Source: Ceratodon purpureus (Eukaryota > Streptophyta > Bryopsida > Pseudoditrichales > Ditrichaceae). Taken from it: a stretch of DNA of 64,000 nucleotides. This document shows positions 1 to 64,000 of this stretch, one piece after another. The DNA is taken from the NCBI GenBank assembly GCA_014871385.1, contig CM026426.1, positions 64,399,877 through 64,463,876 of the forward strand, in the 5' to 3' direction. A program made the position numbers and the translations under genes. Numbering within the stretch: position 1 is the first letter of the stretch; each line of letters opens with the position of its first letter. The notes beneath the pieces were generated by a model. The model was given only the letters and a program-made list of their open reading frames with translations. It searched no databases and was not told the DNA's origin.

Positions 1-198
1 CAGCGCTGTAACCCTGTTGCCGTCATGCTTGTAGTCGGCTGCGCTGAGACCATAGCGAGAGTAGCGACGGTGAAAACCATGTACAGGTTTGCGGCTTGAC
101 AAATACAGCCCAGCCTCGAAGCCCAATGCCGCCCGAATCACGAAGGCGGTGATCTCGATCGGCTTGCCCCGTACCATAGACCTGATCGGCCCCCCTCG

Positions 199-3100
199 TT
201 ATGTTGCGGGACGGCGTTTGCCTGCAGGTGGCTGCACGTACTCAAAGCCCTCCACGAAGTCAAGCAGGAGCTCGATGCGGGGTTCAGGCCAGCTGAAGTT
301 GTAAAAAACTTCGAGGCAGGTCTGAGAAGCCCAGTCTTCATCCGCCATCGCCGTCCACTGTGTCCAGTACTTAAAGGGTTCGAATTTAACCTTCCACCGT
401 CGCTGCATCTTCTGCGGAATTCGGAGGCGCTTAGGTAACCGACCGTCAACGGGGGTTAGTTTCCGCTTAATTCCTCTACGCTGGGTCTCCGATGAGGGTG
501 TGATGACTCCTGCAGGGGGGGCAGGCTCGTAGACAGGGGGCGCTGATTCAGTCGGTGTGGGAAGGTCGACGTCCGGTCCAGGTAAGTGATCACTCGCGCT
601 ATCGATGGCCATGGCCGTCTCAGGTGGAGGTTGGCTTGGTCCACCGGCCTCCATAAATTCCAGGCTAGGACCCTGGTGCAGTACTCCACGAGCAAAGTAG
701 CGCTCCAAAGTGGCAAAATGCCCTCGACGACGGCGTTTGCAGTTGCGTGTTGGTCGGTGGGGAGCTGGGTCGGTTCCGGCAAATACGAAATCAGACCTGC
801 CAACAACTCGGACGGGACCCTGGGAACAATGCGTAGGAAACTCTAATGTATCCGAACTACTACTACCTTCAGAGGTATACTCAGAGGGGTCAGTCTGCGG
901 AAAGCGGTTGGTCGCACAGAAGGGATGCAGGGGTTCAACAGCGTGGGGAAAAATGACAGAGTTAGACGACGCGAACAGTGCCGACTGCGGCCAAAAATTA
1001 GGGTTAGGTGAGGGGTGATCAGAGACAGAGGGGACAAAAAGATGAGGAGATGTAGATAAGAATTCGGAGGGATGGCAAGGAAAACTCTGCGCGGACTCTA
1101 ATTTGACCGAGGGGAGAACTAGACCTGATGTACTACGATAACCGGCGGAAACCCTAGACGTAAAACACTGATAAGACGACGGCAAGGGAGCAAAGTCAGC
1201 AGACGAAGAAGGAAGACGACTCTCAGAATCGGGAAGTGACAAAAAACCTGAGGATAGGCGACAGTGAGGACCACTGCCTATCACGGGAAGGGGCTGGGAG
1301 AGAGTCGGCGAAGTGCCTGTCGCGATGGGAATGAGCTCCGTCGTGAGCAGTGTGCACTGTGTCTGCAGGGGCCGCCTGGAGCAGTCGGAGCTGGAGGGTC
1401 GCGAATCAAGGGTGCTGTCCCGCCGAACGCACTCCGACAAATGTGTGGAAACCCTATGAGGCGCAGTGGGAGAACCAGATAGAGGATGAAGAGTGCGGTC
1501 AAGGTGGGAGGGAGAAACTCGAAGAGAAGGAGAAGGGCGGGGGGGAAGAGAAGCAGTGTACTGCCGAGATGAAGGGAGGGAAGTCAAGGCAGAGGGAAGC
1601 GATAAAACTGGAATAGGGGAAAGTAAAGGGGAAGGGGTGTGGGAGGAGATGGGAGAAAGAAAGCCGCCCAAGTGGGAGTCACGAGAGAGAGGGGGCAAGC
1701 GAGGGCTGGCGGATGGAGAAGAAGGGAGGTCAGAGAAATCGAATACTGGCTGTACCAAAAAACAGCTCACGGCCGGAGTAATTGTTGTGGTAGGCGCGAG
1801 GTCATCAATGCAGGGTGTTGCTGTTGGCTGATCGTCGATCGAGTCAGGAAGACAGCCGGTTGGGAGCACAGAGTCGCCCATTGTTGAGAGTGGTGGGGAT
1901 GGAGAAAGAGAACCCTGGAGGCCGGCTAATTGATGACTTGAATGTGACGCTGCGGAGTTCAAAGATGTATCGGACTCCTGGATAGGGTTCGTAGATGATC
2001 CACGTGGCAGTTGTTTGGGACCAATAGTGACCAGCTGGTCTTCAGAATAGAACCGGTAAGGCTTGAGCTTATTTATGTTGACAATTATGGGATTGGGCTC
2101 AAAATGCTCCTCAGTCACCAATAAAGCGGTATTATTGGGAAGTCGGTACTGAACTCGATAAGGCCCAAACCACCTGCTCTTAAACTTTCCAGCGTGCTCC
2201 TTTTCACCTTTGGGGTACCATAAGACATGGTCCCCCACTTGAAAATCCTTCTGCCGGTAATGCTGTTGGCTCCACAGGGATCGATCCCACTGCCGACTTC
2301 CTAACGCTGCCTGTGCAGCCAATCGGTGGATGTCGAGCTGCTCAAGGTCGGCTGTGCAGGCTTGTAAGACTCGCGTTGGAGTAAAATCAATCTCGCCGTC
2401 GGTTCTGCGGGTAGGGACAGTGTACTCCGTAGGCATAAGTGGATGTAGCCCGTAGACCAGCTGAAAAGGGGTATACCCAGTGCTAACCTTAAAGGCGGTC
2501 CTGTAAGAGAATAAGGCAGTCGGTAAATGCTCATCCCAGTCAGTCCTGTTGTCACTGACAAGTTTGGTAAGTATCCGACCTAGAACCTTGTTGGTTGATT
2601 CTGCTTGTCCATTGCCGTGTGGATAGTAAGTGGTGGATGTCCGATGTTGCAGGAGGAAATGCTGTACCAGGTACTCGATGGCTTCGTTGATGAAGTGAGT
2701 GCCCTGGTCACTGACCAGAGTTAGCGGGCAGCCATAGCGGGTCAGGATATTCTCATACAGAAACTTGGCAGTGACAGCCGCCGTATTCGTGCGGAGTGCC
2801 TTTGCCTCCACCCACTTTGTCGCATAGTAGGTTGCGACTAGAATGTACCTGTTATCTATCATGGCTGCTGCTGGCTTGATGGGCCCCACAAATTCCAAGC
2901 CCCACTTCATGAACGGCTCTGTAGGTAGGCCGGTGACTAACTGGGCGAGTCCTGTGTTGGCCAATCCTCCGACCCGTTGGCACTTATCACAGGCCCTGCA
3001 ATACTCTGAAACATCCTTATGGAGGGTCGGCCACCAGTACCCAGCATCCAGAATCTTCCTGGAGGTGATATCCTGGGAGAAGTGGCCACCCGCGCAGCCA

Positions 3101-3297
3101 TCGTGCATCTCCCTCATAACTGTGTCGGCCTGGACAGGGTCTAAAACCTGTCTTAGTACCAAATCCTGCCCCTTCTTATATAATACTCCATGCAGTAAAG
3201 TATAAGGGAGGGCCCGTAGCAGTAACTTCCGCTTGTCATCCTTAGGCATAGTGGCAGGCGGCTCTCCAATACGCAAGTAATCTCGGATGTCTTGCAA
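199..3297 (-). pseudogene. Gypsy integrase with long Ser/Pro-rich C-terminal extension
   Basis: Open frame of 1,032 codons, in phase with the RT/RNase H frame upstream but separated from it by one TAG. Residues 65-106 carry the H-H-C-C zinc-binding pattern (H65, H72, C100, C103 or C106). The catalytic core follows: the position of the first Asp reads Glu (WGLEFVGP, E135), the second Asp is D197 (SDQGTHF) and the Glu is E233 (GNGQAES), giving the normal D-35-E spacing. A GPF/Y-type module lies near residue 375 ([10 protein letters not shown]). Roughly residues 440-900 are Ser/Pro/Thr-rich with no recognisable domain. The last 100 or so residues are compact, with an Arg/Lys-rich start and a Trp-rich stretch ([14 protein letters not shown]). 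The E135 replacement suggests a dead or altered active site. Function as an integrase is family knowledge; the tail function is unknown. Confidence 0.88.
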
Positions 3298-3336
3298 CCA
3301 TTCAGGGGATACGTAGAATAAGCCAGCGTCAGGAAG

Positions 3337-4251
3337 CTAATCAGGGACTCCAGTAGGCGGCTCGCCGTTAGGAAGTCGGCTGAGTAAGTCGGCTGCGCCA
3401 TGCATCCTGCCGGGCTTGTACACCACTGTGAAATCATACTCCTGAAAAAGTAAAAGCCATCGGGCAATCCGCCCAGACACTTGAGGCTTATTAACCAAAT
3501 ACACCAGAGCCATATGATCCACATAAAAAACCACCTTGTTCCCCAAAAGATAATGACGATATTTTGTAAGAGCATAAACCATAGCCCGGGCTTCCTTTTC
3601 TGTTGTGGTATAATTCTTTTCAGCAGAATTGAGCAATCTAGAAGCATAGGAGATCGGCTGGTCACACTTCCCTGTCTGGTTCTGGGCCAGCATAGCCCCG
3701 ACGGCTATGTCAGAGGCATCTGTCTGCACATGAAACTTCAAATCCCAGCGAGGGGCAACCAGGATTCGTGCCTTGGTATATCTGTCCTTGATCTCCAACC
3801 ACGCAGCTTCACACTTGTCCATCCACACAAACTCTTCGGATTTTCGCATCAGTTTGGTTATGGGCTCCATAATGTGAGCATAGAATTTAATGTAAATTTT
3901 GTTAAACTGTGCAAATCCATTGAAAACCTGTACGTCGGCTCCGTGCTGTGGTCGGGGCATCTTCTGGATAACTTCAATCTTCTTAGGATCTGGCATCTTG
4001 CCTACCTTCGAAACCACATGGCCTAGTATAATGCCAGAAGTGACCAGAAATGCACACTTCTCTGGATTTAAATTGATGCCATACTGCCTGCACTTCTCGA
4101 AACATAGGCGCAGTTTCTGTAAATGGTCGGCTAGGTCACTGTACACTGTGAAGTCATCCAGGAACAGCTTCATGAATCGCCCCAAGTATTCCTTGAACGC
4201 TTTGTTCACAGCCCTCTGATAAGTCGGCGGTGCATTAGTCACGCCGAAAGG
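3337..4251 (-). pseudogene. Gypsy reverse transcriptase (C-terminal half) and RNase H
   Basis: This frame resumes the RT immediately after the inserted solo LTR, at PFGVTNAPPTYQ. The polymerase box is FLDD (LFLDDFTVYSD), carrying the two metal-binding aspartates. The connection and RNase H follow, with VQTDASDIAVGAML, a TTTEKEA glutamate segment and the closing PGRMHGAADLLSR segment usual in gypsy elements. A TAG at 3337-3339 ends the frame before the integrase, which continues in the same phase after about 13 codons, so a single base change explains the break. Together with 5896-6438 this would make one RT; the two halves are now 1.64 kb apart. Confidence 0.9.
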
Positions 4252-4435
4252 TGTCGGAACCTGCAAAGTTAGTTTTTAGCTAGATAGCAGTAAAAATAGG
4301 TTAGGAAAATTGTTTTAGTGTTAATTTTTTAGTTAGATAGCACAAAAGTAATAGTGGTAGATAAATTAGCACATAGAGCCAAGTGTGAAAGGGCTAGAGC
4401 CTAAAAAGGTTAAGGAAAGATTCGGATTTAAAGAT

Positions 4436-4545
4436 CCGGGTTCATGATCCGGGTGCAAGATCCGAGTTGGAGGTTCCGGGTTCATGTTCCGGGTTCATGT
4501 TCCGGGTGCAAGTTCCGGGCTGGAGGATCTGAGATCCGAAAATTG
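4436..4545. repeat. ATCCGG array I inside solo LTR copy 1
   Basis: Degenerate units of about 13 bp of the form GATCCGGGTTCAT / GTTCCGGGTGCAAG follow one another. Copy 2 has the complementary array near 22425-22560. Confidence 0.75.
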
Positions 4546-5099
4546 TGGATCTGAGATCCAAAATTCACGGAAGGGATAAGATTCCGAGATTTCCGTGGAG
4601 CGCCAAATGGGCGGTGCTGAGGGCGTGTGGGCGCCTGATTTGAGTTAGGGTTAGGGTTAGCATTGTGTTTATAAGGGGGGGGGACTTCCGGTTCTCCTTG
4701 GTCCTCTTTCTTTGTTTCCTTTTCTCTATGAAGTAAAGTCTCATCTAGAGTTTTGCTGCAAGTGTTGATTCCACAGTTCCTTATAGACGTGTGAGTGAGC
4801 TTTGAGAGGACCACTTGGAGGGAGGAGCTTAGGAGAGTACCCGGATCTATCTTAGGGTCTAGTTTTGGGGTTGGTTTAAGAGCTGGTTGAAAGACTACGT
4901 GTAGTAGGAGTGAAGCCTCACTGGGTGTGTTTGCTTGTATAACTTTCATGTGGGATAGCCATTGCTAGGTTGGGTATGATCCGGGAAGAGCCTAGGAAGC
5001 GCCAACCGAACTTTTGAAGAGGTTCCACAGTATCTGAAAGGAGTAGACAGCAAGTGGTACGGGTCGCCTAGTTATCTGGTCACCAAACTCCCCTCCAAA

Positions 5100-5275
5100 A
5101 CCAGATCCAGATCCGGATATCCGGAAAGTTCCGGAAAGTTTCGGAAGGATCCGGAAAGTTTCGGAAGGATCCGGAAGGATCCGGAAAGATCCGGATAAAT
5201 CCGGAAGGATCCGGATAGATCCGGAAGGATCCGGAAAGATCCGGATAAATCCGGAAAGATCCGGATCCGGATAGG
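5100..5275. repeat. ATCCGGA array II inside solo LTR copy 1
   Basis: Roughly 11-bp units alternate between GATCCGGAAAG, GATCCGGATAA and variants with TTCCGGAAAG. Because ATCCGGAT and GGATCC are palindromic, the array can fold on either strand. The matching array in copy 2 is at about 21690-21840 and differs in unit order. Confidence 0.85.
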
Positions 5276-5520
5276 TTCGTCGTTGTAGTATTGGTAGGAT
5301 TGTGGGGATTTCCTGTGTGACCTGCTGGACCGGATTGTCAACCCGGAATAGTTGTGAGGAAGTAACTGCATCCTTTGTGTTTGTTGTTGTTTTATTGTCT
5401 TGATAGTGGTACTTCAGCCACTCAAATCTCTAGAGGGGTAGGAGCCATCCTTCCTAAATACCAACGGCACCCTCTGATATAGAGGTTAAACTTCATTTTG
5501 TGTTAACTTGTTGTGAACCG

Positions 5521-5665
5521 GATCCGGGTTTGCAAGATCCGAGTTTCCGGATCCGGGTTTGCAAGATCCGAGTTTCCGGATCCGGGTTTACAAGATCCGA
5601 GTTTCCGGATCCGGGTTTGCAAGATCCGAGTTTCCGGATCCGGGTTTGCAAGATCCGAGTTTCCG
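5521..5665. repeat. 29-bp tandem array III (5 units) inside solo LTR copy 1
   Basis: Five head-to-tail 29-bp units begin GATCCGGGTTTGCAAG and continue ATCCGAGTTTCCG. They are identical except that unit 3 has an A in place of G within TTTGCAAG. Copy 2 has only three regular units (21321-21407) plus degenerate ones, so unit number varies between insertions. Confidence 0.9.
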
Positions 5666-5895
5666 GATCCGGAAAGGAAAGGATCCGGATTTGACTTTCC
5701 GGAAAACCTTATAGGAGGTAGTTTAAACCTCCGGTTTTGCTTACCTTTTGGGTTGTTTGACACCTCCACTAGATTCACTCTACTCGGCTCACTTCACAGA
5801 ATCCCAGGAACGATACACGAGTCACTTTTAAGGTGTTTTATCACTTTTGAACACCTAAGGGGGATATTTCGTACAACGCGTGTTCCGACAAAAGG

Positions 5896-6438
5896 CATGA
5901 CCACCCAGACAAAAGCGCCCCATTTTGTGATGAAGGCAGTCTTATGCCTATCCTCAGGAGCAATCGAAATCTGATAGTAACCAGTCCGACCATCCAGGAA
6001 GGAGTACATTTCATAACCTGCCACAGCATCTAACACCTCTTCAGTAAACGGTAGAGGGTAAGGATCCTTTTTAGTAGCAGCATTTAATTTTCTATAGTCA
6101 ATACAAATTCTTAATTGACTGTTTTTTTTAGGAACAACAACAATGGGTGAGAGCCAGGTTGCTTCCTCGACTGGTATGATGAACCCTGCCGCCAACAGTT
6201 TGTCAATATCCTGTTTGACAATGCTGGCATAGTTCGGGTTCATCCTGTAACAGGCCTGGTGGATAGGCGGAACGTCTTTCTCCAGCACAATCCGATGCTG
6301 AGCTACTGATGGAGGTATGCCCTTCAAATCCTTGTATGTCCAGGCAAACACATCTGTATACTCCCTCAGCAGGTCCTCAGCTGCCTTGGCCATGGTTGGC
6401 TCCAATTGAGCTCCAATCTTCAAGATCTTGGGAGACAC
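5896..6438 (-). pseudogene. Gypsy reverse transcriptase, N-terminal half
   Basis: The frame encodes the RT fingers and palm start: KDLKGIPPSVAQHRI, the ILPVEEATWLSPIVVVPKK-type segment (here FIIPVEEATWLSPIVVVPKK), RICIDYRKLNAAT, and the catalytic-Asp motif FLDGRTGYYQI. It runs to WGAFVWVVMPF, where the solo LTR interrupts. The open frame continues about 100 bases into LTR sequence, and that tail is not retrotransposon protein. It is in phase with the linker frame upstream, separated by the TAG at 6466-6468. Confidence 0.9.
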
Positions 6439-6468
6439 CTCAGTGCCAACATTGATCTTGCGTAACTA

Positions 6469-6927
6469 CTCCTCTTCAGTCAGGTTCCATGCTGCCACCT
6501 TCATATCCCCTAGCTTATCTCTTACAGGTGTTTCATCCACCGGCATTTCACCCTCCGTGAAGGTATAAAAATGTTCTGGGTAAGTGGCAGAATCCGGAAC
6601 TGGTGTAGGTACCTTTGCTGAGTCGGCGGTGCCCAAGTCGGCTCTTATGTCGGCTGCGGTACAGTCGGCTTTGCGAAGGTCGGCTGCGGGTCGGTTGATT
6701 CCATTGTTAAGTGGAAGACTCAAACCCTCCGGTAGTGTAATAGTCCCCACTGCGAATATATCCTCCTTTGTTCTCAAGAAACGATCCTCCTCCTCATCTG
6801 TCAGCCCTTCAGCTAAATTGTAGCATACAAGTACTTCTGGCAGCTTGGGCAGAGGGCCTTTCCGTTGGTTGAATTGTCTTGACTGTGCCGTTACCCCGGA
6901 TCGTAACCAGTTTGTTTCCCCAATCAT
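6469..6927 (-). pseudogene. Gypsy pol linker between protease and RT
   Basis: An acidic linker (for example LTDEEEDRFLRTKEDIF) ties the protease to the RT. It overlaps the protease frame by about 120 bases in another phase, so a frameshift lies in 6809-6927. It ends at a TAG. It contains four closely spaced AGCCGAC words (6637, 6649, 6664 and 6679). Confidence 0.7.
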
Positions 6928-7660
6928 GAGTTACCTTTGCATCTATGAGCCAAGGACGGCCCAGTAGCATGCTGTAGGCCTCGTTGACCTCCTTGTTCCT
7001 GATAACAGTCAGACTGATGTTGTACGGAATACCATGGATGTGAATCCGAACATTCCTTATCAACCCTTCTGGCTCCACTACGGCCTGATCAGCCATACTC
7101 AATCGATAGGGTGCTGGTGACGGCTCCTTCAACCCCAACCAAATTCGCTCCTCCTCAGTAATTAGGTTGACACCAGACCCTCCATCCAGGAGTACGTTAT
7201 CCAATGTTAACTGCTCCACCTGCACAGATATAACCGTAAGGCCTCGATCAATATCTACTGCACCAACAACCAGGTTACGGTGTACCGATGATCCATGGGG
7301 ATCCTGGATATCCACTGGTGTTGTTGTCGGCTGTGTCTTTGGTGAAACCTGCTGGTGCTGAACCGGCCCAAATGGCAGTCTATGTTGTCGCTGAGTATTG
7401 GGAAATACTTTCGCTCTGACATACTCAGTAAGGTTGGGGGCCACTTCGAGTAGTTCCCCCAAAGACACAATAATAGGTGTCTGTAAAATCTGTCTGCTCA
7501 CACTCTTCACGGCTGATGAAGGTTGGGGAGTAGTCGGCTCTGTCGAATTCCCAGTCGGCACCAGCTTGGGTGTCTCCTGCAAGCAATCCGCATCAGGAAA
7601 CCCTGCCCAGTCACTATCTGGTACTGGTCCGTCGGTAACTGTGGATGTAGAGTTGTCCAC
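6809..7660 (-). pseudogene. Gypsy retropepsin-like aspartic protease
   Basis: The active-site segment reads LLDGGSGVNLI, a D-G-G variant of the retropepsin D-S/T-G motif that is common in plant gypsy elements. Downstream, YSMLLGRPWLIDAKVTHDW matches the flap and second half of such proteases. This enzyme would cut the Gag-Pol precursor. The reading frame overlaps the end of gag by about 150 bases in a different phase; that could be a decayed frameshift or a programmed one. The last 25 or so codons are out of phase with the linker. Confidence 0.85.
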
Positions 7661-9348
7661 GTTTGGTTTTTGGAGCTCTCTTCCTTCTGCTGTGCCAACT
7701 CATTCTCCCGATTAATCTCCTCAGTGAAAGCAATGAATTCCTTCCGGAGCCGTTCCTCCTTCTCCCAGTCTGCCTGAGTCTTGGGCAGTCGTGGTTCTGG
7801 TTCTTTCAGTTCCTTATCTTCTAGTGGAAGTCCGGCTCGCACCCTAGCCGCTCTGGTTAGAATAGTGGCCACTTCAGGGTTATCCAACTCCTGCAACTCC
7901 ACACTGTTGACACCAACAGAGTTAGTTCCTAGCTTTTCAGCAGCCACCATTTGCTGAAACTTAAGACGTAAATGACAATTACGCATCTGATGGTCAGTGC
8001 CCAAACTCAAGAAGCACCCATCAATCCTACCAGCTCCGCTATTTTGATATCCTCCAGGTCGGCTGTTGAACTGTCTTCCGGAGCCACTGGTTGGCTGTGT
8101 AGCCGATACTTTGTGAACTCCTACAGTCGGCTTCCCATCTGCCCTGGGTAGCCTGTTGTTTGGATTATCTGGGTTAACGAAGCAGTATTTGTCTTCATGC
8201 CCAAATTTCTTGCATACCGTGCAGAACCTGCGGTTGACTGTCTCCACCTGATCTGCGTGGGCGTTTGCAGTACTCGCCCGACTATTAGTCGGCTCTGTCC
8301 TCTTGGCCTGAAAGTATAACTTCTTCCCCGAAGCATCAGTACAGTTAGTCTCACAGCGCCTAGCCAACTCCTTCAGTTCGGTAAGGGTGTTTGCTGTAGA
8401 TCCACTGGTAGTCACCTTCAAGTAATCAAGCAGACCTGCCCTGAAATATGTAAGCTTGAACCCTTCTCCCACTTCTGTCTGCAGGCACTTGATCAACTTC
8501 ATAAAACGTTCGTAGTAGTCTTGTACCTTCTCTCCCTCACCCTGTTTGAAGGTTCTGAGAGTCATGTAGACCTGCTCATCTGAATCCTGCTCTCGATATC
8601 GCAGTTTGAAAGCTTCCTTAGCCTCTTCCCATGTGCAGTAAAGATGGTGATCCAGCCAATCATCAAACCATCTCTGGGCTTTATCCACAAGGGTCGTCCC
8701 GAACAGTGTGATAATCACTTGTTCATCAGTTTCCCCATTGAACCAGGCACATTTATCAAAGTAGCGTAGATAGGCATCTGGATCACTACCTTCCTTGTAG
8801 GCTCTGTACAGCAACTGCTTCCGTTGAGTACTGACAGGGGGTCGAGGAGGCGCAGAGGTGAAGTCAGTGGTGCGGGCTGTGGGTACAGCAGGAGGTCGCA
8901 CTACTGATGTCACTGTGGGATGCCTCGGGGGGTGTGGAGTAGGTGCAGCAATGTGAGGGCCTCCGGGGGCAGCAGCTGGGCTGTAGCCTACTGGGGCAGA
9001 GGATGAGGTGTGAACTGTAGGCCTCCCCCCATAAATCACTTCAGGGACGGATTCCCCAAAGGTGGGTTGTGCTATTCTGACAGGAATTTCTGTGGGCTGA
9101 GTCGGCTGGGCAGAGTGATAGGTGTCACCTGTAAGGTGATTCACATAAGCAAGCGGTCGATGGACTGCCGAGGGAACTGCAGGTGGAAGGGGTCCAGGTA
9201 TCTTTCTATCCCCTAGCACCTCCGGAGTTGGGTCGGTTAAGTAAGGAGTCCTAACTGGAATCTCCTCAGTCTGTTCCTGTTCGCGCTCTCGTCTCTGTTC
9301 CTCCCATAGATCGTGCAACTGCGCTAGCTCCTGCCTTTCCCTTTCCAC
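7507..9348 (-). pseudogene. Gypsy Gag: capsid region and CCHC zinc knuckle
   Basis: Residues about 190-320 form the retrotransposon Gag domain (YLRYFDKCAWFNGETDE, AQRWFDDWL, EEAKEAFKLRYREQ, KVQDYYERFMKLI). A CCHC knuckle follows at about residues 376-389 (CTVCKKFGHEDKYC, C-x2-C-x4-H-x4-C). Gag would package element RNA in cytoplasmic particles. The N-terminal part is Pro-rich and preceded by Gln/Arg-rich coiled coil. The first Met is simply the first after a TAG; the true start lies further upstream in the broken frame at 9391-10331. Confidence 0.88.
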
Positions 9349-9390
9349 CCTTTGTTGCTCTCTTTGTTGTGCCGCTAACTGCTGGGTTGC

Positions 9391-10331
9391 TAACCTCTGA
9401 GCTGTCTCCTAGACCCGTCGGTGAACTCAAGCTTCCATGCAGTCTGAGACGGTTCTGGCGGCCACTGTGGCTCAGTATGCCAGTGATGTAACGACGCCTC
9501 GCTCGAGGGTGCCGCCTGCTGTAAAGCTTCCAATTGCTGGAGGTATTTACCTGGATCAGGCCTGCTGTGAGTGTGGGTCGTAGAATACTGTTTGGCCCTC
9601 TCTCTTCTAGCTTGTAAGTCTGCTTTGAATGCTTCCACAGCCCGCCTGTCCTCCTCTTCTTGCTCCCACTCAGCCCGGAGTCTGAATTCGTCCAAAAAAT
9701 GAACATTCCTGCTGGGTCCACCTTCTGTGGGATTTGCAAGTCCCTGTTCCTAGACTGATCGACTCTTGGTCTCTTCCAGCTTCTGCTTCAAACTCTGAAA
9801 AGCAGCAGGTAAGGTTTCTGGGGTTTGTGGCAGGTGTACAGGAGAGACTGGTCGGCTGCGCCCCCGAGTTGGCTCTGTGCCCGCGTCGGCTCTGCCAGTG
9901 ACTGTACTGGGCCACTGGGTTGGTTCTGCGAAGATCTCCTGCGTCTGTCTGCGTTCTTCTCTGAAGGTGTTGTAATCATCTGCAGCAGTGGAAAAATCCC
10001 TCCTGAATGATGATGTCCTCTTCATGTCTTGATACTTCCAGGGTGTACTAGTTGGGTCAGGCTGGCGGCTCAGCCTATCCCCTTTCTCGAACAGCGTTTC
10101 CCCTCCAAATCTGCTCTCTCTGGTTCTCCCATCTGATGATGACAGGTCGTTTTCCACCTCCATGTCAATGAGTTCTCCTACCTGCTTAGCCGCACTGCCC
10201 TGCGAGCTAAGTCGACCATGTCCTTCTGCTGGAGTTGGCTCTGTCGCCCGTTCATCCCGTTGCATGTAGCGTCTGAATCGTTCCCTGGCCTGTCTTTCTG
10301 CTCGCAGGTCATTTTGGTCCCCCTCCTCCAT
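9391..10331 (-). pseudogene. Gypsy Gag N-terminal region, broken
   Basis: Two in-phase blocks separated by a TAG at 9750-9752 encode a highly charged region (LRAERQARERFRRYMQRDE; EQEEEDRRAVEAFKADLQ). A frameshift near 9400 separates them from the main Gag frame. The charge pattern suggests coiled coil. Assignment to Gag rests on position and on continuity with the Gln/Arg-rich start of the next frame. Confidence 0.6.
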
Positions 10332-11373
10332 GGATGTTGGTTGTTGACTGTTGAGTTGTTCTGCTGCTTGTATGGTGCTCCTTGCCTCTGCTGTTGGCTG
10401 ATTTCACTTCTCTCTTCACAGTCAGTCGACTGTTCACTGTCCTGAGTCTTCCTGTCAATACAACACTCACAGACCACAGCCCCCTAGCTGTGTGGCCCGG
10501 TTAGTAGTACCATCTTTTTCCATAATGAAAATTTTTACTGAACATGTCTGGGATATACCTCCCAGCTGTTTGCTATCCCCTTTTTCGCAGTGTATTAACT
10601 CCTACAGATTTTTAATCCTCTGGTTAACTGTCCCTTACAGTTTTACCTAAAACACAATTCAATTGCAGACTCAAGTACTCCACACTATCCTACAGTCTGT
10701 CCAGGTCCCAACTTTGAGATCCGCAAGGCTGACTGAGGTACCAATCGATATACCCAAATTCAAAATTCAAATTCCTTAACAGCAGTTTTTCTGGATCTGG
10801 AACTTCGAATCTGAAATGCTAGGGTTACAAGTGACTTACCTTCACCTCTTCTCCCGTGATGAGGTTGCAGATCAGCCTGTATTCCCTTTTTCGATCTCTG
10901 ATCTGCCCTCAGTTCGCTGTGGTGGGTGATGAAAAATCTGCCTCAAAAAAATAAAACGTCACAGCACCTACGCCCTCCAGTCTGCAACAGATCCGCTCTA
11001 TTGTCATTGCTTCTTGGGACGTGTGCTGGTCTGCTCCTGTAACTGCACCAGTGCCTCCTCCTTGGAAACACCTGAATACCGTTGTCCTCTGTCTGCTGCC
11101 CCAGTGATGTCGAGTGGAACCCCAAAGAGTCTGCCAGTGTTGAGGATGCAGCCTGCCCCCAATGCAGACACTTGCAGTGACTCCCCAACACCCAATCAAA
11201 ACTGTGCAGTCTGTGAACTGAGATTTGACAACAATCAGCACCTCTAGAAGGTCGTAACAGATCCTGCTGCACCCCTGCAGCCCTAAGAAGTGTACTTTTT
11301 GACCCTTCTAGTGTGGGGACAGCCCCCAAACAGCAGGAGATTCACATGGAACAAACTAGAGCATGGTCGCCAA
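10332..11373 (-). other. Gypsy 5' leader region
   Basis: No supportable coding region. On the minus strand, TTGGCGACCATGCTC lies directly after the candidate LTR and resembles the TGGCGAC-type primer-binding sites of some plant gypsy elements. This is weak evidence. Confidence 0.4.
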
Positions 11374-11728
11374 TGGTAAAGGGAGGATTTTCCATAGAAC
11401 CCTAACCTTCACAACCCATCAAAACCCTACAAAAACCCAACTCACTTAGGGTCTGAAACACTCATACAATGCTCGAAACACTCAAAGGAAGTGGAAAAGT
11501 GAGTCAAAACTGTATAAAGAGGGTCAAATCTGCCCCAAAATCATGGTACAGCAGCTCATAAAGTCTCCTCAATCTCTCCTAACTCTGAGTGCACTAGTGA
11601 AGAATGATCTCAAAAACCCTAAAATCTGCCTTAAGAGTCTAGCAGAATTCATCCAGTCGGCTCCGACAGAGTTCACCCAGTCGGCTCTGACAGAGTTCAT
11701 CCAGCCGACTGGATGACTGTCGGGGACA
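11374..11728 (-). repeat. Candidate upstream LTR of the gypsy element
   Basis: On the minus strand the segment begins TGTCCCCGACAG and ends CCCTTTACCA, so it has TG...CA ends, lies upstream of gag and is followed by the possible primer-binding site. It also carries three AGCCGACT words, the same word that marks the element body. The second LTR is outside the window, so the limits cannot be confirmed. Confidence 0.4.
11648..11712. repeat. 24-bp tandem repeat carrying AGCCGACT
   Basis: About 2.5 units of TTCATCCAGTCGGCT followed by CCGACAGAG. It lies in the U3-like part of the candidate LTR, where enhancer repeats are common. Confidence 0.7.
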
Positions 11729-13801
11729 GGGATGAAAAACTGTAAAAACTGCTACTGGAAACTCGGAAAGGGGAGATGGATAAATCTCCGGTTAACAATC
11801 GTCATTAAATGTAATTATTGATTTAATATGAACATTGAATTTGCAGTGAACTTTCAAGGTATGCACATTTCTAAGTATTATTAAACTTTTATTTAAATTT
11901 CTCCACCAGGGAGTAAGATAAATGGCATTGTGTCAATTGATATGTTACTTGTGAATTGAAAATATATATCCAATTTTTTGATTGTACGTCATAATTAGAC
12001 ATGCACGTTCTTGACATATTGACTCCATTGCTATACAAAACTTTTTAGTTTTATAAATGTCATCATTTAAGATACAATTCACTACTTTTGTTATATAGTA
12101 TAGCTTCAATATTTTCCATTACTTTAAAATATGTTCCTTTGGTGAATGTTTGGATTAATATATGTATTGGTGCTTTTTTTAACATGCTTTTGTATAGATG
12201 CCAATTTCCATTCATATTATTATTACCTACATGAGTCATATTTTGTTTTCAATTTTATTTCAGAATTGAATATATTTATTATATTTGTTAAAAAAATTCA
12301 TTCCTTGTTTTATCCATCATATCCTTTTTTGTCCACGACATGTTAAATTATTATAAATTCTTTTTTCATCTCATTCTCCTACCATCATGTCTTCCTCTTT
12401 CTTTAACCTTTACATTTCATTTTTTATTTTTTATTTTTTATTTTTTTCATCCCACTCTCATAGTATCATGTCTTCCTCTTTCTTAACACTAACATTTTTC
12501 TTATTTTATTTATTTTTTTCATCTCATTCTCCTACCATCATGTCTTCCTCTTTCTTTAACCTTTACATTTAATTTTTTTATTTTTTATTTTTTTCATCCT
12601 ATTAAATATGGTTATCATGTCTTCCTCTTTCTTTAACCTTTACATTTCATTTTTTATTTTTTATTTTTTTCATCCCATCCTCATACCATCATGTCTTCCC
12701 TTTCTTGAACCTTTACATTTTTCTTTCTTTATATCTTACTTATTGTTTATTTCTTAATTCATATTTCGTCTTGCATGATTCATTTCATTTTTTATGAAAC
12801 TGATGTCCTTTATTTCTATATTTTAAACTAAGAAATAACCAATTGTCCATTCCATTCTCAGATCATCACTTTCTTGTATTTTCAATAGTTTTCCTTGCTT
12901 TATTATTTCTTATTAATTTGAATCTTCCTTTTTTTCCCAATTTGTACATTTCTTAACTAATTCCTTGTATGTCAAGTCATGAGCTCATGATTTCATTAGA
13001 ATGCGTCATTTTCTTTTCCAGTAAGCCTCACTCTTCTCTCAAACATATATCTCATTCTACATTGTTTCCCAAGATCCATGTTCTTTTTTGAGCATAGGAC
13101 GTACCTACTGGTGCATCATATCATACTATTATAATGCCGTGCTCCCAAGTCCTACTCAAAAGCATCTCTATATTGGCTCGAATGTGCTAGATCATTATTG
13201 TTGGATCAGTCAGCGACAAAGGAAAGTGCCCCCACTACATCAGAGAAAGGCACTTCAGAGTTAAAATACAAGGATTTCCTCCCCATTTATAGTGAGACTC
13301 GTCTGCGGTACTGGACAGTATGTCTTAAACTTCAGAATGGAATGATTTTTGAGTTAAAAAAAGTATTGATCATGAAAATGCTAGATGTCGGTCTTGTGAA
13401 TTTTGGGGTGTTTTCTGGGGATATTCCTTCCGAGGAACAACTTAACCAATGGTTTCTGATTACTATTAACTGTGAACATCATCACAGTTCCACCTAGGTT
13501 ATCCATCCATATTGCTACAATACCTTCCTATGCATCATACTTGTCTGATTTCTATTGCCCCGTTCGTCTTCAACTGACAGTGTGACTGGTTAAGGACCAT
13601 AATTTGCTAGGATTCAGGGACAAAAATGGTATGCATGCAAGTACTTGCATATTGGACCAATCAATCAACGTCCTCCATGGAGAGATGGATAACAAACAGG
13701 AACGTTCTCACATATCATATACAGAGCATAGTCGGATCATTCCAGTGGAATAGTATGAAAGTGACAAAGCTGTAAAGTAGCTGGTTTAAGTGCAAAAACT
13801 A
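11729..13801. other. AT-rich spacer without a supportable gene
   Basis: Outside the minisatellite at 12386-12720 I see no conserved protein, RNA gene or transposon ends. A 99-codon frame at 13198-13497 resembles nothing I recognise. Confidence 0.6.
12386..12720. repeat. T-rich minisatellite, five units of about 75 bp
   Basis: The phrase ATGTCTTCCTCTTTCTTTAA recurs at about 12387, 12468, 12540, 12616 and 12691. Each copy is followed by CTTTACATTT, a poly-T/TA stretch and CATCCCATTCTC-like sequence. Spacing is 72-80 bp. Confidence 0.85.
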
Positions 13802-15720
13802 TTACGCATCGTCATTTTCCCACATCTGTGATAAAGCTTGTCTCACAACATCGACTACTTCTGAGGAGATCTTATAAACTGGATCCCCACCTTTCAGGCA
13901 GTATGGGGCGAGTTTCATTCTGAACTTACAGGCTAAAACCAGGTGGGATGAAACATGAGCTACCACTGACTTTTCAAGATATGTGTAAGTGTATTCACCC
14001 CGACCAGACTTTTTGTAATAAGTGCCTTCAATGACAAAACCCCCTGCTTCAAATTCGGCACCCCAAGGACACACAATAGGAGCCTGTAGTTTATATTTTC
14101 GTCGTTGGCATTGCAAGATATAGAAGCCGACACCCTCTTCATTTGGTTGTTCGGCTGGAACCACAAAATTGTCACCTATGTCCAGGACATCGTCTAGCCT
14201 CTCTCCTCGGTGAACCTGGATAAATCAGTACATTCAGAACCTCATATTATTCTTCAGGTGTGCAGGTAAGATCCAAATTAAAAAAATCTGAATGATATTT
14301 AAAAATAAAAATAAAAAATTCAACCTTAATGCTATTACAGAACAATACCTGCTCGGTAGGATCATCATCTAGAGCCTCCAGTTCCTCTGACGGCGCTTTG
14401 GGCTGAAGTTGTACTGCCCTCCACCTAGGGACATGGGCCGTTTGCTCACAATTCTCCCAGTCTTTATCTATACACGATGCACAGAAACATGACAGAGGTC
14501 TAACCAGCAAACATGTCTTATTGCTGGTAGAATTTCCCATAATGGAATGGAGAGATCTTGAGCCTGCAATAGTGTGACACGCCATCGATGACTCCCTACT
14601 GATCTCGTTCTCACCTACGTGCCAAACGGTACGGTGAATATCTCTACTGCTGGTCCCTGCATGTGAAGAAGGCGCTCTATTAGAGAAGCCTTGCTATAGG
14701 AACTCAACACATTGGAGTGCGTTTTGCAGCTGCCTCTCAGGGTTTCAAATCTGTTCGATGCGTAAAGCACGCTTCACTACGGCTCCTGCACCGTCCCATT
14801 CACCTACAATTGCATCCAATACTGTTCTGTAAATCCATATTGACTGCATAACACATCATCCCCATACCGTAATAAAGAATCTGCTTCATTCGGAAAGTAC
14901 ATAAGTACATTGTCACCACTCAAGAAGTACATAAGTACTTACGCTCCACTAACAAAAATACAAAAGTACGGGAACTCCACTCAAAGTAGCACAAAAGTAT
15001 TGAATAACAAGTACCTTTCCCATGTCCAGTTGCGAAAAAATTCGAGATCATAGAGCAGCCTCCAGTGAGACTGGGATACCTTGCAACAAAATACATTGCA
15101 GTAGCCCCTTTAAACTGACCTGCACAGCCATCAGAGAATACCCAATGCTCCCTCGGTTTTTCCCCGTTAGCACACAACCACCTCCAGTGAAGCATGAGAC
15201 AATGCTGAACAAACAAACTCTCATGTTTCTTGTCATCCGAAATATAGTAGTGTGTATGTTTTATGGTGATCAAATCACCACTCACATCACGGACTCTCTG
15301 CAAAGTGATGTGGACCAACAAGGAAACATACTCAGACATATAGTACATGCTTTGGACTTCATTTTGAATCTGGAATTCATAATTCTCAGCAAAATCAATG
15401 TGGGAAACTAAAACTCCCTCAGGCAAACCTTCCATCATTTCCTTGCACTCATTATCTTGCCAATTCGCAATAAAGTTGTGCTTTATGAAAGCCTCCACCT
15501 TCGGTTTCATGTAGTCGATGCATTGTACTGGACTTGTTTCCTGGTACACCTCCTGCAAACGTTTCTTTGGCTTTCCTGTCTCTCGATCCACCCCAATCTG
15601 AACGTAAGAGAAATGCTTCCAACGTAGCTTCGGCTCACTCTCCGAAGACAACTCATGTGGGCAAACTGGGAGCCGTCCTACCCCACAGTCCTTACATTGG
15701 GTGTAAGTATGCTAGACTCA
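13802..15720 (-). pseudogene. DDE-type transposase, copy A, catalytic half only
   Basis: The same family as copy B (25391-29349). The conserved blocks are HIDFAENYEFQIQNEVQS, EHWVFSDGCAGQFKGATAMY and FFATGHGKG, then, after a short GTAC-rich intron, EWDGAGAVVKRAL. The invariant acidic residues in DFAENY and FSDG and an acid in the HGKG-WDG block are the likely catalytic triad. A Cys-rich segment (LSCFCASCIDKDWENC) follows. Disruptions: TGA at 14745-14747 and TAG at 14694-14696, with AT-rich inserts around 14250-14340. The frame then continues to a natural TAA at 13802. The N-terminal exons seen in B and C are absent. Superfamily is uncertain; this SDG..QFK / HGKG type recurs in repetitive gene families of many eukaryotes. 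Confidence 0.75.
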
Positions 15721-15869
15721 AGCAGTTTTGGCAAAATCCCTTTGTACAGTTTAGAACCCAATGTACAAAATAGTGCAAAAGGTACTTCTACAGAATTGAT
15801 CTCGGCCGTTGATATTGTTCTAGAATTATGTGCCAATGAGATCCCTGAACCTAAGCAAATGGAATTGAA

Positions 15870-16490
15870 GTTATGGCAGGCTGATTAAGTTTGATCCAGC
15901 GTCCCATGCCCCAGGTTTCGACATTATGTTGCAGATTAGTTAGTTAATCGCTCAACTTTGTCACTCCCAAACAGGTGGATTGATCGACGGTTGAAATTGA
16001 ATCGAAAGCATGGCCATTAGAAGATGTGATTGAAAGTCTGGCATATGGGAGTGAAGTTCTGGCAGGCTAATTAATTTTGATCCACCTTGTGCAACAGCCA
16101 TGGAGCGACATATTTGAGAGAAATGAGTTAATTAATTGCGGTTCTTTGTCTCTGACAAACAACTGGATTGATCTAGGGCTGAAATCCACCACATGAGCAT
16201 GGGTATGTAAGAATCCCCTACAATGCGAATAAAGCAGTGTCCACTCTGTTCTGGGGACTATTCAACAAACTTTTCAATTATGATGTGTTTTGTACTTTCC
16301 CAAGCGCTTCCACCGTTGGATCTCCTCTCCAGGTGTCCAGTCCGTCAGATGAGAATTAAACTTCGTGGCCTTGGATTTCAACTGTCATTAAACCTCACAA
16401 TGTCGAAATATTCTCTACTTCCCCCCAGCACCTCCACCGTTAGATCTCCTCCCAAGCGCCCTGGTCCGTCAGATCTAAATTATGAAAATC
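15870..16490. repeat. Two diverged short tandem duplications
   Basis: A block starting GGCAGGCTGATTAAGTTTGA near 15876 recurs diverged near 16050, including GGATTGATC and GCTGAAAT segments. A second pair (CACCGTTGGATCTCCTC and CACCGTTAGATCTCCTC) lies near 16310 and 16435. No coding potential is supported. Confidence 0.55.
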
Positions 16491-16599
16491 AAAAATCAAA
16501 ACAAATTTAAGGAATTTCAATATAGCCTATATTAATAGAGGGATTTATTCATTAGTAATTTTTTTTTGTTTATAAGGTACATGTTAATAAAAAGAATAG

Positions 16600-17740
16600 A
16601 AATCATAGATTGAAGAATAAAAATCATAGATTGAAGAAAGAAAATCATATATTGAAGATTAAAAATCATAGATTGAAGATTAAAAATCAAGATTGAAGAT
16701 CAAAAATCATAGACTAAAAATTAAAGATCATAGATTGAAGATTGAGTATCATTGATTGAAGATTATTTTAAAATCAGAGATTGGGTCCGATTGGTCTTAT
16801 TGTTTTGTCAAAAATCCAAAAGAGAAGATTGCAGATCAAAAAAAGGAAGATCAAAAATTTAAAAATGAAGATGAGGAAAAAAAAAATGATGAACAAATAA
16901 CCAAAAGTGAAGATCAAAAATTCATATACTTCTATACTTCTAACAAATAATATTTAACCTACGAGCTTGCATTCATTTATATACTTTACACATGAGAATT
17001 TGAAGTTTTGAGACTTCTACAATTTTAGTGGAACTAAGTGAATTCTAAATTTTAATGAATTCTAAATTTAATAGTATATTTATTACCAGGCCCTTTCATA
17101 GAATTCATTTATATTTTGAATTCACTTCACTTTCACTAATTATAGAACTTAGTTTCACTAATTGGGGAATTTGATAAACTTCAAACTCTCATATGTAAGG
17201 TATATAAATCAATGCAATCTCTCAAGTTTAATATTATTTGTTAGAAGTGTAGGTGTACTATTTTAAATTTTTTGAATTTTTATCTTCATTTTTGAAATTT
17301 GTTCTTCATTTATTATTGTTCATCTAATTTTTTTAATTTTTGATCTTCATTTTTTGATTTTTCATCTTCCTTATTTGATTTTTTAACATTGGCGTTTTTT
17401 GATTTTGACGTAGTCATTTTTTGAATTTCCATCTTCATTTTTGTTGTTGATCTTCTTTTTTGTATTCTTGATCTTCATTTTTGTGTTTCTGATCTTCATT
17501 TTCTAATTTCTGACTTTCTTTTGTTATTTTTTGTTTTCTTATTTCTTTTTCTTATATTCATTTTTTTATTCTTGATGTTCATTTTCTATTTTTTGATCTT
17601 GATTTTTTTATTTTTGATCTTCATATTATTTTCCTTTTATTTTCATTTTCTAATTTTTCATCTTAATTTTTTTGATTTTTAATCTTCATTTTTATATTTG
17701 TGATCTCTATTTTTTATTTTCTGAGTGTCATTTTTTGATT
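16600..17740. repeat. Imperfect foldback (inverted repeat) of AT-rich DNA
   Basis: The left arm, about 16600-17085, is rich in AAAATCATAGATTGAAGA units. The right arm, about 17100-17740, carries the complement (TTTTTGATCTTCAT units). The match includes ACTTCTAACAAATAATATT at about 16938 against its complement near 17230, and CATGAGAATTTGAAG against the complement of CTTCAAACTCTCATATG. The centre lies near 17095. No sharp termini or target duplication were found. Confidence 0.7.
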
Positions 17741-20700
17741 AAATTGGGCCACCATTAAAAACTTTTTAGGAAATGGACTTGATCTTTTGCAGAAATCATC
17801 ATTTCAGAATGTGAAAGTTTAGGTGAGGGATTGGAGCCTATGTGTCACATCTACTTAGATGACCAGTTCTGCAGGTTTAGGTAACCGCTGCCCACCGGTT
17901 ACCCCAGTAGTCTCAAAGCAGAGCGACTGGTGATCCCCGGTCACCGTCGTCTCTCTCGTTGGAGAAGCATTCTCTGTCTTGCCTTCGCGCCAGTTTGGTT
18001 TGTAAACTTGGGCTGCATTGCTGCGGGCTGGTTCGAGAGTCTGGTTTCGGTATTGTGGGTTTAGGGTGGTAGTTGCAAGGGAGTATCGGAATGGGGCGTG
18101 TGCGCCCAAAACAGAAGGTGGGAGTTGTGGAGAACGAGGACCTCGAGGATGCACAAGGGCTGGAGGGGAAGCGCGCATTGGGGAGCCCGAAGAAGGCGCT
18201 GTAGTTTCAGCAATTGAGGAAGAGAACCACCGCGGTGCGCAAGCGAAGGAGGGGAATTGGGATTCTGGGAGCGTCGGAGAAGCTCCTTTGAAGTCTGAAG
18301 AGCAGCAGTCGAAGTCCGCCAGCTTACCGGCGCGTTCGGGGAGATCGGGTGTGCCAAGCGGCAATGAGGGGGAGTTAAGGGAGCTGCAGGCCGGGGGTGA
18401 GAGAACTACTGCAAAGACGAAGGGGAAGGGGAAGGATCGATCGCTCAAGGTGTTTAGGTCTGTTGAGGACGTCGAGGACGAAATCGCGCGATTGAAGAAG
18501 CCTCCCCGACAGCTGAAGAAGATCGATTTCAAGACGGAGTTTGCACTTGAGGACGAAGGCGAGAACCCCCATCACTTTTGCAAGAACACTGTCCCTGCAG
18601 AGCCTTTGAGGAAACTCTTTGGGAAGCCATACGGGGAATCGGGGCGGGCTGGGTATGCGTGGGGTGATTGCGATGTGCAGGAGGTTGTACAGAGAGTGAG
18701 GTATTTGCACCCAATCCTCTATCAGCATGGAGAGGATGAAACACCAAATCTTGTTACAATCTGGTTTGCAGAAGGGGTGGCGCTTGAGTACGAAGAAGGT
18801 TGCGGTAGGGTGAACTGGTGTGCGTTTGGGGAGGAGACTAACAAGAGGCAGCGCAGTCGATACACCTTGGACCGACAAAAGCTCGAAGAATTGAAGAAAG
18901 CCATGGCTGCGTCCATCACTGCGGAGGGGAAGAAAAAGTTGGATGTGCGAGGCAAGGAGTGGCGCGGATTCAGGGTGAAGACCGAGGGGGAGGAGGAAAG
19001 CAGCGGGAAGAAGAGGGCCCTGCTCGATGGCTCTCAGGAGAGGGGAAACGCAATGAAATCGCGACGTCTCTCCACGGCTGTCTCCACGGGTGATTGCGAT
19101 GGTGCGGGCAAGGAGTCCGGGATGGCTTCAGGGGTTTGCGTGCAAGAGACTGCTGGAGGGGCGCTCAGAGGTTTGGTTCTGAAAAAGGAGGTTCTTGACG
19201 AGCGCCTGCTAGAAGTGCGACAGCTGATGGAGGCAATTCATTTGGAGCAGCAACACCTTCGGGGCTTGAAGAAGGAGGCAAGACAGAGGCTTGAGGAATG
19301 TTCGCTGAATTGCAAGCAATCTGATTGGGGCTTGCTTTCCTTACAGAAGCTGAAGGTGCAGAAGAAGGCATTCATCAAGACACTTCAGGAATCAGGCAAA
19401 GACACATTCAAGGAAACAATAAAGATGGAAGGAATACAAGAGCAGATGGAGGAGGAGGCTGCTAAGGTGAAAGCCGCAAGAGTGGAGCTCGGGAAGGCTG
19501 AAGCTACCATGGCGTCATTGACAAGAAGCTTGGAAACGAGCCAGTTGCAATTCGATGCTCTAGCAGCAGAGAAATTTCAGCTGACGGCTGGAAGGAGTAC
19601 TTTGAACTGCTTACCATGGCCAATGGTGTACTCTCCCGAGGACCCTCCTTCGCCATCACGTGATTTCTGGGATGATAGCAAGTTTATTAGAATCACTACT
19701 TGCAGTTTTTGTTCATTCCCATTTCCTTTGAGTGACATTGTAGTATCCTCCTGCAAGCATTTGTATCATCCCTTTTGTGCTTCAGTTGTTTTTTCTCGAA
19801 ATTGCAAGTGTATGGCTGAGGGCTACTTCAAGTTGTCTCATCCAGCGTGGCATCGAAGCTTTGGTTGGGGAGAGCCTGATGCAGAGCTATCACAAAGGGA
19901 ATTAACGCTCGGGTTGGCTGAAGAGAGGAAGAGAATTATGAAGGACAGAATAGACCTAGCTAGGTCCAAGCTACCGGCATTTGGTAAGTTCGGGTTTCAA
20001 CCGAGGCTGTGGATATGCGATTCAAATCGTGTGAATTCTGCTTTCAGGGTTTCTACTTTGTGTGGTTTCTGCTTTCAGGGTTTCTACTTCTTATGTAGTT
20101 CATGTGATTCTGTTCATTCCCTGAATTCTATGTACATTACCACTTGTACATGTTCTCTATTAGATAATTAGAGGCTATGTATTGTATTCTCTGCCCTTCT
20201 AAAAGCCCACCCATGATGCACCATTTGCACCGCATGTAGACAAGTAGTACTTGCTAGTTGTGGTTAGGCACTTCTATTCTGTAAGGATACTTTGAGGACT
20301 TCCATTGACATACTTTTTTTGGTGACGACAGGGTCCATAAACAAGATCGTACTAGGAGGACCTACAACAGGTATTTTTTATGCATTTTGTACTTTGTTTC
20401 TTAGGTGCTTAAGGAAAACAATACTGAACGGTTGGTTTGTGAGTACAATGGGTACTTCACACTCCCTAGGCCTAGTACTATTAAACCGCTACTTCCATGA
20501 AACAGAAATACTATAGAACTTTTTTTACTAGTTGTACGCTTTGAATTCTTAGTTCATTGGTATTCTGAGTACATTAGTAATCTTTCTACAATGGTATTCT
20601 AAGTACGTTTCTATTTTTTAGTACAGTGGTGTTTTGAGATTACTTAGACTGCGTTAAGGGGAGTACATCTGTATTTTCAGTACATCCTTTTGGCTTAGTA

Positions 20701-21320
20701 CATTTCTATTCTTTATACATTTCTATTTCTTGTACATTTCTATTCCTTGAATGTACATTCCTATACTTTCTGTGGTGCAAGTCTTTGTACATTTCTATAC
20801 TTTGTACATTTTTATTGTTTCATGTCTATTTCTGTTCTTTTCTGTGGTGAGGCTTCTTTGTATTCGGAGTACAGTAAGGTATCACAAATTGTGTTATTGT
20901 ACCTTTCAGATATCATTGAAGAGAACAACGTTGACTCCAAGGATGCTACACAAGGGGAAAAGCAAGAACTGGAGACAGATTTGAGTCTGCAAGACCCTAC
21001 GCTACAAGGCCAGGAGGACTCTCAACTAGAGATTTCAGAATGTGAGGGGGCAGAGTTCAAAGACTGTGGCATGACTTCATTGGAGAGCAGCCATGGTAGT
21101 GTCGGAACACGGGTTGTACGAAATATTCCCTTAAGGTGTTCAAAAGTGATAAAACACCCTAAAAGTGACTCGTGTATCGTTCCTCGGATTCTGTGAAGTG
21201 AGCAGAGTAGAGTGAATCTGGTGGAGGTGTCAAACAACCCAAAAGGTAAGCAAAACCGGAGGTTCAAACTACCTCCTATCCAGTTTTCCGGAAAGTCAAA
21301 TCCGGATCCTTTCCTTTCCG

Positions 21321-21407
21321 GATCCGGAAACTCGGATCTTGCAAACCCGGATCCGGAAACTCGGATCTTGCAAACCCGGATCCGGAAACTCGGATCTTGC
21401 AAACCCG
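21321..21407. repeat. 29-bp tandem array III (3 units) in solo LTR copy 2
   Basis: Three units complementary to the five-unit array of copy 1, followed by degenerate GATCTTCCAATCCG units up to about 21440. Confidence 0.85.
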
Positions 21408-21689
21408 GATCTTCCAATCCGGATCTTTCAAATCCGGATCCGGTTCACAACAAGTTAACACAAAATGAAGTTTAACCTCTATATCAGAGGGTGCCGTTGG
21501 TATTTAGGAAGGATGGCTCCTACCCTTCTAGAGATTTGAGTGGCTGAAGTACCACTATCAAGACAATAAAACAACAACAAACACAAAGGATGCAGTTACT
21601 TCCTCACAACTATTCCGGGTTGACAATCCGGTCCAGCAGGTCACACAGGAAATCCCCACAATCCTACCAATACTACAACGACGAACCTA

Positions 21690-21840
21690 TCCGGATCCGG
21701 ATCTTTCCGGATTTATCCGGATCTATCCGGATCCTTCCGGATCTATCCGGATCCTTCCGGATCTTTCCGGATCCTTCCGGATCTTTCCGGATCCTTCCGG
21801 ATCTTTCCGAAACTTTCCGGAACTTTCCGGATATCCGGAT
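21690..21840. repeat. ATCCGGA array II in solo LTR copy 2
   Basis: About a dozen units of ATCCGGATCTTTCCGG type, complementary to 5100-5275. Confidence 0.85.
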
Positions 21841-23691
21841 CTGGATCTGGTTTTGGAGGGGAGTTTGGTGACCAGATAACTAGGCGACCCGTACCACTTG
21901 CTGTCTACTCCTTTCAGATACTGTGGAACCTCTTCAAAAGTTCGGTTGGCGCTTCCTAGGCTCTTCCCGGATCATACCCAACCTAGCAATGGCTATCCCA
22001 CATGAAAGTTATACAAGCAAACACACCCAGTGAGGCTTCACTCCTACTACACGTAGTCTTTCAACCAGCTCTTAAACCAACCCCAAAACTAGACCCTAAG
22101 ATAGATCCAGGTACTCTCCTAAGCTCCTCCCTCCAAGTGGTCCTCTCAAAGCTCACTCACACGTCTATAAGGAACTGTGGAATCAACACTTGCAGCAAAA
22201 CTCTAGATGAGACTTTACTTCATAGAGAAAAGGAAACAAAGAAAGAGGACCAGGGAGAACCGGAAGGACCCCCCCTTATAAACACAATGCTAACCCTAAC
22301 CCTAACTCAAATCAAGCGCCCACACGCCCTCAGCACCGCCCATTTGGCGCTCCACGGAAATCTCGGAATCCTATCCCTTCCGTGAATTTTGGATCTCAGA
22401 TCCACAATTTTCGGATCTCAGATTCTCCAGCCCGGAACTTGCACCCGGAACATGAACCTGGAACCTCCAACTCGGATCCTCCAACCCGGATCATGAGCCC
22501 GGAACCTCCAACTCGGATCTTGCACTCGGATCATGAACCCGGATCTTTAAATCCGAATCTTCCAATGTGGTCTTTGGCTGAAATGCAACTCTTTTCCTTA
22601 ACCCTTTTTAGCCTCTAGCCCTTTCACACTTGGCTCTATGTGCTAATTTATCTACCACTACTACTTTTGTGCTATCTAACTAAAAAAATTAATACTAAAA
22701 TAATTTTCCTAACCTATTTTTACTGCTATCTAGCTAAAAACTAACTTTGCAGGTTCCCACAGGTAGCGTTGGATTTCACATTCAGGAGCGTCCCAGGCCC
22801 CAGTTAGGACTTCCGAGAGCTCCTTCTGGGAAAAAGGAGGGATTGGCAATTGGGATTGCGATCGACCTGGAGAGAGGTGGAGGTAAAAGCCCGGTGGTGT
22901 CCAAATCAGGATCTCAATGCTAGGTAGGGCAGCGAGGGAAAGGGATTGCGATCAAAAGCAAGGAGGACTTTGAGGACTGCATTGGAGAAGGGTTGGGGGA
23001 TAGGGTGCAGCAGGTGGAGGCTACTAAGGTGGAGGCTACGACGCCAAAGGCTTCTACGCTGGAGCGTTTGGTTGAAGAATTGCCAATCACGAAGGAGGTT
23101 CACACCACAGCGGTGGCAGTGGAGGCCCTAGCTACGGCAGTGGAGGCGGGATCAGAGCTACTCCCTAAACCAGCGTCGACATCACCACGGGAGGTCAAGG
23201 CAAGGAGTGAAAAGGAGCAGAAACAGTTAGACGATTTAGAACCAGAAAATATGGTCGCCCCTGAGAATTTGTACTCCCAAAGAAGAGGACTTTGAAGGAC
23301 TTATCAGAGCTTCCTGGGAGTACCGATAGTCCGGGTCCAGTTTCAGATACGAGTCGGAAGACCAGATCACGTACTGCTAAGGAGGGTGAGGCAGAAGTGG
23401 TTACCAAGGTCACAGTGAAGAAGAGAAAGGGTCAAAAGGTAGGTGGCACTTCCTCGCAGAAACAGGCGAGGGCTGCCACTACAAAATAGGTCTACAGCAG
23501 TGTTTTTTTTTTTATTGCATTTTCTTTTTGGTTTTTGTCCACTGAGCTGCAATGTTGAGCTCTTACTGTGTGTATGTTTTTTTTTTAATACAACGGATTG
23601 TGAGGATCCCTCCCTCATACCAAGGCTTCACTTGAGGGTCGATCTAACACATTTCGTGTATTGATTGGTATTTTTTAAGACACTGATTCAG

Positions 23692-24807
23692 TTTATTGCT
23701 TGGAATATGACGTGGGAAGCTTGGTTGTTGGGATGTGATAATAATCAGGGTGAAACTTGGTATGATGCTAAAGATTTGTCTAAGGGGCGGGAGAAGACTC
23801 CTGTCCGAGTTGCTTCCTCTGATCTTGATTTGCCTTATTTTCAGTACATGCAGAATAGTGTAATTTTTGATAAAGCAATGGTACCTCAGACATTTGATAG
23901 CTTGCGACCTGGGGACTACTGTCAATGTTCCAACAGTTGCATCGGTGCGGATGCTGCTTGTTCATGCCAAGTAAATGTTGGCGGTCAGAGTGCATACCTT
24001 GGAGGGAGGCTGGCAGATGAGTTCATCGAGGGGCCCGGCAACGAGAGCGATGCACGTTTCTGTAAGAAGGGTGCCCCATGTATCAGGGGTGTGGAAATAT
24101 GCGAGGGTCATGTTCCTCGTATTTTCCTTAAAAAATGTAATGTTAAGTGCACGTGCAGTAGTGACTGTGGCAATCATGTTGTTCAGCAGGGCATGAAGGT
24201 CCAGTTAGAGGTCTTTCATACAGCCCTTACGGGATTCGAGCAGCTGAGCGTATACCCAAAGGTGCAATTGATTTCGAATTGACAGGCGAGATTTTAACCA
24301 ATGCTGAGCTTATTGTTAGAAATGAGCGGGCAGATGGCTCTCTTACCTATAGTATGGCACTTGATGCGAACTGGGCTACTGAGCAAAAGGTCGATGACAG
24401 TGCTTTGTGCTTGGATTCCACTCACTTCGGAAACGAGGCCAGATTTTTGAACCACAGGTACAATACAATTAGCATTTTCTGTTGTTTCTTTGTGTTCTAC
24501 TTCTTTGCTAGGACTGATTCTTGTCCCTTGACATTGCAGGTGTGGGGATCCGAATTTGGTGGACGTACCTGTTTCAATTGAGAGTGTCGATCGCCGCTGC
24601 TATCATGTGGCCTTCTTTTTGAATCGTATCATTGAACTTGGAGAAGAGTTGACGTGGGATTACGGCACATGTTTCAAACACAACGGACCATCACAATCTG
24701 TCTTTCATTGTAGGTGTAACAGTATCTTGTGCAAGGACAAGGTGTTGCCAACCTTGTTTCAGCGAAGATCAGCCCAAAATCCACCTAAGCCACGTAGGAC
24801 CAGATGA
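23692..24807 (+). pseudogene. SUVR-type SET-domain histone methyltransferase fragment
   Basis: After a splice acceptor at 23689-23691 the frame encodes a Cys-rich pre-SET region (CQCSNSCIGADAACSCQ; KKCNVKCTCSSDCGNHVVQ), then the SET domain: LTGEILTNAELIVRNER, ALCLDSTHFGNEARFLNHR, CYHVAFFLNR and EELTWDYG. A post-SET Cys group follows (HCRCNSILCKDK). The NHR and ELTWDY motifs hold the AdoMet and catalytic residues. This pattern matches plant SUVR proteins, which methylate H3K9 in chromatin. The intron at 24458-24539 has GT-AG ends and conserved phase. A deletion/frameshift near 24237 destroys the segment between VFHTAL and the SET start. The N-terminal WIYLD-type region of SUVR proteins is not visible. 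Probably a truncated duplicate rather than the organism's working gene. Confidence 0.85.
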
Positions 24808-25390
24808 CTTAGAACTCGTGCTGTGAGGCTTTTAGAGGTAGTAATATACTAGCGGTAAATGTACAAAATGTACTTAATGTACATGTACTCAGGAACTCAG
24901 GAACTTATTAAAACTTGACAACTCCGGATGTCTTGGCAGCCGAGAGAGCCCTCCAACCTTAATTTTGACAACTCAGGAACTTATTAAAATTTGAAGTCCT
25001 AAAAACTCAGAAACATATAAGTAGAGCAATACAGTAAGTGCCCAGTCCTCGCCCATATACCACACGTTCAATAATCGAAGAAGGAGTCATTCTATGTTAA
25101 CAACTTCTAAGTCTCACATACATATGACTGAATCAAAGAGCAACTACAGGTTCAGATAGGAAACCACTACAAATGAAAGTGAGTTTAAAAACTCAGAACT
25201 ATTTGTTAATACTCATGGTACACACAGTATCTACAGATACTTTTAACCAACCCCTCGACCAAAACCTACACAGTATCTACAGATACTTCTAACCAATTCT
25301 TCGACCAGAACCTACACAGTATCTACAAATACTTCTAACCAAAAGAAACAACCTTCGGAAGGACCTCCTAAACTGATCAATGGAACATGG
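24808..25390. other. Convergent intergenic gap between SET and transposase B genes
   Basis: No gene seen. It starts with a cluster of GTAC words (four in about 50 bp near 24860). Near 25217-25340 a unit of about 55 bp (CACAGTATCTACAGATACTT) is repeated about three times. Confidence 0.6.
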
Positions 25391-25642
25391 CTAATCACCA
25401 TTGAATGCCCACCACTTCCGTAAGGCTTCTTCACATATCTGTTGTGTTTCAGTGGACACCTTGTATACAGGGGTTCCCTTCACCCTATGGGAAGCAAGAA
25501 TCATAGGGAACTTGCGAGCACGAACCAGATGAGCATCTACATGAGCATCAACTGCCTTATCACAAAGCACGTACGTTTCCTCTCCACGCCCATACTTCTT
25601 GAAAATATTTTGCTTGAATCACAGCGTCTCCAGCTCTAAATA

Positions 25643-25670
25643 CCCCCCCCCCCCCCCCCCCCCCCCCCCC
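25643..25670. repeat. Homopolymer run of 28 C
   Basis: An unbroken C tract (G on the coding strand). It lies where transposase copy A encodes CPWGAEFEAG, so a short Gly-coding G run seems to have expanded. Sequencing or assembly error is a possible cause. Confidence 0.9.
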
Positions 25671-27289
25671 ACGGACAAGTCATGGACTCTTGTAACACAA
25701 ACTTCTTGGCCACACACTAGAGAATGTAATAGTCCACCCCATCTTCGTTATCTTCCTCTGCAGGTATCATGAAGTTGTCGCCAATTTCTACCAAATCGCC
25801 AATCTCTTCTGAAATACCATCATACACCCAATTTGCTTCATCGTCCATCTCTTCAATCTGTTGAGCTACAGCAGCAGCGCTAAAGGGCTGCAACCTTTGA
25901 ACCGGCCATTCCTGCACATGTGCTGAGTTCTCACAATCAGTCCATTCACCATCTATACATCGGATACAAAAGCATGACAACTCACGAGTCCTAAGCAGAG
26001 TAGGGTCTGTTATGGAGAAGCCTGAAATATAATAAAGACTTTTGGAGCCTGGCAAAGTATGGCACTTGATACTATTATCTTCATGATCTACAGCTGTATC
26101 TCCAATCAACCAAAAAACACGAGAAAGAGGGGGAGTTGTAGCTCGTGCGTATGAGCTTGGTACACGTTCTGTATACTTCTCCTCGAGGAAATCCACCACT
26201 TTGGCTGCATTTCGCAGGGGCCTCAATGGATTCGTGATTTGCTCCGCAGCCAAGGCCCTCTTCACAACAGCCCCTGCACCATCCCATTCACCCTTTCCAT
26301 GAGCGGATTCAAAGAAGTTCCAATTAATTTTGCACCCTCCAGTAAGCCCAGGGTACCGTGCCACAAAGTACATAGCTGTTGCACACTTAAACTGTGCACT
26401 ACACCCGTCACTGTAGACCCAATGCTCCGCCGGAGTTAATCCAGAGTCAATCAGCCAATCCCAATGCAACATCATGCAATGCTGTACAGAAGCAGAATCG
26501 TGGGATTTGTCATCAAAGATATAAAAGTGCGTCTGCTTCAAAGTCTGGTCTCCTTCTTTCCACATTGTAATGTGAACTAATATGGTCACACTTGTGCTGA
26601 AATAATACAAGCTTTGCACCTCATTCTGGATTGCAAAGCTATAATTTTCAGCAAAGTCAATGTGGGACACAACAACTCCCTCAGGCACATTCTTCATCAT
26701 CAGCTGGCATTGCTCATCTTGCCATCGAGCTTTGAAGTTGTGCGTGATGAAGGTAGTGACGGTTTTCTCCATGTATGATAAAAATTCATGTGCCGGTGTC
26801 TCTTTGAAAGCCTCCCAAATTCTTTTCTTGGCTTTTCCAGTCCGAGTGTCCACTCCCACCTGGTAGTACTCGAAACACTTCCACTTCAAGGAAAATGTGT
26901 TAGAAACAGACTTCTCAAGAGGACAAAATGAGAGCAAATTCCAGTTTATGCCACACATCAAACTCTCCTTTCGGACACACACATGCTTCCCATAATAAGG
27001 TTATCCGCTCAAAAATGTGGTCAGCAGCACAGCAAATCCCCTCTGAGTCGCCTTTGCAAATAACACAAACACAAACACAGTGAACGTGTAGCCCTCGCAG
27101 TTTGTCTCGCGGATTCCTCAGTCCAATCTTCATGAACTCCATTTGGACGTGGTAAATACAGCAACATGTATTTCTCTCCTTCAATTTCCGCACCCACCAC
27201 GGCTTCAGCCTCTCAAATGCTCTCTGCCGCACACTACATTCCGGGTGAACTTCCTTGAACCGCAAGAAGAACGAGGTCTGCAAAACTCA

Positions 27290-28000
27290 GGAGGATGCAC
27301 AATAGGTACAATTAGGACCTTTTTGTAAACCATGTACATAACAAAGTTACGAAACATACTAACTGTACAGAAAGTATCACCACAATGTACTATAAGTGAT
27401 GCATGTGTTCCGGTTTGTATTTGGAACTTTGGGTTTCTAAGTGGACAGACTACAATAGTACATCAGATACATACACTAAGTACATAAATTGGTAGTTTCT
27501 TCTAATCTTTACTATGAACTGTTCAGAAGTACAGGCGCATCCTAGTACCATTTATACTTGACGATGCCATTTGTACACAGGGTACTAAACTAGCAACATA
27601 AAGTACATGAGCACCTACTTGACTTGTTTTTCTATACTGCCTTTGAGGTTCTAAGTAAAAAATGTACAAGCTCAAACTTCCGCATTGTACAACACGTGAA
27701 CAAAGTGCTTTGGGCTATACATTAATACCTTTAACTACCACAAGAACAATTCTGCACATTCTTAGGAGTACTAGTGGCCCGGGCTAATATTGTACTTCAA
27801 ATACTGGATGTACTAGACAGCTCCTAACGCTCACTGGTTTCTCTAAGTGTGTCCATCTTCTAATCACTGTAAAACACTATTTATACAAAAAGTAGCAGTT
27901 CCTCAGGACGACTCAAAAAGTGTATCAGGTTTTGGTCCACTATATCAGGACTCCAGAACAGAGGGAAAAAAACAACGACTAAACAGTACTTGAGAATCAA
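27290..28000. other. GTAC-rich intron of transposase copy B
   Basis: The gap between exon 2 and exon 3 of copy B. It has about 16 GTAC words between 27300 and 27830, where about two would be expected, and no other recognisable content. Confidence 0.65.
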
Positions 28001-29594
28001 CATACCTGAGAATCACATAGATAATGAGTCGGATGAGGCTCAGCCCAGTCTTTCCGACCTACTCTGTGTTTGATAACGTCCTTTTTGTTTGGGGATACCT
28101 TAGTCTGGGCATTCCACCATAGCTCAATGCAATCTTTGACGTAGTCAGAGAGACCCTCTCTCTTCTTGCGATGTAAGCGAAGACCTAACACCGTTTCTTC
28201 AGTATCAGCGGCCCGAATCCTTCTATTCAAAGCAATATTGATGCTCAGTTCTGACGTTTCCAAAACACGGGACAATGGTCTCACACCATCAATTCCCAAG
28301 CTAACTGCTGCATCCAACAGAGCACTCTTCCTGGCTAACAACTCGTTGGAGTTAGCCACCTTTACTAATTGCAATTCATTCCTGAAGTTCTCAATGAACG
28401 AATGAATGGCCTTGGCTTCTTGTGGCCGAGCATAGTACTCAGGTAGCAACGGCGATACAGTGTTATGGCGCAATACCCTCTCCACAACATCTCTCCTACT
28501 CTCGGGACCGGGACAGCATCTCAACTCCTGAATTAAGTACTGCGCTACACAAAGTGAGATTCGGTTCAATTCTCTCACTGATAGACTATCGTCCACCTCA
28601 ACATCGGGTGTTGTAGACGCTAAAATAAGAGCTTCCTTGTGTCTTTCTCTGTCTCGTGATCTCTGGCGAGATTTCCTTTCTCTTGCGTTCTCAGTCTCCA
28701 AAGTGCGCTGCTCTTCGTGCAAGCGAGATGCAGTGGCCCTAGCTGCTGGACCCGAGCGATTGATGACATTTCGCACCCTTTGTCTCTTAGCGACGTTACC
28801 CATTCCTGGACAAAATAACATACAGTTCGAAGGCATGCAGACATTAGTCGTCTACTAGAAACCAGTGTACGCGGTTCAAAAGTTGCGAAACTAACAAGAT
28901 CCAATGTAACCTATGCATGGAGAAAGAAGTTGGCCAGAAAAATCAACATTGTTTCATGAGAATGTCATGTAACTCACCCTCGTAAATTGACCTTCTCACG
29001 TCCTGGCCGGAACAAATGAGCAGCTATCACTTGAAGACTCACAGGGAAGTCTCACGGAAGAAAGAGAATTTGCAACAAAGAAGGGACTGCTAGAATACGT
29101 TGCTAACTGTGAGGTACCAAATAGAGCACGCCTTCTTGACCCGTCCTTTCTGTTGCACTGTCCTAGATAAAATGCTATATTTCCTTGCTTAGAAACAGGA
29201 GTTTCCAAACAAAAAACGAATCCGGAGTCACTGCTCTCACTAATCGACCTCAAACTATGAGAACTCGACTCGGTAGGAGCACTTGCAGTGAAATATGATG
29301 TAATATGTTTCTGAACCAGAACAACTGGGCGTTCTGTAGACGTCACCATTTTTCACTTTTCATGGACAAAGACAAACAACTTCTGAATCTATGAGCGTCG
29401 GTTCTCCACTACAAAAAAGATTGACAAAATTCCAAACCCAAGGAAAGCTTCGATAACAACCTAGAGCGCATAGAAGCACACAACACCCCAGACGCGCCCA
29501 GCAGACGAGGGACTGAGAGAGACGACGATGACGTGGCCAAGGATGCAGTGGCGGCGTCGCCAAGGACCGGCGTCCAAGAAGAATTGATTTGTCC

Positions 29595-29735
29595 CTGATA
29601 CCCAAGATGCGTAGATTTGTCAGTAAAACGTTAGGATGCGCATTGATTTCTGAGTGATACCCAGGATGCGCATTGATTTGTAAGTAATACCCAGGATGCG
29701 TAGATTTTCCTGTAATATCCAGGATGCGCATTCAA
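29595..29735. repeat. Tandem repeat of about 37 bp upstream of transposase B
   Basis: Four units of ATACCCAGGATGCGCATTGA / GATGCGTAGATTT type. They sit about 250-390 bp upstream of the first exon of copy B, where they could be promoter repeats or transposase-binding sites. Confidence 0.75.
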
Positions 29736-30330
29736 GTCATACTCCTCCGACCAGAGTACAATAATATACTAAGAGTACTCAGGGTATCAAAATGACAGAA
29801 TCATGCGCCTAAACATAAGTAACGGTAAATTTTACTTTTTCTGAAATCAACCAGAAGCCATTCTAGAACTAGTCGCTGGCATCTAGAATCTTCAATCCGA
29901 TTGAAAAAAGCTTCATTTTCCTACCAGATATCGATTGCAAACCAAAACTAACTTGTTTCTAAGATTTCTGCCAGTTGTGAGTGGCAGACTTGACGGTCAG
30001 AGTAGATTCCAAGCCACTTCCCCTCCTTATCTTCATTGCCGAAAAAAAAAAAGTACTTCAACTTCCCAAGATACAGAAATTGGTACTTTTGTATGAACAA
30101 GCACCCTGTGACATTTTACTTACTATACTAAAAGTACAAATTTCTCCCACTGAACGTGGATTTTCAAGAAAGCGACAATGCACACAGGATCTTTACATGT
30201 AACATGTCTAGCAAATGCAAAAAAATATGGGAAAATAAACTTCTCAATTCAAGCAATATCAAGTGCAAACTGAACCTGTCTTCGAAAATGGCACTGTGAC
30301 TCCAATAAGTATGGAGTTTAGCATACTTAC

Positions 30331-33133
30331 ACCCCATTCACCCATTAAACATTTCAATTTGTGCCATTCAGCCAACTCCGGTTTTGGACAAAGGCACGCT
30401 TCCCACAGTAGAGTGATTTGCTTGTATACACTGTGATGAGCATCACAGCCTACACTCTCCTCCGATGCACCTTCCACGACAGTAGAACAAACTTCACGCG
30501 CACAAGAGCAACCCTTTTGGGCATGCAGTCCCCTCTTCTCCTCCCGTAGAGTGTTCAGACCTACCCTCATGAGATCCATTTCTACGTGGTAGATACAGCA
30601 ACAAACATTACGGTCCCTTAGAGGTTTCACATACCAGGGCTTGAGATTCTCGAAGCTTCGTTGGCCTATCTTGCACTCCGGGTGAGCCTGTTTGAACTGC
30701 AGATAGAAGGTCGTCTGCAACAACCCACCGATATGAAGTATTAGTAGTACTTCGGTACTCATGAAGGTGACCCTCGAAATACATTTTCGAATGGAAGTAC
30801 CGATTCAAAGTACAAATTGTCTGTACGCCGACTCTCTGTAAGTACTACATTAGTTGTCGACATACTTCTTCGAAGTACTCTTCTACGATGAGTACTAAAT
30901 GGAAGTACATCGCTTGAGAAAAACGTATTATGGCAACAACACAAAATGGTTCAAGTACATAGTGTACTCTAATACATTCATGTAAATTGTACCATGCAGT
31001 ACCAGAATTACAGTGCACATAAACCCCCCTACGAAGTTGTACTTAACCAAGTACACTTCAAATAAACCTAATACACACTCTACTACGAGTACAAATTCAA
31101 GTCATCAAGTAACATACTATCTCAATTCGAAATCAGAAGAGTACTGCACAAGGCAATCCACAGTATTTGAAGTACTTATTTACTAGTAGTTAAACTACTA
31201 GCAGTGTCAAAGTACTCCAACGATGGGGATTCATAGTACATGGCAATACTTAGCATATATGCGGTGCAACCATTAGGTGTAATTTGGGGTCTCCAAAAGG
31301 CCGTGTAAGCCTGCCCTTTCTAGGTGAACTCCCTACTTTGGGCACCTCTGCCGCTGGCAGCGGATGCCAGAGTTGCTGCCCGCACAGAACTGCGTGGCGC
31401 ACTCACAACAAAGGTCCTCGGAATATTAGTTGAGACATGAATGCCTTGGCTCGGGCTTTGGTCCTAAGTGAGCAGGTTGTGTCAGCCCGACACTGTAGAT
31501 GTGCCCTCCACACGCCTCGCTCGGAGGTCATTGGTTCGAGCCCCCGTAGCGGTTGCTGGCACCACGGTGGCACAGCCGGAGCCACGAGGTAAAGTGCGCG
31601 GGCAGCGCCTGTTTTTTTCTCTCACGTGCCGCTTACACGGCCTTTTGGAGACCCCAAATTACACCTAATGAATGGATAATTGAAATGTACAGAAACCATA
31701 CCAACGTGACAGTCAAGTAGTGCTTAGCATGTGTCTCTGCTCTCCTTTTCACACCACCGCCTTTGTTGACCACGTCCTTCCTATTCGGGCTAACTCTAGT
31801 GTGACTGTGCCACCAAGTCTTCACTTCCTCAACCGTGTACGTGGTCGTAGTGTCTGCTCGTTTCTGCCTGCATAGTGGTACAAACCGAGGGGCTCCCTCT
31901 TTGTATTCTTCTCTCCTTTCCGGGGCGGCTTGAATATTTTCTGGTTTAGTTCCCAAAACACGTGCAAGGGCCCTAACACCACCTACACTGCCACTCACAG
32001 CAGCATCTAACAAGGCCCCTTTTCTAACTAACATATTGTTTGAAAATGGTATAGATAGGGACTGTAACTCAGATCTAAAACTTTGAATCAAATAATGGAT
32101 ACTTTTTGCCTCTAAATGACGAGGGTAGTAGTAGGGTAAGAGAGGCCAAACTTGATTATGGCGCAGAACCTTCTCAAGCACAATTTGTCGACATTGAGGT
32201 CCAGGGAGAGCATTCAGCTCATGAGATATGGTTGTGACAATCTTCTGAGCAACTCTGGATGCATCCCTATTCGAAATCTCATCGACTTCATCACTTGTTG
32301 TGTCCTTCGTCGATATCTCCTTCTCCCCTCCTTCCGAACGCACTCAAGACTTCCCTTGATGGCGTTGCTGGTACACACGATTGCGCTCTGCTTTCTCTAA
32401 CCGTGCAGCCTCTGCAGATTCCATTGACGCCGCCCTCTCCGCAGGACCAGGCCGTCGCATGCTCGACCTCTGTGTTCGGAATTTGTCGCCCATCCTACAA
32501 ATCCCCAATACAGCCGCGAACACCAACAAGGAGAGACTACGCGGTTAGAGAAGGAGGAGACAGTCTGTGAAAATAGAGTCTGCAAAGACCCATCTCGAAA
32601 ACCTACGAGCAAACAAATTTGTCAACATGTGGAACATGTTGTCTACAGCAGCTAAAACTAGGAATCGAAACTGGAGTGAGAACTTCAAGCAAATGAACCG
32701 GAATGATGAAGAGAATGAAACTCACCAAGCACGTACGGGAAGGAGTCGTGGATGGGTATGCGGTGAAGTCCTCAGGAGGCAATGCGTCTTCAGTGACCTC
32801 TGATCCAAACAGAGTCTTCGAATTCCGGACAAGACGCTCACGGGCATGAACTGCTTGGTTTCCGCTATGGAGGTACCATGCAATATCTCCAAGCCGTGAA
32901 GTTGGTGTACCTGAAATGTGCGAGGTGCTTGACACATCATCATCTGGACTATAGCATGAAGGGGCGGTGAACTCTTGACCTACACTCTGAATACCCTCAT
33001 CGACACCATCGCAAGCAAGGAAGTAGTAAGTAATTCGTTGTTGGACAAGTTGAGGAGGTTCTCTAACTACATAGTACGACGTTATTAGAGACTGAACTAA
33101 TGCTGGGTTGTTGGGACAACCTTCTCCTGACAT
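30331..33133 (-). pseudogene. Multi-exon transposase, copy C, lacking the catalytic exon
   Basis: A paralogue of copy B placed directly upstream of it in the same orientation. Exon 1, 33133 to about 32730, matches B exon 1 (VQQRITYYFLA; RLGDIAWYLHSGNQ). Exon 2, about 32492-31695, begins MGDKFRTQRSSM, as B begins MGNVAKRQRVRN, and has a TGA at 32344-32346. It ends WWHSHTRVSPNRKDVV...HYLTVTL before a donor. Exon 3, 30714-30331, has FYLQFKQAHPECKIGQRSFE and ends in a GTAAGT donor. Nothing resembling the DFAENY / SDG..QFK / HGKG catalytic part lies between 30330 and the start of copy B. The intron between exons 2 and 3 holds the 400-bp TIR element. This is either a decayed gene or a catalytic-domain-free derivative. 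Confidence 0.7.
31271..31670. mobile_element. 400-bp element with perfect 40-bp terminal inverted repeats
   Basis: Positions 31271-31310 and 31631-31670 are exact reverse complements (outer part CATTAGGTGTAATTTGGGGT). The interior is GC-rich, unlike its surroundings, and contains GGTTCGAGCCCC near 31532, which matches the tRNA B-box consensus. If the first TA pairs (31274 and 31666) are the target duplication, the element is 390 bp and Tc1/mariner-like in target choice. No longer direct duplication is seen. It lies in the intron of transposase copy C. Confidence 0.8.
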
Positions 33134-33972
33134 TGGTATTGCAAACCCTTGAAACGGCAGCGCCGCAGCTCACACTCTCTAGAACACTCAAGGGAGAAGA
33201 AAAACGACGTTGCAAATCCTTGCATGCGCCTGTGCGCATGCAAGACGACCCACAACTAGATGAACAGAAAAGAAGAGACGTCATCCATAGGAGCGGATGA
33301 ACAGAAAATTCACCGGAACTCAAACAGCCCAGATCCAATATATTCGGATCTTATCATGATGTGTACGGCTGAGATAGAAAGGCATCAATATTGGACAATG
33401 GAGATTACGCTATAAAGTACTCTGAGTACTTCTGTTTCTAGAAAGTAACCCGCATAGTACTCTTAGTGGCGGCCGCATGAGATCCTAAAGTCTACAGAAA
33501 ACAGAATTTATAGAAGATCCAGCCGTTAGCCAACAAAGAGCAGACGTTAGGAACGCCGCCTGCATAGAAGAATCAACTTTGCGCCCATTTTTTCGTGGAC
33601 TTTTGGACTGCATAATTTTTTCCGCCACCTAATCAAATTTTTCCCAGGATTTTCATTTTTTGGTTACTTTCTTTATAGAGATCTATAGCGACATACAAGC
33701 CACACTCCCTGCAAGAAAATCAGAGCAATACAAAACTCCAGTTGCAAGAAAATAAGTACTTTGTCAAGATTTCTACAATCTGACATACTTTAATTTTTTT
33801 GAAAAGTACTACATACAGAGGCGCCCAAACATTTTCTCTTGATCTTTGACTTTAAACAACAATGCATAGCAGTGGACGAAGCTAATTTCATAATAAACAC
33901 CTCAGAACTATGTCTATTTCCTAGAGAAAAGATGTACTTTATGAAGAGTACTTCGGAAAATGTACTTTTCTG
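33134..33972. other. Spacer between transposase C and the visible inverted-repeat arm
   Basis: No gene recognised. The repeat arm may extend into this stretch, because its partner sequence is beyond the right edge of the window. Confidence 0.5.
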
Positions 33973-36273
33973 ACATACTTTTTCCATAGGCGTAGCTTGC
34001 CAACACCCTATGCTCTTCGTGGATGTCAACCAGAGGTCCTTGAGGACGACACCAAACTGTATGTGCTACATTCTTTGACCTTTTCAGGGTCATCTGAATT
34101 TTCCAAATGATGATAGCGTTATACCTAACGTTGCTACAATTATTTTCCACTGGTATAATCTTTGCACAAGTTTGGAACTACATCGGAGTATATGGCGTAG
34201 GCGCAGAGGCCAGGACAGGTGCACTGGGCAATTAAGGTTGCGAGACAACTTTTACGTATACGAGTAGATTGGACGGAAGTGTGCTAGAACTAAATTCAAA
34301 GGTCTTCATCACCTATGTCTTCCACTTTCTCCACATTGTGACCTTTATACCTCCCATTGGTTGCCTGCCGACTGGATCCAGGCATGCGTGCCCTTACGTG
34401 GATACATTGGTCCCTATAGACCTCACGGGGTAGGTTATATTCAGCGGATAATACTTCAGGGAGTAGGTTACATTGTGATAGGATTTACGTAGACTAAGAT
34501 TCTACTAGTAGTAATAGACTTCATCTTTTGGGACTTAATGTTCCATACTTATACGGGACTACACATTCATGCTTGATCTATTATCTGCGGGATGGTGACT
34601 CTGTATTATACATTTTACTTCTTGAATCAATATGATATTTTTTACAATATTAATTGTAACTCTTATTTTGCATCCTCATTTATCAAACGCGTATTCCTCC
34701 TAACTACATTTGGAATTCCTTTTTTGCATTCCAAACACTGTATTCTATTCATGTACTCATAGAGTAAATGTTTATGTCCTTTTATCATTGGCGGACCGCT
34801 GAGTAACTGAGTTGTCATTGGATCATTTTTAAATCATCTCCATATATTCCATGCTTTCTTAATTATGCCGTTTTTGAATTATGGACTTTTTTTGTCCCGA
34901 ATCACTTAAATACATGTTATTTGTAAGTATTTGCAATATTTTCAAATGTTGTTCATAGGTATTTCAATACTTACACAACTCCAAATTGAAACTTTGTCTT
35001 GATAAAAGGTGTATAATGTAAGTTTGCGGATTTTAACTTCAGAACTGAAGTTCCAGTTCTTCACTGATTACATGTTATTTACATTTCCAACATTTCAGTG
35101 ACCACTTAGTGGTCCTTCAGGCAGTAAAGGGTTAACACATATTGGCACCATGGTGCCTAAAACATAAAGGCTGCTCCATAGACAACTTAATCTAACTAAT
35201 TCAGGTGATACTCTTTTGAAAACCTGGACGGAAAACCATCACAAAGGAAAAATTTAATTACATAAACGATCTACACCATAGCAATGGCAGAAACTAGAAG
35301 TCACAAAGTAATAAAATGCAGTCTAATGGAAGTGATTCAGAGCCCGGGCAAATTGAATCAATTCTACGTTTGCAGGTCCTTAGGGTACATGCTCATCCAA
35401 CACTTATAAAATAATCCAGAAAGTGTTTTCCGTAATGCAGTACTGATGAATGAAATGTACTGGACGAAAAAAAGCAACAACAATAACTGCATCCGGTAAC
35501 AGCATACTACGTTAAATCATATATATTATGGACCACATTATTTACGATGGGTCTCAGCAATTCTGAATTTCCCAGGCAGTGCTGATTTTTACAGGATTTC
35601 CAATCTTTCGAAAATACCACAGCCAAAAAGTGTTCAAAGTAACAATAGTTCTAGTCAAGTTCAAGAGCACTGTGACCTTGAAATCTTTGCTCTTAAACAA
35701 ATACGTCAAGAGTGTGACCAAAAAGGTCGGTATGACCAAAATGGAACTTAATCCTAATTTCTGTTGAGTAAACTACAGACATCACAGCCATGACATCAAC
35801 CACAAAAATTATCAACCCATATTGTTCACCCACCCACCCACAGTATTAGGTGAATTCAGTATAATTCAACCGACAATGAGGTTCAATCCATCGCCAAATT
35901 CCCAAAATCTTGGTCACTACGGTAGTACCAGATATAGAAAACCCACACTAAGTGATGCCTAAAGCGACGAATAAGATTTAGACACACAAAGCATACCACG
36001 CATTGCAGGAGGTGACAGATTAGAAGCTTAAACTACGAACCATTCATGTATTTCAAATCAGCCACCTTTTCGAACAGTCTTCACATTCTATCCAATTAGA
36101 AACTTCCTAATCTGTACAATCATGGCCAATTGCTCGCAAGCATCCTCCTCCAATACCACCAAACACTACCGCTTCACATCCTGTCCTAATAAACCAACCT
36201 ACCACAAGCACCCGTGACTACCTCCTCAAACATGTCGCGATCCCAGCCCAATCCGTATACTGAAGCAACCCAT

Positions 36274-36780
36274 CTAAGTATGCCCAATCCGGTCACGTAG
36301 AAAACACGTGCAGCCGATGCATTTGTCTCCGCACATATCCTTCCTATAAGAAAACCAGCTAACTCGCACAACGGAGCTGCGATTGAGCGCAAAGGCGCCA
36401 CTCATGCACCCATAGATGAAACCATAAAAAATAAAAAATAAAAAATAAAAATAAAAATAAAACAAGATGATCCAGTTACCATCAAGAAAAAGAAGCTGCA
36501 TATACACTAAAGCAATCCCATTCTCAGCATACGATATCAACCTAACAGCCCTCCACCAGCCGAAACTTCCTTCGCATCCATCTGTCTCAACTACCCGCCA
36601 GCTTGCACGCAAAACGGGACCCCAATCGACAGGAACGGCACCAGCGATGCACCCACTCCTAAACCGCAACGTCACGTAGCCACCATCACGGAAATGAAGC
36701 TGCAAATACATTGCAGCAACCTCAATCTCAGAATACTCTAAAAAACCCGCCTCACGAACGCAATCAAAAACGACAACCAT
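36274..36780 (-). other. Diverged tandem duplication downstream of the left Alfin-like gene
   Basis: A 168-codon open frame mirrors 61193-61699. The phrase starting GTATTTGCAGCTTCATTT recurs as GTATATGCAGCTTCTTTTTC about 190 bp later, so much of the frame is two diverged copies of one block, the second carrying a TTTTA-repeat. I recognise no domain. It may be untranslated DNA that happens to stay open. Confidence 0.35.
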
Positions 36781-37079
36781 CGGTGACCAACAACACTAAG
36801 ACTGCAAACACAATCCTTGATTCGCTTACTACGTAGATGCGTCACACTCATCCTCCCCACCAAAGCGACAGCATGCGCACCGTGACCATACCGTCCCCTC
36901 CTTACTCGACTATGCACTCTATCCAACGACACAACACCGCTAAACCATAACCCACAACACAACACTCCGCTGATCACCCTCCTATTCCCATCTGCTCAAC
37001 CACAATCATCGCACAACCCCTACACCATAAATACCATCTCTCACACCCACCAACTACGTCAAAACTCCATCATGGTCTG

Positions 37080-37683
37080 TCACGTACGGGCCCTTTTGTT
37101 GCTACACGCCGGGCACTTGTATTGCTTGATGTGCTCTGCTCGAGCAGGCGTGATCTTCACGCACTTCCCGTGGTACCACTTCTCGCAGATGTCGCACCCT
37201 ATCCAGAACTCGTCCGCCGTATAACTCCCCCCACAGCTCCCGCAGAATGTGTCCCCGTGCTCCTCCTCGTCCTCGTCCTCCAGAGTGTCCTCCTCTTCCT
37301 CACGGGGAGGCGCAGCCTTCACCTTCACGGTCTCCGTCACGCGTTGCTGCAACCACCCACATTGCCCGTCAACACCATCTCCTCAGCTGTAGTCAACTCA
37401 ACTTGCACCATCCATACCCAACACACGTTCCACGACTACACCTGCCTTCCCTCAGGCGCTCCCCATACATCACGTGCTCCAGACTCTAAACTTCCTACAA
37501 ACTCCCTTCCTTTGCACGTCACTTCCCATCACGACCTACCATCCACACACCCATGCTCGCATCCATCACCCCTTCCTATCATAGCAGTCAACACACGCTC
37601 CCAATCAATCAATCGACCAACCATTTAATCAATCCACGCACTGCTCCCTCACCATCTTCGCCGCGGGCTTTGCCCTGTTGCCG

Positions 37684-37721
<38 letters not shown>

Positions 37722-39281
37722 ACTGTTGCTGTTGTTATTGTTAGCGCTCGCCTTCTCCTTCACCAGCTTCTTGCCCGTCACCACATCGAACACCGTCGGG
37801 AGCTCGTTGATCAGGCTGAACAGCCGCTTCCTGCCAATTGGCCCCACACCACAACCACTGTCAACGAACCCACGAATGCATCACCGCACCCGACTCAGAA
37901 ACATTTCCACAAAACATCTCCATCATTCACATCACCTACACCTCCCATCACACACCCCTCCAATCCACTCACAGAAACCAACACATCAAAAAACCCTCAC
38001 CTCTTCACCTACTTCCTGCAACCTATCCAGCCATCCACAGGACGCCTCCACCAACCCTCCCACCCGTCCCTGCGACATTGCCAACCTTCCCACTTACATG
38101 ACTCCCACGTCCCACGACCACCCTGTCAACACTCGAGAAATCACCCAAACACAATCACCCCGACCCTACCTCTCGTTCTTGTCGAACCGAGCCCCGTAGT
38201 AAAATGCCACCGCCAGCAGCCATGCGTCGCTGTGCACGGCCACCAATGACAGCCAGTCCTTACGCTGCATCCCGTCCCGAGCGAAGTTGATCCCCAGCGC
38301 AGGCTCCGGTAGCTCGGGGGGCACCTCGTCGGCTGGCAGGTTCACCTCCCACGTCTCCTCCGGAAATCCATACAGGCACAGATTCTCCTTCTCTGCACGC
38401 CCCACGCATTGTCATCACTTGCTAGCACCGCACCCCGACTGCACGCTGGGACGTCAGAATGCATTGCACACAACCTCTCGGCACACAGACAGACCAACAA
38501 ACATCCCCAAACACGAACATAACCTGCAGAACTCGTAATGCAAAACTGCAGCGCGAAATGCCAAAGAACACCCAGTTTAGAGGAAATCGGAGGTCGAACC
38601 TGGATCACACTGCCGGTAAAATTCTTCCACCTCTGAACATTCCAACACGGACCACCAAAATCAGCTACAAATTCACAAGCAGATACCCGTCATTCACGTC
38701 CAGAAAGAAGAGGTTTAGTTTTCAGATTTAGAAATTCATTTTCAAACATATATTTTTTCTCATAAAGGTCCCGCTCGATGATTCTTTTCGAATTCTCGTA
38801 ACCTAATTTCCAGTATCTTCACCAGAATGCCAACAGACTCCAGAAACAACTATAGCAGAGAATCATGCACACTTCTCATTCGCCAAAGCCTCACTCACTA
38901 TGAAGATAATGAACACGCTATCGTTTTACGAAACTACTCCGAATCACCGACAATAACCAAAACTAACTCTAATAAATGAACTAAATTAAGTTAAATTAAA
39001 TCCCTGGTCCTCACGAGAACATAGTGGGCACGCTTCTCTACTGCGCAGCGATAAAACAACGACTACAGACGCTTCAGCTGTACAACCATGACAAATTTCC
39101 CAACCCGACATGATGATCACGCCACGGCTCTCAATATTCCTCCGTACCACCCCCGGAGCCATGTGTCAGAAGCCACCATACCAGAAGTGAGCGCCTTCAG
39201 CATCCCCGCGCGGCGCCCTCGGTAGTCCTTGAAGACGTCGTCCACGGAACGGGGGTTTGTCGACACCGAGGCCCCTTCCAT
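37080..39281 (-). CDS. Alfin-like PHD-finger protein, left copy
   Basis: Five exons: 39182-39281, 38600-38632, 38170-38392, 37653-37830 and 37080-37346. All have GT-AG introns with conserved phase and give 266 residues. The product is the same as for the right copy (58692-60893). Residues 1-130 or so form the Alfin N-terminal domain ([46 protein letters not shown]). An Asn run encoded by AAC repeats and an acidic linker follow. A C4HC3 PHD finger closes the protein (C213, C216, C229, C232, H237, C240, C256, C259). Family members bind H3K4me3 in the nucleus and act in transcriptional control. The upstream sequence beyond 39347 differs from the right copy; here the 5' leader is C/T-rich. The exon 3/4 junction lacks the Gly-Phe usual in GARFGFDK. 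Confidence 0.93.
37683..37722. repeat. AAC/GTT microsatellite in Alfin-like exon 4, left copy
   Basis: About 13 uninterrupted GTT triplets on the plus strand encode poly-Asn on the minus strand. The run is the same length as in the right copy (60251-60290). Confidence 0.9.
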
Positions 39282-39347
39282 CACTGCCGCCGCACCACCC
39301 AGCCGCTCCGCTCCCCTCTAGCCCTTTCCCTTCTTCTCTCGCTCTCC

Positions 39348-42300
39348 GGCAACAATCGGACCACAGCCACGGCAGCCCCGCACTCACGCCACTGCCCTCC
39401 CCCCCCCGGATCGTGACAAAGAAGGAAATATTTCATACGTTACGGTGCGTTGCGGTAAGCTGAGTTGTGCTGAGTTAGCATGGCAGACCGTCGTAGGTAG
39501 CAGAGTATTGGAATGTACTCGCCAACTTGGAACAAGTTGTCTTTCCGGGGGGAGTTGCGAGACTTGGAGAACTTGAGACGAAGAAGGCCAGACTGCGGCC
39601 CTCGGTTGCAAAGTAACTTCACGCGGGAAGGCACTTTTCTGTGATGAGGCTGGTCATCCAGCCATCCTTGAAGTCACCTTGGTTTTTAAAGGTTGCCATG
39701 AGTTTTTCTTGCTGTACTGTACTTATTACTAGTGGGACCCGTGCCGTTGAGCACATCGACCGCATCTTTTATGTCTCCTCGACGGATTCCACCTTGGAAC
39801 CGTCGAGTGAGACAAACCATGCTCAATTGTAAGATAGATTCTTCTTTACCTCAAATAGTTGAGAGGCATGAACTTGGCGGTCCTACTATTTTTGGTATGT
39901 AAGAGTTGGTGGTGTCTGTGTCCATTAATTATTTAGTGTGAGTAAATAAGATTTTATTTGATAAAATCTTATAATACATAAGTCATATAATAAATGACAT
40001 TACAATTAACTAATAAGTGTTGTTTTTCTCCATTGAGATGAATATTGTATCAAGTTCAACTTTTGATGTTTGTTTATTTTTACCTGCAAACATGTTATTT
40101 TAGCAAGTACCTCATTCCGACAATATATATATTGATAATATTATATTAATATATTATAATAATATTATATTAATATATTATAATATATTACAACACTTCA
40201 AAATGTTGATAATATATCTTGGGGAATCCAAACATAGTTCTGATTTTCTTAGCATTGGGCTATTATTAGGAATAGAATTTTTCAACATTTTTAAATAAGT
40301 TAATGTAAAAACATCTTTGTATAGGTATATTATATGAAGTCAATTGTCAAAAATCAATTAAGATGGAAAAATAAGTTATATTGGGAAACAAAGTGTTTAT
40401 AATTCATATTCTATAGTATTAGAATATTCACATAATTGAAGTTTTCTATACTTGATTTTTATTATTTAAATTTTAAAAAAAAACAAATTTTAAATTTATT
40501 TGAATTTCGACATTTATAACTATATATGTATTTCATGTTGGTGGTTTAAAGTATATACAAAAATAAATCTAAGTGACATATCAATATTTTAATTTACTAA
40601 GGCTGCGCACAACTGCCGACGAAGATCATAATCCATCATGTATTTTGGTACAAACTCCATATTTATATATTTAAAGATAAATTGAACTATTTTACAATGA
40701 AGTTTCCATTGTGGCACTCCCTAAAAAAGTGTGAAGTCTCACATTTAGGAAGAAAATAAGTAATGTATATTTAGGAAGTTGCAAGCGAGGGTAGATTGAT
40801 GGCAGTTACGACCAGGTCGACGCTAAGGCCATCGCCTTTCAATTCCCTTTGTAATTTTTGTGGGTAAAAACTCTCTTCGAGTACCTTGTTGACAAAATTA
40901 AAGTAAAGTTAAAAAGAAGTTATTTGTTTTTTGAATGATGGTTTGCAGTGTATAAATTTGAAAATTGCTTGAAGACCATTTTGTGAAATATATTAAAAAA
41001 TAATAAAAACTAACAAGTTAGAAATGAAATGTGTTAATATAAAAATAAAATAGAATAAAATTTACACAAAAAATGAATGAAGTTGAGCTTTGCTTTTGTT
41101 TTTCAATATGTCGATTGGTTTAAAATATTGTTTGAAATAACTTTTGTAATAACCTTTTGAATAGCCATCAATATATTATTATAATTTTTCAAACAACCTT
41201 TCAAGTTTTCAAATCCGACTTTAATCTCTTTTTTCTTTTCACAACCATATAGGACCAATGATACCAAACGACATAACGACCACAGCAGTCACGATGCCAA
41301 TTTTTCTTCATATTTTTCTGGGTTGAAACCGTCTCCGAGTTTGTGGTCTACGAAATAAGAACCAATGATGAAAAGAAAGATTTTTTTTCTAAAATTGGAA
41401 AAGTAATGGTGATATTCAATTATACTTATTTTGGACTACTGCAACATCTTTGAAATATCATGAGATGTTTTTGAAAAATGAATGACAAATTGTTTTGTCA
41501 TAATGACACATTCTATAACATGATTCTTCTTGAAACTTAACACTTTAATAAATATATATTTGGTCATTCAATAATTTGTCTTTGCAAATTATCTTTTCTA
41601 TAAAGTACTACCAAAGATTATTAGTAGATGGTTTATAAAGTTTTTGTCCCATCAAAGCTTGGATGTGATTCCACTTAATAATTTTTTTTCAATTTTATAA
41701 ACAGTAAAGTATCTCAAACTTTAAATAAGCCAATTTTTCATTAACTTCAATTGAAAAACGGTCTTGAAAAAATAGAGTTGTGTATTTAAGAACCAAAAAA
41801 AATTCTAAAACATTAAATTATGCGATAAATTGGCCACGACAAATCAATGGCACTAGTAGCAACAATGAGAGTCTATTTTCATAAGTCACTAAATACAAAT
41901 ACAACACGAAAACTTATGCATCCATTTTTATGGGACCTCTAGGTACTCTTACGATTCTAAAATTGGGAACGTCGGCGTTCCTAAAGATTCCAATAAAGAT
42001 GACCACCTGATCCAACTCTCTAATCATTAACCTCTAATGTCTAAATCAACCAACCTCAAATGTCTAAATCAATCCTTTAAGGGTCTATTTTTGTCCAGTC
42101 AGGCTTGCAATTACTAAATTTAGATCAAATGAAGTTGCTACTTTTGGTAGAATGTAGAGCTTTGCAAAAAGTCATCTCATGCTTCAAAATTCCTCATACT
42201 TTAGGAGATATTCACAGTGAAAGTTTGAAAACACTCTTTGAAATCTGCCCAAAACTGCCTAGACTGCGGTATATGCTCATTTATTCTCAAAAATTACCCA

Positions 42301-45300
42301 AAATCAATTAAATTGCAGAAACTTCAAAAATTCACCAAAAATTGAGATTTTAATTTTTTTCAAGTTTTGTTTTTGTTTTAAGTAAATAAGGTTTTAAGGC
42401 ATGAAATCACCGTTTGAATCATCAATCCAATTATTCTTCACATGCCTTTTTTATTGTCAAAAATTGGCCTTTGTAGTTGAATTTCAGCATACCTCTATGT
42501 GAATAATCAAGCATTTCTTTAGGTTTTATAGGTCGTATGAGGGTAAAAATTGGAAAGGCATGTTCCTAACTCACCTAAAAACAAGAATTTGAAGAGTCTC
42601 ATATCAAATTTTCTACCAGAAATGGTTTTTATTGGCCTTCAAAAAACCAGTTATTCTTTTTCTAACAAGCAAAGAAAACATTTTTCCATCTTTAAATATT
42701 ATGATCTCACAATTGGTAAGGAATTTGAATTTAAAATTTGACATACATATGCACATACAAGTTAAGTTCAAAATCTTATGGTTGCATACTCAAAAATACA
42801 TCAGAAATTAAAAAATTTCACCTTACATTGAAAAATGGCAGTTTTGAGGGTTTTTCGCAGTTTTGAGGGCCTTGGACATTAAGGGTTAATAAGTGTCCCA
42901 AACTATGAACTTTGGGTTGAAGCGTCCTTGCCGCTCAGGCGGGGTGCTCTCGCCGCTCATGCAAGGAGGAAGGTTTTGCTCGGGCTCTTGCCATCGCAAT
43001 AGAGATGGCAACAGAGATGGCGATTACAGCGAGGACATGGCATTTACTTGCTTCAATAGCCATTTCTACATTGGGGCTTCTTTTGCGGCACCCAAATGTA
43101 CTTCCAACGAGGTTAGGTGGGAATGGCGGCGGCGGCGATTTGTGCTTCAACCAACGTGAAGATGGAGGACGGTGGTTGTTGTCCTTCCCTTCTCTCTCGC
43201 AGGGATTTGGAGGTGTTGTATGGCAGCCAGTGCACCTCTTCAAATAGAGGCGACCTCCTCCGTTGTTCTCCTTTCCCTCCTACTCCTTTCTGTAGTGAGT
43301 GGTTTTAGTCTTATGGCTTCTTAGGTGATTGATAGCAGTTTTCTTTTGCAGTAGCTTCCTTCCTGATTTTGTTGATGTAAGGTCAAGGATTATAGACTAA
43401 TTCCTTCAACTAGAAGTAGTGCATCTCACGGCCAGTTATGTTAGCAACTTGCTCAGTACTTGTGTTGAGTCTCTTCGAGGCTCAGATGACAGATTCTTGC
43501 CCAAACAACGGAGGTTTGGACGAGGTCACTTTGATTCAGGCATCCGCAAGGCGCCTCTGAAAGGAACCTTTTGGAGCATGGGTGCAAGCCGACTGTGGTT
43601 GCAGATTCTTCTTTTTGTACTTCGTTTGTGGTTGCAGATTCTTCTTTTTGTACTTCGTTTGATTTTGCTCAGATGTTGTATCTAATGCTACTTCAAGGAG
43701 GATAGTTACAAATATCTTTGCAGTTGGGACGTTTTTGTCTTCAAGGCCTTGGAGCTTCTTCAGGTCTTCAAGGTGGAGGTGGTGCTTCATCAGAGTGTGG
43801 ATATGTCTAGACATCAACTTTCTCATCTCACCATCTCTTGTTTTTTTCTGCAGACTAGATAAAGGGCACCATGTTGGCTGCTCCGTATCATAGATTAATA
43901 CTCACATTTCAATTTACTTGTTTTGCTGATTTGTTTTCATTGCAAGAAAATGGGTGTAAAATCTACTAAAGATTGACACTGAAATTTCCAAATCAACAAA
44001 AGGACCTCGACACCTTGGATTTCTGTCAATTTACACTCGTTCAAATTTTTTTGTCAATTTGCTGTCAATCAGTGGACAAACTATCCAACGTGGATGCAAA
44101 TGGGGGATTTTCATATTGGCTTTATTTCTTATTTTGCTACGTGTTTATCTTATGCTGACGTGGAATTTCTTTTGCACTATTCTTCGTGAATTATATTATT
44201 TACTGAAATTCCTGCAGGGTAACTAAAAAATTTATTACCTCACATTCAGGAAAATTTGCATCCTCGGAGAAATGCGGCATTGTGAAAGGAGTAAGGGGGT
44301 GACGGTAGGAGTTAGGGGCGGCGCATGTGAGTTAGGAGAGAGGGCGATGATGCTCTCGGAGAGCAGCAGAGTGTGAGTGAGGTGCATAGGGGTTACTATG
44401 TACATTAGTGGAGACGAAGCGGTAGGCAGTTAAGTAGCGTGAGGTAGTGGTAGGAGGTGTGTGAAGGCTGCTGGCTGCAAGAAGGTTGGTGGAGGTCGAT
44501 GGTTGCTTGCGGTCGGAAGCTCAAGGGAGTTGGTGTCGGGTTGCTACGGCTGTTGGAAGTCCGGAATTCTCAGCGAAGGGGTAACTGTCGGAGAGGCCAA
44601 GAGCGGTGCGTATGAAGGAGTTTCATCGGTGTCGACATCAACTGAACTGGAATCGAAATGAAGTGACGACGTCGAAGGTGCTTGGTGGGGCAGCGGTTCG
44701 GCGGTTCACTTGAACAGCTGCAGTGTTCCTCAATGGCGGGGGTTGCATTGAAGCAGCAAGTGGCTGCTCCGAAATTGTCGGGAGTGAGACTTTGGAGCTA
44801 AAGAGATTCGGGAGCCTGACAAACAGTTAGGGCACATGCCTTTGATGGGGATATGTAAGACACCTGATCATTCTTGTGAATTCGTCCAGATTTCTGCTTA
44901 ATTCATTCCATCCCAATTGTACGTATGGTCACGAGATGGTTGATTGTGGCGTGAGCACATGGCGTGACTTTCGATCTGATGTAAAGAACTGTTTTAGGGT
45001 ATACTCTTGCAAAGCGTTCACCTTGGAAGGTTCCTGATTGAAGTTCTCAGAGGAGATGGTTAAATTTGTACTGAAGAGGTGGTGTTCATCGATCTTAAAC
45101 TTCGATGTCGGTCATACCATTATCGTTAGTTTGTGGCCATTCTGTAATTTTCTCTGGAATTAGGTTTGCCTTCTTTCGATAACAAGGACAAGATGACCAG
45201 ATGAGTCATCCTTGTTTTGTGAATCTCCTACAAAGTTATACAGTCCATGTATCATGACAAGTGCTGTACATGTACTGTGCTCCTGGGCTCAGCCAGAAAT

Positions 45301-46329
45301 GAATTTTGATTATTTTTTCTCAAGATTTGTTTTCAGGTTTTCTAATTATTCACCTGGTTTGGGAGTCTGTAGATCTAATTATATGCAAGGAGCATATTAT
45401 ACTTGAATGTGGCACTTAAAGGGGGCATTTGGAAGCATAATATGGTGTGGTAAATCCTGTGTACATTGTATACACATGTGGCTCACTCTGTGCAAGTTGA
45501 CAAAACATCGAAGTGGTACAGAGTCACAGACACTTGAGCTCTTGGGTACAGACACTGTCGCTTCGATCAGATGGTCTCGCTTATGGTACAGATCATCCTT
45601 GAACTCTGATTGTAGCTTTTAACCTCGTGTGTCTCCCGCAGCCACGCTATTTTAAGTAAACGCAGTCACGATATTTCACATACCCAGAAGATACTCGGAC
45701 CAGGGGCAAGTGTAAAGAATCAATTTTGGAGATCCACAAATTTCGGGTTGTGATTAATTTTATTTTTACAAATGCATGGATCAAACTACTGTAAATTGTA
45801 AAACAAATTTTATGAGCCCATAGATGATGACGTGGAATTCACTTTTAGAAGTTAACCATGCCGTAAAAGGTGACATGGAAAATCAATCCTACGAGGAATG
45901 GAGGAAAGGAGTTCTAGTGTCCTCTGTGGATTTTTGTCCAAAATGACAGAATAATTGAAAGAATTACGTCAATTACGTGACCGAATCAAAGTAGCATAAC
46001 TTGTAAGACAATTAACAAAACTCTTTCAAGTTTCTGTCAAAAAAACCACTGGTTCCCTTGTAGTATTTTCGTAGGGCAAGATTAGATGTAGATGTGGATC
46101 CTCGGAGTTCTAGGTCATCCACGATGATATCTTGAACTAGAATTCTTTTGGTATTGTTATGCCTTGTTGTGCTTGCAGTGGTAGATGTAGAGCTTTAGTG
46201 GCTTCGCCTGGATTTCTGATCTAGGCTGTGAGCATGGCACCTTGGTCTCGAGCCTTCGGGCTCGTGACCTTGATTTGTACTTCCTTTCCCTACTTTTAAC
46301 CACGGTGCGGATTTCAAAGTGTCCCAAAT
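39348..46329. other. Long spacer without a supportable gene
   Basis: Between the left repeat arm and the LINE the DNA is mostly AT-rich (40000-42800), with more mixed composition at 42900-45600. A dense AT stretch with ATATTATATTAATATATTAT repeats lies at 40127-40200. A 33-bp block starting GTGGTTGCAGATTCTTC is duplicated at about 43598-43663. No conserved protein, RNA gene or transposon termini were recognised. Confidence 0.6.
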
Positions 46330-46345
46330 AGTATAGAGCACCAGA

Positions 46346-49300
46346 TTACACCCTCAGCTTAATGATGGGATTACAAGTCTCATACCGAAGGGCGGTTCAA
46401 TGACACAGGCAAAGAACTACAGACCCATATCAGTCTTAACTTCGGTTTATAAACTTCATGCAAAGGCATTGGCTAATAGACTGCAACCGATCCTGCCTAA
46501 GCTTATTAGGCCAACACAAACTCGATTTGTTCAGGGACGTTTCATATTAGACAATGTCTTACTGGCATATGAATCCATTGAATATGCCAGAGAATCAAAC
46601 CAAGACCTGGTCATTTTGCTTCTCGATTTTGAGAAAACATATGACCAGGTAAATTGGACATTTCTTGCAGCAACTATGAAGAAGATGGGATTCTCTGATG
46701 AATGGATTAAGTGGACTCAAGCTTTATACAAAGATTCAACCACTTCAATTCTTGTACATGGAAGGAGAACAAAAAAGTTTCAACTTCAGAGATCAGTGAG
46801 ACAAGGGTGCCCTTTGGCACCCTATCTCTACTTATTCATTTCAGATGTTCTGAGTTACCTCATCAATGATCCAACATATGGTGTTGAAGGTTTCAGATTA
46901 CCTGATGGATCAATACTTCGAGATCAATGTTTTGCTGATGATACAACTTTGTATCTTCTTGGCACCAGAGAAAATCTACAGAGAGCTTTCCAGGTACTGG
47001 AACTTTTTTGTGGAGCTTCAGGTTCTAAACTGAACTGGGATAAATCTCGTGCTATTTGGGTTGCAAATCATTCTCGATCTTGGCAGTGGGGTGAAGATAT
47101 GGGGCTTATTTGGCTTCAAGATGGGGAGGCTTCTAAATATTTGGGCTTCCCCTTTGGTAAAAATCTCACATAGAAAGATATTGATTCAGCAATCCTACAT
47201 AATATACGATCCAAGATGGCTGCTTGGGTGGGGAAAAGGCTTTCGTTAGCAGCAAGAGTTCTGGTTTCTAATCAGATCGTGCTGGCTAGCATATGGTATC
47301 TTGCTTCATGTGCACATGTTGATACCAGTGTTTTTCTCAAGATCAGAACTATAATCCGAAATTTCATTTGGAGTGGTTCTCCAGAGGGCAAACCTCGAGC
47401 AAAAGTAGCCTGGGATACCGCCATTATTCCAAACATCAAAGGCGGCACTAAAATTTTTGACCCGTTTTCACAGGCAAGAGCTTTACTTGCTAAAATGGTT
47501 CCAAGAGCGATGTCACCTGGCTCAGAGCCATGGAAGACGTTACTCAGATATAGAATCTCCAGGCTGCAAATGAGAAAGGATGGAGATTGGGGAACGAGTG
47601 AAATGTGGCTCTGTACTGCATTAAAACTCAAGCCTGAAGGCTCTCAGCTTTGGCGTGCCATATGGATGGCCTGGACGGCTGTCCGACCGGGGGTTATAAA
47701 ACAAAAGGCGTCATCTCATGATGAACGTATCAGACAACCACTTTATCGTAACTCTGAATTACTTGCTGCACCTAACAGGCCCTTTGGAGCTGAATAGAAT
47801 TCCAGGTACAGGAATTGGAGTGCCAAAGGAATTAATCAGGTTAGGGACTTGTGGTTGGAACAAGAACGGCGATACATAGGTATTGAACATCTCTACTCGT
47901 ACCAGATCACCTTATGTTGTTCCGATGAGGAACAATATTATAAGAGAAATGCCCTGGGATTTGTTATCATATAATACGTTGAAACCAGGTGACTGGCTCA
48001 CGGCAGATGATCAACAAATTTCCACTGACGTGTTTCATCTCAAGGTGTGGAATGGAGAGTTCTGGACGGCTGTTACATACTCATCTACTTCGAATTCAGA
48101 ACTACTGACTTCGGTGGATCATCAACCAACGAGACTGCCTCAGGTGATTCTCTCCGAAGCAAGAGTGCTGGTTAAAGATGACGAGGGCAAGGTACAGGCT
48201 TTCAACCCCGCTACCTTCTCCTCCGGAGGCACCTTGTGGCGTTTCAGAAGTGGATTAATCAAGGGTCTGCAGTTCGATCTTAAGGAATGGTTGTGGTCAC
48301 GACAAGGTGTCATGACTGCAACTAATTTTTTTGATTATACTACGAAAAGGGGGTATCGAGTTATTTTAAGAGCACAATCAAGGCAACTGCCTTGGGACAA
48401 AGAAATGGAGAACCGAGGATACCCTCCAGCACAGAGAAAGGCTTATTTTGCTCGTCTCTGGCATCCGTGGCTTCCTCGACGTATCTCCAGTATGGTCTGG
48501 TTAACAGTAGCCAATGGCCTACCTATAGGTGCTTGGAGGCGAAAAATTGGTCATGATGGGAGGTGTAATCTTTGCTTACACCGTCCTCTTGAAACCTCAG
48601 AGCATGGTTTCTTTCTCTGCCCAGCAGCTGCACCTGCATGGGAGCGGCTCAGAGCGATCGGGTTGCTAGCTGGGCTTGAACCAGGTATTTCCAACTGGGA
48701 AGAAGTTCTTCATGGGCCGTTGGATCCGCCCAACACTTCGAGAGAAAGACAACCAGAACCTGATGCCCTCTGGGATGCAAGGAAGCTTTCTTGCAAAATA
48801 TCAAAGAGGACACCTTGGGACATTATGAGGTGGTCCCTTTTATATATGCTTTGGTGCCAGAAGCTAGAGCACGATCTTCGCAACGGCCAATTCCACATTG
48901 GATTTGCTCTCTATCGAGCGTAGAAACTTACTGTTCAGACAGGTATGGCGGCGTGGCGTGAACTTCAAAGGTTCAAAAAGAAAAGATCACCTCAAAAACA
49001 TGCAGCAATGGTTTCACTATTTTTGTCAATATGGACTCAAGGAGAAATTTTTTGCTCAGGTGTTAACATGCCTCTTTGGAAGCCTGTTCCACACCCTGTT
49101 TTTCTTACGCAAGAATTTGCGAACAGATTTAATACATTTGAGACACCGGAGCTATCTCAAGTGACTCAAGTTCAGCCTTCATCTGATTCAATTCAGAGGT
49201 TGGTGGAAGGTCATGCTGATGCGGTCCTCATGGATATAATTCAGCGTGTTCAAGCAAGTCTCGCTGCTGAGATTTCTTCAACGGATCAGTTCTCTTCGGC

Positions 49301-49656
49301 AGACGAGGATTCTGACTCCGATGATCTGAGGCTTCCTTTGGATCTGCAATCGACTGATGATTTGTTTTATTATCAGACCGACTTTTGGTCACAGGGCTAG
49401 CTTGTGATTTGTATTTCCTTCTTAATCCAGCCACTGTGGCTTGGTAATGTAGGATACGGACCTGCAATTAGGACTGTTCAAACTTCACGTAAGTCTGCAT
49501 GGGCTTTACTTGTAGTTTCCTTGTACTTTCGGAAAGTCTCTCACTTTCTGCAGCTCCCTGCCACCTGGTTGGGGGGCGTGGCGGCCCTCTGGGCCTTCTT
49601 GGGCTTTATCCGTTGTGTGTTCTCTGATTTTCAATTAAGCCGGAAAGGCATTTCTG
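46346..49656 (+). mobile_element. 5'-truncated L1-like LINE with 16-bp target duplication
   Basis: The body starts inside the reverse transcriptase and runs through the C-terminal zinc domain. The 16-bp sequence AGTATAGAGCACCAGA occurs at 46330-46345 and again at 49657-49672, directly flanking the body, as expected for target-primed reverse transcription with 5' truncation. No poly(A) or simple repeat precedes the right-hand copy, which is unusual for a plant L1. The insertion is about 3.3 kb. Confidence 0.85.
46361..49400 (+). pseudogene. LINE ORF2: reverse transcriptase and zf-RVT C-terminus
   Basis: The RT begins at NDGITSLIPKGG, then AKNYRPISVLTSVYKLHAK, LLDFEKTYDQVNW, SVRQGCPLAPYLY and the catalytic box CFADDTTLYLL (near 46931). 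The thumb and linker follow (KYLGFPFGK, AAWVGKRLSLAARV). The C-terminal part has a zf-RVT-like Cys/His group near 48560 (GRCNLCLHRPL...HGFFLCPAA). Stops are TAG at 47171-47173, 47795-47797 and 48921-48923; a frameshift lies between about 47880 and 47950. The endonuclease and ORF1 are absent. The enzyme would have copied LINE RNA at nicked target DNA; this copy cannot. Confidence 0.88.
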
Positions 49657-49672
49657 AGTATAGAGCACCAGA

Positions 49673-51994
49673 GAAGGGCGACAGATTATAGGTTTTGAGA
49701 TCAAGGGCTCGATTTCCAACGCGGTAATTACGTGGCGGAGCGGAAATTTAATGTTCCAACATTTTTGTTTTCAAGCCCACCGAATTAAAATTAAGATTTG
49801 GGCCAAAATGAGTCCTTTGGCTAAGAAAACAAAAGTTAATTTTAATTTAATAAGTCACTTTAATTAGTCGACTGTGACTTGGAGGGGGACTTGGGCTGCG
49901 ACTTGGAGGGGGGACTTGGGCTGCGACTTGGAGGGAGGACTTGGGCTGCGACTTGGAGGGATGGACTTGGGCTGTGACTTGGAGGGAGGGACTTGGGCTG
50001 CGACTTGGAGGGATGGACTTGGGCTGTGACTTGGAGGCAGGGACTTCGGCTGTACATGGCGTGGCTGGTTTTACTTATTACTTATTTTGTGTTTTCATTC
50101 TCCATTAGAGTATGGCTGCGGGGTCACTAGGTTGGCTAGTTGAGATTTGAAATATGTTCTTTTTTTCCTCTAAGTTTTGCTATTGTTAATTATTATAGGT
50201 GTGCATTGTCATGTCTGTGATTTGAGATGTTGTTGTCTAACTTCAACCTTAGTAGGAAAGTAGGGAGGTTCAAAGAGATCTCTGTTTTTATTTTGGAAAA
50301 GTTGTGTAATACTATTGATTGTATTTGTAATTTCTTCCGTAACTATTGTCATGCTCACTTTGGCTGATTTAAATATTCGTCGTTTGGATTTGTAATTTCT
50401 TCCATAATTACTGTCCTGCTCATTTTGGCTCATTTAATTATTCGTCTAGTATTATGCTATTATAAAATGTATTGTTGTAAAAATTTTGGTTCTAAAGTGA
50501 AGTCATTTTGTTGTTGAAATAAAGTATGAGTGGAAGATGTACTGTTGGAGTGCATTGTAGTAAAATTTTAGAGGGTGATATTGTATATACTCAAGAATAA
50601 GAACTTGTGCTACTCTTCGGTTTGTATTTCGGTACATAGTGAATACAACGTCCTCCAAGTCGTAACTATAGTTGTCATAGAACTATCTCAATGCCTTCTT
50701 CTTTCAGTGGCTTCAATGATTACGACTACCCCTTATCCTCGTATGCGCTTATATTTTTATATATGCACATGTGTAGATGTGACGGGTTGTGTCAGTGCGC
50801 TAGCTCTGTATTTTATAAGTCTATGTTGATTTTGGCATTAATTTATTTAAATGTGGATCTTGATGTAAGAGGCTGAATTCAATTGTACTCTGAATGTCAG
50901 TGAGTTGCAGTTTGTGAGCAAACATGGATTGGAATAATTACTCCTAAAGATTATATTGATACAAAATGAGCAGCTTCTTCACCCAACTACATCGGAGAAC
51001 ATGCTGCATTTGACAAAGCGCGGCAAAGATGCCTCAAGGACAAAAAGAACAGTCGGTTAAATGATGTCTAGGAGGAAAGAGTTTTTGTTCAACGAAGACA
51101 ACAAAGACTTGGATAGTGGCTCAGCCACGTCAAGTAAGACATTTTTGGAGCTCATATATATACACTGTTGGAGGACTGTTGCAAAGGTTTCCGGCTACCT
51201 TTACAATATTGTATTCAAACTTACAATGAAGATTTACAAATTTGGATATTTTGATTGTAGATAGGTTTGCGTTGCATTGTACGTGCAAGTCATTCGGATA
51301 TATATTTTATATTCACGAGTTTGTACACAGACATCGTAGAAATGCAAAGTTTTTATGGAACCTCCAAGGTTCACCTACAAATACAAAACTTGGAGAAAGT
51401 TGAAACTAAAATATAGGGTTCAAAGTAGGAGTTGATACATCTTTGTAAAAACCACTGGCACATGTTGTTTAAATCCTTATCACGAATCTACAACTTGATT
51501 GTTGAAAGTAAAAAAATCATTTTAATTATTGGTGAGAGTATCATAAGTTAGTACACCTTAATTGTCTCTTCCAGAAAACATAAGGAGATTCTAGAAACAA
51601 AGTGCAAATCAATGACCAAGGAGACACGGTTTTTTAATACATAGCCTCACAACTAGCATATGCAAATCTAACAGCATTGAATAGAAACTAATAACTTGAA
51701 ATTCAAACAAAACACATTATGCAAAGTCAAAGAAATGAAGCCAAGCAGAACTCGTCGAGACTCCTAAATTTTCTCAGTTTTCCATGAGAATCGATTCCAC
51801 CAGAGAGAGTGACTTGACAACACAGATCCTACTCAAGTGTTCATAGTGCCAATGACTCTAGTGCATTTGACATTGAAGAACTAAGAGATGGATAGAGGAC
51901 CTCAAATTCAACCAACTTAAAAAAAAGATGTTGTAGTTTTGCTTGTCGTGGTTTTGAACAATATCAACTTTAAAAAGAAGTCAATAATGGTGCA
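49673..51994. other. Spacer with a G-rich minisatellite
   Basis: Apart from the minisatellite at 49866-50045 there is no supportable gene. Short open frames around 50575-51264 show no recognised domain. Confidence 0.55.
49866..50045. repeat. G-rich minisatellite, about seven units of 26-31 bp
   Basis: Units of the form GACTTGGAGGGAGGACTTGG followed by GCTGC. They differ mainly in the number of G and in an added AT. G runs of 3-7 could form quadruplexes on the plus strand. Confidence 0.85.
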
Positions 51995-52363
51995 ATGAGT
52001 AAAGTAGAAGCTATTCATCTAAAGGAAGATACAAATGTTGAAGAAATTACAATAGATATGTTAGAATCCGGCTACAAAACAATGCTGAAGAAAGGAAAGA
52101 CAAAGTTTAACTATACCTGTAGAGGAAAATATTTCAAGTCTACATTTTGGTTGGCTTTGGCATATGCCATGACTGGACATAAAGCTGAAGGAGCCATTGT
52201 TGCTGCAAAGATGATTATTGACATTTGCGAGGTATTCAAACTAGGATTAACATTTGTTTTGTTATCAAAAGTAACAGAAAGCAAATATGTTATGCTACCT
52301 AGAAAACCTATTGTAGATGATTTTAATCCACTGAAGCGTAAGATACTTAACAATAAAGAGTAA
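51995..52363 (+). pseudogene. Pif1/Helitron-type helicase C-terminal fragment
   Basis: The 122-codon frame has LALAYAMTGHKAEGA, matching the late superfamily-1B helicase motif (ALAYAITIHKSQG in Pif1-type proteins), and FVLLSKVTESKYVML, matching the final VALSRV motif. Walker A and B motifs are missing, so it cannot be an active helicase. Such fragments can derive from a host Pif1 gene or from a Helitron Rep-helicase. No Helitron end (TC start, or CTRR after a hairpin) was identified nearby. The Lys-Ala in place of Lys-Ser-Gln suggests decay. Confidence 0.5.
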
Positions 52364-55195
52364 ACATAGTTGTGAAAGTTTTGAATGTATAGAAATCTCT
52401 GGTTTTATTGAAGGATGAATGTGTAGGAAGTCAAAAACAATTGATTTATTGTTTGCTTGATTAAAATATGGCTTTTGGTAATCATTTAATTACGGATGAA
52501 TGGCATTTTGCATACAATTTTACCGCTTCCGTATCCTAGACGGGATCGGAGACATGGAAAAACTTTATAGATTATATTCTTTTGACATTTATTTCCAAAA
52601 TCCTTAAGAATTAGAATATATTTGTGATGGAAACATAAGTAGTCAACTTTGTCTTCAAACCTCTTGAAAGCACCGCAAAATATAGGTGATTGAAGTGTCC
52701 TGTAAATGTGTATTATCAGCATTTTGATGTTGTTATTGCTCTTGTTGTCACAGTGTTTGTAAACGCAATGTCTCCATGTGCATCTTCGTGCAGTGATCAT
52801 GAAAAGTGAAGATTGTTGAGTACCTTTCCATTGCAGTGAAAATTACTAGAATGATTACTCAAATTCAATCAAAACAGATATTTCAATATAGTTCAAACCA
52901 GTTGAGATTTGTCACATGTAGTGACCATTATAGGTGAATTAGATGGTCTTTATAGAGACATTTTTCTTGGTTTGAGGATAGTGTAGAGATTCTTTTCAAT
53001 CAATTGGACAGCATACACTTCAAAATTCATAACAATTTCATGCTTTGTCTAAAAAATAAAATAAAATTTCTACTATCTATTTTTGACATTTGTCTTTATG
53101 TGGAATTTTAGAAAAAAATCAACAATGGCAACAAGGCACACAAATCATTCTACTTATGATAGGTTGTTTTTATCTTATGTGGATATGCAATTTTGAGATA
53201 TTAGTATTGGAGAATGGGAGATCTTCCCGTTTAGAAGCAAGAACTGCTGAGACATATGAAATCATCATCATTTTGGAAGACCCTGATGTAATTCTCTTGT
53301 GCAAGGTTGTGGAACAGTGTGATTAAAAATACCAAATCATTCAAAGATATGGAGAAAGTGTTTATTTAACATTTAGCCTGGTCAAGCATCAGTATGAGTC
53401 ATCAACACACTGCTAAAATATATATCTTTACAAACTTATTAACAAAATTATTTAACTCCAACCATTTTTAAAAAATGCATACTACCGTAAATTTGTAAAT
53501 GAACAAATTACACTGGTGAGGTATCACAACATAGATTGATGGTGAAAAATGTATTTATATTCCAAAATTGTCACAAAATTTTGGAATCATGAAACCCCGG
53601 AAATGCAAAGTCGTAAGTTGTTTGGCTTGATGCACTTCTTTTTCTACTTGTACATGCTCTTATTCCCACCTTGAACCCTATGCTTTAGTTCAACTTTCTC
53701 CAAGTTTTGTATTTGTAGGTGAACCTTGAGGTCCCACACGCCTTATTATCCAAGTATTTTTTCACTATCAAAGCAATCCTTTATGCGAAAAAATTTACAT
53801 TGAAATAAAATTATAAAAATTCAAGTTATATTTTTTTGATATAAAAATTTCAATGAATACAAAAAGATCATAATTTCATGTTAAAATATATATTTTGTGA
53901 TTGTATACACACAAATATATAAAATTCTTGATAATTTATCTAAAACTTAATTGTTAGTTTTGTTTTAGATTCAAATTTTATATGTTAAGAATATATATAA
54001 ATTTAGGTAATTTATTAGTTTTTGAAAATTTAAAGATGTAAAATAAAATTTATAAATGCATTTATAACATACATTGTGTAACAGTAATTAATAGTTGGCA
54101 AGTGGAAGATTGTATTAAAAAATGCATTGAAAATGATTGAATTTTTTTATAATTATTAATGATTTTTAAGTTATAAGAAGAGGTTGTACATTTTGAAAAT
54201 AATCCAGAATTTATGTATCACACTACTTTCTATAAAGTATGGATTATCATGTCAATATTATCCCTGTTTAAATTCATTTCAACAAATAATTTTTATATTA
54301 CGAATATTATACTTGTGATTTAGTTTGGAATTTATTTAAGATTACAAAATTAATCATTTTGATGAATAATGGTGATTTTAAAAAAAATAATAATTATCTG
54401 AGTAATAAAAATATGTCCGCTTATCACTAAGTCAATCACAAGCCAATTCCACAAAAGCCTTACCTGAAACCTAATTTGAATGAAACCTAATTTGTATGTA
54501 TAATAATAAATTCAGTTTTTATAAGCATACAACTTCTATTTGTAAATTTGGGATTAAGAAAATGTTTTCATTAATGTTTTTTTTAAATTCAATGATTGAT
54601 ATAAAATTTTCAGATTTATTGTGCTAAGTTATCTCCTTCAACAGAAATTAATTAAACATCTTTGTACCGTATACTATCTATTATTATAACAAAAGTCATG
54701 GGCAAAAATGTTTGTGATTTCAATGTGAAAATCAAAAAATATATAAAGTTATTGCAAGGATTATCCACGTATAATTTTGAGTAGCATTGTTTAACAAATA
54801 TACAAAAAGATGTAACAACATAATGCTGGAAATTTGAGTTTATACGTGGAACACAAACATACTAATGTCACTACTTTTTCTATTAATTAACTTGAGTTTG
54901 AGAAGATAAAGCTTGACAATTGATTGAAAGAACCAATATCTTTAAATGTAATTCTTGCATCGAAGTTTAAGTCTAAGATAAGTAGCCAAAGAAGAGGAAC
55001 TTGCATAATTTGTAGAAAAGAATAGACTGCAATTCATATTGCAATCATTTAGATTTTTACCAAAATATTTTTTTATAAGCCATCCATTGTTTACAAGAAT
55101 TTCTTTGCTTAAGTCTACCTAACGACCCTTCAAACAAGTTTTGCAGAATTCTCAATATGTGTGATTTACATTATCCCTGATAGTCTGAGACAACG
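52364..55195. other. AT-rich spacer, nothing recognised
   Basis: Strongly AT-rich DNA. A 78-codon frame at 53090-53326 has no recognisable domain. No repeats with clear ends were seen. Confidence 0.55.
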
Positions 55196-55229
55196 AGATT
55201 TCTGCATTCATTAATTAATGCAGAAATCT
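55196..55229. repeat. Perfect 13-bp-arm palindrome
   Basis: AGATTTCTGCATT and its exact complement AATGCAGAAATCT are separated by 8 bases. A related sequence (TGCATTAATTAATTAATGCA, then AATCT) lies at 57615-57638, on the far side of the C-rich/CACTA-like composite. Confidence 0.8.
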
Positions 55230-55304
55230 TATAGTTTCACACTGCCATGTGGACCCCCTTGAGTGGGTGCTACATGGCAAATTGGAATAAATCTGAATTA
55301 ACTA

Positions 55305-55439
55305 TCCCACCCCCCCACCCTCTTGTACTTTGAGGGGAGGTGAAGAGGTACAAACTATATGAGATAAACCTGCCCCCCAAGGCCCCCCAAGTCCCCCCAA
55401 GTCCCCCCAAGTCCCCCTCAAGTCCCCTTGAAGTCCTTT
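55305..55439. repeat. C-rich minisatellite, left part
   Basis: Units of about 10 bp, AAGTCCCCCC, repeated six or more times. The array is split by the CACTA-like element and continues at 57337-57610. Confidence 0.85.
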
Positions 55440-57336
55440 TACTATAAGAATCCCGCCTTTTAGGTGACATCCCAAATCATGTCTAAAAAAACAAGTGGAC
55501 GTTGTAAAGGATGTCGTGCAGACATGAGAACATCTAAGACGCAGCAAAAACAAATGCAGACATCCAAAAAAACATGCAGACATCTTCGTAGCACGTGCGT
55601 CTCCGGGTGATTTCGAGGGGCAGTGAAGTATGCAAGGTGGACGCCACGTCGACGACACATCAGTGAAGTTTTTTCCGGGCAGTGCTACATGGGAGGAGGA
55701 TGTCATCGCTGCCATAGTGACGTGGTGGACCACGTGGACCCGCCATTTCTGATGTGGCGGCGCAAAATTCTGACGTGTCAAACAGTGAAGGAGTGACGTG
55801 GCTTGCCACATAAGTATAGTTTTTAAAGATTTTTGAGTTGGAACTGCGTTACTGTAGACGTCACCGGAGACATCACCGTGGTTTCTGAGACGTCTATGTG
55901 GTGACAACGTGATGTCCACGCCGATGTCTGTGCGGACGTGAACTGTATCCGACATTTGTTATAGTGGACATCCCCATGTTGTAGAATTTGCCATGGTTGA
56001 CATAGACATGTCAATGTGTACGGGATGTGTGCAAGGGTGTTTTTGCAGACATGAATGTATTTTTGTAGACATGAAGGTGTTTTGTAGACATGAGGGTGTT
56101 TTTTGTAGACATGCGAGTGTTATTGCAGACATGAAGTTGTTTTAGCAGACATGGAGGTATCTTTGCAGCCACAAAGGTGTTTCTACAGCCATGATGGTGG
56201 CATTTAATTACAAGGAAATTAGAGAAACAAGATCACATGAAGAAAGGAACAAGGAAGGAAAGGAGATAAGAAGAAGATGGAGAACAAGAATGAAGTTAGG
56301 AGAAAACCCCCCCTCGGATTTTTTTGAAGTACCTTTCAGTTTTTAGGTTGCCATCTTTCCATCCTAGCTTGGATTGGGGCGCGCCTTAGCTTTATGAAAA
56401 GCTAATTTGATTGTGCATCTACCCACAAAATCTTGGAAGCATACGATCAAAATCCTAGGACTGATTGCTAGAAATCCGAGACCCTTCCTCCAGCCGCACT
56501 CCTTTGACAACCCCAACTTTGAGAGGCGATATCTCACTCCCTATAACTTGAAATTGGACGTGCTTACTACTATTGGAAAGCCCTACAAGAGATCTATAGC
56601 TACGTCAAATCTCACTTTACTTCGACAAGGAACGAGGGACTGATAGGGAAAACAATGGGCAACACTCCATGGAGGAGGAAGAAAACACAGAAAACAAGCT
56701 CTCAAATACAAGGTAAGAAGCCGCCGAAGTGGCGGCTCACCCTAACCCTACCAAGGCTCAAAGCCCTAATCTAAGGCCTTCATGGATGAATGTTTCCACC
56801 AATGAACCAAAAATGGATGAATGAACGTCACCATGTCTCGACAGATGTCTGTGTCGACATCTTTCGAGACATGCGGACGTCTCTAATAGAAAAATAGAGA
56901 AGAACTTTGATATTGCAAATTTCATTTTACAAAGAAAAATAAAAAAACGTTCTTCAACACCTTTCGGCCTTTTTTTCCTCCATTTGCTGATCCTGCCCTT
57001 CTTGTGGTTTTTTTCACTAGGGGCAGGAAGTTACTTTGCAGCCTAGTAACTTTGCGCCCATTTTACCGTTCGTCAAAACGAGGTTGTTGTGGACGTGGCA
57101 ATTTTGTGTTGTAGAGATGTCCTCTGCGACGTCCCTGTAGACGCAGACGTTTTTCCTCATGTCTTTGCGTTTTTAAGTTGACGTGCCCGTGTGTGATGAC
57201 GATAAGTCCAATTTATCTCAAAAAACGCGTTAACGTCCGCACGTTCTCCAAGATATGAATGACTAACACAGAGACATGACAAGAACACGACCATGTTTTT
57301 GAAGAACATCACCTAAAACGCGGGATTCTTATAGTG
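55440..57336. mobile_element. Non-autonomous CACTA-like DNA transposon
   Basis: The right end read on the minus strand starts CACTATAAGAATCCCGCGTT; the left end reads TACTATAAGAATCCCGCCTT. About 28 of the first 31 bases match. CACTA termini and dense subterminal motifs define the CMC/EnSpm group. Here AGACATG, GACGT and GACATC motifs crowd both subterminal regions (55480-56200 and 56830-57300). The flanks are both C-rich minisatellite, so the element inserted into it. The expected 3-bp target duplication is imperfect (TTT/CTT, or CTT two bases further out). No transposase frame is present. An open frame at 56407-56643 has no recognised domain. Confidence 0.7.
56035..56200. repeat. Subterminal tandem repeat of about 25 bp
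   Basis: About seven units of TTTTGTAGACATGAAGGTGT, with variants ending GCAGCCATGATGG. They lie inside the CACTA-like element and carry its AGACATG motif, a likely transposase-binding site by analogy with En/Spm. Confidence 0.75.
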
Positions 57337-57610
57337 CTTCCAAGTCCTCCCCCAAGACCTCCCAAAGTCCCCCCCAAGACCCCCCAAAGTCCCCCCAAAG
57401 TCCCCCCCCCCAAAGTCTCTCTCAAGATCCCCCCAAGTCCCCCCCCAAGTCTCCTCAAGACCCCCCCAACTCCCTTCAAGTCCCCCCCCTCCAAAGTCCC
57501 CCCGAAGATCCCCCAAGACCCCTAAAGACCCCCCCTAAGACCCCCCAAGACCTCCTAAAACTTCTCGATCGACCTGGCTACGCCACGTACCCCCTCCACC
57601 CCCCTCCTCA
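57337..57610. repeat. C-rich minisatellite, right part
   Basis: Irregular units of AAGTCCCCCC, AAGACCCCCC and AAAGTCCCCCC over 270 bp, strongly strand-asymmetric (C on plus, G on minus). Confidence 0.85.
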
Positions 57611-57639
57611 CCCCTGCATTAATTAATTAATGCAAATCT

Positions 57640-58624
57640 GGGTGGAGAGTGAGATTTGGGAAGATAGTAAGACTCAGGCTTCAAATATGAAATTTGAAAT
57701 ATATGTCGAGTACCTGGTGTGTATTGAATGCAAGATAACAATTTGGTTTTCATCGATTTTACAAATATGGATAATTTTCATCCACCAGAATAACACAAAA
57801 GATCCGAACTAAATGGAGGATACGTTTCAGAGTGGGTCACTTAGGGTGTGTGACTGCCCTGTCCCCTGACAGGTTCGAATTCCCCCACACAGTTTCTAAG
57901 TTCTGGATGCGGATGAGAACAAATTTTCGTATGGGGGTTGAATGAAAAATACAGTTTCAAATAGTTTCTAGTTATTATTCCTTTGAGGAGAAAATTAGGA
58001 ACAAAAAAATAGAAAAAGTAATTAATTACATTAAGCTTTATAAATGAAATATAATATTCATGTAATTATATAATTAGTATAAGGCCTTTCAAACCCATCG
58101 ACCGGAAAAAATTGGATGTCAATCTGAAGCAAGGATCCACGGTCATAGGTCCACCATCTCACGGTAAAGGATTGATCTCACCATTCCAACCACGAAGGCA
58201 GGTACCGGTATATTGCAAGCAAGCGAGCGTGCGTGCGAGCAGAGTTCAGGAATACGAGGAAACCAAACACCACCCATCCCGCGTGAACTCCACTTCCCCT
58301 CCGCCTCGTCCCCCCCTCGCAGTCTCTCTACGTGCACTGACATAGCACACACTAACTCACTTGCCTCTCAAGTGCTAATATTTCTCAAGGGCGTGTGTCC
58401 TCTGCTAACTCTACTTCTCGAGATACATTTCATGTGCAATTTCTAAGCCATTGCTTATTGGCGTGCATGAGGTTCCCAAGGAGAGAGAGGGACGGGGTTT
58501 GCGTAGTTTAGGACTTATTTTGATTGTTTTCTCGTTGCAACAGTGCGCGTCCATTGGCAGGCGCGGTGGGGGTTCGGAGTGGGAGGCTGCCGTGGGATCG
58601 TTCTGCGGAGCGGTCGGGAGCAGA
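57640..58624. other. Spacer up to the right repeat arm; upstream region of the right Alfin-like gene
   Basis: No coding region supported. A CAGGTTCGAATTCCC sequence near 57870 resembles a tRNA B box and may be a SINE remnant. The last 200 bases are GC-richer and would serve as promoter and 5' leader of the right Alfin-like gene, unlike the corresponding sequence at the left copy. Confidence 0.45.
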
Positions 58625-58691
58625 GGAGAGCGAGAGAAGAAGGGAAAGGGCTAGAGTGGCTGCGGAGCGGCTGGGTGGTGCGGCGGCAGTG

Positions 58692-60251
58692 ATGGAAGGG
58701 GCCTCGGTGTCGACAAACCCCCGTTCCGTGGACGACGTCTTCAAGGACTACCGAGGGCGCCGCGCGGGGATGCTGAAGGCGCTCACTTCTGGTATGGTGG
58801 CTTCTGACACATGGCTCCGGGGGTGGTACGGAGGAATATTGAGAGCCGTGGCGTGATCATCATGTCGGGTTGGGAAATTTGTCATGGTTGTACAGCTGAA
58901 GCGTCTGTAGTCGTTGTTTTATCGCTGCGCAGTAGAGAAGCGTGCCCACTATGTTCTCGTGAGGACCAGGGATTTAATTTAACTTAATTTAGTTCATTTA
59001 TTAGAGTTAGTTTTGGTTATTGTCGGTGATTCGGAGTAGTTTCGTAAAACGATAGCGTGTTCATTATCTTCATAGTGAGTGAGGCTTTGGCGAATGAGAA
59101 GTGTGCATGATTCTCTGCTATAGTTGTTTCTGGAGTCTGTTGGCATTCTGGTGAAGATACTGGAAATTAGGTTACGAGAATTCGAAAAGAATCATCGAGC
59201 GGGACCTTTATGAGAAAAAATATATGTTTGAAAATGAATTTCTAAATCTGAAAACTAAACCTCTTCTTTCTGGACGTGAATGACGGGTATCTGCTTGTGA
59301 ATTTGTAGCTGATTTTGGTGGTCCGTGTTGGAATGTTCAGAGGTGGAAGAATTTTACCGGCAGTGTGATCCAGGTTCGACCTCCGATTTCCTCTAAACTG
59401 GGTGTTCTTTGGCATTTCGCGCTGCAGTTTTGCATTACGAGTTCTGCAGGTTATGTTCGTGTTTGGGGATGTTTGTTGGTCTGTCTGTGTGCCGAGAGGT
59501 TGTGTGCAATGCATTCTGACGTCCCAGCGTGCAGTCGGGGTGCGGTGCTAGCAAGTGATGACAATGCGTGGGGCGTGCAGAGAAGGAGAATCTGTGCCTG
59601 TATGGATTTCCGGAGGAGACGTGGGAGGTGAACCTGCCAGCCGACGAGGTGCCCCCCGAGCTACCGGAGCCTGCGCTGGGGATCAACTTCGCTCGGGACG
59701 GGATGCAGCGTAAGGACTGGCTGTCATTGGTGGCCGTGCACAGCGACGCATGGCTGCTGGCGGTGGCATTTTACTACGGGGCTCGGTTCGACAAGAACGA
59801 GAGGTAGGGTCGGGGTGATTGTGTTTGGGTGATTTCTCGAGTGTTGACAGGGTGGTCGTGGGACGTGGGAGTCATGTAAGTGGGAAGGTTGGCAATGTCG
59901 CAGGGACGGGTGGGAGGGTTGGTGGAGGCGTCCTGTGGATGGCTGGATAGGTTGCAGGAAGTAGGTGAAGAGGTGAGGGTTTTTTGATGTGTTGGTTTCT
60001 GTGAGTGGATTGGAGGGGTGTGTGATGGGAGGTGTAGGTGATGTGAATGATGGAGATGTTTTGTGGAAATGTTTCTGAGTCGGGTGCGGTGATGCATTCG
60101 TGGGTTCGTTGACAGTGGTTGTGGTGTGGGGCCAATTGGCAGGAAGCGGCTGTTCAGCCTGATCAACGAGCTCCCGACGGTGTTCGATGTGGTGACGGGC
60201 AAGAAGCTGGTGAAGGAGAAGGCGAGCGCTAACAATAACAACAGCAACAGT

Positions 60252-60289
<38 letters not shown>

Positions 60290-60893
60290 CGGCAACAGGG
60301 CAAAGCCCGCGGCGAAGATGGTGAGGGAGCAGTGCGTGGATTGATTAAATGGTTGGTCGATTGATTGATTGGGAGCGTGTGTTGACTGCTATGATAGGAA
60401 GGGGTGATGGATGCGAGCATGGGTGTGTGGATGGTAGGTCGTGATGGGAAGTGACGTGCAAAGGAAGGGAGTTTGTAGGAAGTTTAGAGTCTGGAGCACG
60501 TGATGTATGGGGAGCGCCTGAGGGAAGGCAGGTGTAGTCGTGGAACGTGTGTTGGGTATGGATGGTGCAAGTTGAGTTGACTACAGCTGAGGAGATGGTG
60601 TTGACGGGCAATGTGGGTGGTTGCAGCAACGCGTGACGGAGACCGTGAAGGTGAAGGCTGCGCCTCCCCGTGAGGAAGAGGAGGACACTCTGGAGGACGA
60701 GGACGAGGAGGAGCACGGGGACACATTCTGCGGGAGCTGTGGGGGGAGTTATACGGCGGACGAGTTCTGGATAGGGTGCGACATCTGCGAGAAGTGGTAC
60801 CACGGGAAGTGCGTGAAGATCACGCCTGCTCGAGCAGAGCACATCAAGCAATACAAGTGCCCGGCGTGTAGCAACAAAAGGGCCCGTACGTGA
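58692..60893 (+). CDS. Alfin-like PHD-finger protein, right copy
   Basis: Exons 58692-58791, 59341-59373, 59581-59803, 60143-60320 and 60627-60893 join in phase to 801 bases (266 residues). The 33-bp exon 2 supplies the conserved EFYRQCDP segment. The N-terminal Alfin domain includes [35 protein letters not shown] and [15 protein letters not shown]. An AAC-encoded Asn run lies near residues 145-160, then an acidic stretch (about 194-208). The PHD finger at 213-259 has Trp235 in KWYHGKC. Alfin-like proteins bind H3K4me3 through the PHD finger and recruit chromatin repressors in the nucleus. The ATG was chosen because it begins the family's conserved N-terminus. Only about 65 bp of sequence upstream of it is shared with the left copy. 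The Gly-Phe normally found before DK in GARFGFDK is missing. Confidence 0.95.
60251..60290. repeat. AAC microsatellite in Alfin-like exon 4, right copy
   Basis: About 13 uninterrupted AAC triplets encoding Asn, flanked by AAT/AGC-interrupted Asn/Ser codons. Confidence 0.9.
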
Positions 60894-61192
60894 CAGACCA
60901 TGATGGAGTTTTGACGTAGTTGGTGGGTGTGAGAGATGGTATTTATGGTGTAGGGGTTGTGCGATGATTGTGGTTGAGCAGATGGGAATAGGAGGGTGAT
61001 CAGCGGAGTGTTGTGTTGTGGGTTATGGTTTAGCGGTGTTGTGTCGTTGGATAGAGTGCATAGTCGAGTAAGGAGGGGACGGTATGGTCACGGTGCGCAT
61101 GCTGTCGCTTTGGTGGGGAGGATGAGTGTGACGCATCTACGTAGTAAGCGAATCAAGGATTGTGTTTGCAGTCTTAGTGTTGTTGGTCACCG

Positions 61193-61699
61193 ATGGTTGT
61201 CGTTTTTGATTGCGTTCGTGAGGCGGGTTTTTTAGAGTATTCTGAGATTGAGGTTGCTGCAATGTATTTGCAGCTTCATTTCCGTGATGGTGGCTACGTG
61301 ACGTTGCGGTTTAGGAGTGGGTGCATCGCTGGTGCCGTTCCTGTCGATTGGGGTCCCGTTTTGCGTGCAAGCTGGCGGGTAGTTGAGACAGATGGATGCG
61401 AAGGAAGTTTCGGCTGGTGGAGGGCTGTTAGGTTGATATCGTATGCTGAGAATGGGATTGCTTTAGTGTATATGCAGCTTCTTTTTCTTGATGGTAACTG
61501 GATCATCTTGTTTTATTTTTATTTTTATTTTTTATTTTTTATTTTTTATGGTTTCATCTATGGGTGCATGAGTGGCGCCTTTGCGCTCAATCGCAGCTCC
61601 GTTGTGCGAGTTAGCTGGTTTTCTTATAGGAAGGATATGTGCGGAGACAAATGCATCGGCTGCACGTGTTTTCTACGTGACCGGATTGGGCATACTTAG
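61193..61699 (+). other. Diverged tandem duplication downstream of the right Alfin-like gene
   Basis: Mirror image of 36274-36780, with the same 168-codon open frame and the same two-block internal similarity (DGGYVTLRFRSGCIAGAVPV against DGNWIILFYFYF...YGCMSGAFAL). No domain recognised; possibly 3' flanking DNA only. Confidence 0.35.
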
Positions 61700-61799
61700 A
61701 TGGGTTGCTTCAGTATACGGATTGGGCTGGGATCGCGACATGTTTGAGGAGGTAGTCACGGGTGCTTGTGGTAGGTTGGTTTATTAGGACAGGATGTGA

Positions 61800-64000
61800 A
61801 GCGGTAGTGTTTGGTGGTATTGGAGGAGGATGCTTGCGAGCAATTGGCCATGATTGTACAGATTAGGAAGTTTCTAATTGGATAGAATGTGAAGACTGTT
61901 CGAAAAGGTGGCTGATTTGAAATACATGAATGGTTCGTAGTTTAAGCTTCTAATCTGTCACCTCCTGCAATGCGTGGTATGCTTTGTGTGTCTAAATCTT
62001 ATTCGTCGCTTTAGGCATCACTTAGTGTGGGTTTTCTATATCTGGTACTACCGTAGTGACCAAGATTTTGGGAATTTGGCGATGGATTGAACCTCATTGT
62101 CGGTTGAATTATACTGAATTCACCTAATACTGTGGGTGGGTGGGTGAACAATATGGGTTGATAATTTTTGTGGTTGATGTCATGGCTGTGATGTCTGTAG
62201 TTTACTCAACAGAAATTAGGATTAAGTTCCATTTTGGTCATACCGACCTTTTTGGTCACACTCTTGACGTATTTGTTTAAGAGCAAAGATTTCAAGGTCA
62301 CAGTGCTCTTGAACTTGACTAGAACTATTGTTACTTTGAACACTTTTTGGCTGTGGTATTTTCGAAAGATTGGAAATCCTGTAAAAATCAGCACTGCCTG
62401 GGAAATTCAGAATTGCTGAGACCCATCGTAAATAATGTGGTCCATAATATATATGATTTAACGTAGTATGCTGTTACCGGATGCAGTTATTGTTGTTGCT
62501 TTTTTTCGTCCAGTACATTTCATTCATCAGTACTGCATTAAGGAAAACACTTTCTGGATTATTTTATAAGTGTTGGATGAGCATGTACCCTAAGGACCTG
62601 CAAACGTAGAATTGATTCAATTTGCCCGGGCTCTGAATCACTTCCATTAGACTGCATTTTATTACTTTGTGACTTCTAGTTTCTGCCATTGCTATGGTGT
62701 AGATCGTTTATGTAATTAAATTTTTCCTTTGTGATGGTTTTCCGTCCAGGTTTTCAAAAGAGTATCACCTGAATTAGTTAGATTAAGTTGTCTATGGAGC
62801 AGCCTTTATGTTTTAGGCACCATGGTGCCAATATGTGTTAACCCTTTACTGCCTGAAGGACCACTAAGTGGTCACTGAAATGTTGGAAATGTAAATAACA
62901 TGTAATCAGTGAAGAACTGGAACTTCAGTTCTGAAGTTAAAATCCGCAAACTTACATTATACACCTTTTATCAAGACAAAGTTTCAATTTGGAGTTGTGT
63001 AAGTATTGAAATACCTATGAACAACATTTGAAAATATTGCAAATACTTACAAATAACATGTATTTAAGTGATTCGGGACAAAAAAAGTCCATAATTCAAA
63101 AACGGCATAATTAAGAAAGCATGGAATATATGGAGATGATTTAAAAATGATCCAATGACAACTCAGTTACTCAGCGGTCCGCCAATGATAAAAGGACATA
63201 AACATTTACTCTATGAGTACATGAATAGAATACAGTGTTTGGAATGCAAAAAAGGAATTCCAAATGTAGTTAGGAGGAATACGCGTTTGATAAATGAGGA
63301 TGCAAAATAAGAGTTACAATTAATATTGTAAAAAATATCATATTGATTCAAGAAGTAAAATGTATAATACAGAGTCACCATCCCGCAGATAATAGATCAA
63401 GCATGAATGTGTAGTCCCGTATAAGTATGGAACATTAAGTCCCAAAAGATGAAGTCTATTACTACTAGTAGAATCTTAGTCTACGTAAATCCTATCACAA
63501 TGTAACCTACTCCCTGAAGTATTATCCGCTGAATATAACCTACCCCGTGAGGTCTATAGGGACCAATGTATCCACGTAAGGGCACGCATGCCTGGATCCA
63601 GTCGGCAGGCAACCAATGGGAGGTATAAAGGTCACAATGTGGAGAAAGTGGAAGACATAGGTGATGAAGACCTTTGAATTTAGTTCTAGCACACTTCCGT
63701 CCAATCTACTCGTATACGTAAAAGTTGTCTCGCAACCTTAATTGCCCAGTGCACCTGTCCTGGCCTCTGCGCCTACGCCATATACTCCGATGTAGTTCCA
63801 AACTTGTGCAAAGATTATACCAGTGGAAAATAATTGTAGCAACGTTAGGTATAACGCTATCATCATTTGGAAAATTCAGATGACCCTGAAAAGGTCAAAG
63901 AATGTAGCACATACAGTTTGGTGTCGTCCTCAAGGACCTCTGGTTGACATCCACGAAGAGCATAGGGTGTTGGCAAGCTACGCCTATGGAAAAAGTATGT
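61800..64000. other. Outer part of the right arm, no gene recognised
   Basis: AT-rich DNA identical to 33973-36173 in reverse complement. Short open frames occur on both strands, none with a recognisable domain. A CTTTACTGCCTGAAGGACCA segment and nearby short repeats (AAATAACATGT) are the only visible structure. Confidence 0.5.

Follow-up and report, generated by a model that had tools for sequence, protein, structure and literature searches.

A palindrome with twin predicted Alfin-like PHD genes on a probable sex chromosome of the moss Ceratodon purpureus, and its likely homogenisation by gene conversion

The gene pair and the palindrome arms

The window, a 64,000-nucleotide stretch of chromosome C6 of Ceratodon purpureus, carries two copies of an Alfin-like PHD gene. 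The left copy (37080..39281, minus strand) is modelled with five exons (39281-39182, 38632-38600, 38392-38170, 37830-37653 and 37346-37080) separated by GT-AG introns, and encodes 266 amino acids with 0 internal stops. The right copy (58692..60893, plus strand) has the same coding sequence, and the identical pair is intact in both arms; the earlier note had also placed an intact plant gene in the duplication. Pfam assigns the domains Alfin (PF12165, E=1.4e-43) and PHD (PF00628, E=2.5e-10), and the product matches ALFIN-LIKE proteins in the PDB. An N-terminal Alfin domain (DUF3594), a C-terminal PHD finger and five exons are all present, as in Alfin-like genes, and in the available text of one family study every member on the gene tree has five exons (PMC3698079). 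The arms hold twin genes predicted from their domains to encode chromatin readers. Rfam and tRNA searches of the window gave 0 matches each, and a search for Alfin in viral contigs gave 11 pattern matches, 0 of them confirmed.

Self-BLAST of the window aligns 33973-39347 with 64000-58625 in inverted orientation at 99.926% identity over 5,376 columns (E=0), with 3 mismatches and 1 gap. The differences comprise one SNP (35432/62541) and one compound change (39312-39316 / 58656-58661), the latter 31-36 bp off the inner edge. The inner edges at 39347 and 58625 and the 19.3-kb spacer, previously proposed from the letters, were recovered by this alignment, and within the window arms introns and microsatellites are indeed preserved as well as exons. 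The earlier description of the arms as matching 'base for base' is nearly right, failing at the SNP and the compound change. The longest identical run between the arms is about 3.9 kb and contains the Alfin coding region. The unique spacer (39348..58624, no strand assigned) includes a decayed LINE with broken frames, seen as an RVT_1 ORF at 46337-47170 and a zf-RVT ORF at 47880-48920.

In the host assembly the whole palindrome extends over C6:64,376,513-64,516,074, about 140 kb, of which the window arms are the inner end. The arms measure about 63 kb (left) and 58 kb (right) on either side of the spacer, and share about 30 kb of common sequence in islands split by large inserts. An arm length of at least 5.37 kb had been given earlier; the window end clipped that match, and the innermost block, B1, runs for 9.0 kb with further islands beyond. 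The left copy of B1 (30335..39347, plus strand; C6:64430211-64439223) is an inverted match to C6:64467515-64458501, with 14 mismatches and 2 single-base gaps in 9,013 aligned columns, and the right copy (minus strand) occupies 58625..64000 and runs on to C6:64467515 (window-equivalent 67639). Farther out, the plus strand of the left arm carries islands B2b (15078..15698; partner C6:64468132-64467512; 6 mismatches/621), B2a (11910..15077; partner C6:64482810-64479643; 6 mismatches/3,168) and B3c (11798..11912; partner C6:64496519-64496405; 1 mismatch/115), the last overlapping B2a by 3 bases. The count of arm differences, suggested as a check, came to 87 mismatches for all islands together (30,389 aligned columns), plus six arm-specific insertions. 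Four short islands are 98.3-99.1% identical between arms. Long inverted arms around a unique spacer, at an identity of at least about 99%, are expected of a sex-chromosome palindrome maintained by gene conversion and are what we find here.

Just past the inner edges, an 11-bp word occurs near register on both sides; an in-register word of this kind arose in 72 of 20,000 shuffles and in 34 of 19,166 real pairs. Over 120 bp beyond the edges, the local score was reached by 11 of 1,000 shuffles. Over 80 bp, 153 of 5,000 shuffles scored as high, and the anchored score, reached by 1,337 of 5,000, was not significant; among 921 real GC-rich windows, 2 (left) and 3 (right) scored as high, at least one of the three overlapping the query. 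Farther than 80 bp past the inner edges no homology was found (106 of 500 shuffles as high). The 80-bp flanks have a GC content of 0.66 and 0.71, and a value of 0.66 or more is seen in only 15 of 19,037 windows of the spacer. These results give mixed support for homology past the edges, where diverged promoter sequence may persist; the 5' ends of the two gene copies differ at 39348 and 58624.

Insertions confined to one arm

Six large insertions are arm-specific (L1, L2 and L3 on the left, R1, R2 and R3 on the right). Five have clear target-site duplications (L1 ATCGGG, L2 ATCGT, L3 CATT, R2 TCCAT, R3 ATCCCAGT), and at each of these the opposite arm has an uninterrupted site; L1, L2, L3, R2 and R3 therefore post-date the duplication. 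An outgroup copy, P, probably a further repeat copy and not a third palindrome arm, likewise lacks an insert at the sites of L1 and L3.

L3 (15699..30334, no strand assigned) is a 14.6-kb insertion with 21-bp terminal inverted repeats, GGGTGTAAGTATGCTA(G/A)ACTC, inside its CATT duplication. A genome-wide count of its terminal 21-mer, allowing at most 2 mismatches, gives 71+68 occurrences, against 0+0 for a reversed-pattern control. L2 is a 14.1-kb Ty3-type LTR retrotransposon on the minus strand (C6:64397555-64411673; right part at 1..11797 of the window) with Pfam matches to RT, RNase H, integrase and gag. Its LTRs differ from each other by 14 mismatches in 400 (3.5%) plus one 24-base gap, while those of R2 are 4/621 apart (p=0.05 against the long islands).

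Inverted copies that are nearly identical are a familiar hazard of assembly, and a false duplication was among the options of the earlier note. Haplotype duplication, a graph loop or a fold-back read could each produce one, but 87 sites and six large insertions set the arms apart, with proper target duplications at five of the insertions, and identical runs extend to about 3.9 kb at most. There are 0 N characters in 320 kb of assembly around the palindrome, and a fold-back read would leave no 19.3-kb spacer. The moss gametophyte is haploid, so a second haplotype is absent. We regard an artefact as extremely improbable.

Divergence between the arms

Within the long islands, 62 of 28,553 sites differ between the arms (about 0.22%). 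So low a value would suit a single recent inverted duplication with no exchange since, its arms being alike because they are young, as would the window match alone, with its one SNP and one compound change. However, L2 was inserted after the duplication, and its LTRs (14/400) show 16 times the divergence of the long islands (Fisher p=2e-12). By this clock the duplication is older than the arm identity implies; L2 is the one insertion of the six to give an old LTR age.

Sequence of the same age should also diverge evenly, whereas here divergence varies with island length and with the distance from inserts. Of the 1,765 sites no more than 150 bp from an insert or inner edge, 28 differ, against 59 of 28,679 elsewhere (p=3e-14), in a test that treated the palindrome outer end as interior. 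The long islands alone give 13/750 within 150 bp of an edge versus 49/27,813 (p=6e-9), a result equalled by 0 of 20,000 random placements. Short islands are more diverged than long ones (25/1,836 vs 62/28,553; p=3e-11), and long-island differences are clustered, with a variance/mean ratio of 2.18 in 500-bp bins that 0 of 5,000 simulations matched. The very recent duplication put forward in the earlier note is contradicted both by the L2 LTRs and by this crowding of differences beside insertions, and we judge it very unlikely. That option and an artefact had both been considered from the window alone, and the wider assembly evidence weakened them. Dating in years was dropped: of the two rates used, a Populus rate in the available text of PMC7023750 and a further plant rate, neither comes from moss.

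Mutagenesis near insertions is described, and the excess does adjoin inserts, so the differences could instead reflect insertion-associated mutation, through repair errors or spreading methylation, with no escape from conversion involved. Polarised by P, whose aligned segments cover only 18 of the 87 differences, the changes beside L3 are 7 right-derived, 3 left-derived and 1 neither. Both arms have thus changed, and the insert-bearing arm is not the more mutated one: most derived bases lie in the uninterrupted right arm. Short islands show 13 transitions and 12 transversions, which is not methylcytosine-like, and local mutagenesis leaves the L2 LTR clock unexplained. This explanation appears very improbable.

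We consider it very likely, reading from one assembled genome, that the locus is a chromosomal palindrome older than its arm identity and homogenised by intrachromosomal gene conversion, on what is probably a sex chromosome. The earlier note had raised ongoing conversion, as in sex-chromosome palindromes, and both the L2 LTR clock and the insert-linked divergence pattern lend it support. An inverted duplication would have set two segment copies, each with the Alfin-like PHD gene, face to face across the 19.3-kb spacer, and transposons would then have landed independently in each arm. The arms would repeatedly overwrite each other, by pairing, heteroduplex formation and non-crossover repair, and the long islands would be only about 0.2% apart because they are rewritten from each other. 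Sequence beside the left-arm insertions and the short islands would have partly escaped, keeping about 1-3%, toward the 3.5% of the L2 LTRs.

Arm differences are patchy and sheltered beside heterologies, as gene conversion predicts, except at the R2 and R3 edges, where no excess was found within 150 bp (1/208 and 1/300). These flat edges are consistent with young inserts, although this was not predicted beforehand. The outermost 0.7 kb has 0 differences and the adjoining 1.7 kb has 17, a contrast that edge protection leaves unexplained.

Origin, chromosomal setting and known systems

A staggered-break inversion, homogenised later or not, would concern the origin only and does not compete with conversion. 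It would fit the anatomy of a unique segment flanked by inverted copies, and the 2h and 2q inversions of D. mojavensis, with inverted duplicates around an inverted segment, look similar (PMC3355041). As far as the available text of that study goes, the duplicates there are 1 to 7 kb long, diverge with time and served as clocks, homogenisation is unreported, and the duplicated gene at 2q is missing the first exon and what lies upstream of it (PMC3355041). The arms here reach about 58-63 kb and have about 30 kb in common, and such an inversion does not explain the divergence pattern; we think this origin unlikely.

The U and V chromosomes do not recombine with each other, and the sex chromosomes of mosses are about 300 My old and have kept thousands of genes. 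C6 makes up 110.5 Mb of the 362.5-Mb genome, and the 12 other chromosomes are 16.5-29.0 Mb. This would fit the Ceratodon U and V, each given as >100 Mb, about 30% of 360 Mb, in the available text of PMC8000587. From chromosome number and size, C6 is probably a sex chromosome.

The sex chromosomes of mammals, birds and willows are known to carry similar palindromes; a limited literature search found none of this kind on a UV chromosome. In Salix purpurea, gene conversion was inferred for the W-chromosome palindromes W.P1 and W.P2 (Zhou et al. 2020, PMC7023750). According to the available text, the arms there too are inverted and gene-bearing, lie on the sex chromosome of a plant, have about 20 kb at >99% identity, and were judged from retrotransposons to be older than this identity (PMC7023750). 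Salix differs in being a ZW diploid angiosperm with four arms and cytokinin regulators, and its conversion was shown via a second species (PMC7023750), whereas our reading rests on one genome. Human and ape Y palindromes, as cited in the same text (PMC7023750), likewise combine near-identical gene-bearing arms with arm-to-arm conversion on a non-recombining chromosome, but their arms are far larger and hold testis gene families, in contrast to the single chromatin-reader gene pair of a haploid moss.

We are evenly divided on whether a conversion palindrome on a haploid UV sex chromosome keeps the chromatin-reader pair uniform and may in this way partly explain gene retention on moss sex chromosomes; any gain to the gene would be conjectural. 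If so, the transposon-bounded islands would themselves record how far conversion reaches and how old the insertions are. Studies of Y and W chromosomes have raised the question whether arm-to-arm conversion can stand in for recombination, with diploidy and unequal effective size as confounders; a haploid UV palindrome would allow it to be tested more cleanly, the partner U or V serving as a symmetrical control. Older divergence beside insertions, erased in long islands, would also let conversion be recognised in a single genome, with no sister species needed.

A further, autosomal Alfin copy lies on C10, at C10:9518507. Conversion does not appear to be a habit of the Alfin-like gene family, since no conversion event emerged from a study of these genes in Brassicaceae, as given in its available text (PMC3698079).

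Extent of the palindrome and its chromosome

The window occupies C6:64399877-64463876 of the host assembly (362,488,568 bases). We read C6:64,200,001-64,400,000, the window and then the right side to 64,530,000, and the inverted matches around the window build a palindrome. Its arms are matched in a series of islands. The outermost, B4 (left 64376513-64392894, right 64516074-64499695), carries 42/16,372 mismatches per aligned column. It is followed inwards by B3a (64396410-64397046 and 64499700-64499109; 10/592), B3b (64397047-64397554 and 64497022-64496515; 8/508), B3c (64411674-64411788 and 64496519-64496405; 1/115), B2a (64411786-64414953 and 64482810-64479643; 6/3,168), B2b (64414954-64415574 and 64468132-64467512; 6/621) and the innermost, B1 (64430211-64439223 and 64467515-64458501; 14/9,013). 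The islands sum to 87/30,389 mismatches, with the three columns in which B3c and B2a overlap counted twice.

Between the 14 kb past the right outer end and the 176 kb left of the left outer end, no inverted match of at least 150 bp was found. Repeats in the left flank match parts of the arms and the right-arm insert R2 at 77-86%. A 319-base piece at the right outer end recurs inside the arm (64506343-64506661, 98.7%) and is possibly the scar of a template switch. Both outer ends and both inner blocks share a 644-bp repeat (C6:64376551-64377194, 64433887-64434528, 64463197-64463838 and 64515393-64516036), with outer and inner copies matching at 98.9%; it may have seeded the palindrome. Open reading frames (ORFs) in the B4 arms (C6:64388438-64389028 and 64391607-64392167) show a RING-like match below the cut-off and a Pre-SET motif (E=1.9e-13), and their repeat family may carry histone-methyltransferase parts.

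C6 measures 110,524,308 bases, C1-C5 and C7-C13 16.5 to 29.0 Mb, and C14 and C15 less than 0.16 Mb. We assume that one giant chromosome plus twelve matches the chromosome number of Ceratodon purpureus, and C6 is presumably the V of a male plant, judging from the published V length. One giant chromosome and twelve others, with C6 making up 30% of ~362 Mb, fits the U/V picture of this species; passages of a review give U and V as >100 Mb each, ~30% of a 360-Mb genome (PMC8000587). The nearest described case that we found is that of the willow W palindromes, as presented in parts of PMC7023750. Among the papers listed in literature searches, and in portions of PMC8000587, PMC9261002 and PMC8941642, no palindrome was found described on a UV chromosome, of mosses or otherwise. 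We regard the structure as a further case of a known kind whose setting is new.

Insertions confined to one arm

Six large segments are confined to one arm, three on the left and three on the right. L1 (3.5 kb) is flanked by the target duplication ATCGGG. L2 (14.1 kb), a Ty3-type LTR element by its domains, is flanked by ATCGT, and L3 (14.6 kb, window 15699-30334) has 21-bp terminal inverted repeats and a 4-bp target duplication, CATT. On the right, R1 (2.1 kb) shares only CAA at its ends and R2 (13.6 kb) is an LTR element with the duplication TCCAT. R3 (11.5 kb, C6:64468142-64479642), with the duplication ATCCCAGT, has hAT-like ends and a DUF659 ORF, which we take to indicate a hAT-like element. 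R3 also contains a protein-kinase-domain ORF (E=6e-10), possibly a captured gene.

The terminal 21-mer of L3 (up to 2 mismatches) occurs 71+68 = 139 times genome-wide against 0 for the control, which marks L3 as a mobile element. Among the matches listed, 73/100 lie on C6, a number of them as plus/minus pairs spaced by 13-15 kb. SET-domain ORFs are present in this copy, as is a 721-aa ORF with no match in Pfam; no transposase was recognised in it. Two inverse copies of ~1.64 kb (window 4252-5890 and 21100-22761) match at 91.7% over their whole length and at 94-96% in pieces, with TG...CA ends and 5-bp target duplications (AAAGG, CTACC). We read them as solo LTRs of a single family, one nested in L2 and the other in L3.

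An outgroup copy, P (C6:64317176-64331662), is an inverted copy of the arm islands, 71-86% similar over collinear stretches, and lacks the Alfin-like gene of the arms. An uninterrupted counterpart of all six insertion sites is found in the opposite arm, and in P the positions of L1 and L3 are likewise free of interruption; the five target-duplicated insertions therefore postdate the duplication. The arm stretch at window 34011-34925 has at least 47 genome matches, most on C6 (40/340 candidates scored).

Age and pattern of arm divergence

The LTRs of an element are identical at the time of insertion. Those of L2 differ at 14/400 sites and by one 24-base gap, compared with 62/28,553 for the long islands B1, B2a and B4 (p=2e-12) and 87/30,389 for all islands (p=6e-11). 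By this clock, which comes from the one insertion L2, the palindrome would be at least 3.5% divergence old, yet its long islands are only 0.2% apart. R2, with 4/621 LTR differences, is a younger insert.

The differences between the arms are unevenly placed. Within 150 bp of an insert or the inner edge (the arm/spacer junctions at window 39347 and 58625), 28/1,765 columns differ, against 59/28,679 elsewhere, with the outer end scored as interior (p=3e-14). The three long islands alone give 13/750 and 49/27,813 (p=6e-9; 0/20,000 random placements), and the short islands differ at 25/1,836. By heterology, the counts within 150 bp are 8/300 at L1, 4/207 at L2, 7/300 at L3, 5/300 at R1 and 2/150 at the inner edge; R2 (1/208) and R3 (1/300) show no excess beside them. 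Differences in the long islands, 62 merged into 59 events, are also clustered (variance/mean 2.18 in 500-bp bins; 0/5,000 simulations as high), and trimming the edges leaves this unchanged. Such dependence on edge distance, island length and neighbouring differences is not expected of same-age sequence without exchange between arms.

The best-supported reading is an inverted duplication, later insertions into the arms, and repeated arm-to-arm gene conversion that would halt near heterologies. Clustered, edge-biased differences would follow because conversion needs homology on both sides. Mutation caused by insertion could also place differences beside inserts, and predicts mainly left-derived changes beside L3, a left-arm insert; polarised by P, those changes are 7 right-derived, 3 left-derived and 1 neither. 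Overall, the five P-aligned segments hold 18/87 differences (5 left-derived, 11 right-derived, 1 neither, 1 gap). Counted against the conversion reading are the missing excess beside R2 and R3, the single insertion that supplies an old clock, and the outer end, where 17 differences fall in the 1.7 kb that follow an outermost 0.7 kb with none.

The Alfin-like PHD gene at the inner edge

The earlier note described two arms facing each other across 19.3 kb, each 5.37 kb or longer, and identical wherever they had been compared. Arrangement and length held up in self-BLAST; identity came to 99.926% (window 33973-39347 against 64000-58625), the arms differing by one SNP and, 31-36 bp from the inner edge, by a compound replacement of 5-6 bases. 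Both arms carry an Alfin-like PHD gene of five exons with GT-AG introns, encoding 266 aa, with the start codon placed within the arm, 66 bp from the edge. Its coding sequence is identical between arms and falls within their longest identical run (~3.9 kb). Both protein domains match solved structures named ALFIN-LIKE. A domain search (9/9 candidates scored) places the Alfin domain at three genome sites, the two palindrome copies and C10:9518507-9518743, and across the 330 kb read around the palindrome a protein search found no Alfin copy besides its two. Among Brassicaceae Alfin-like genes, no conversion was detected, according to parts of PMC3698079, a further point against the conversion reading.

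Just outside the identical arms, the 80-bp flanks (window 39348-39427 and 58545-58624) are both unusually GC-rich and have an 11-bp word in common, near register. This weak similarity and matching GC-richness could be a remnant of the upstream part of the gene, or chance.
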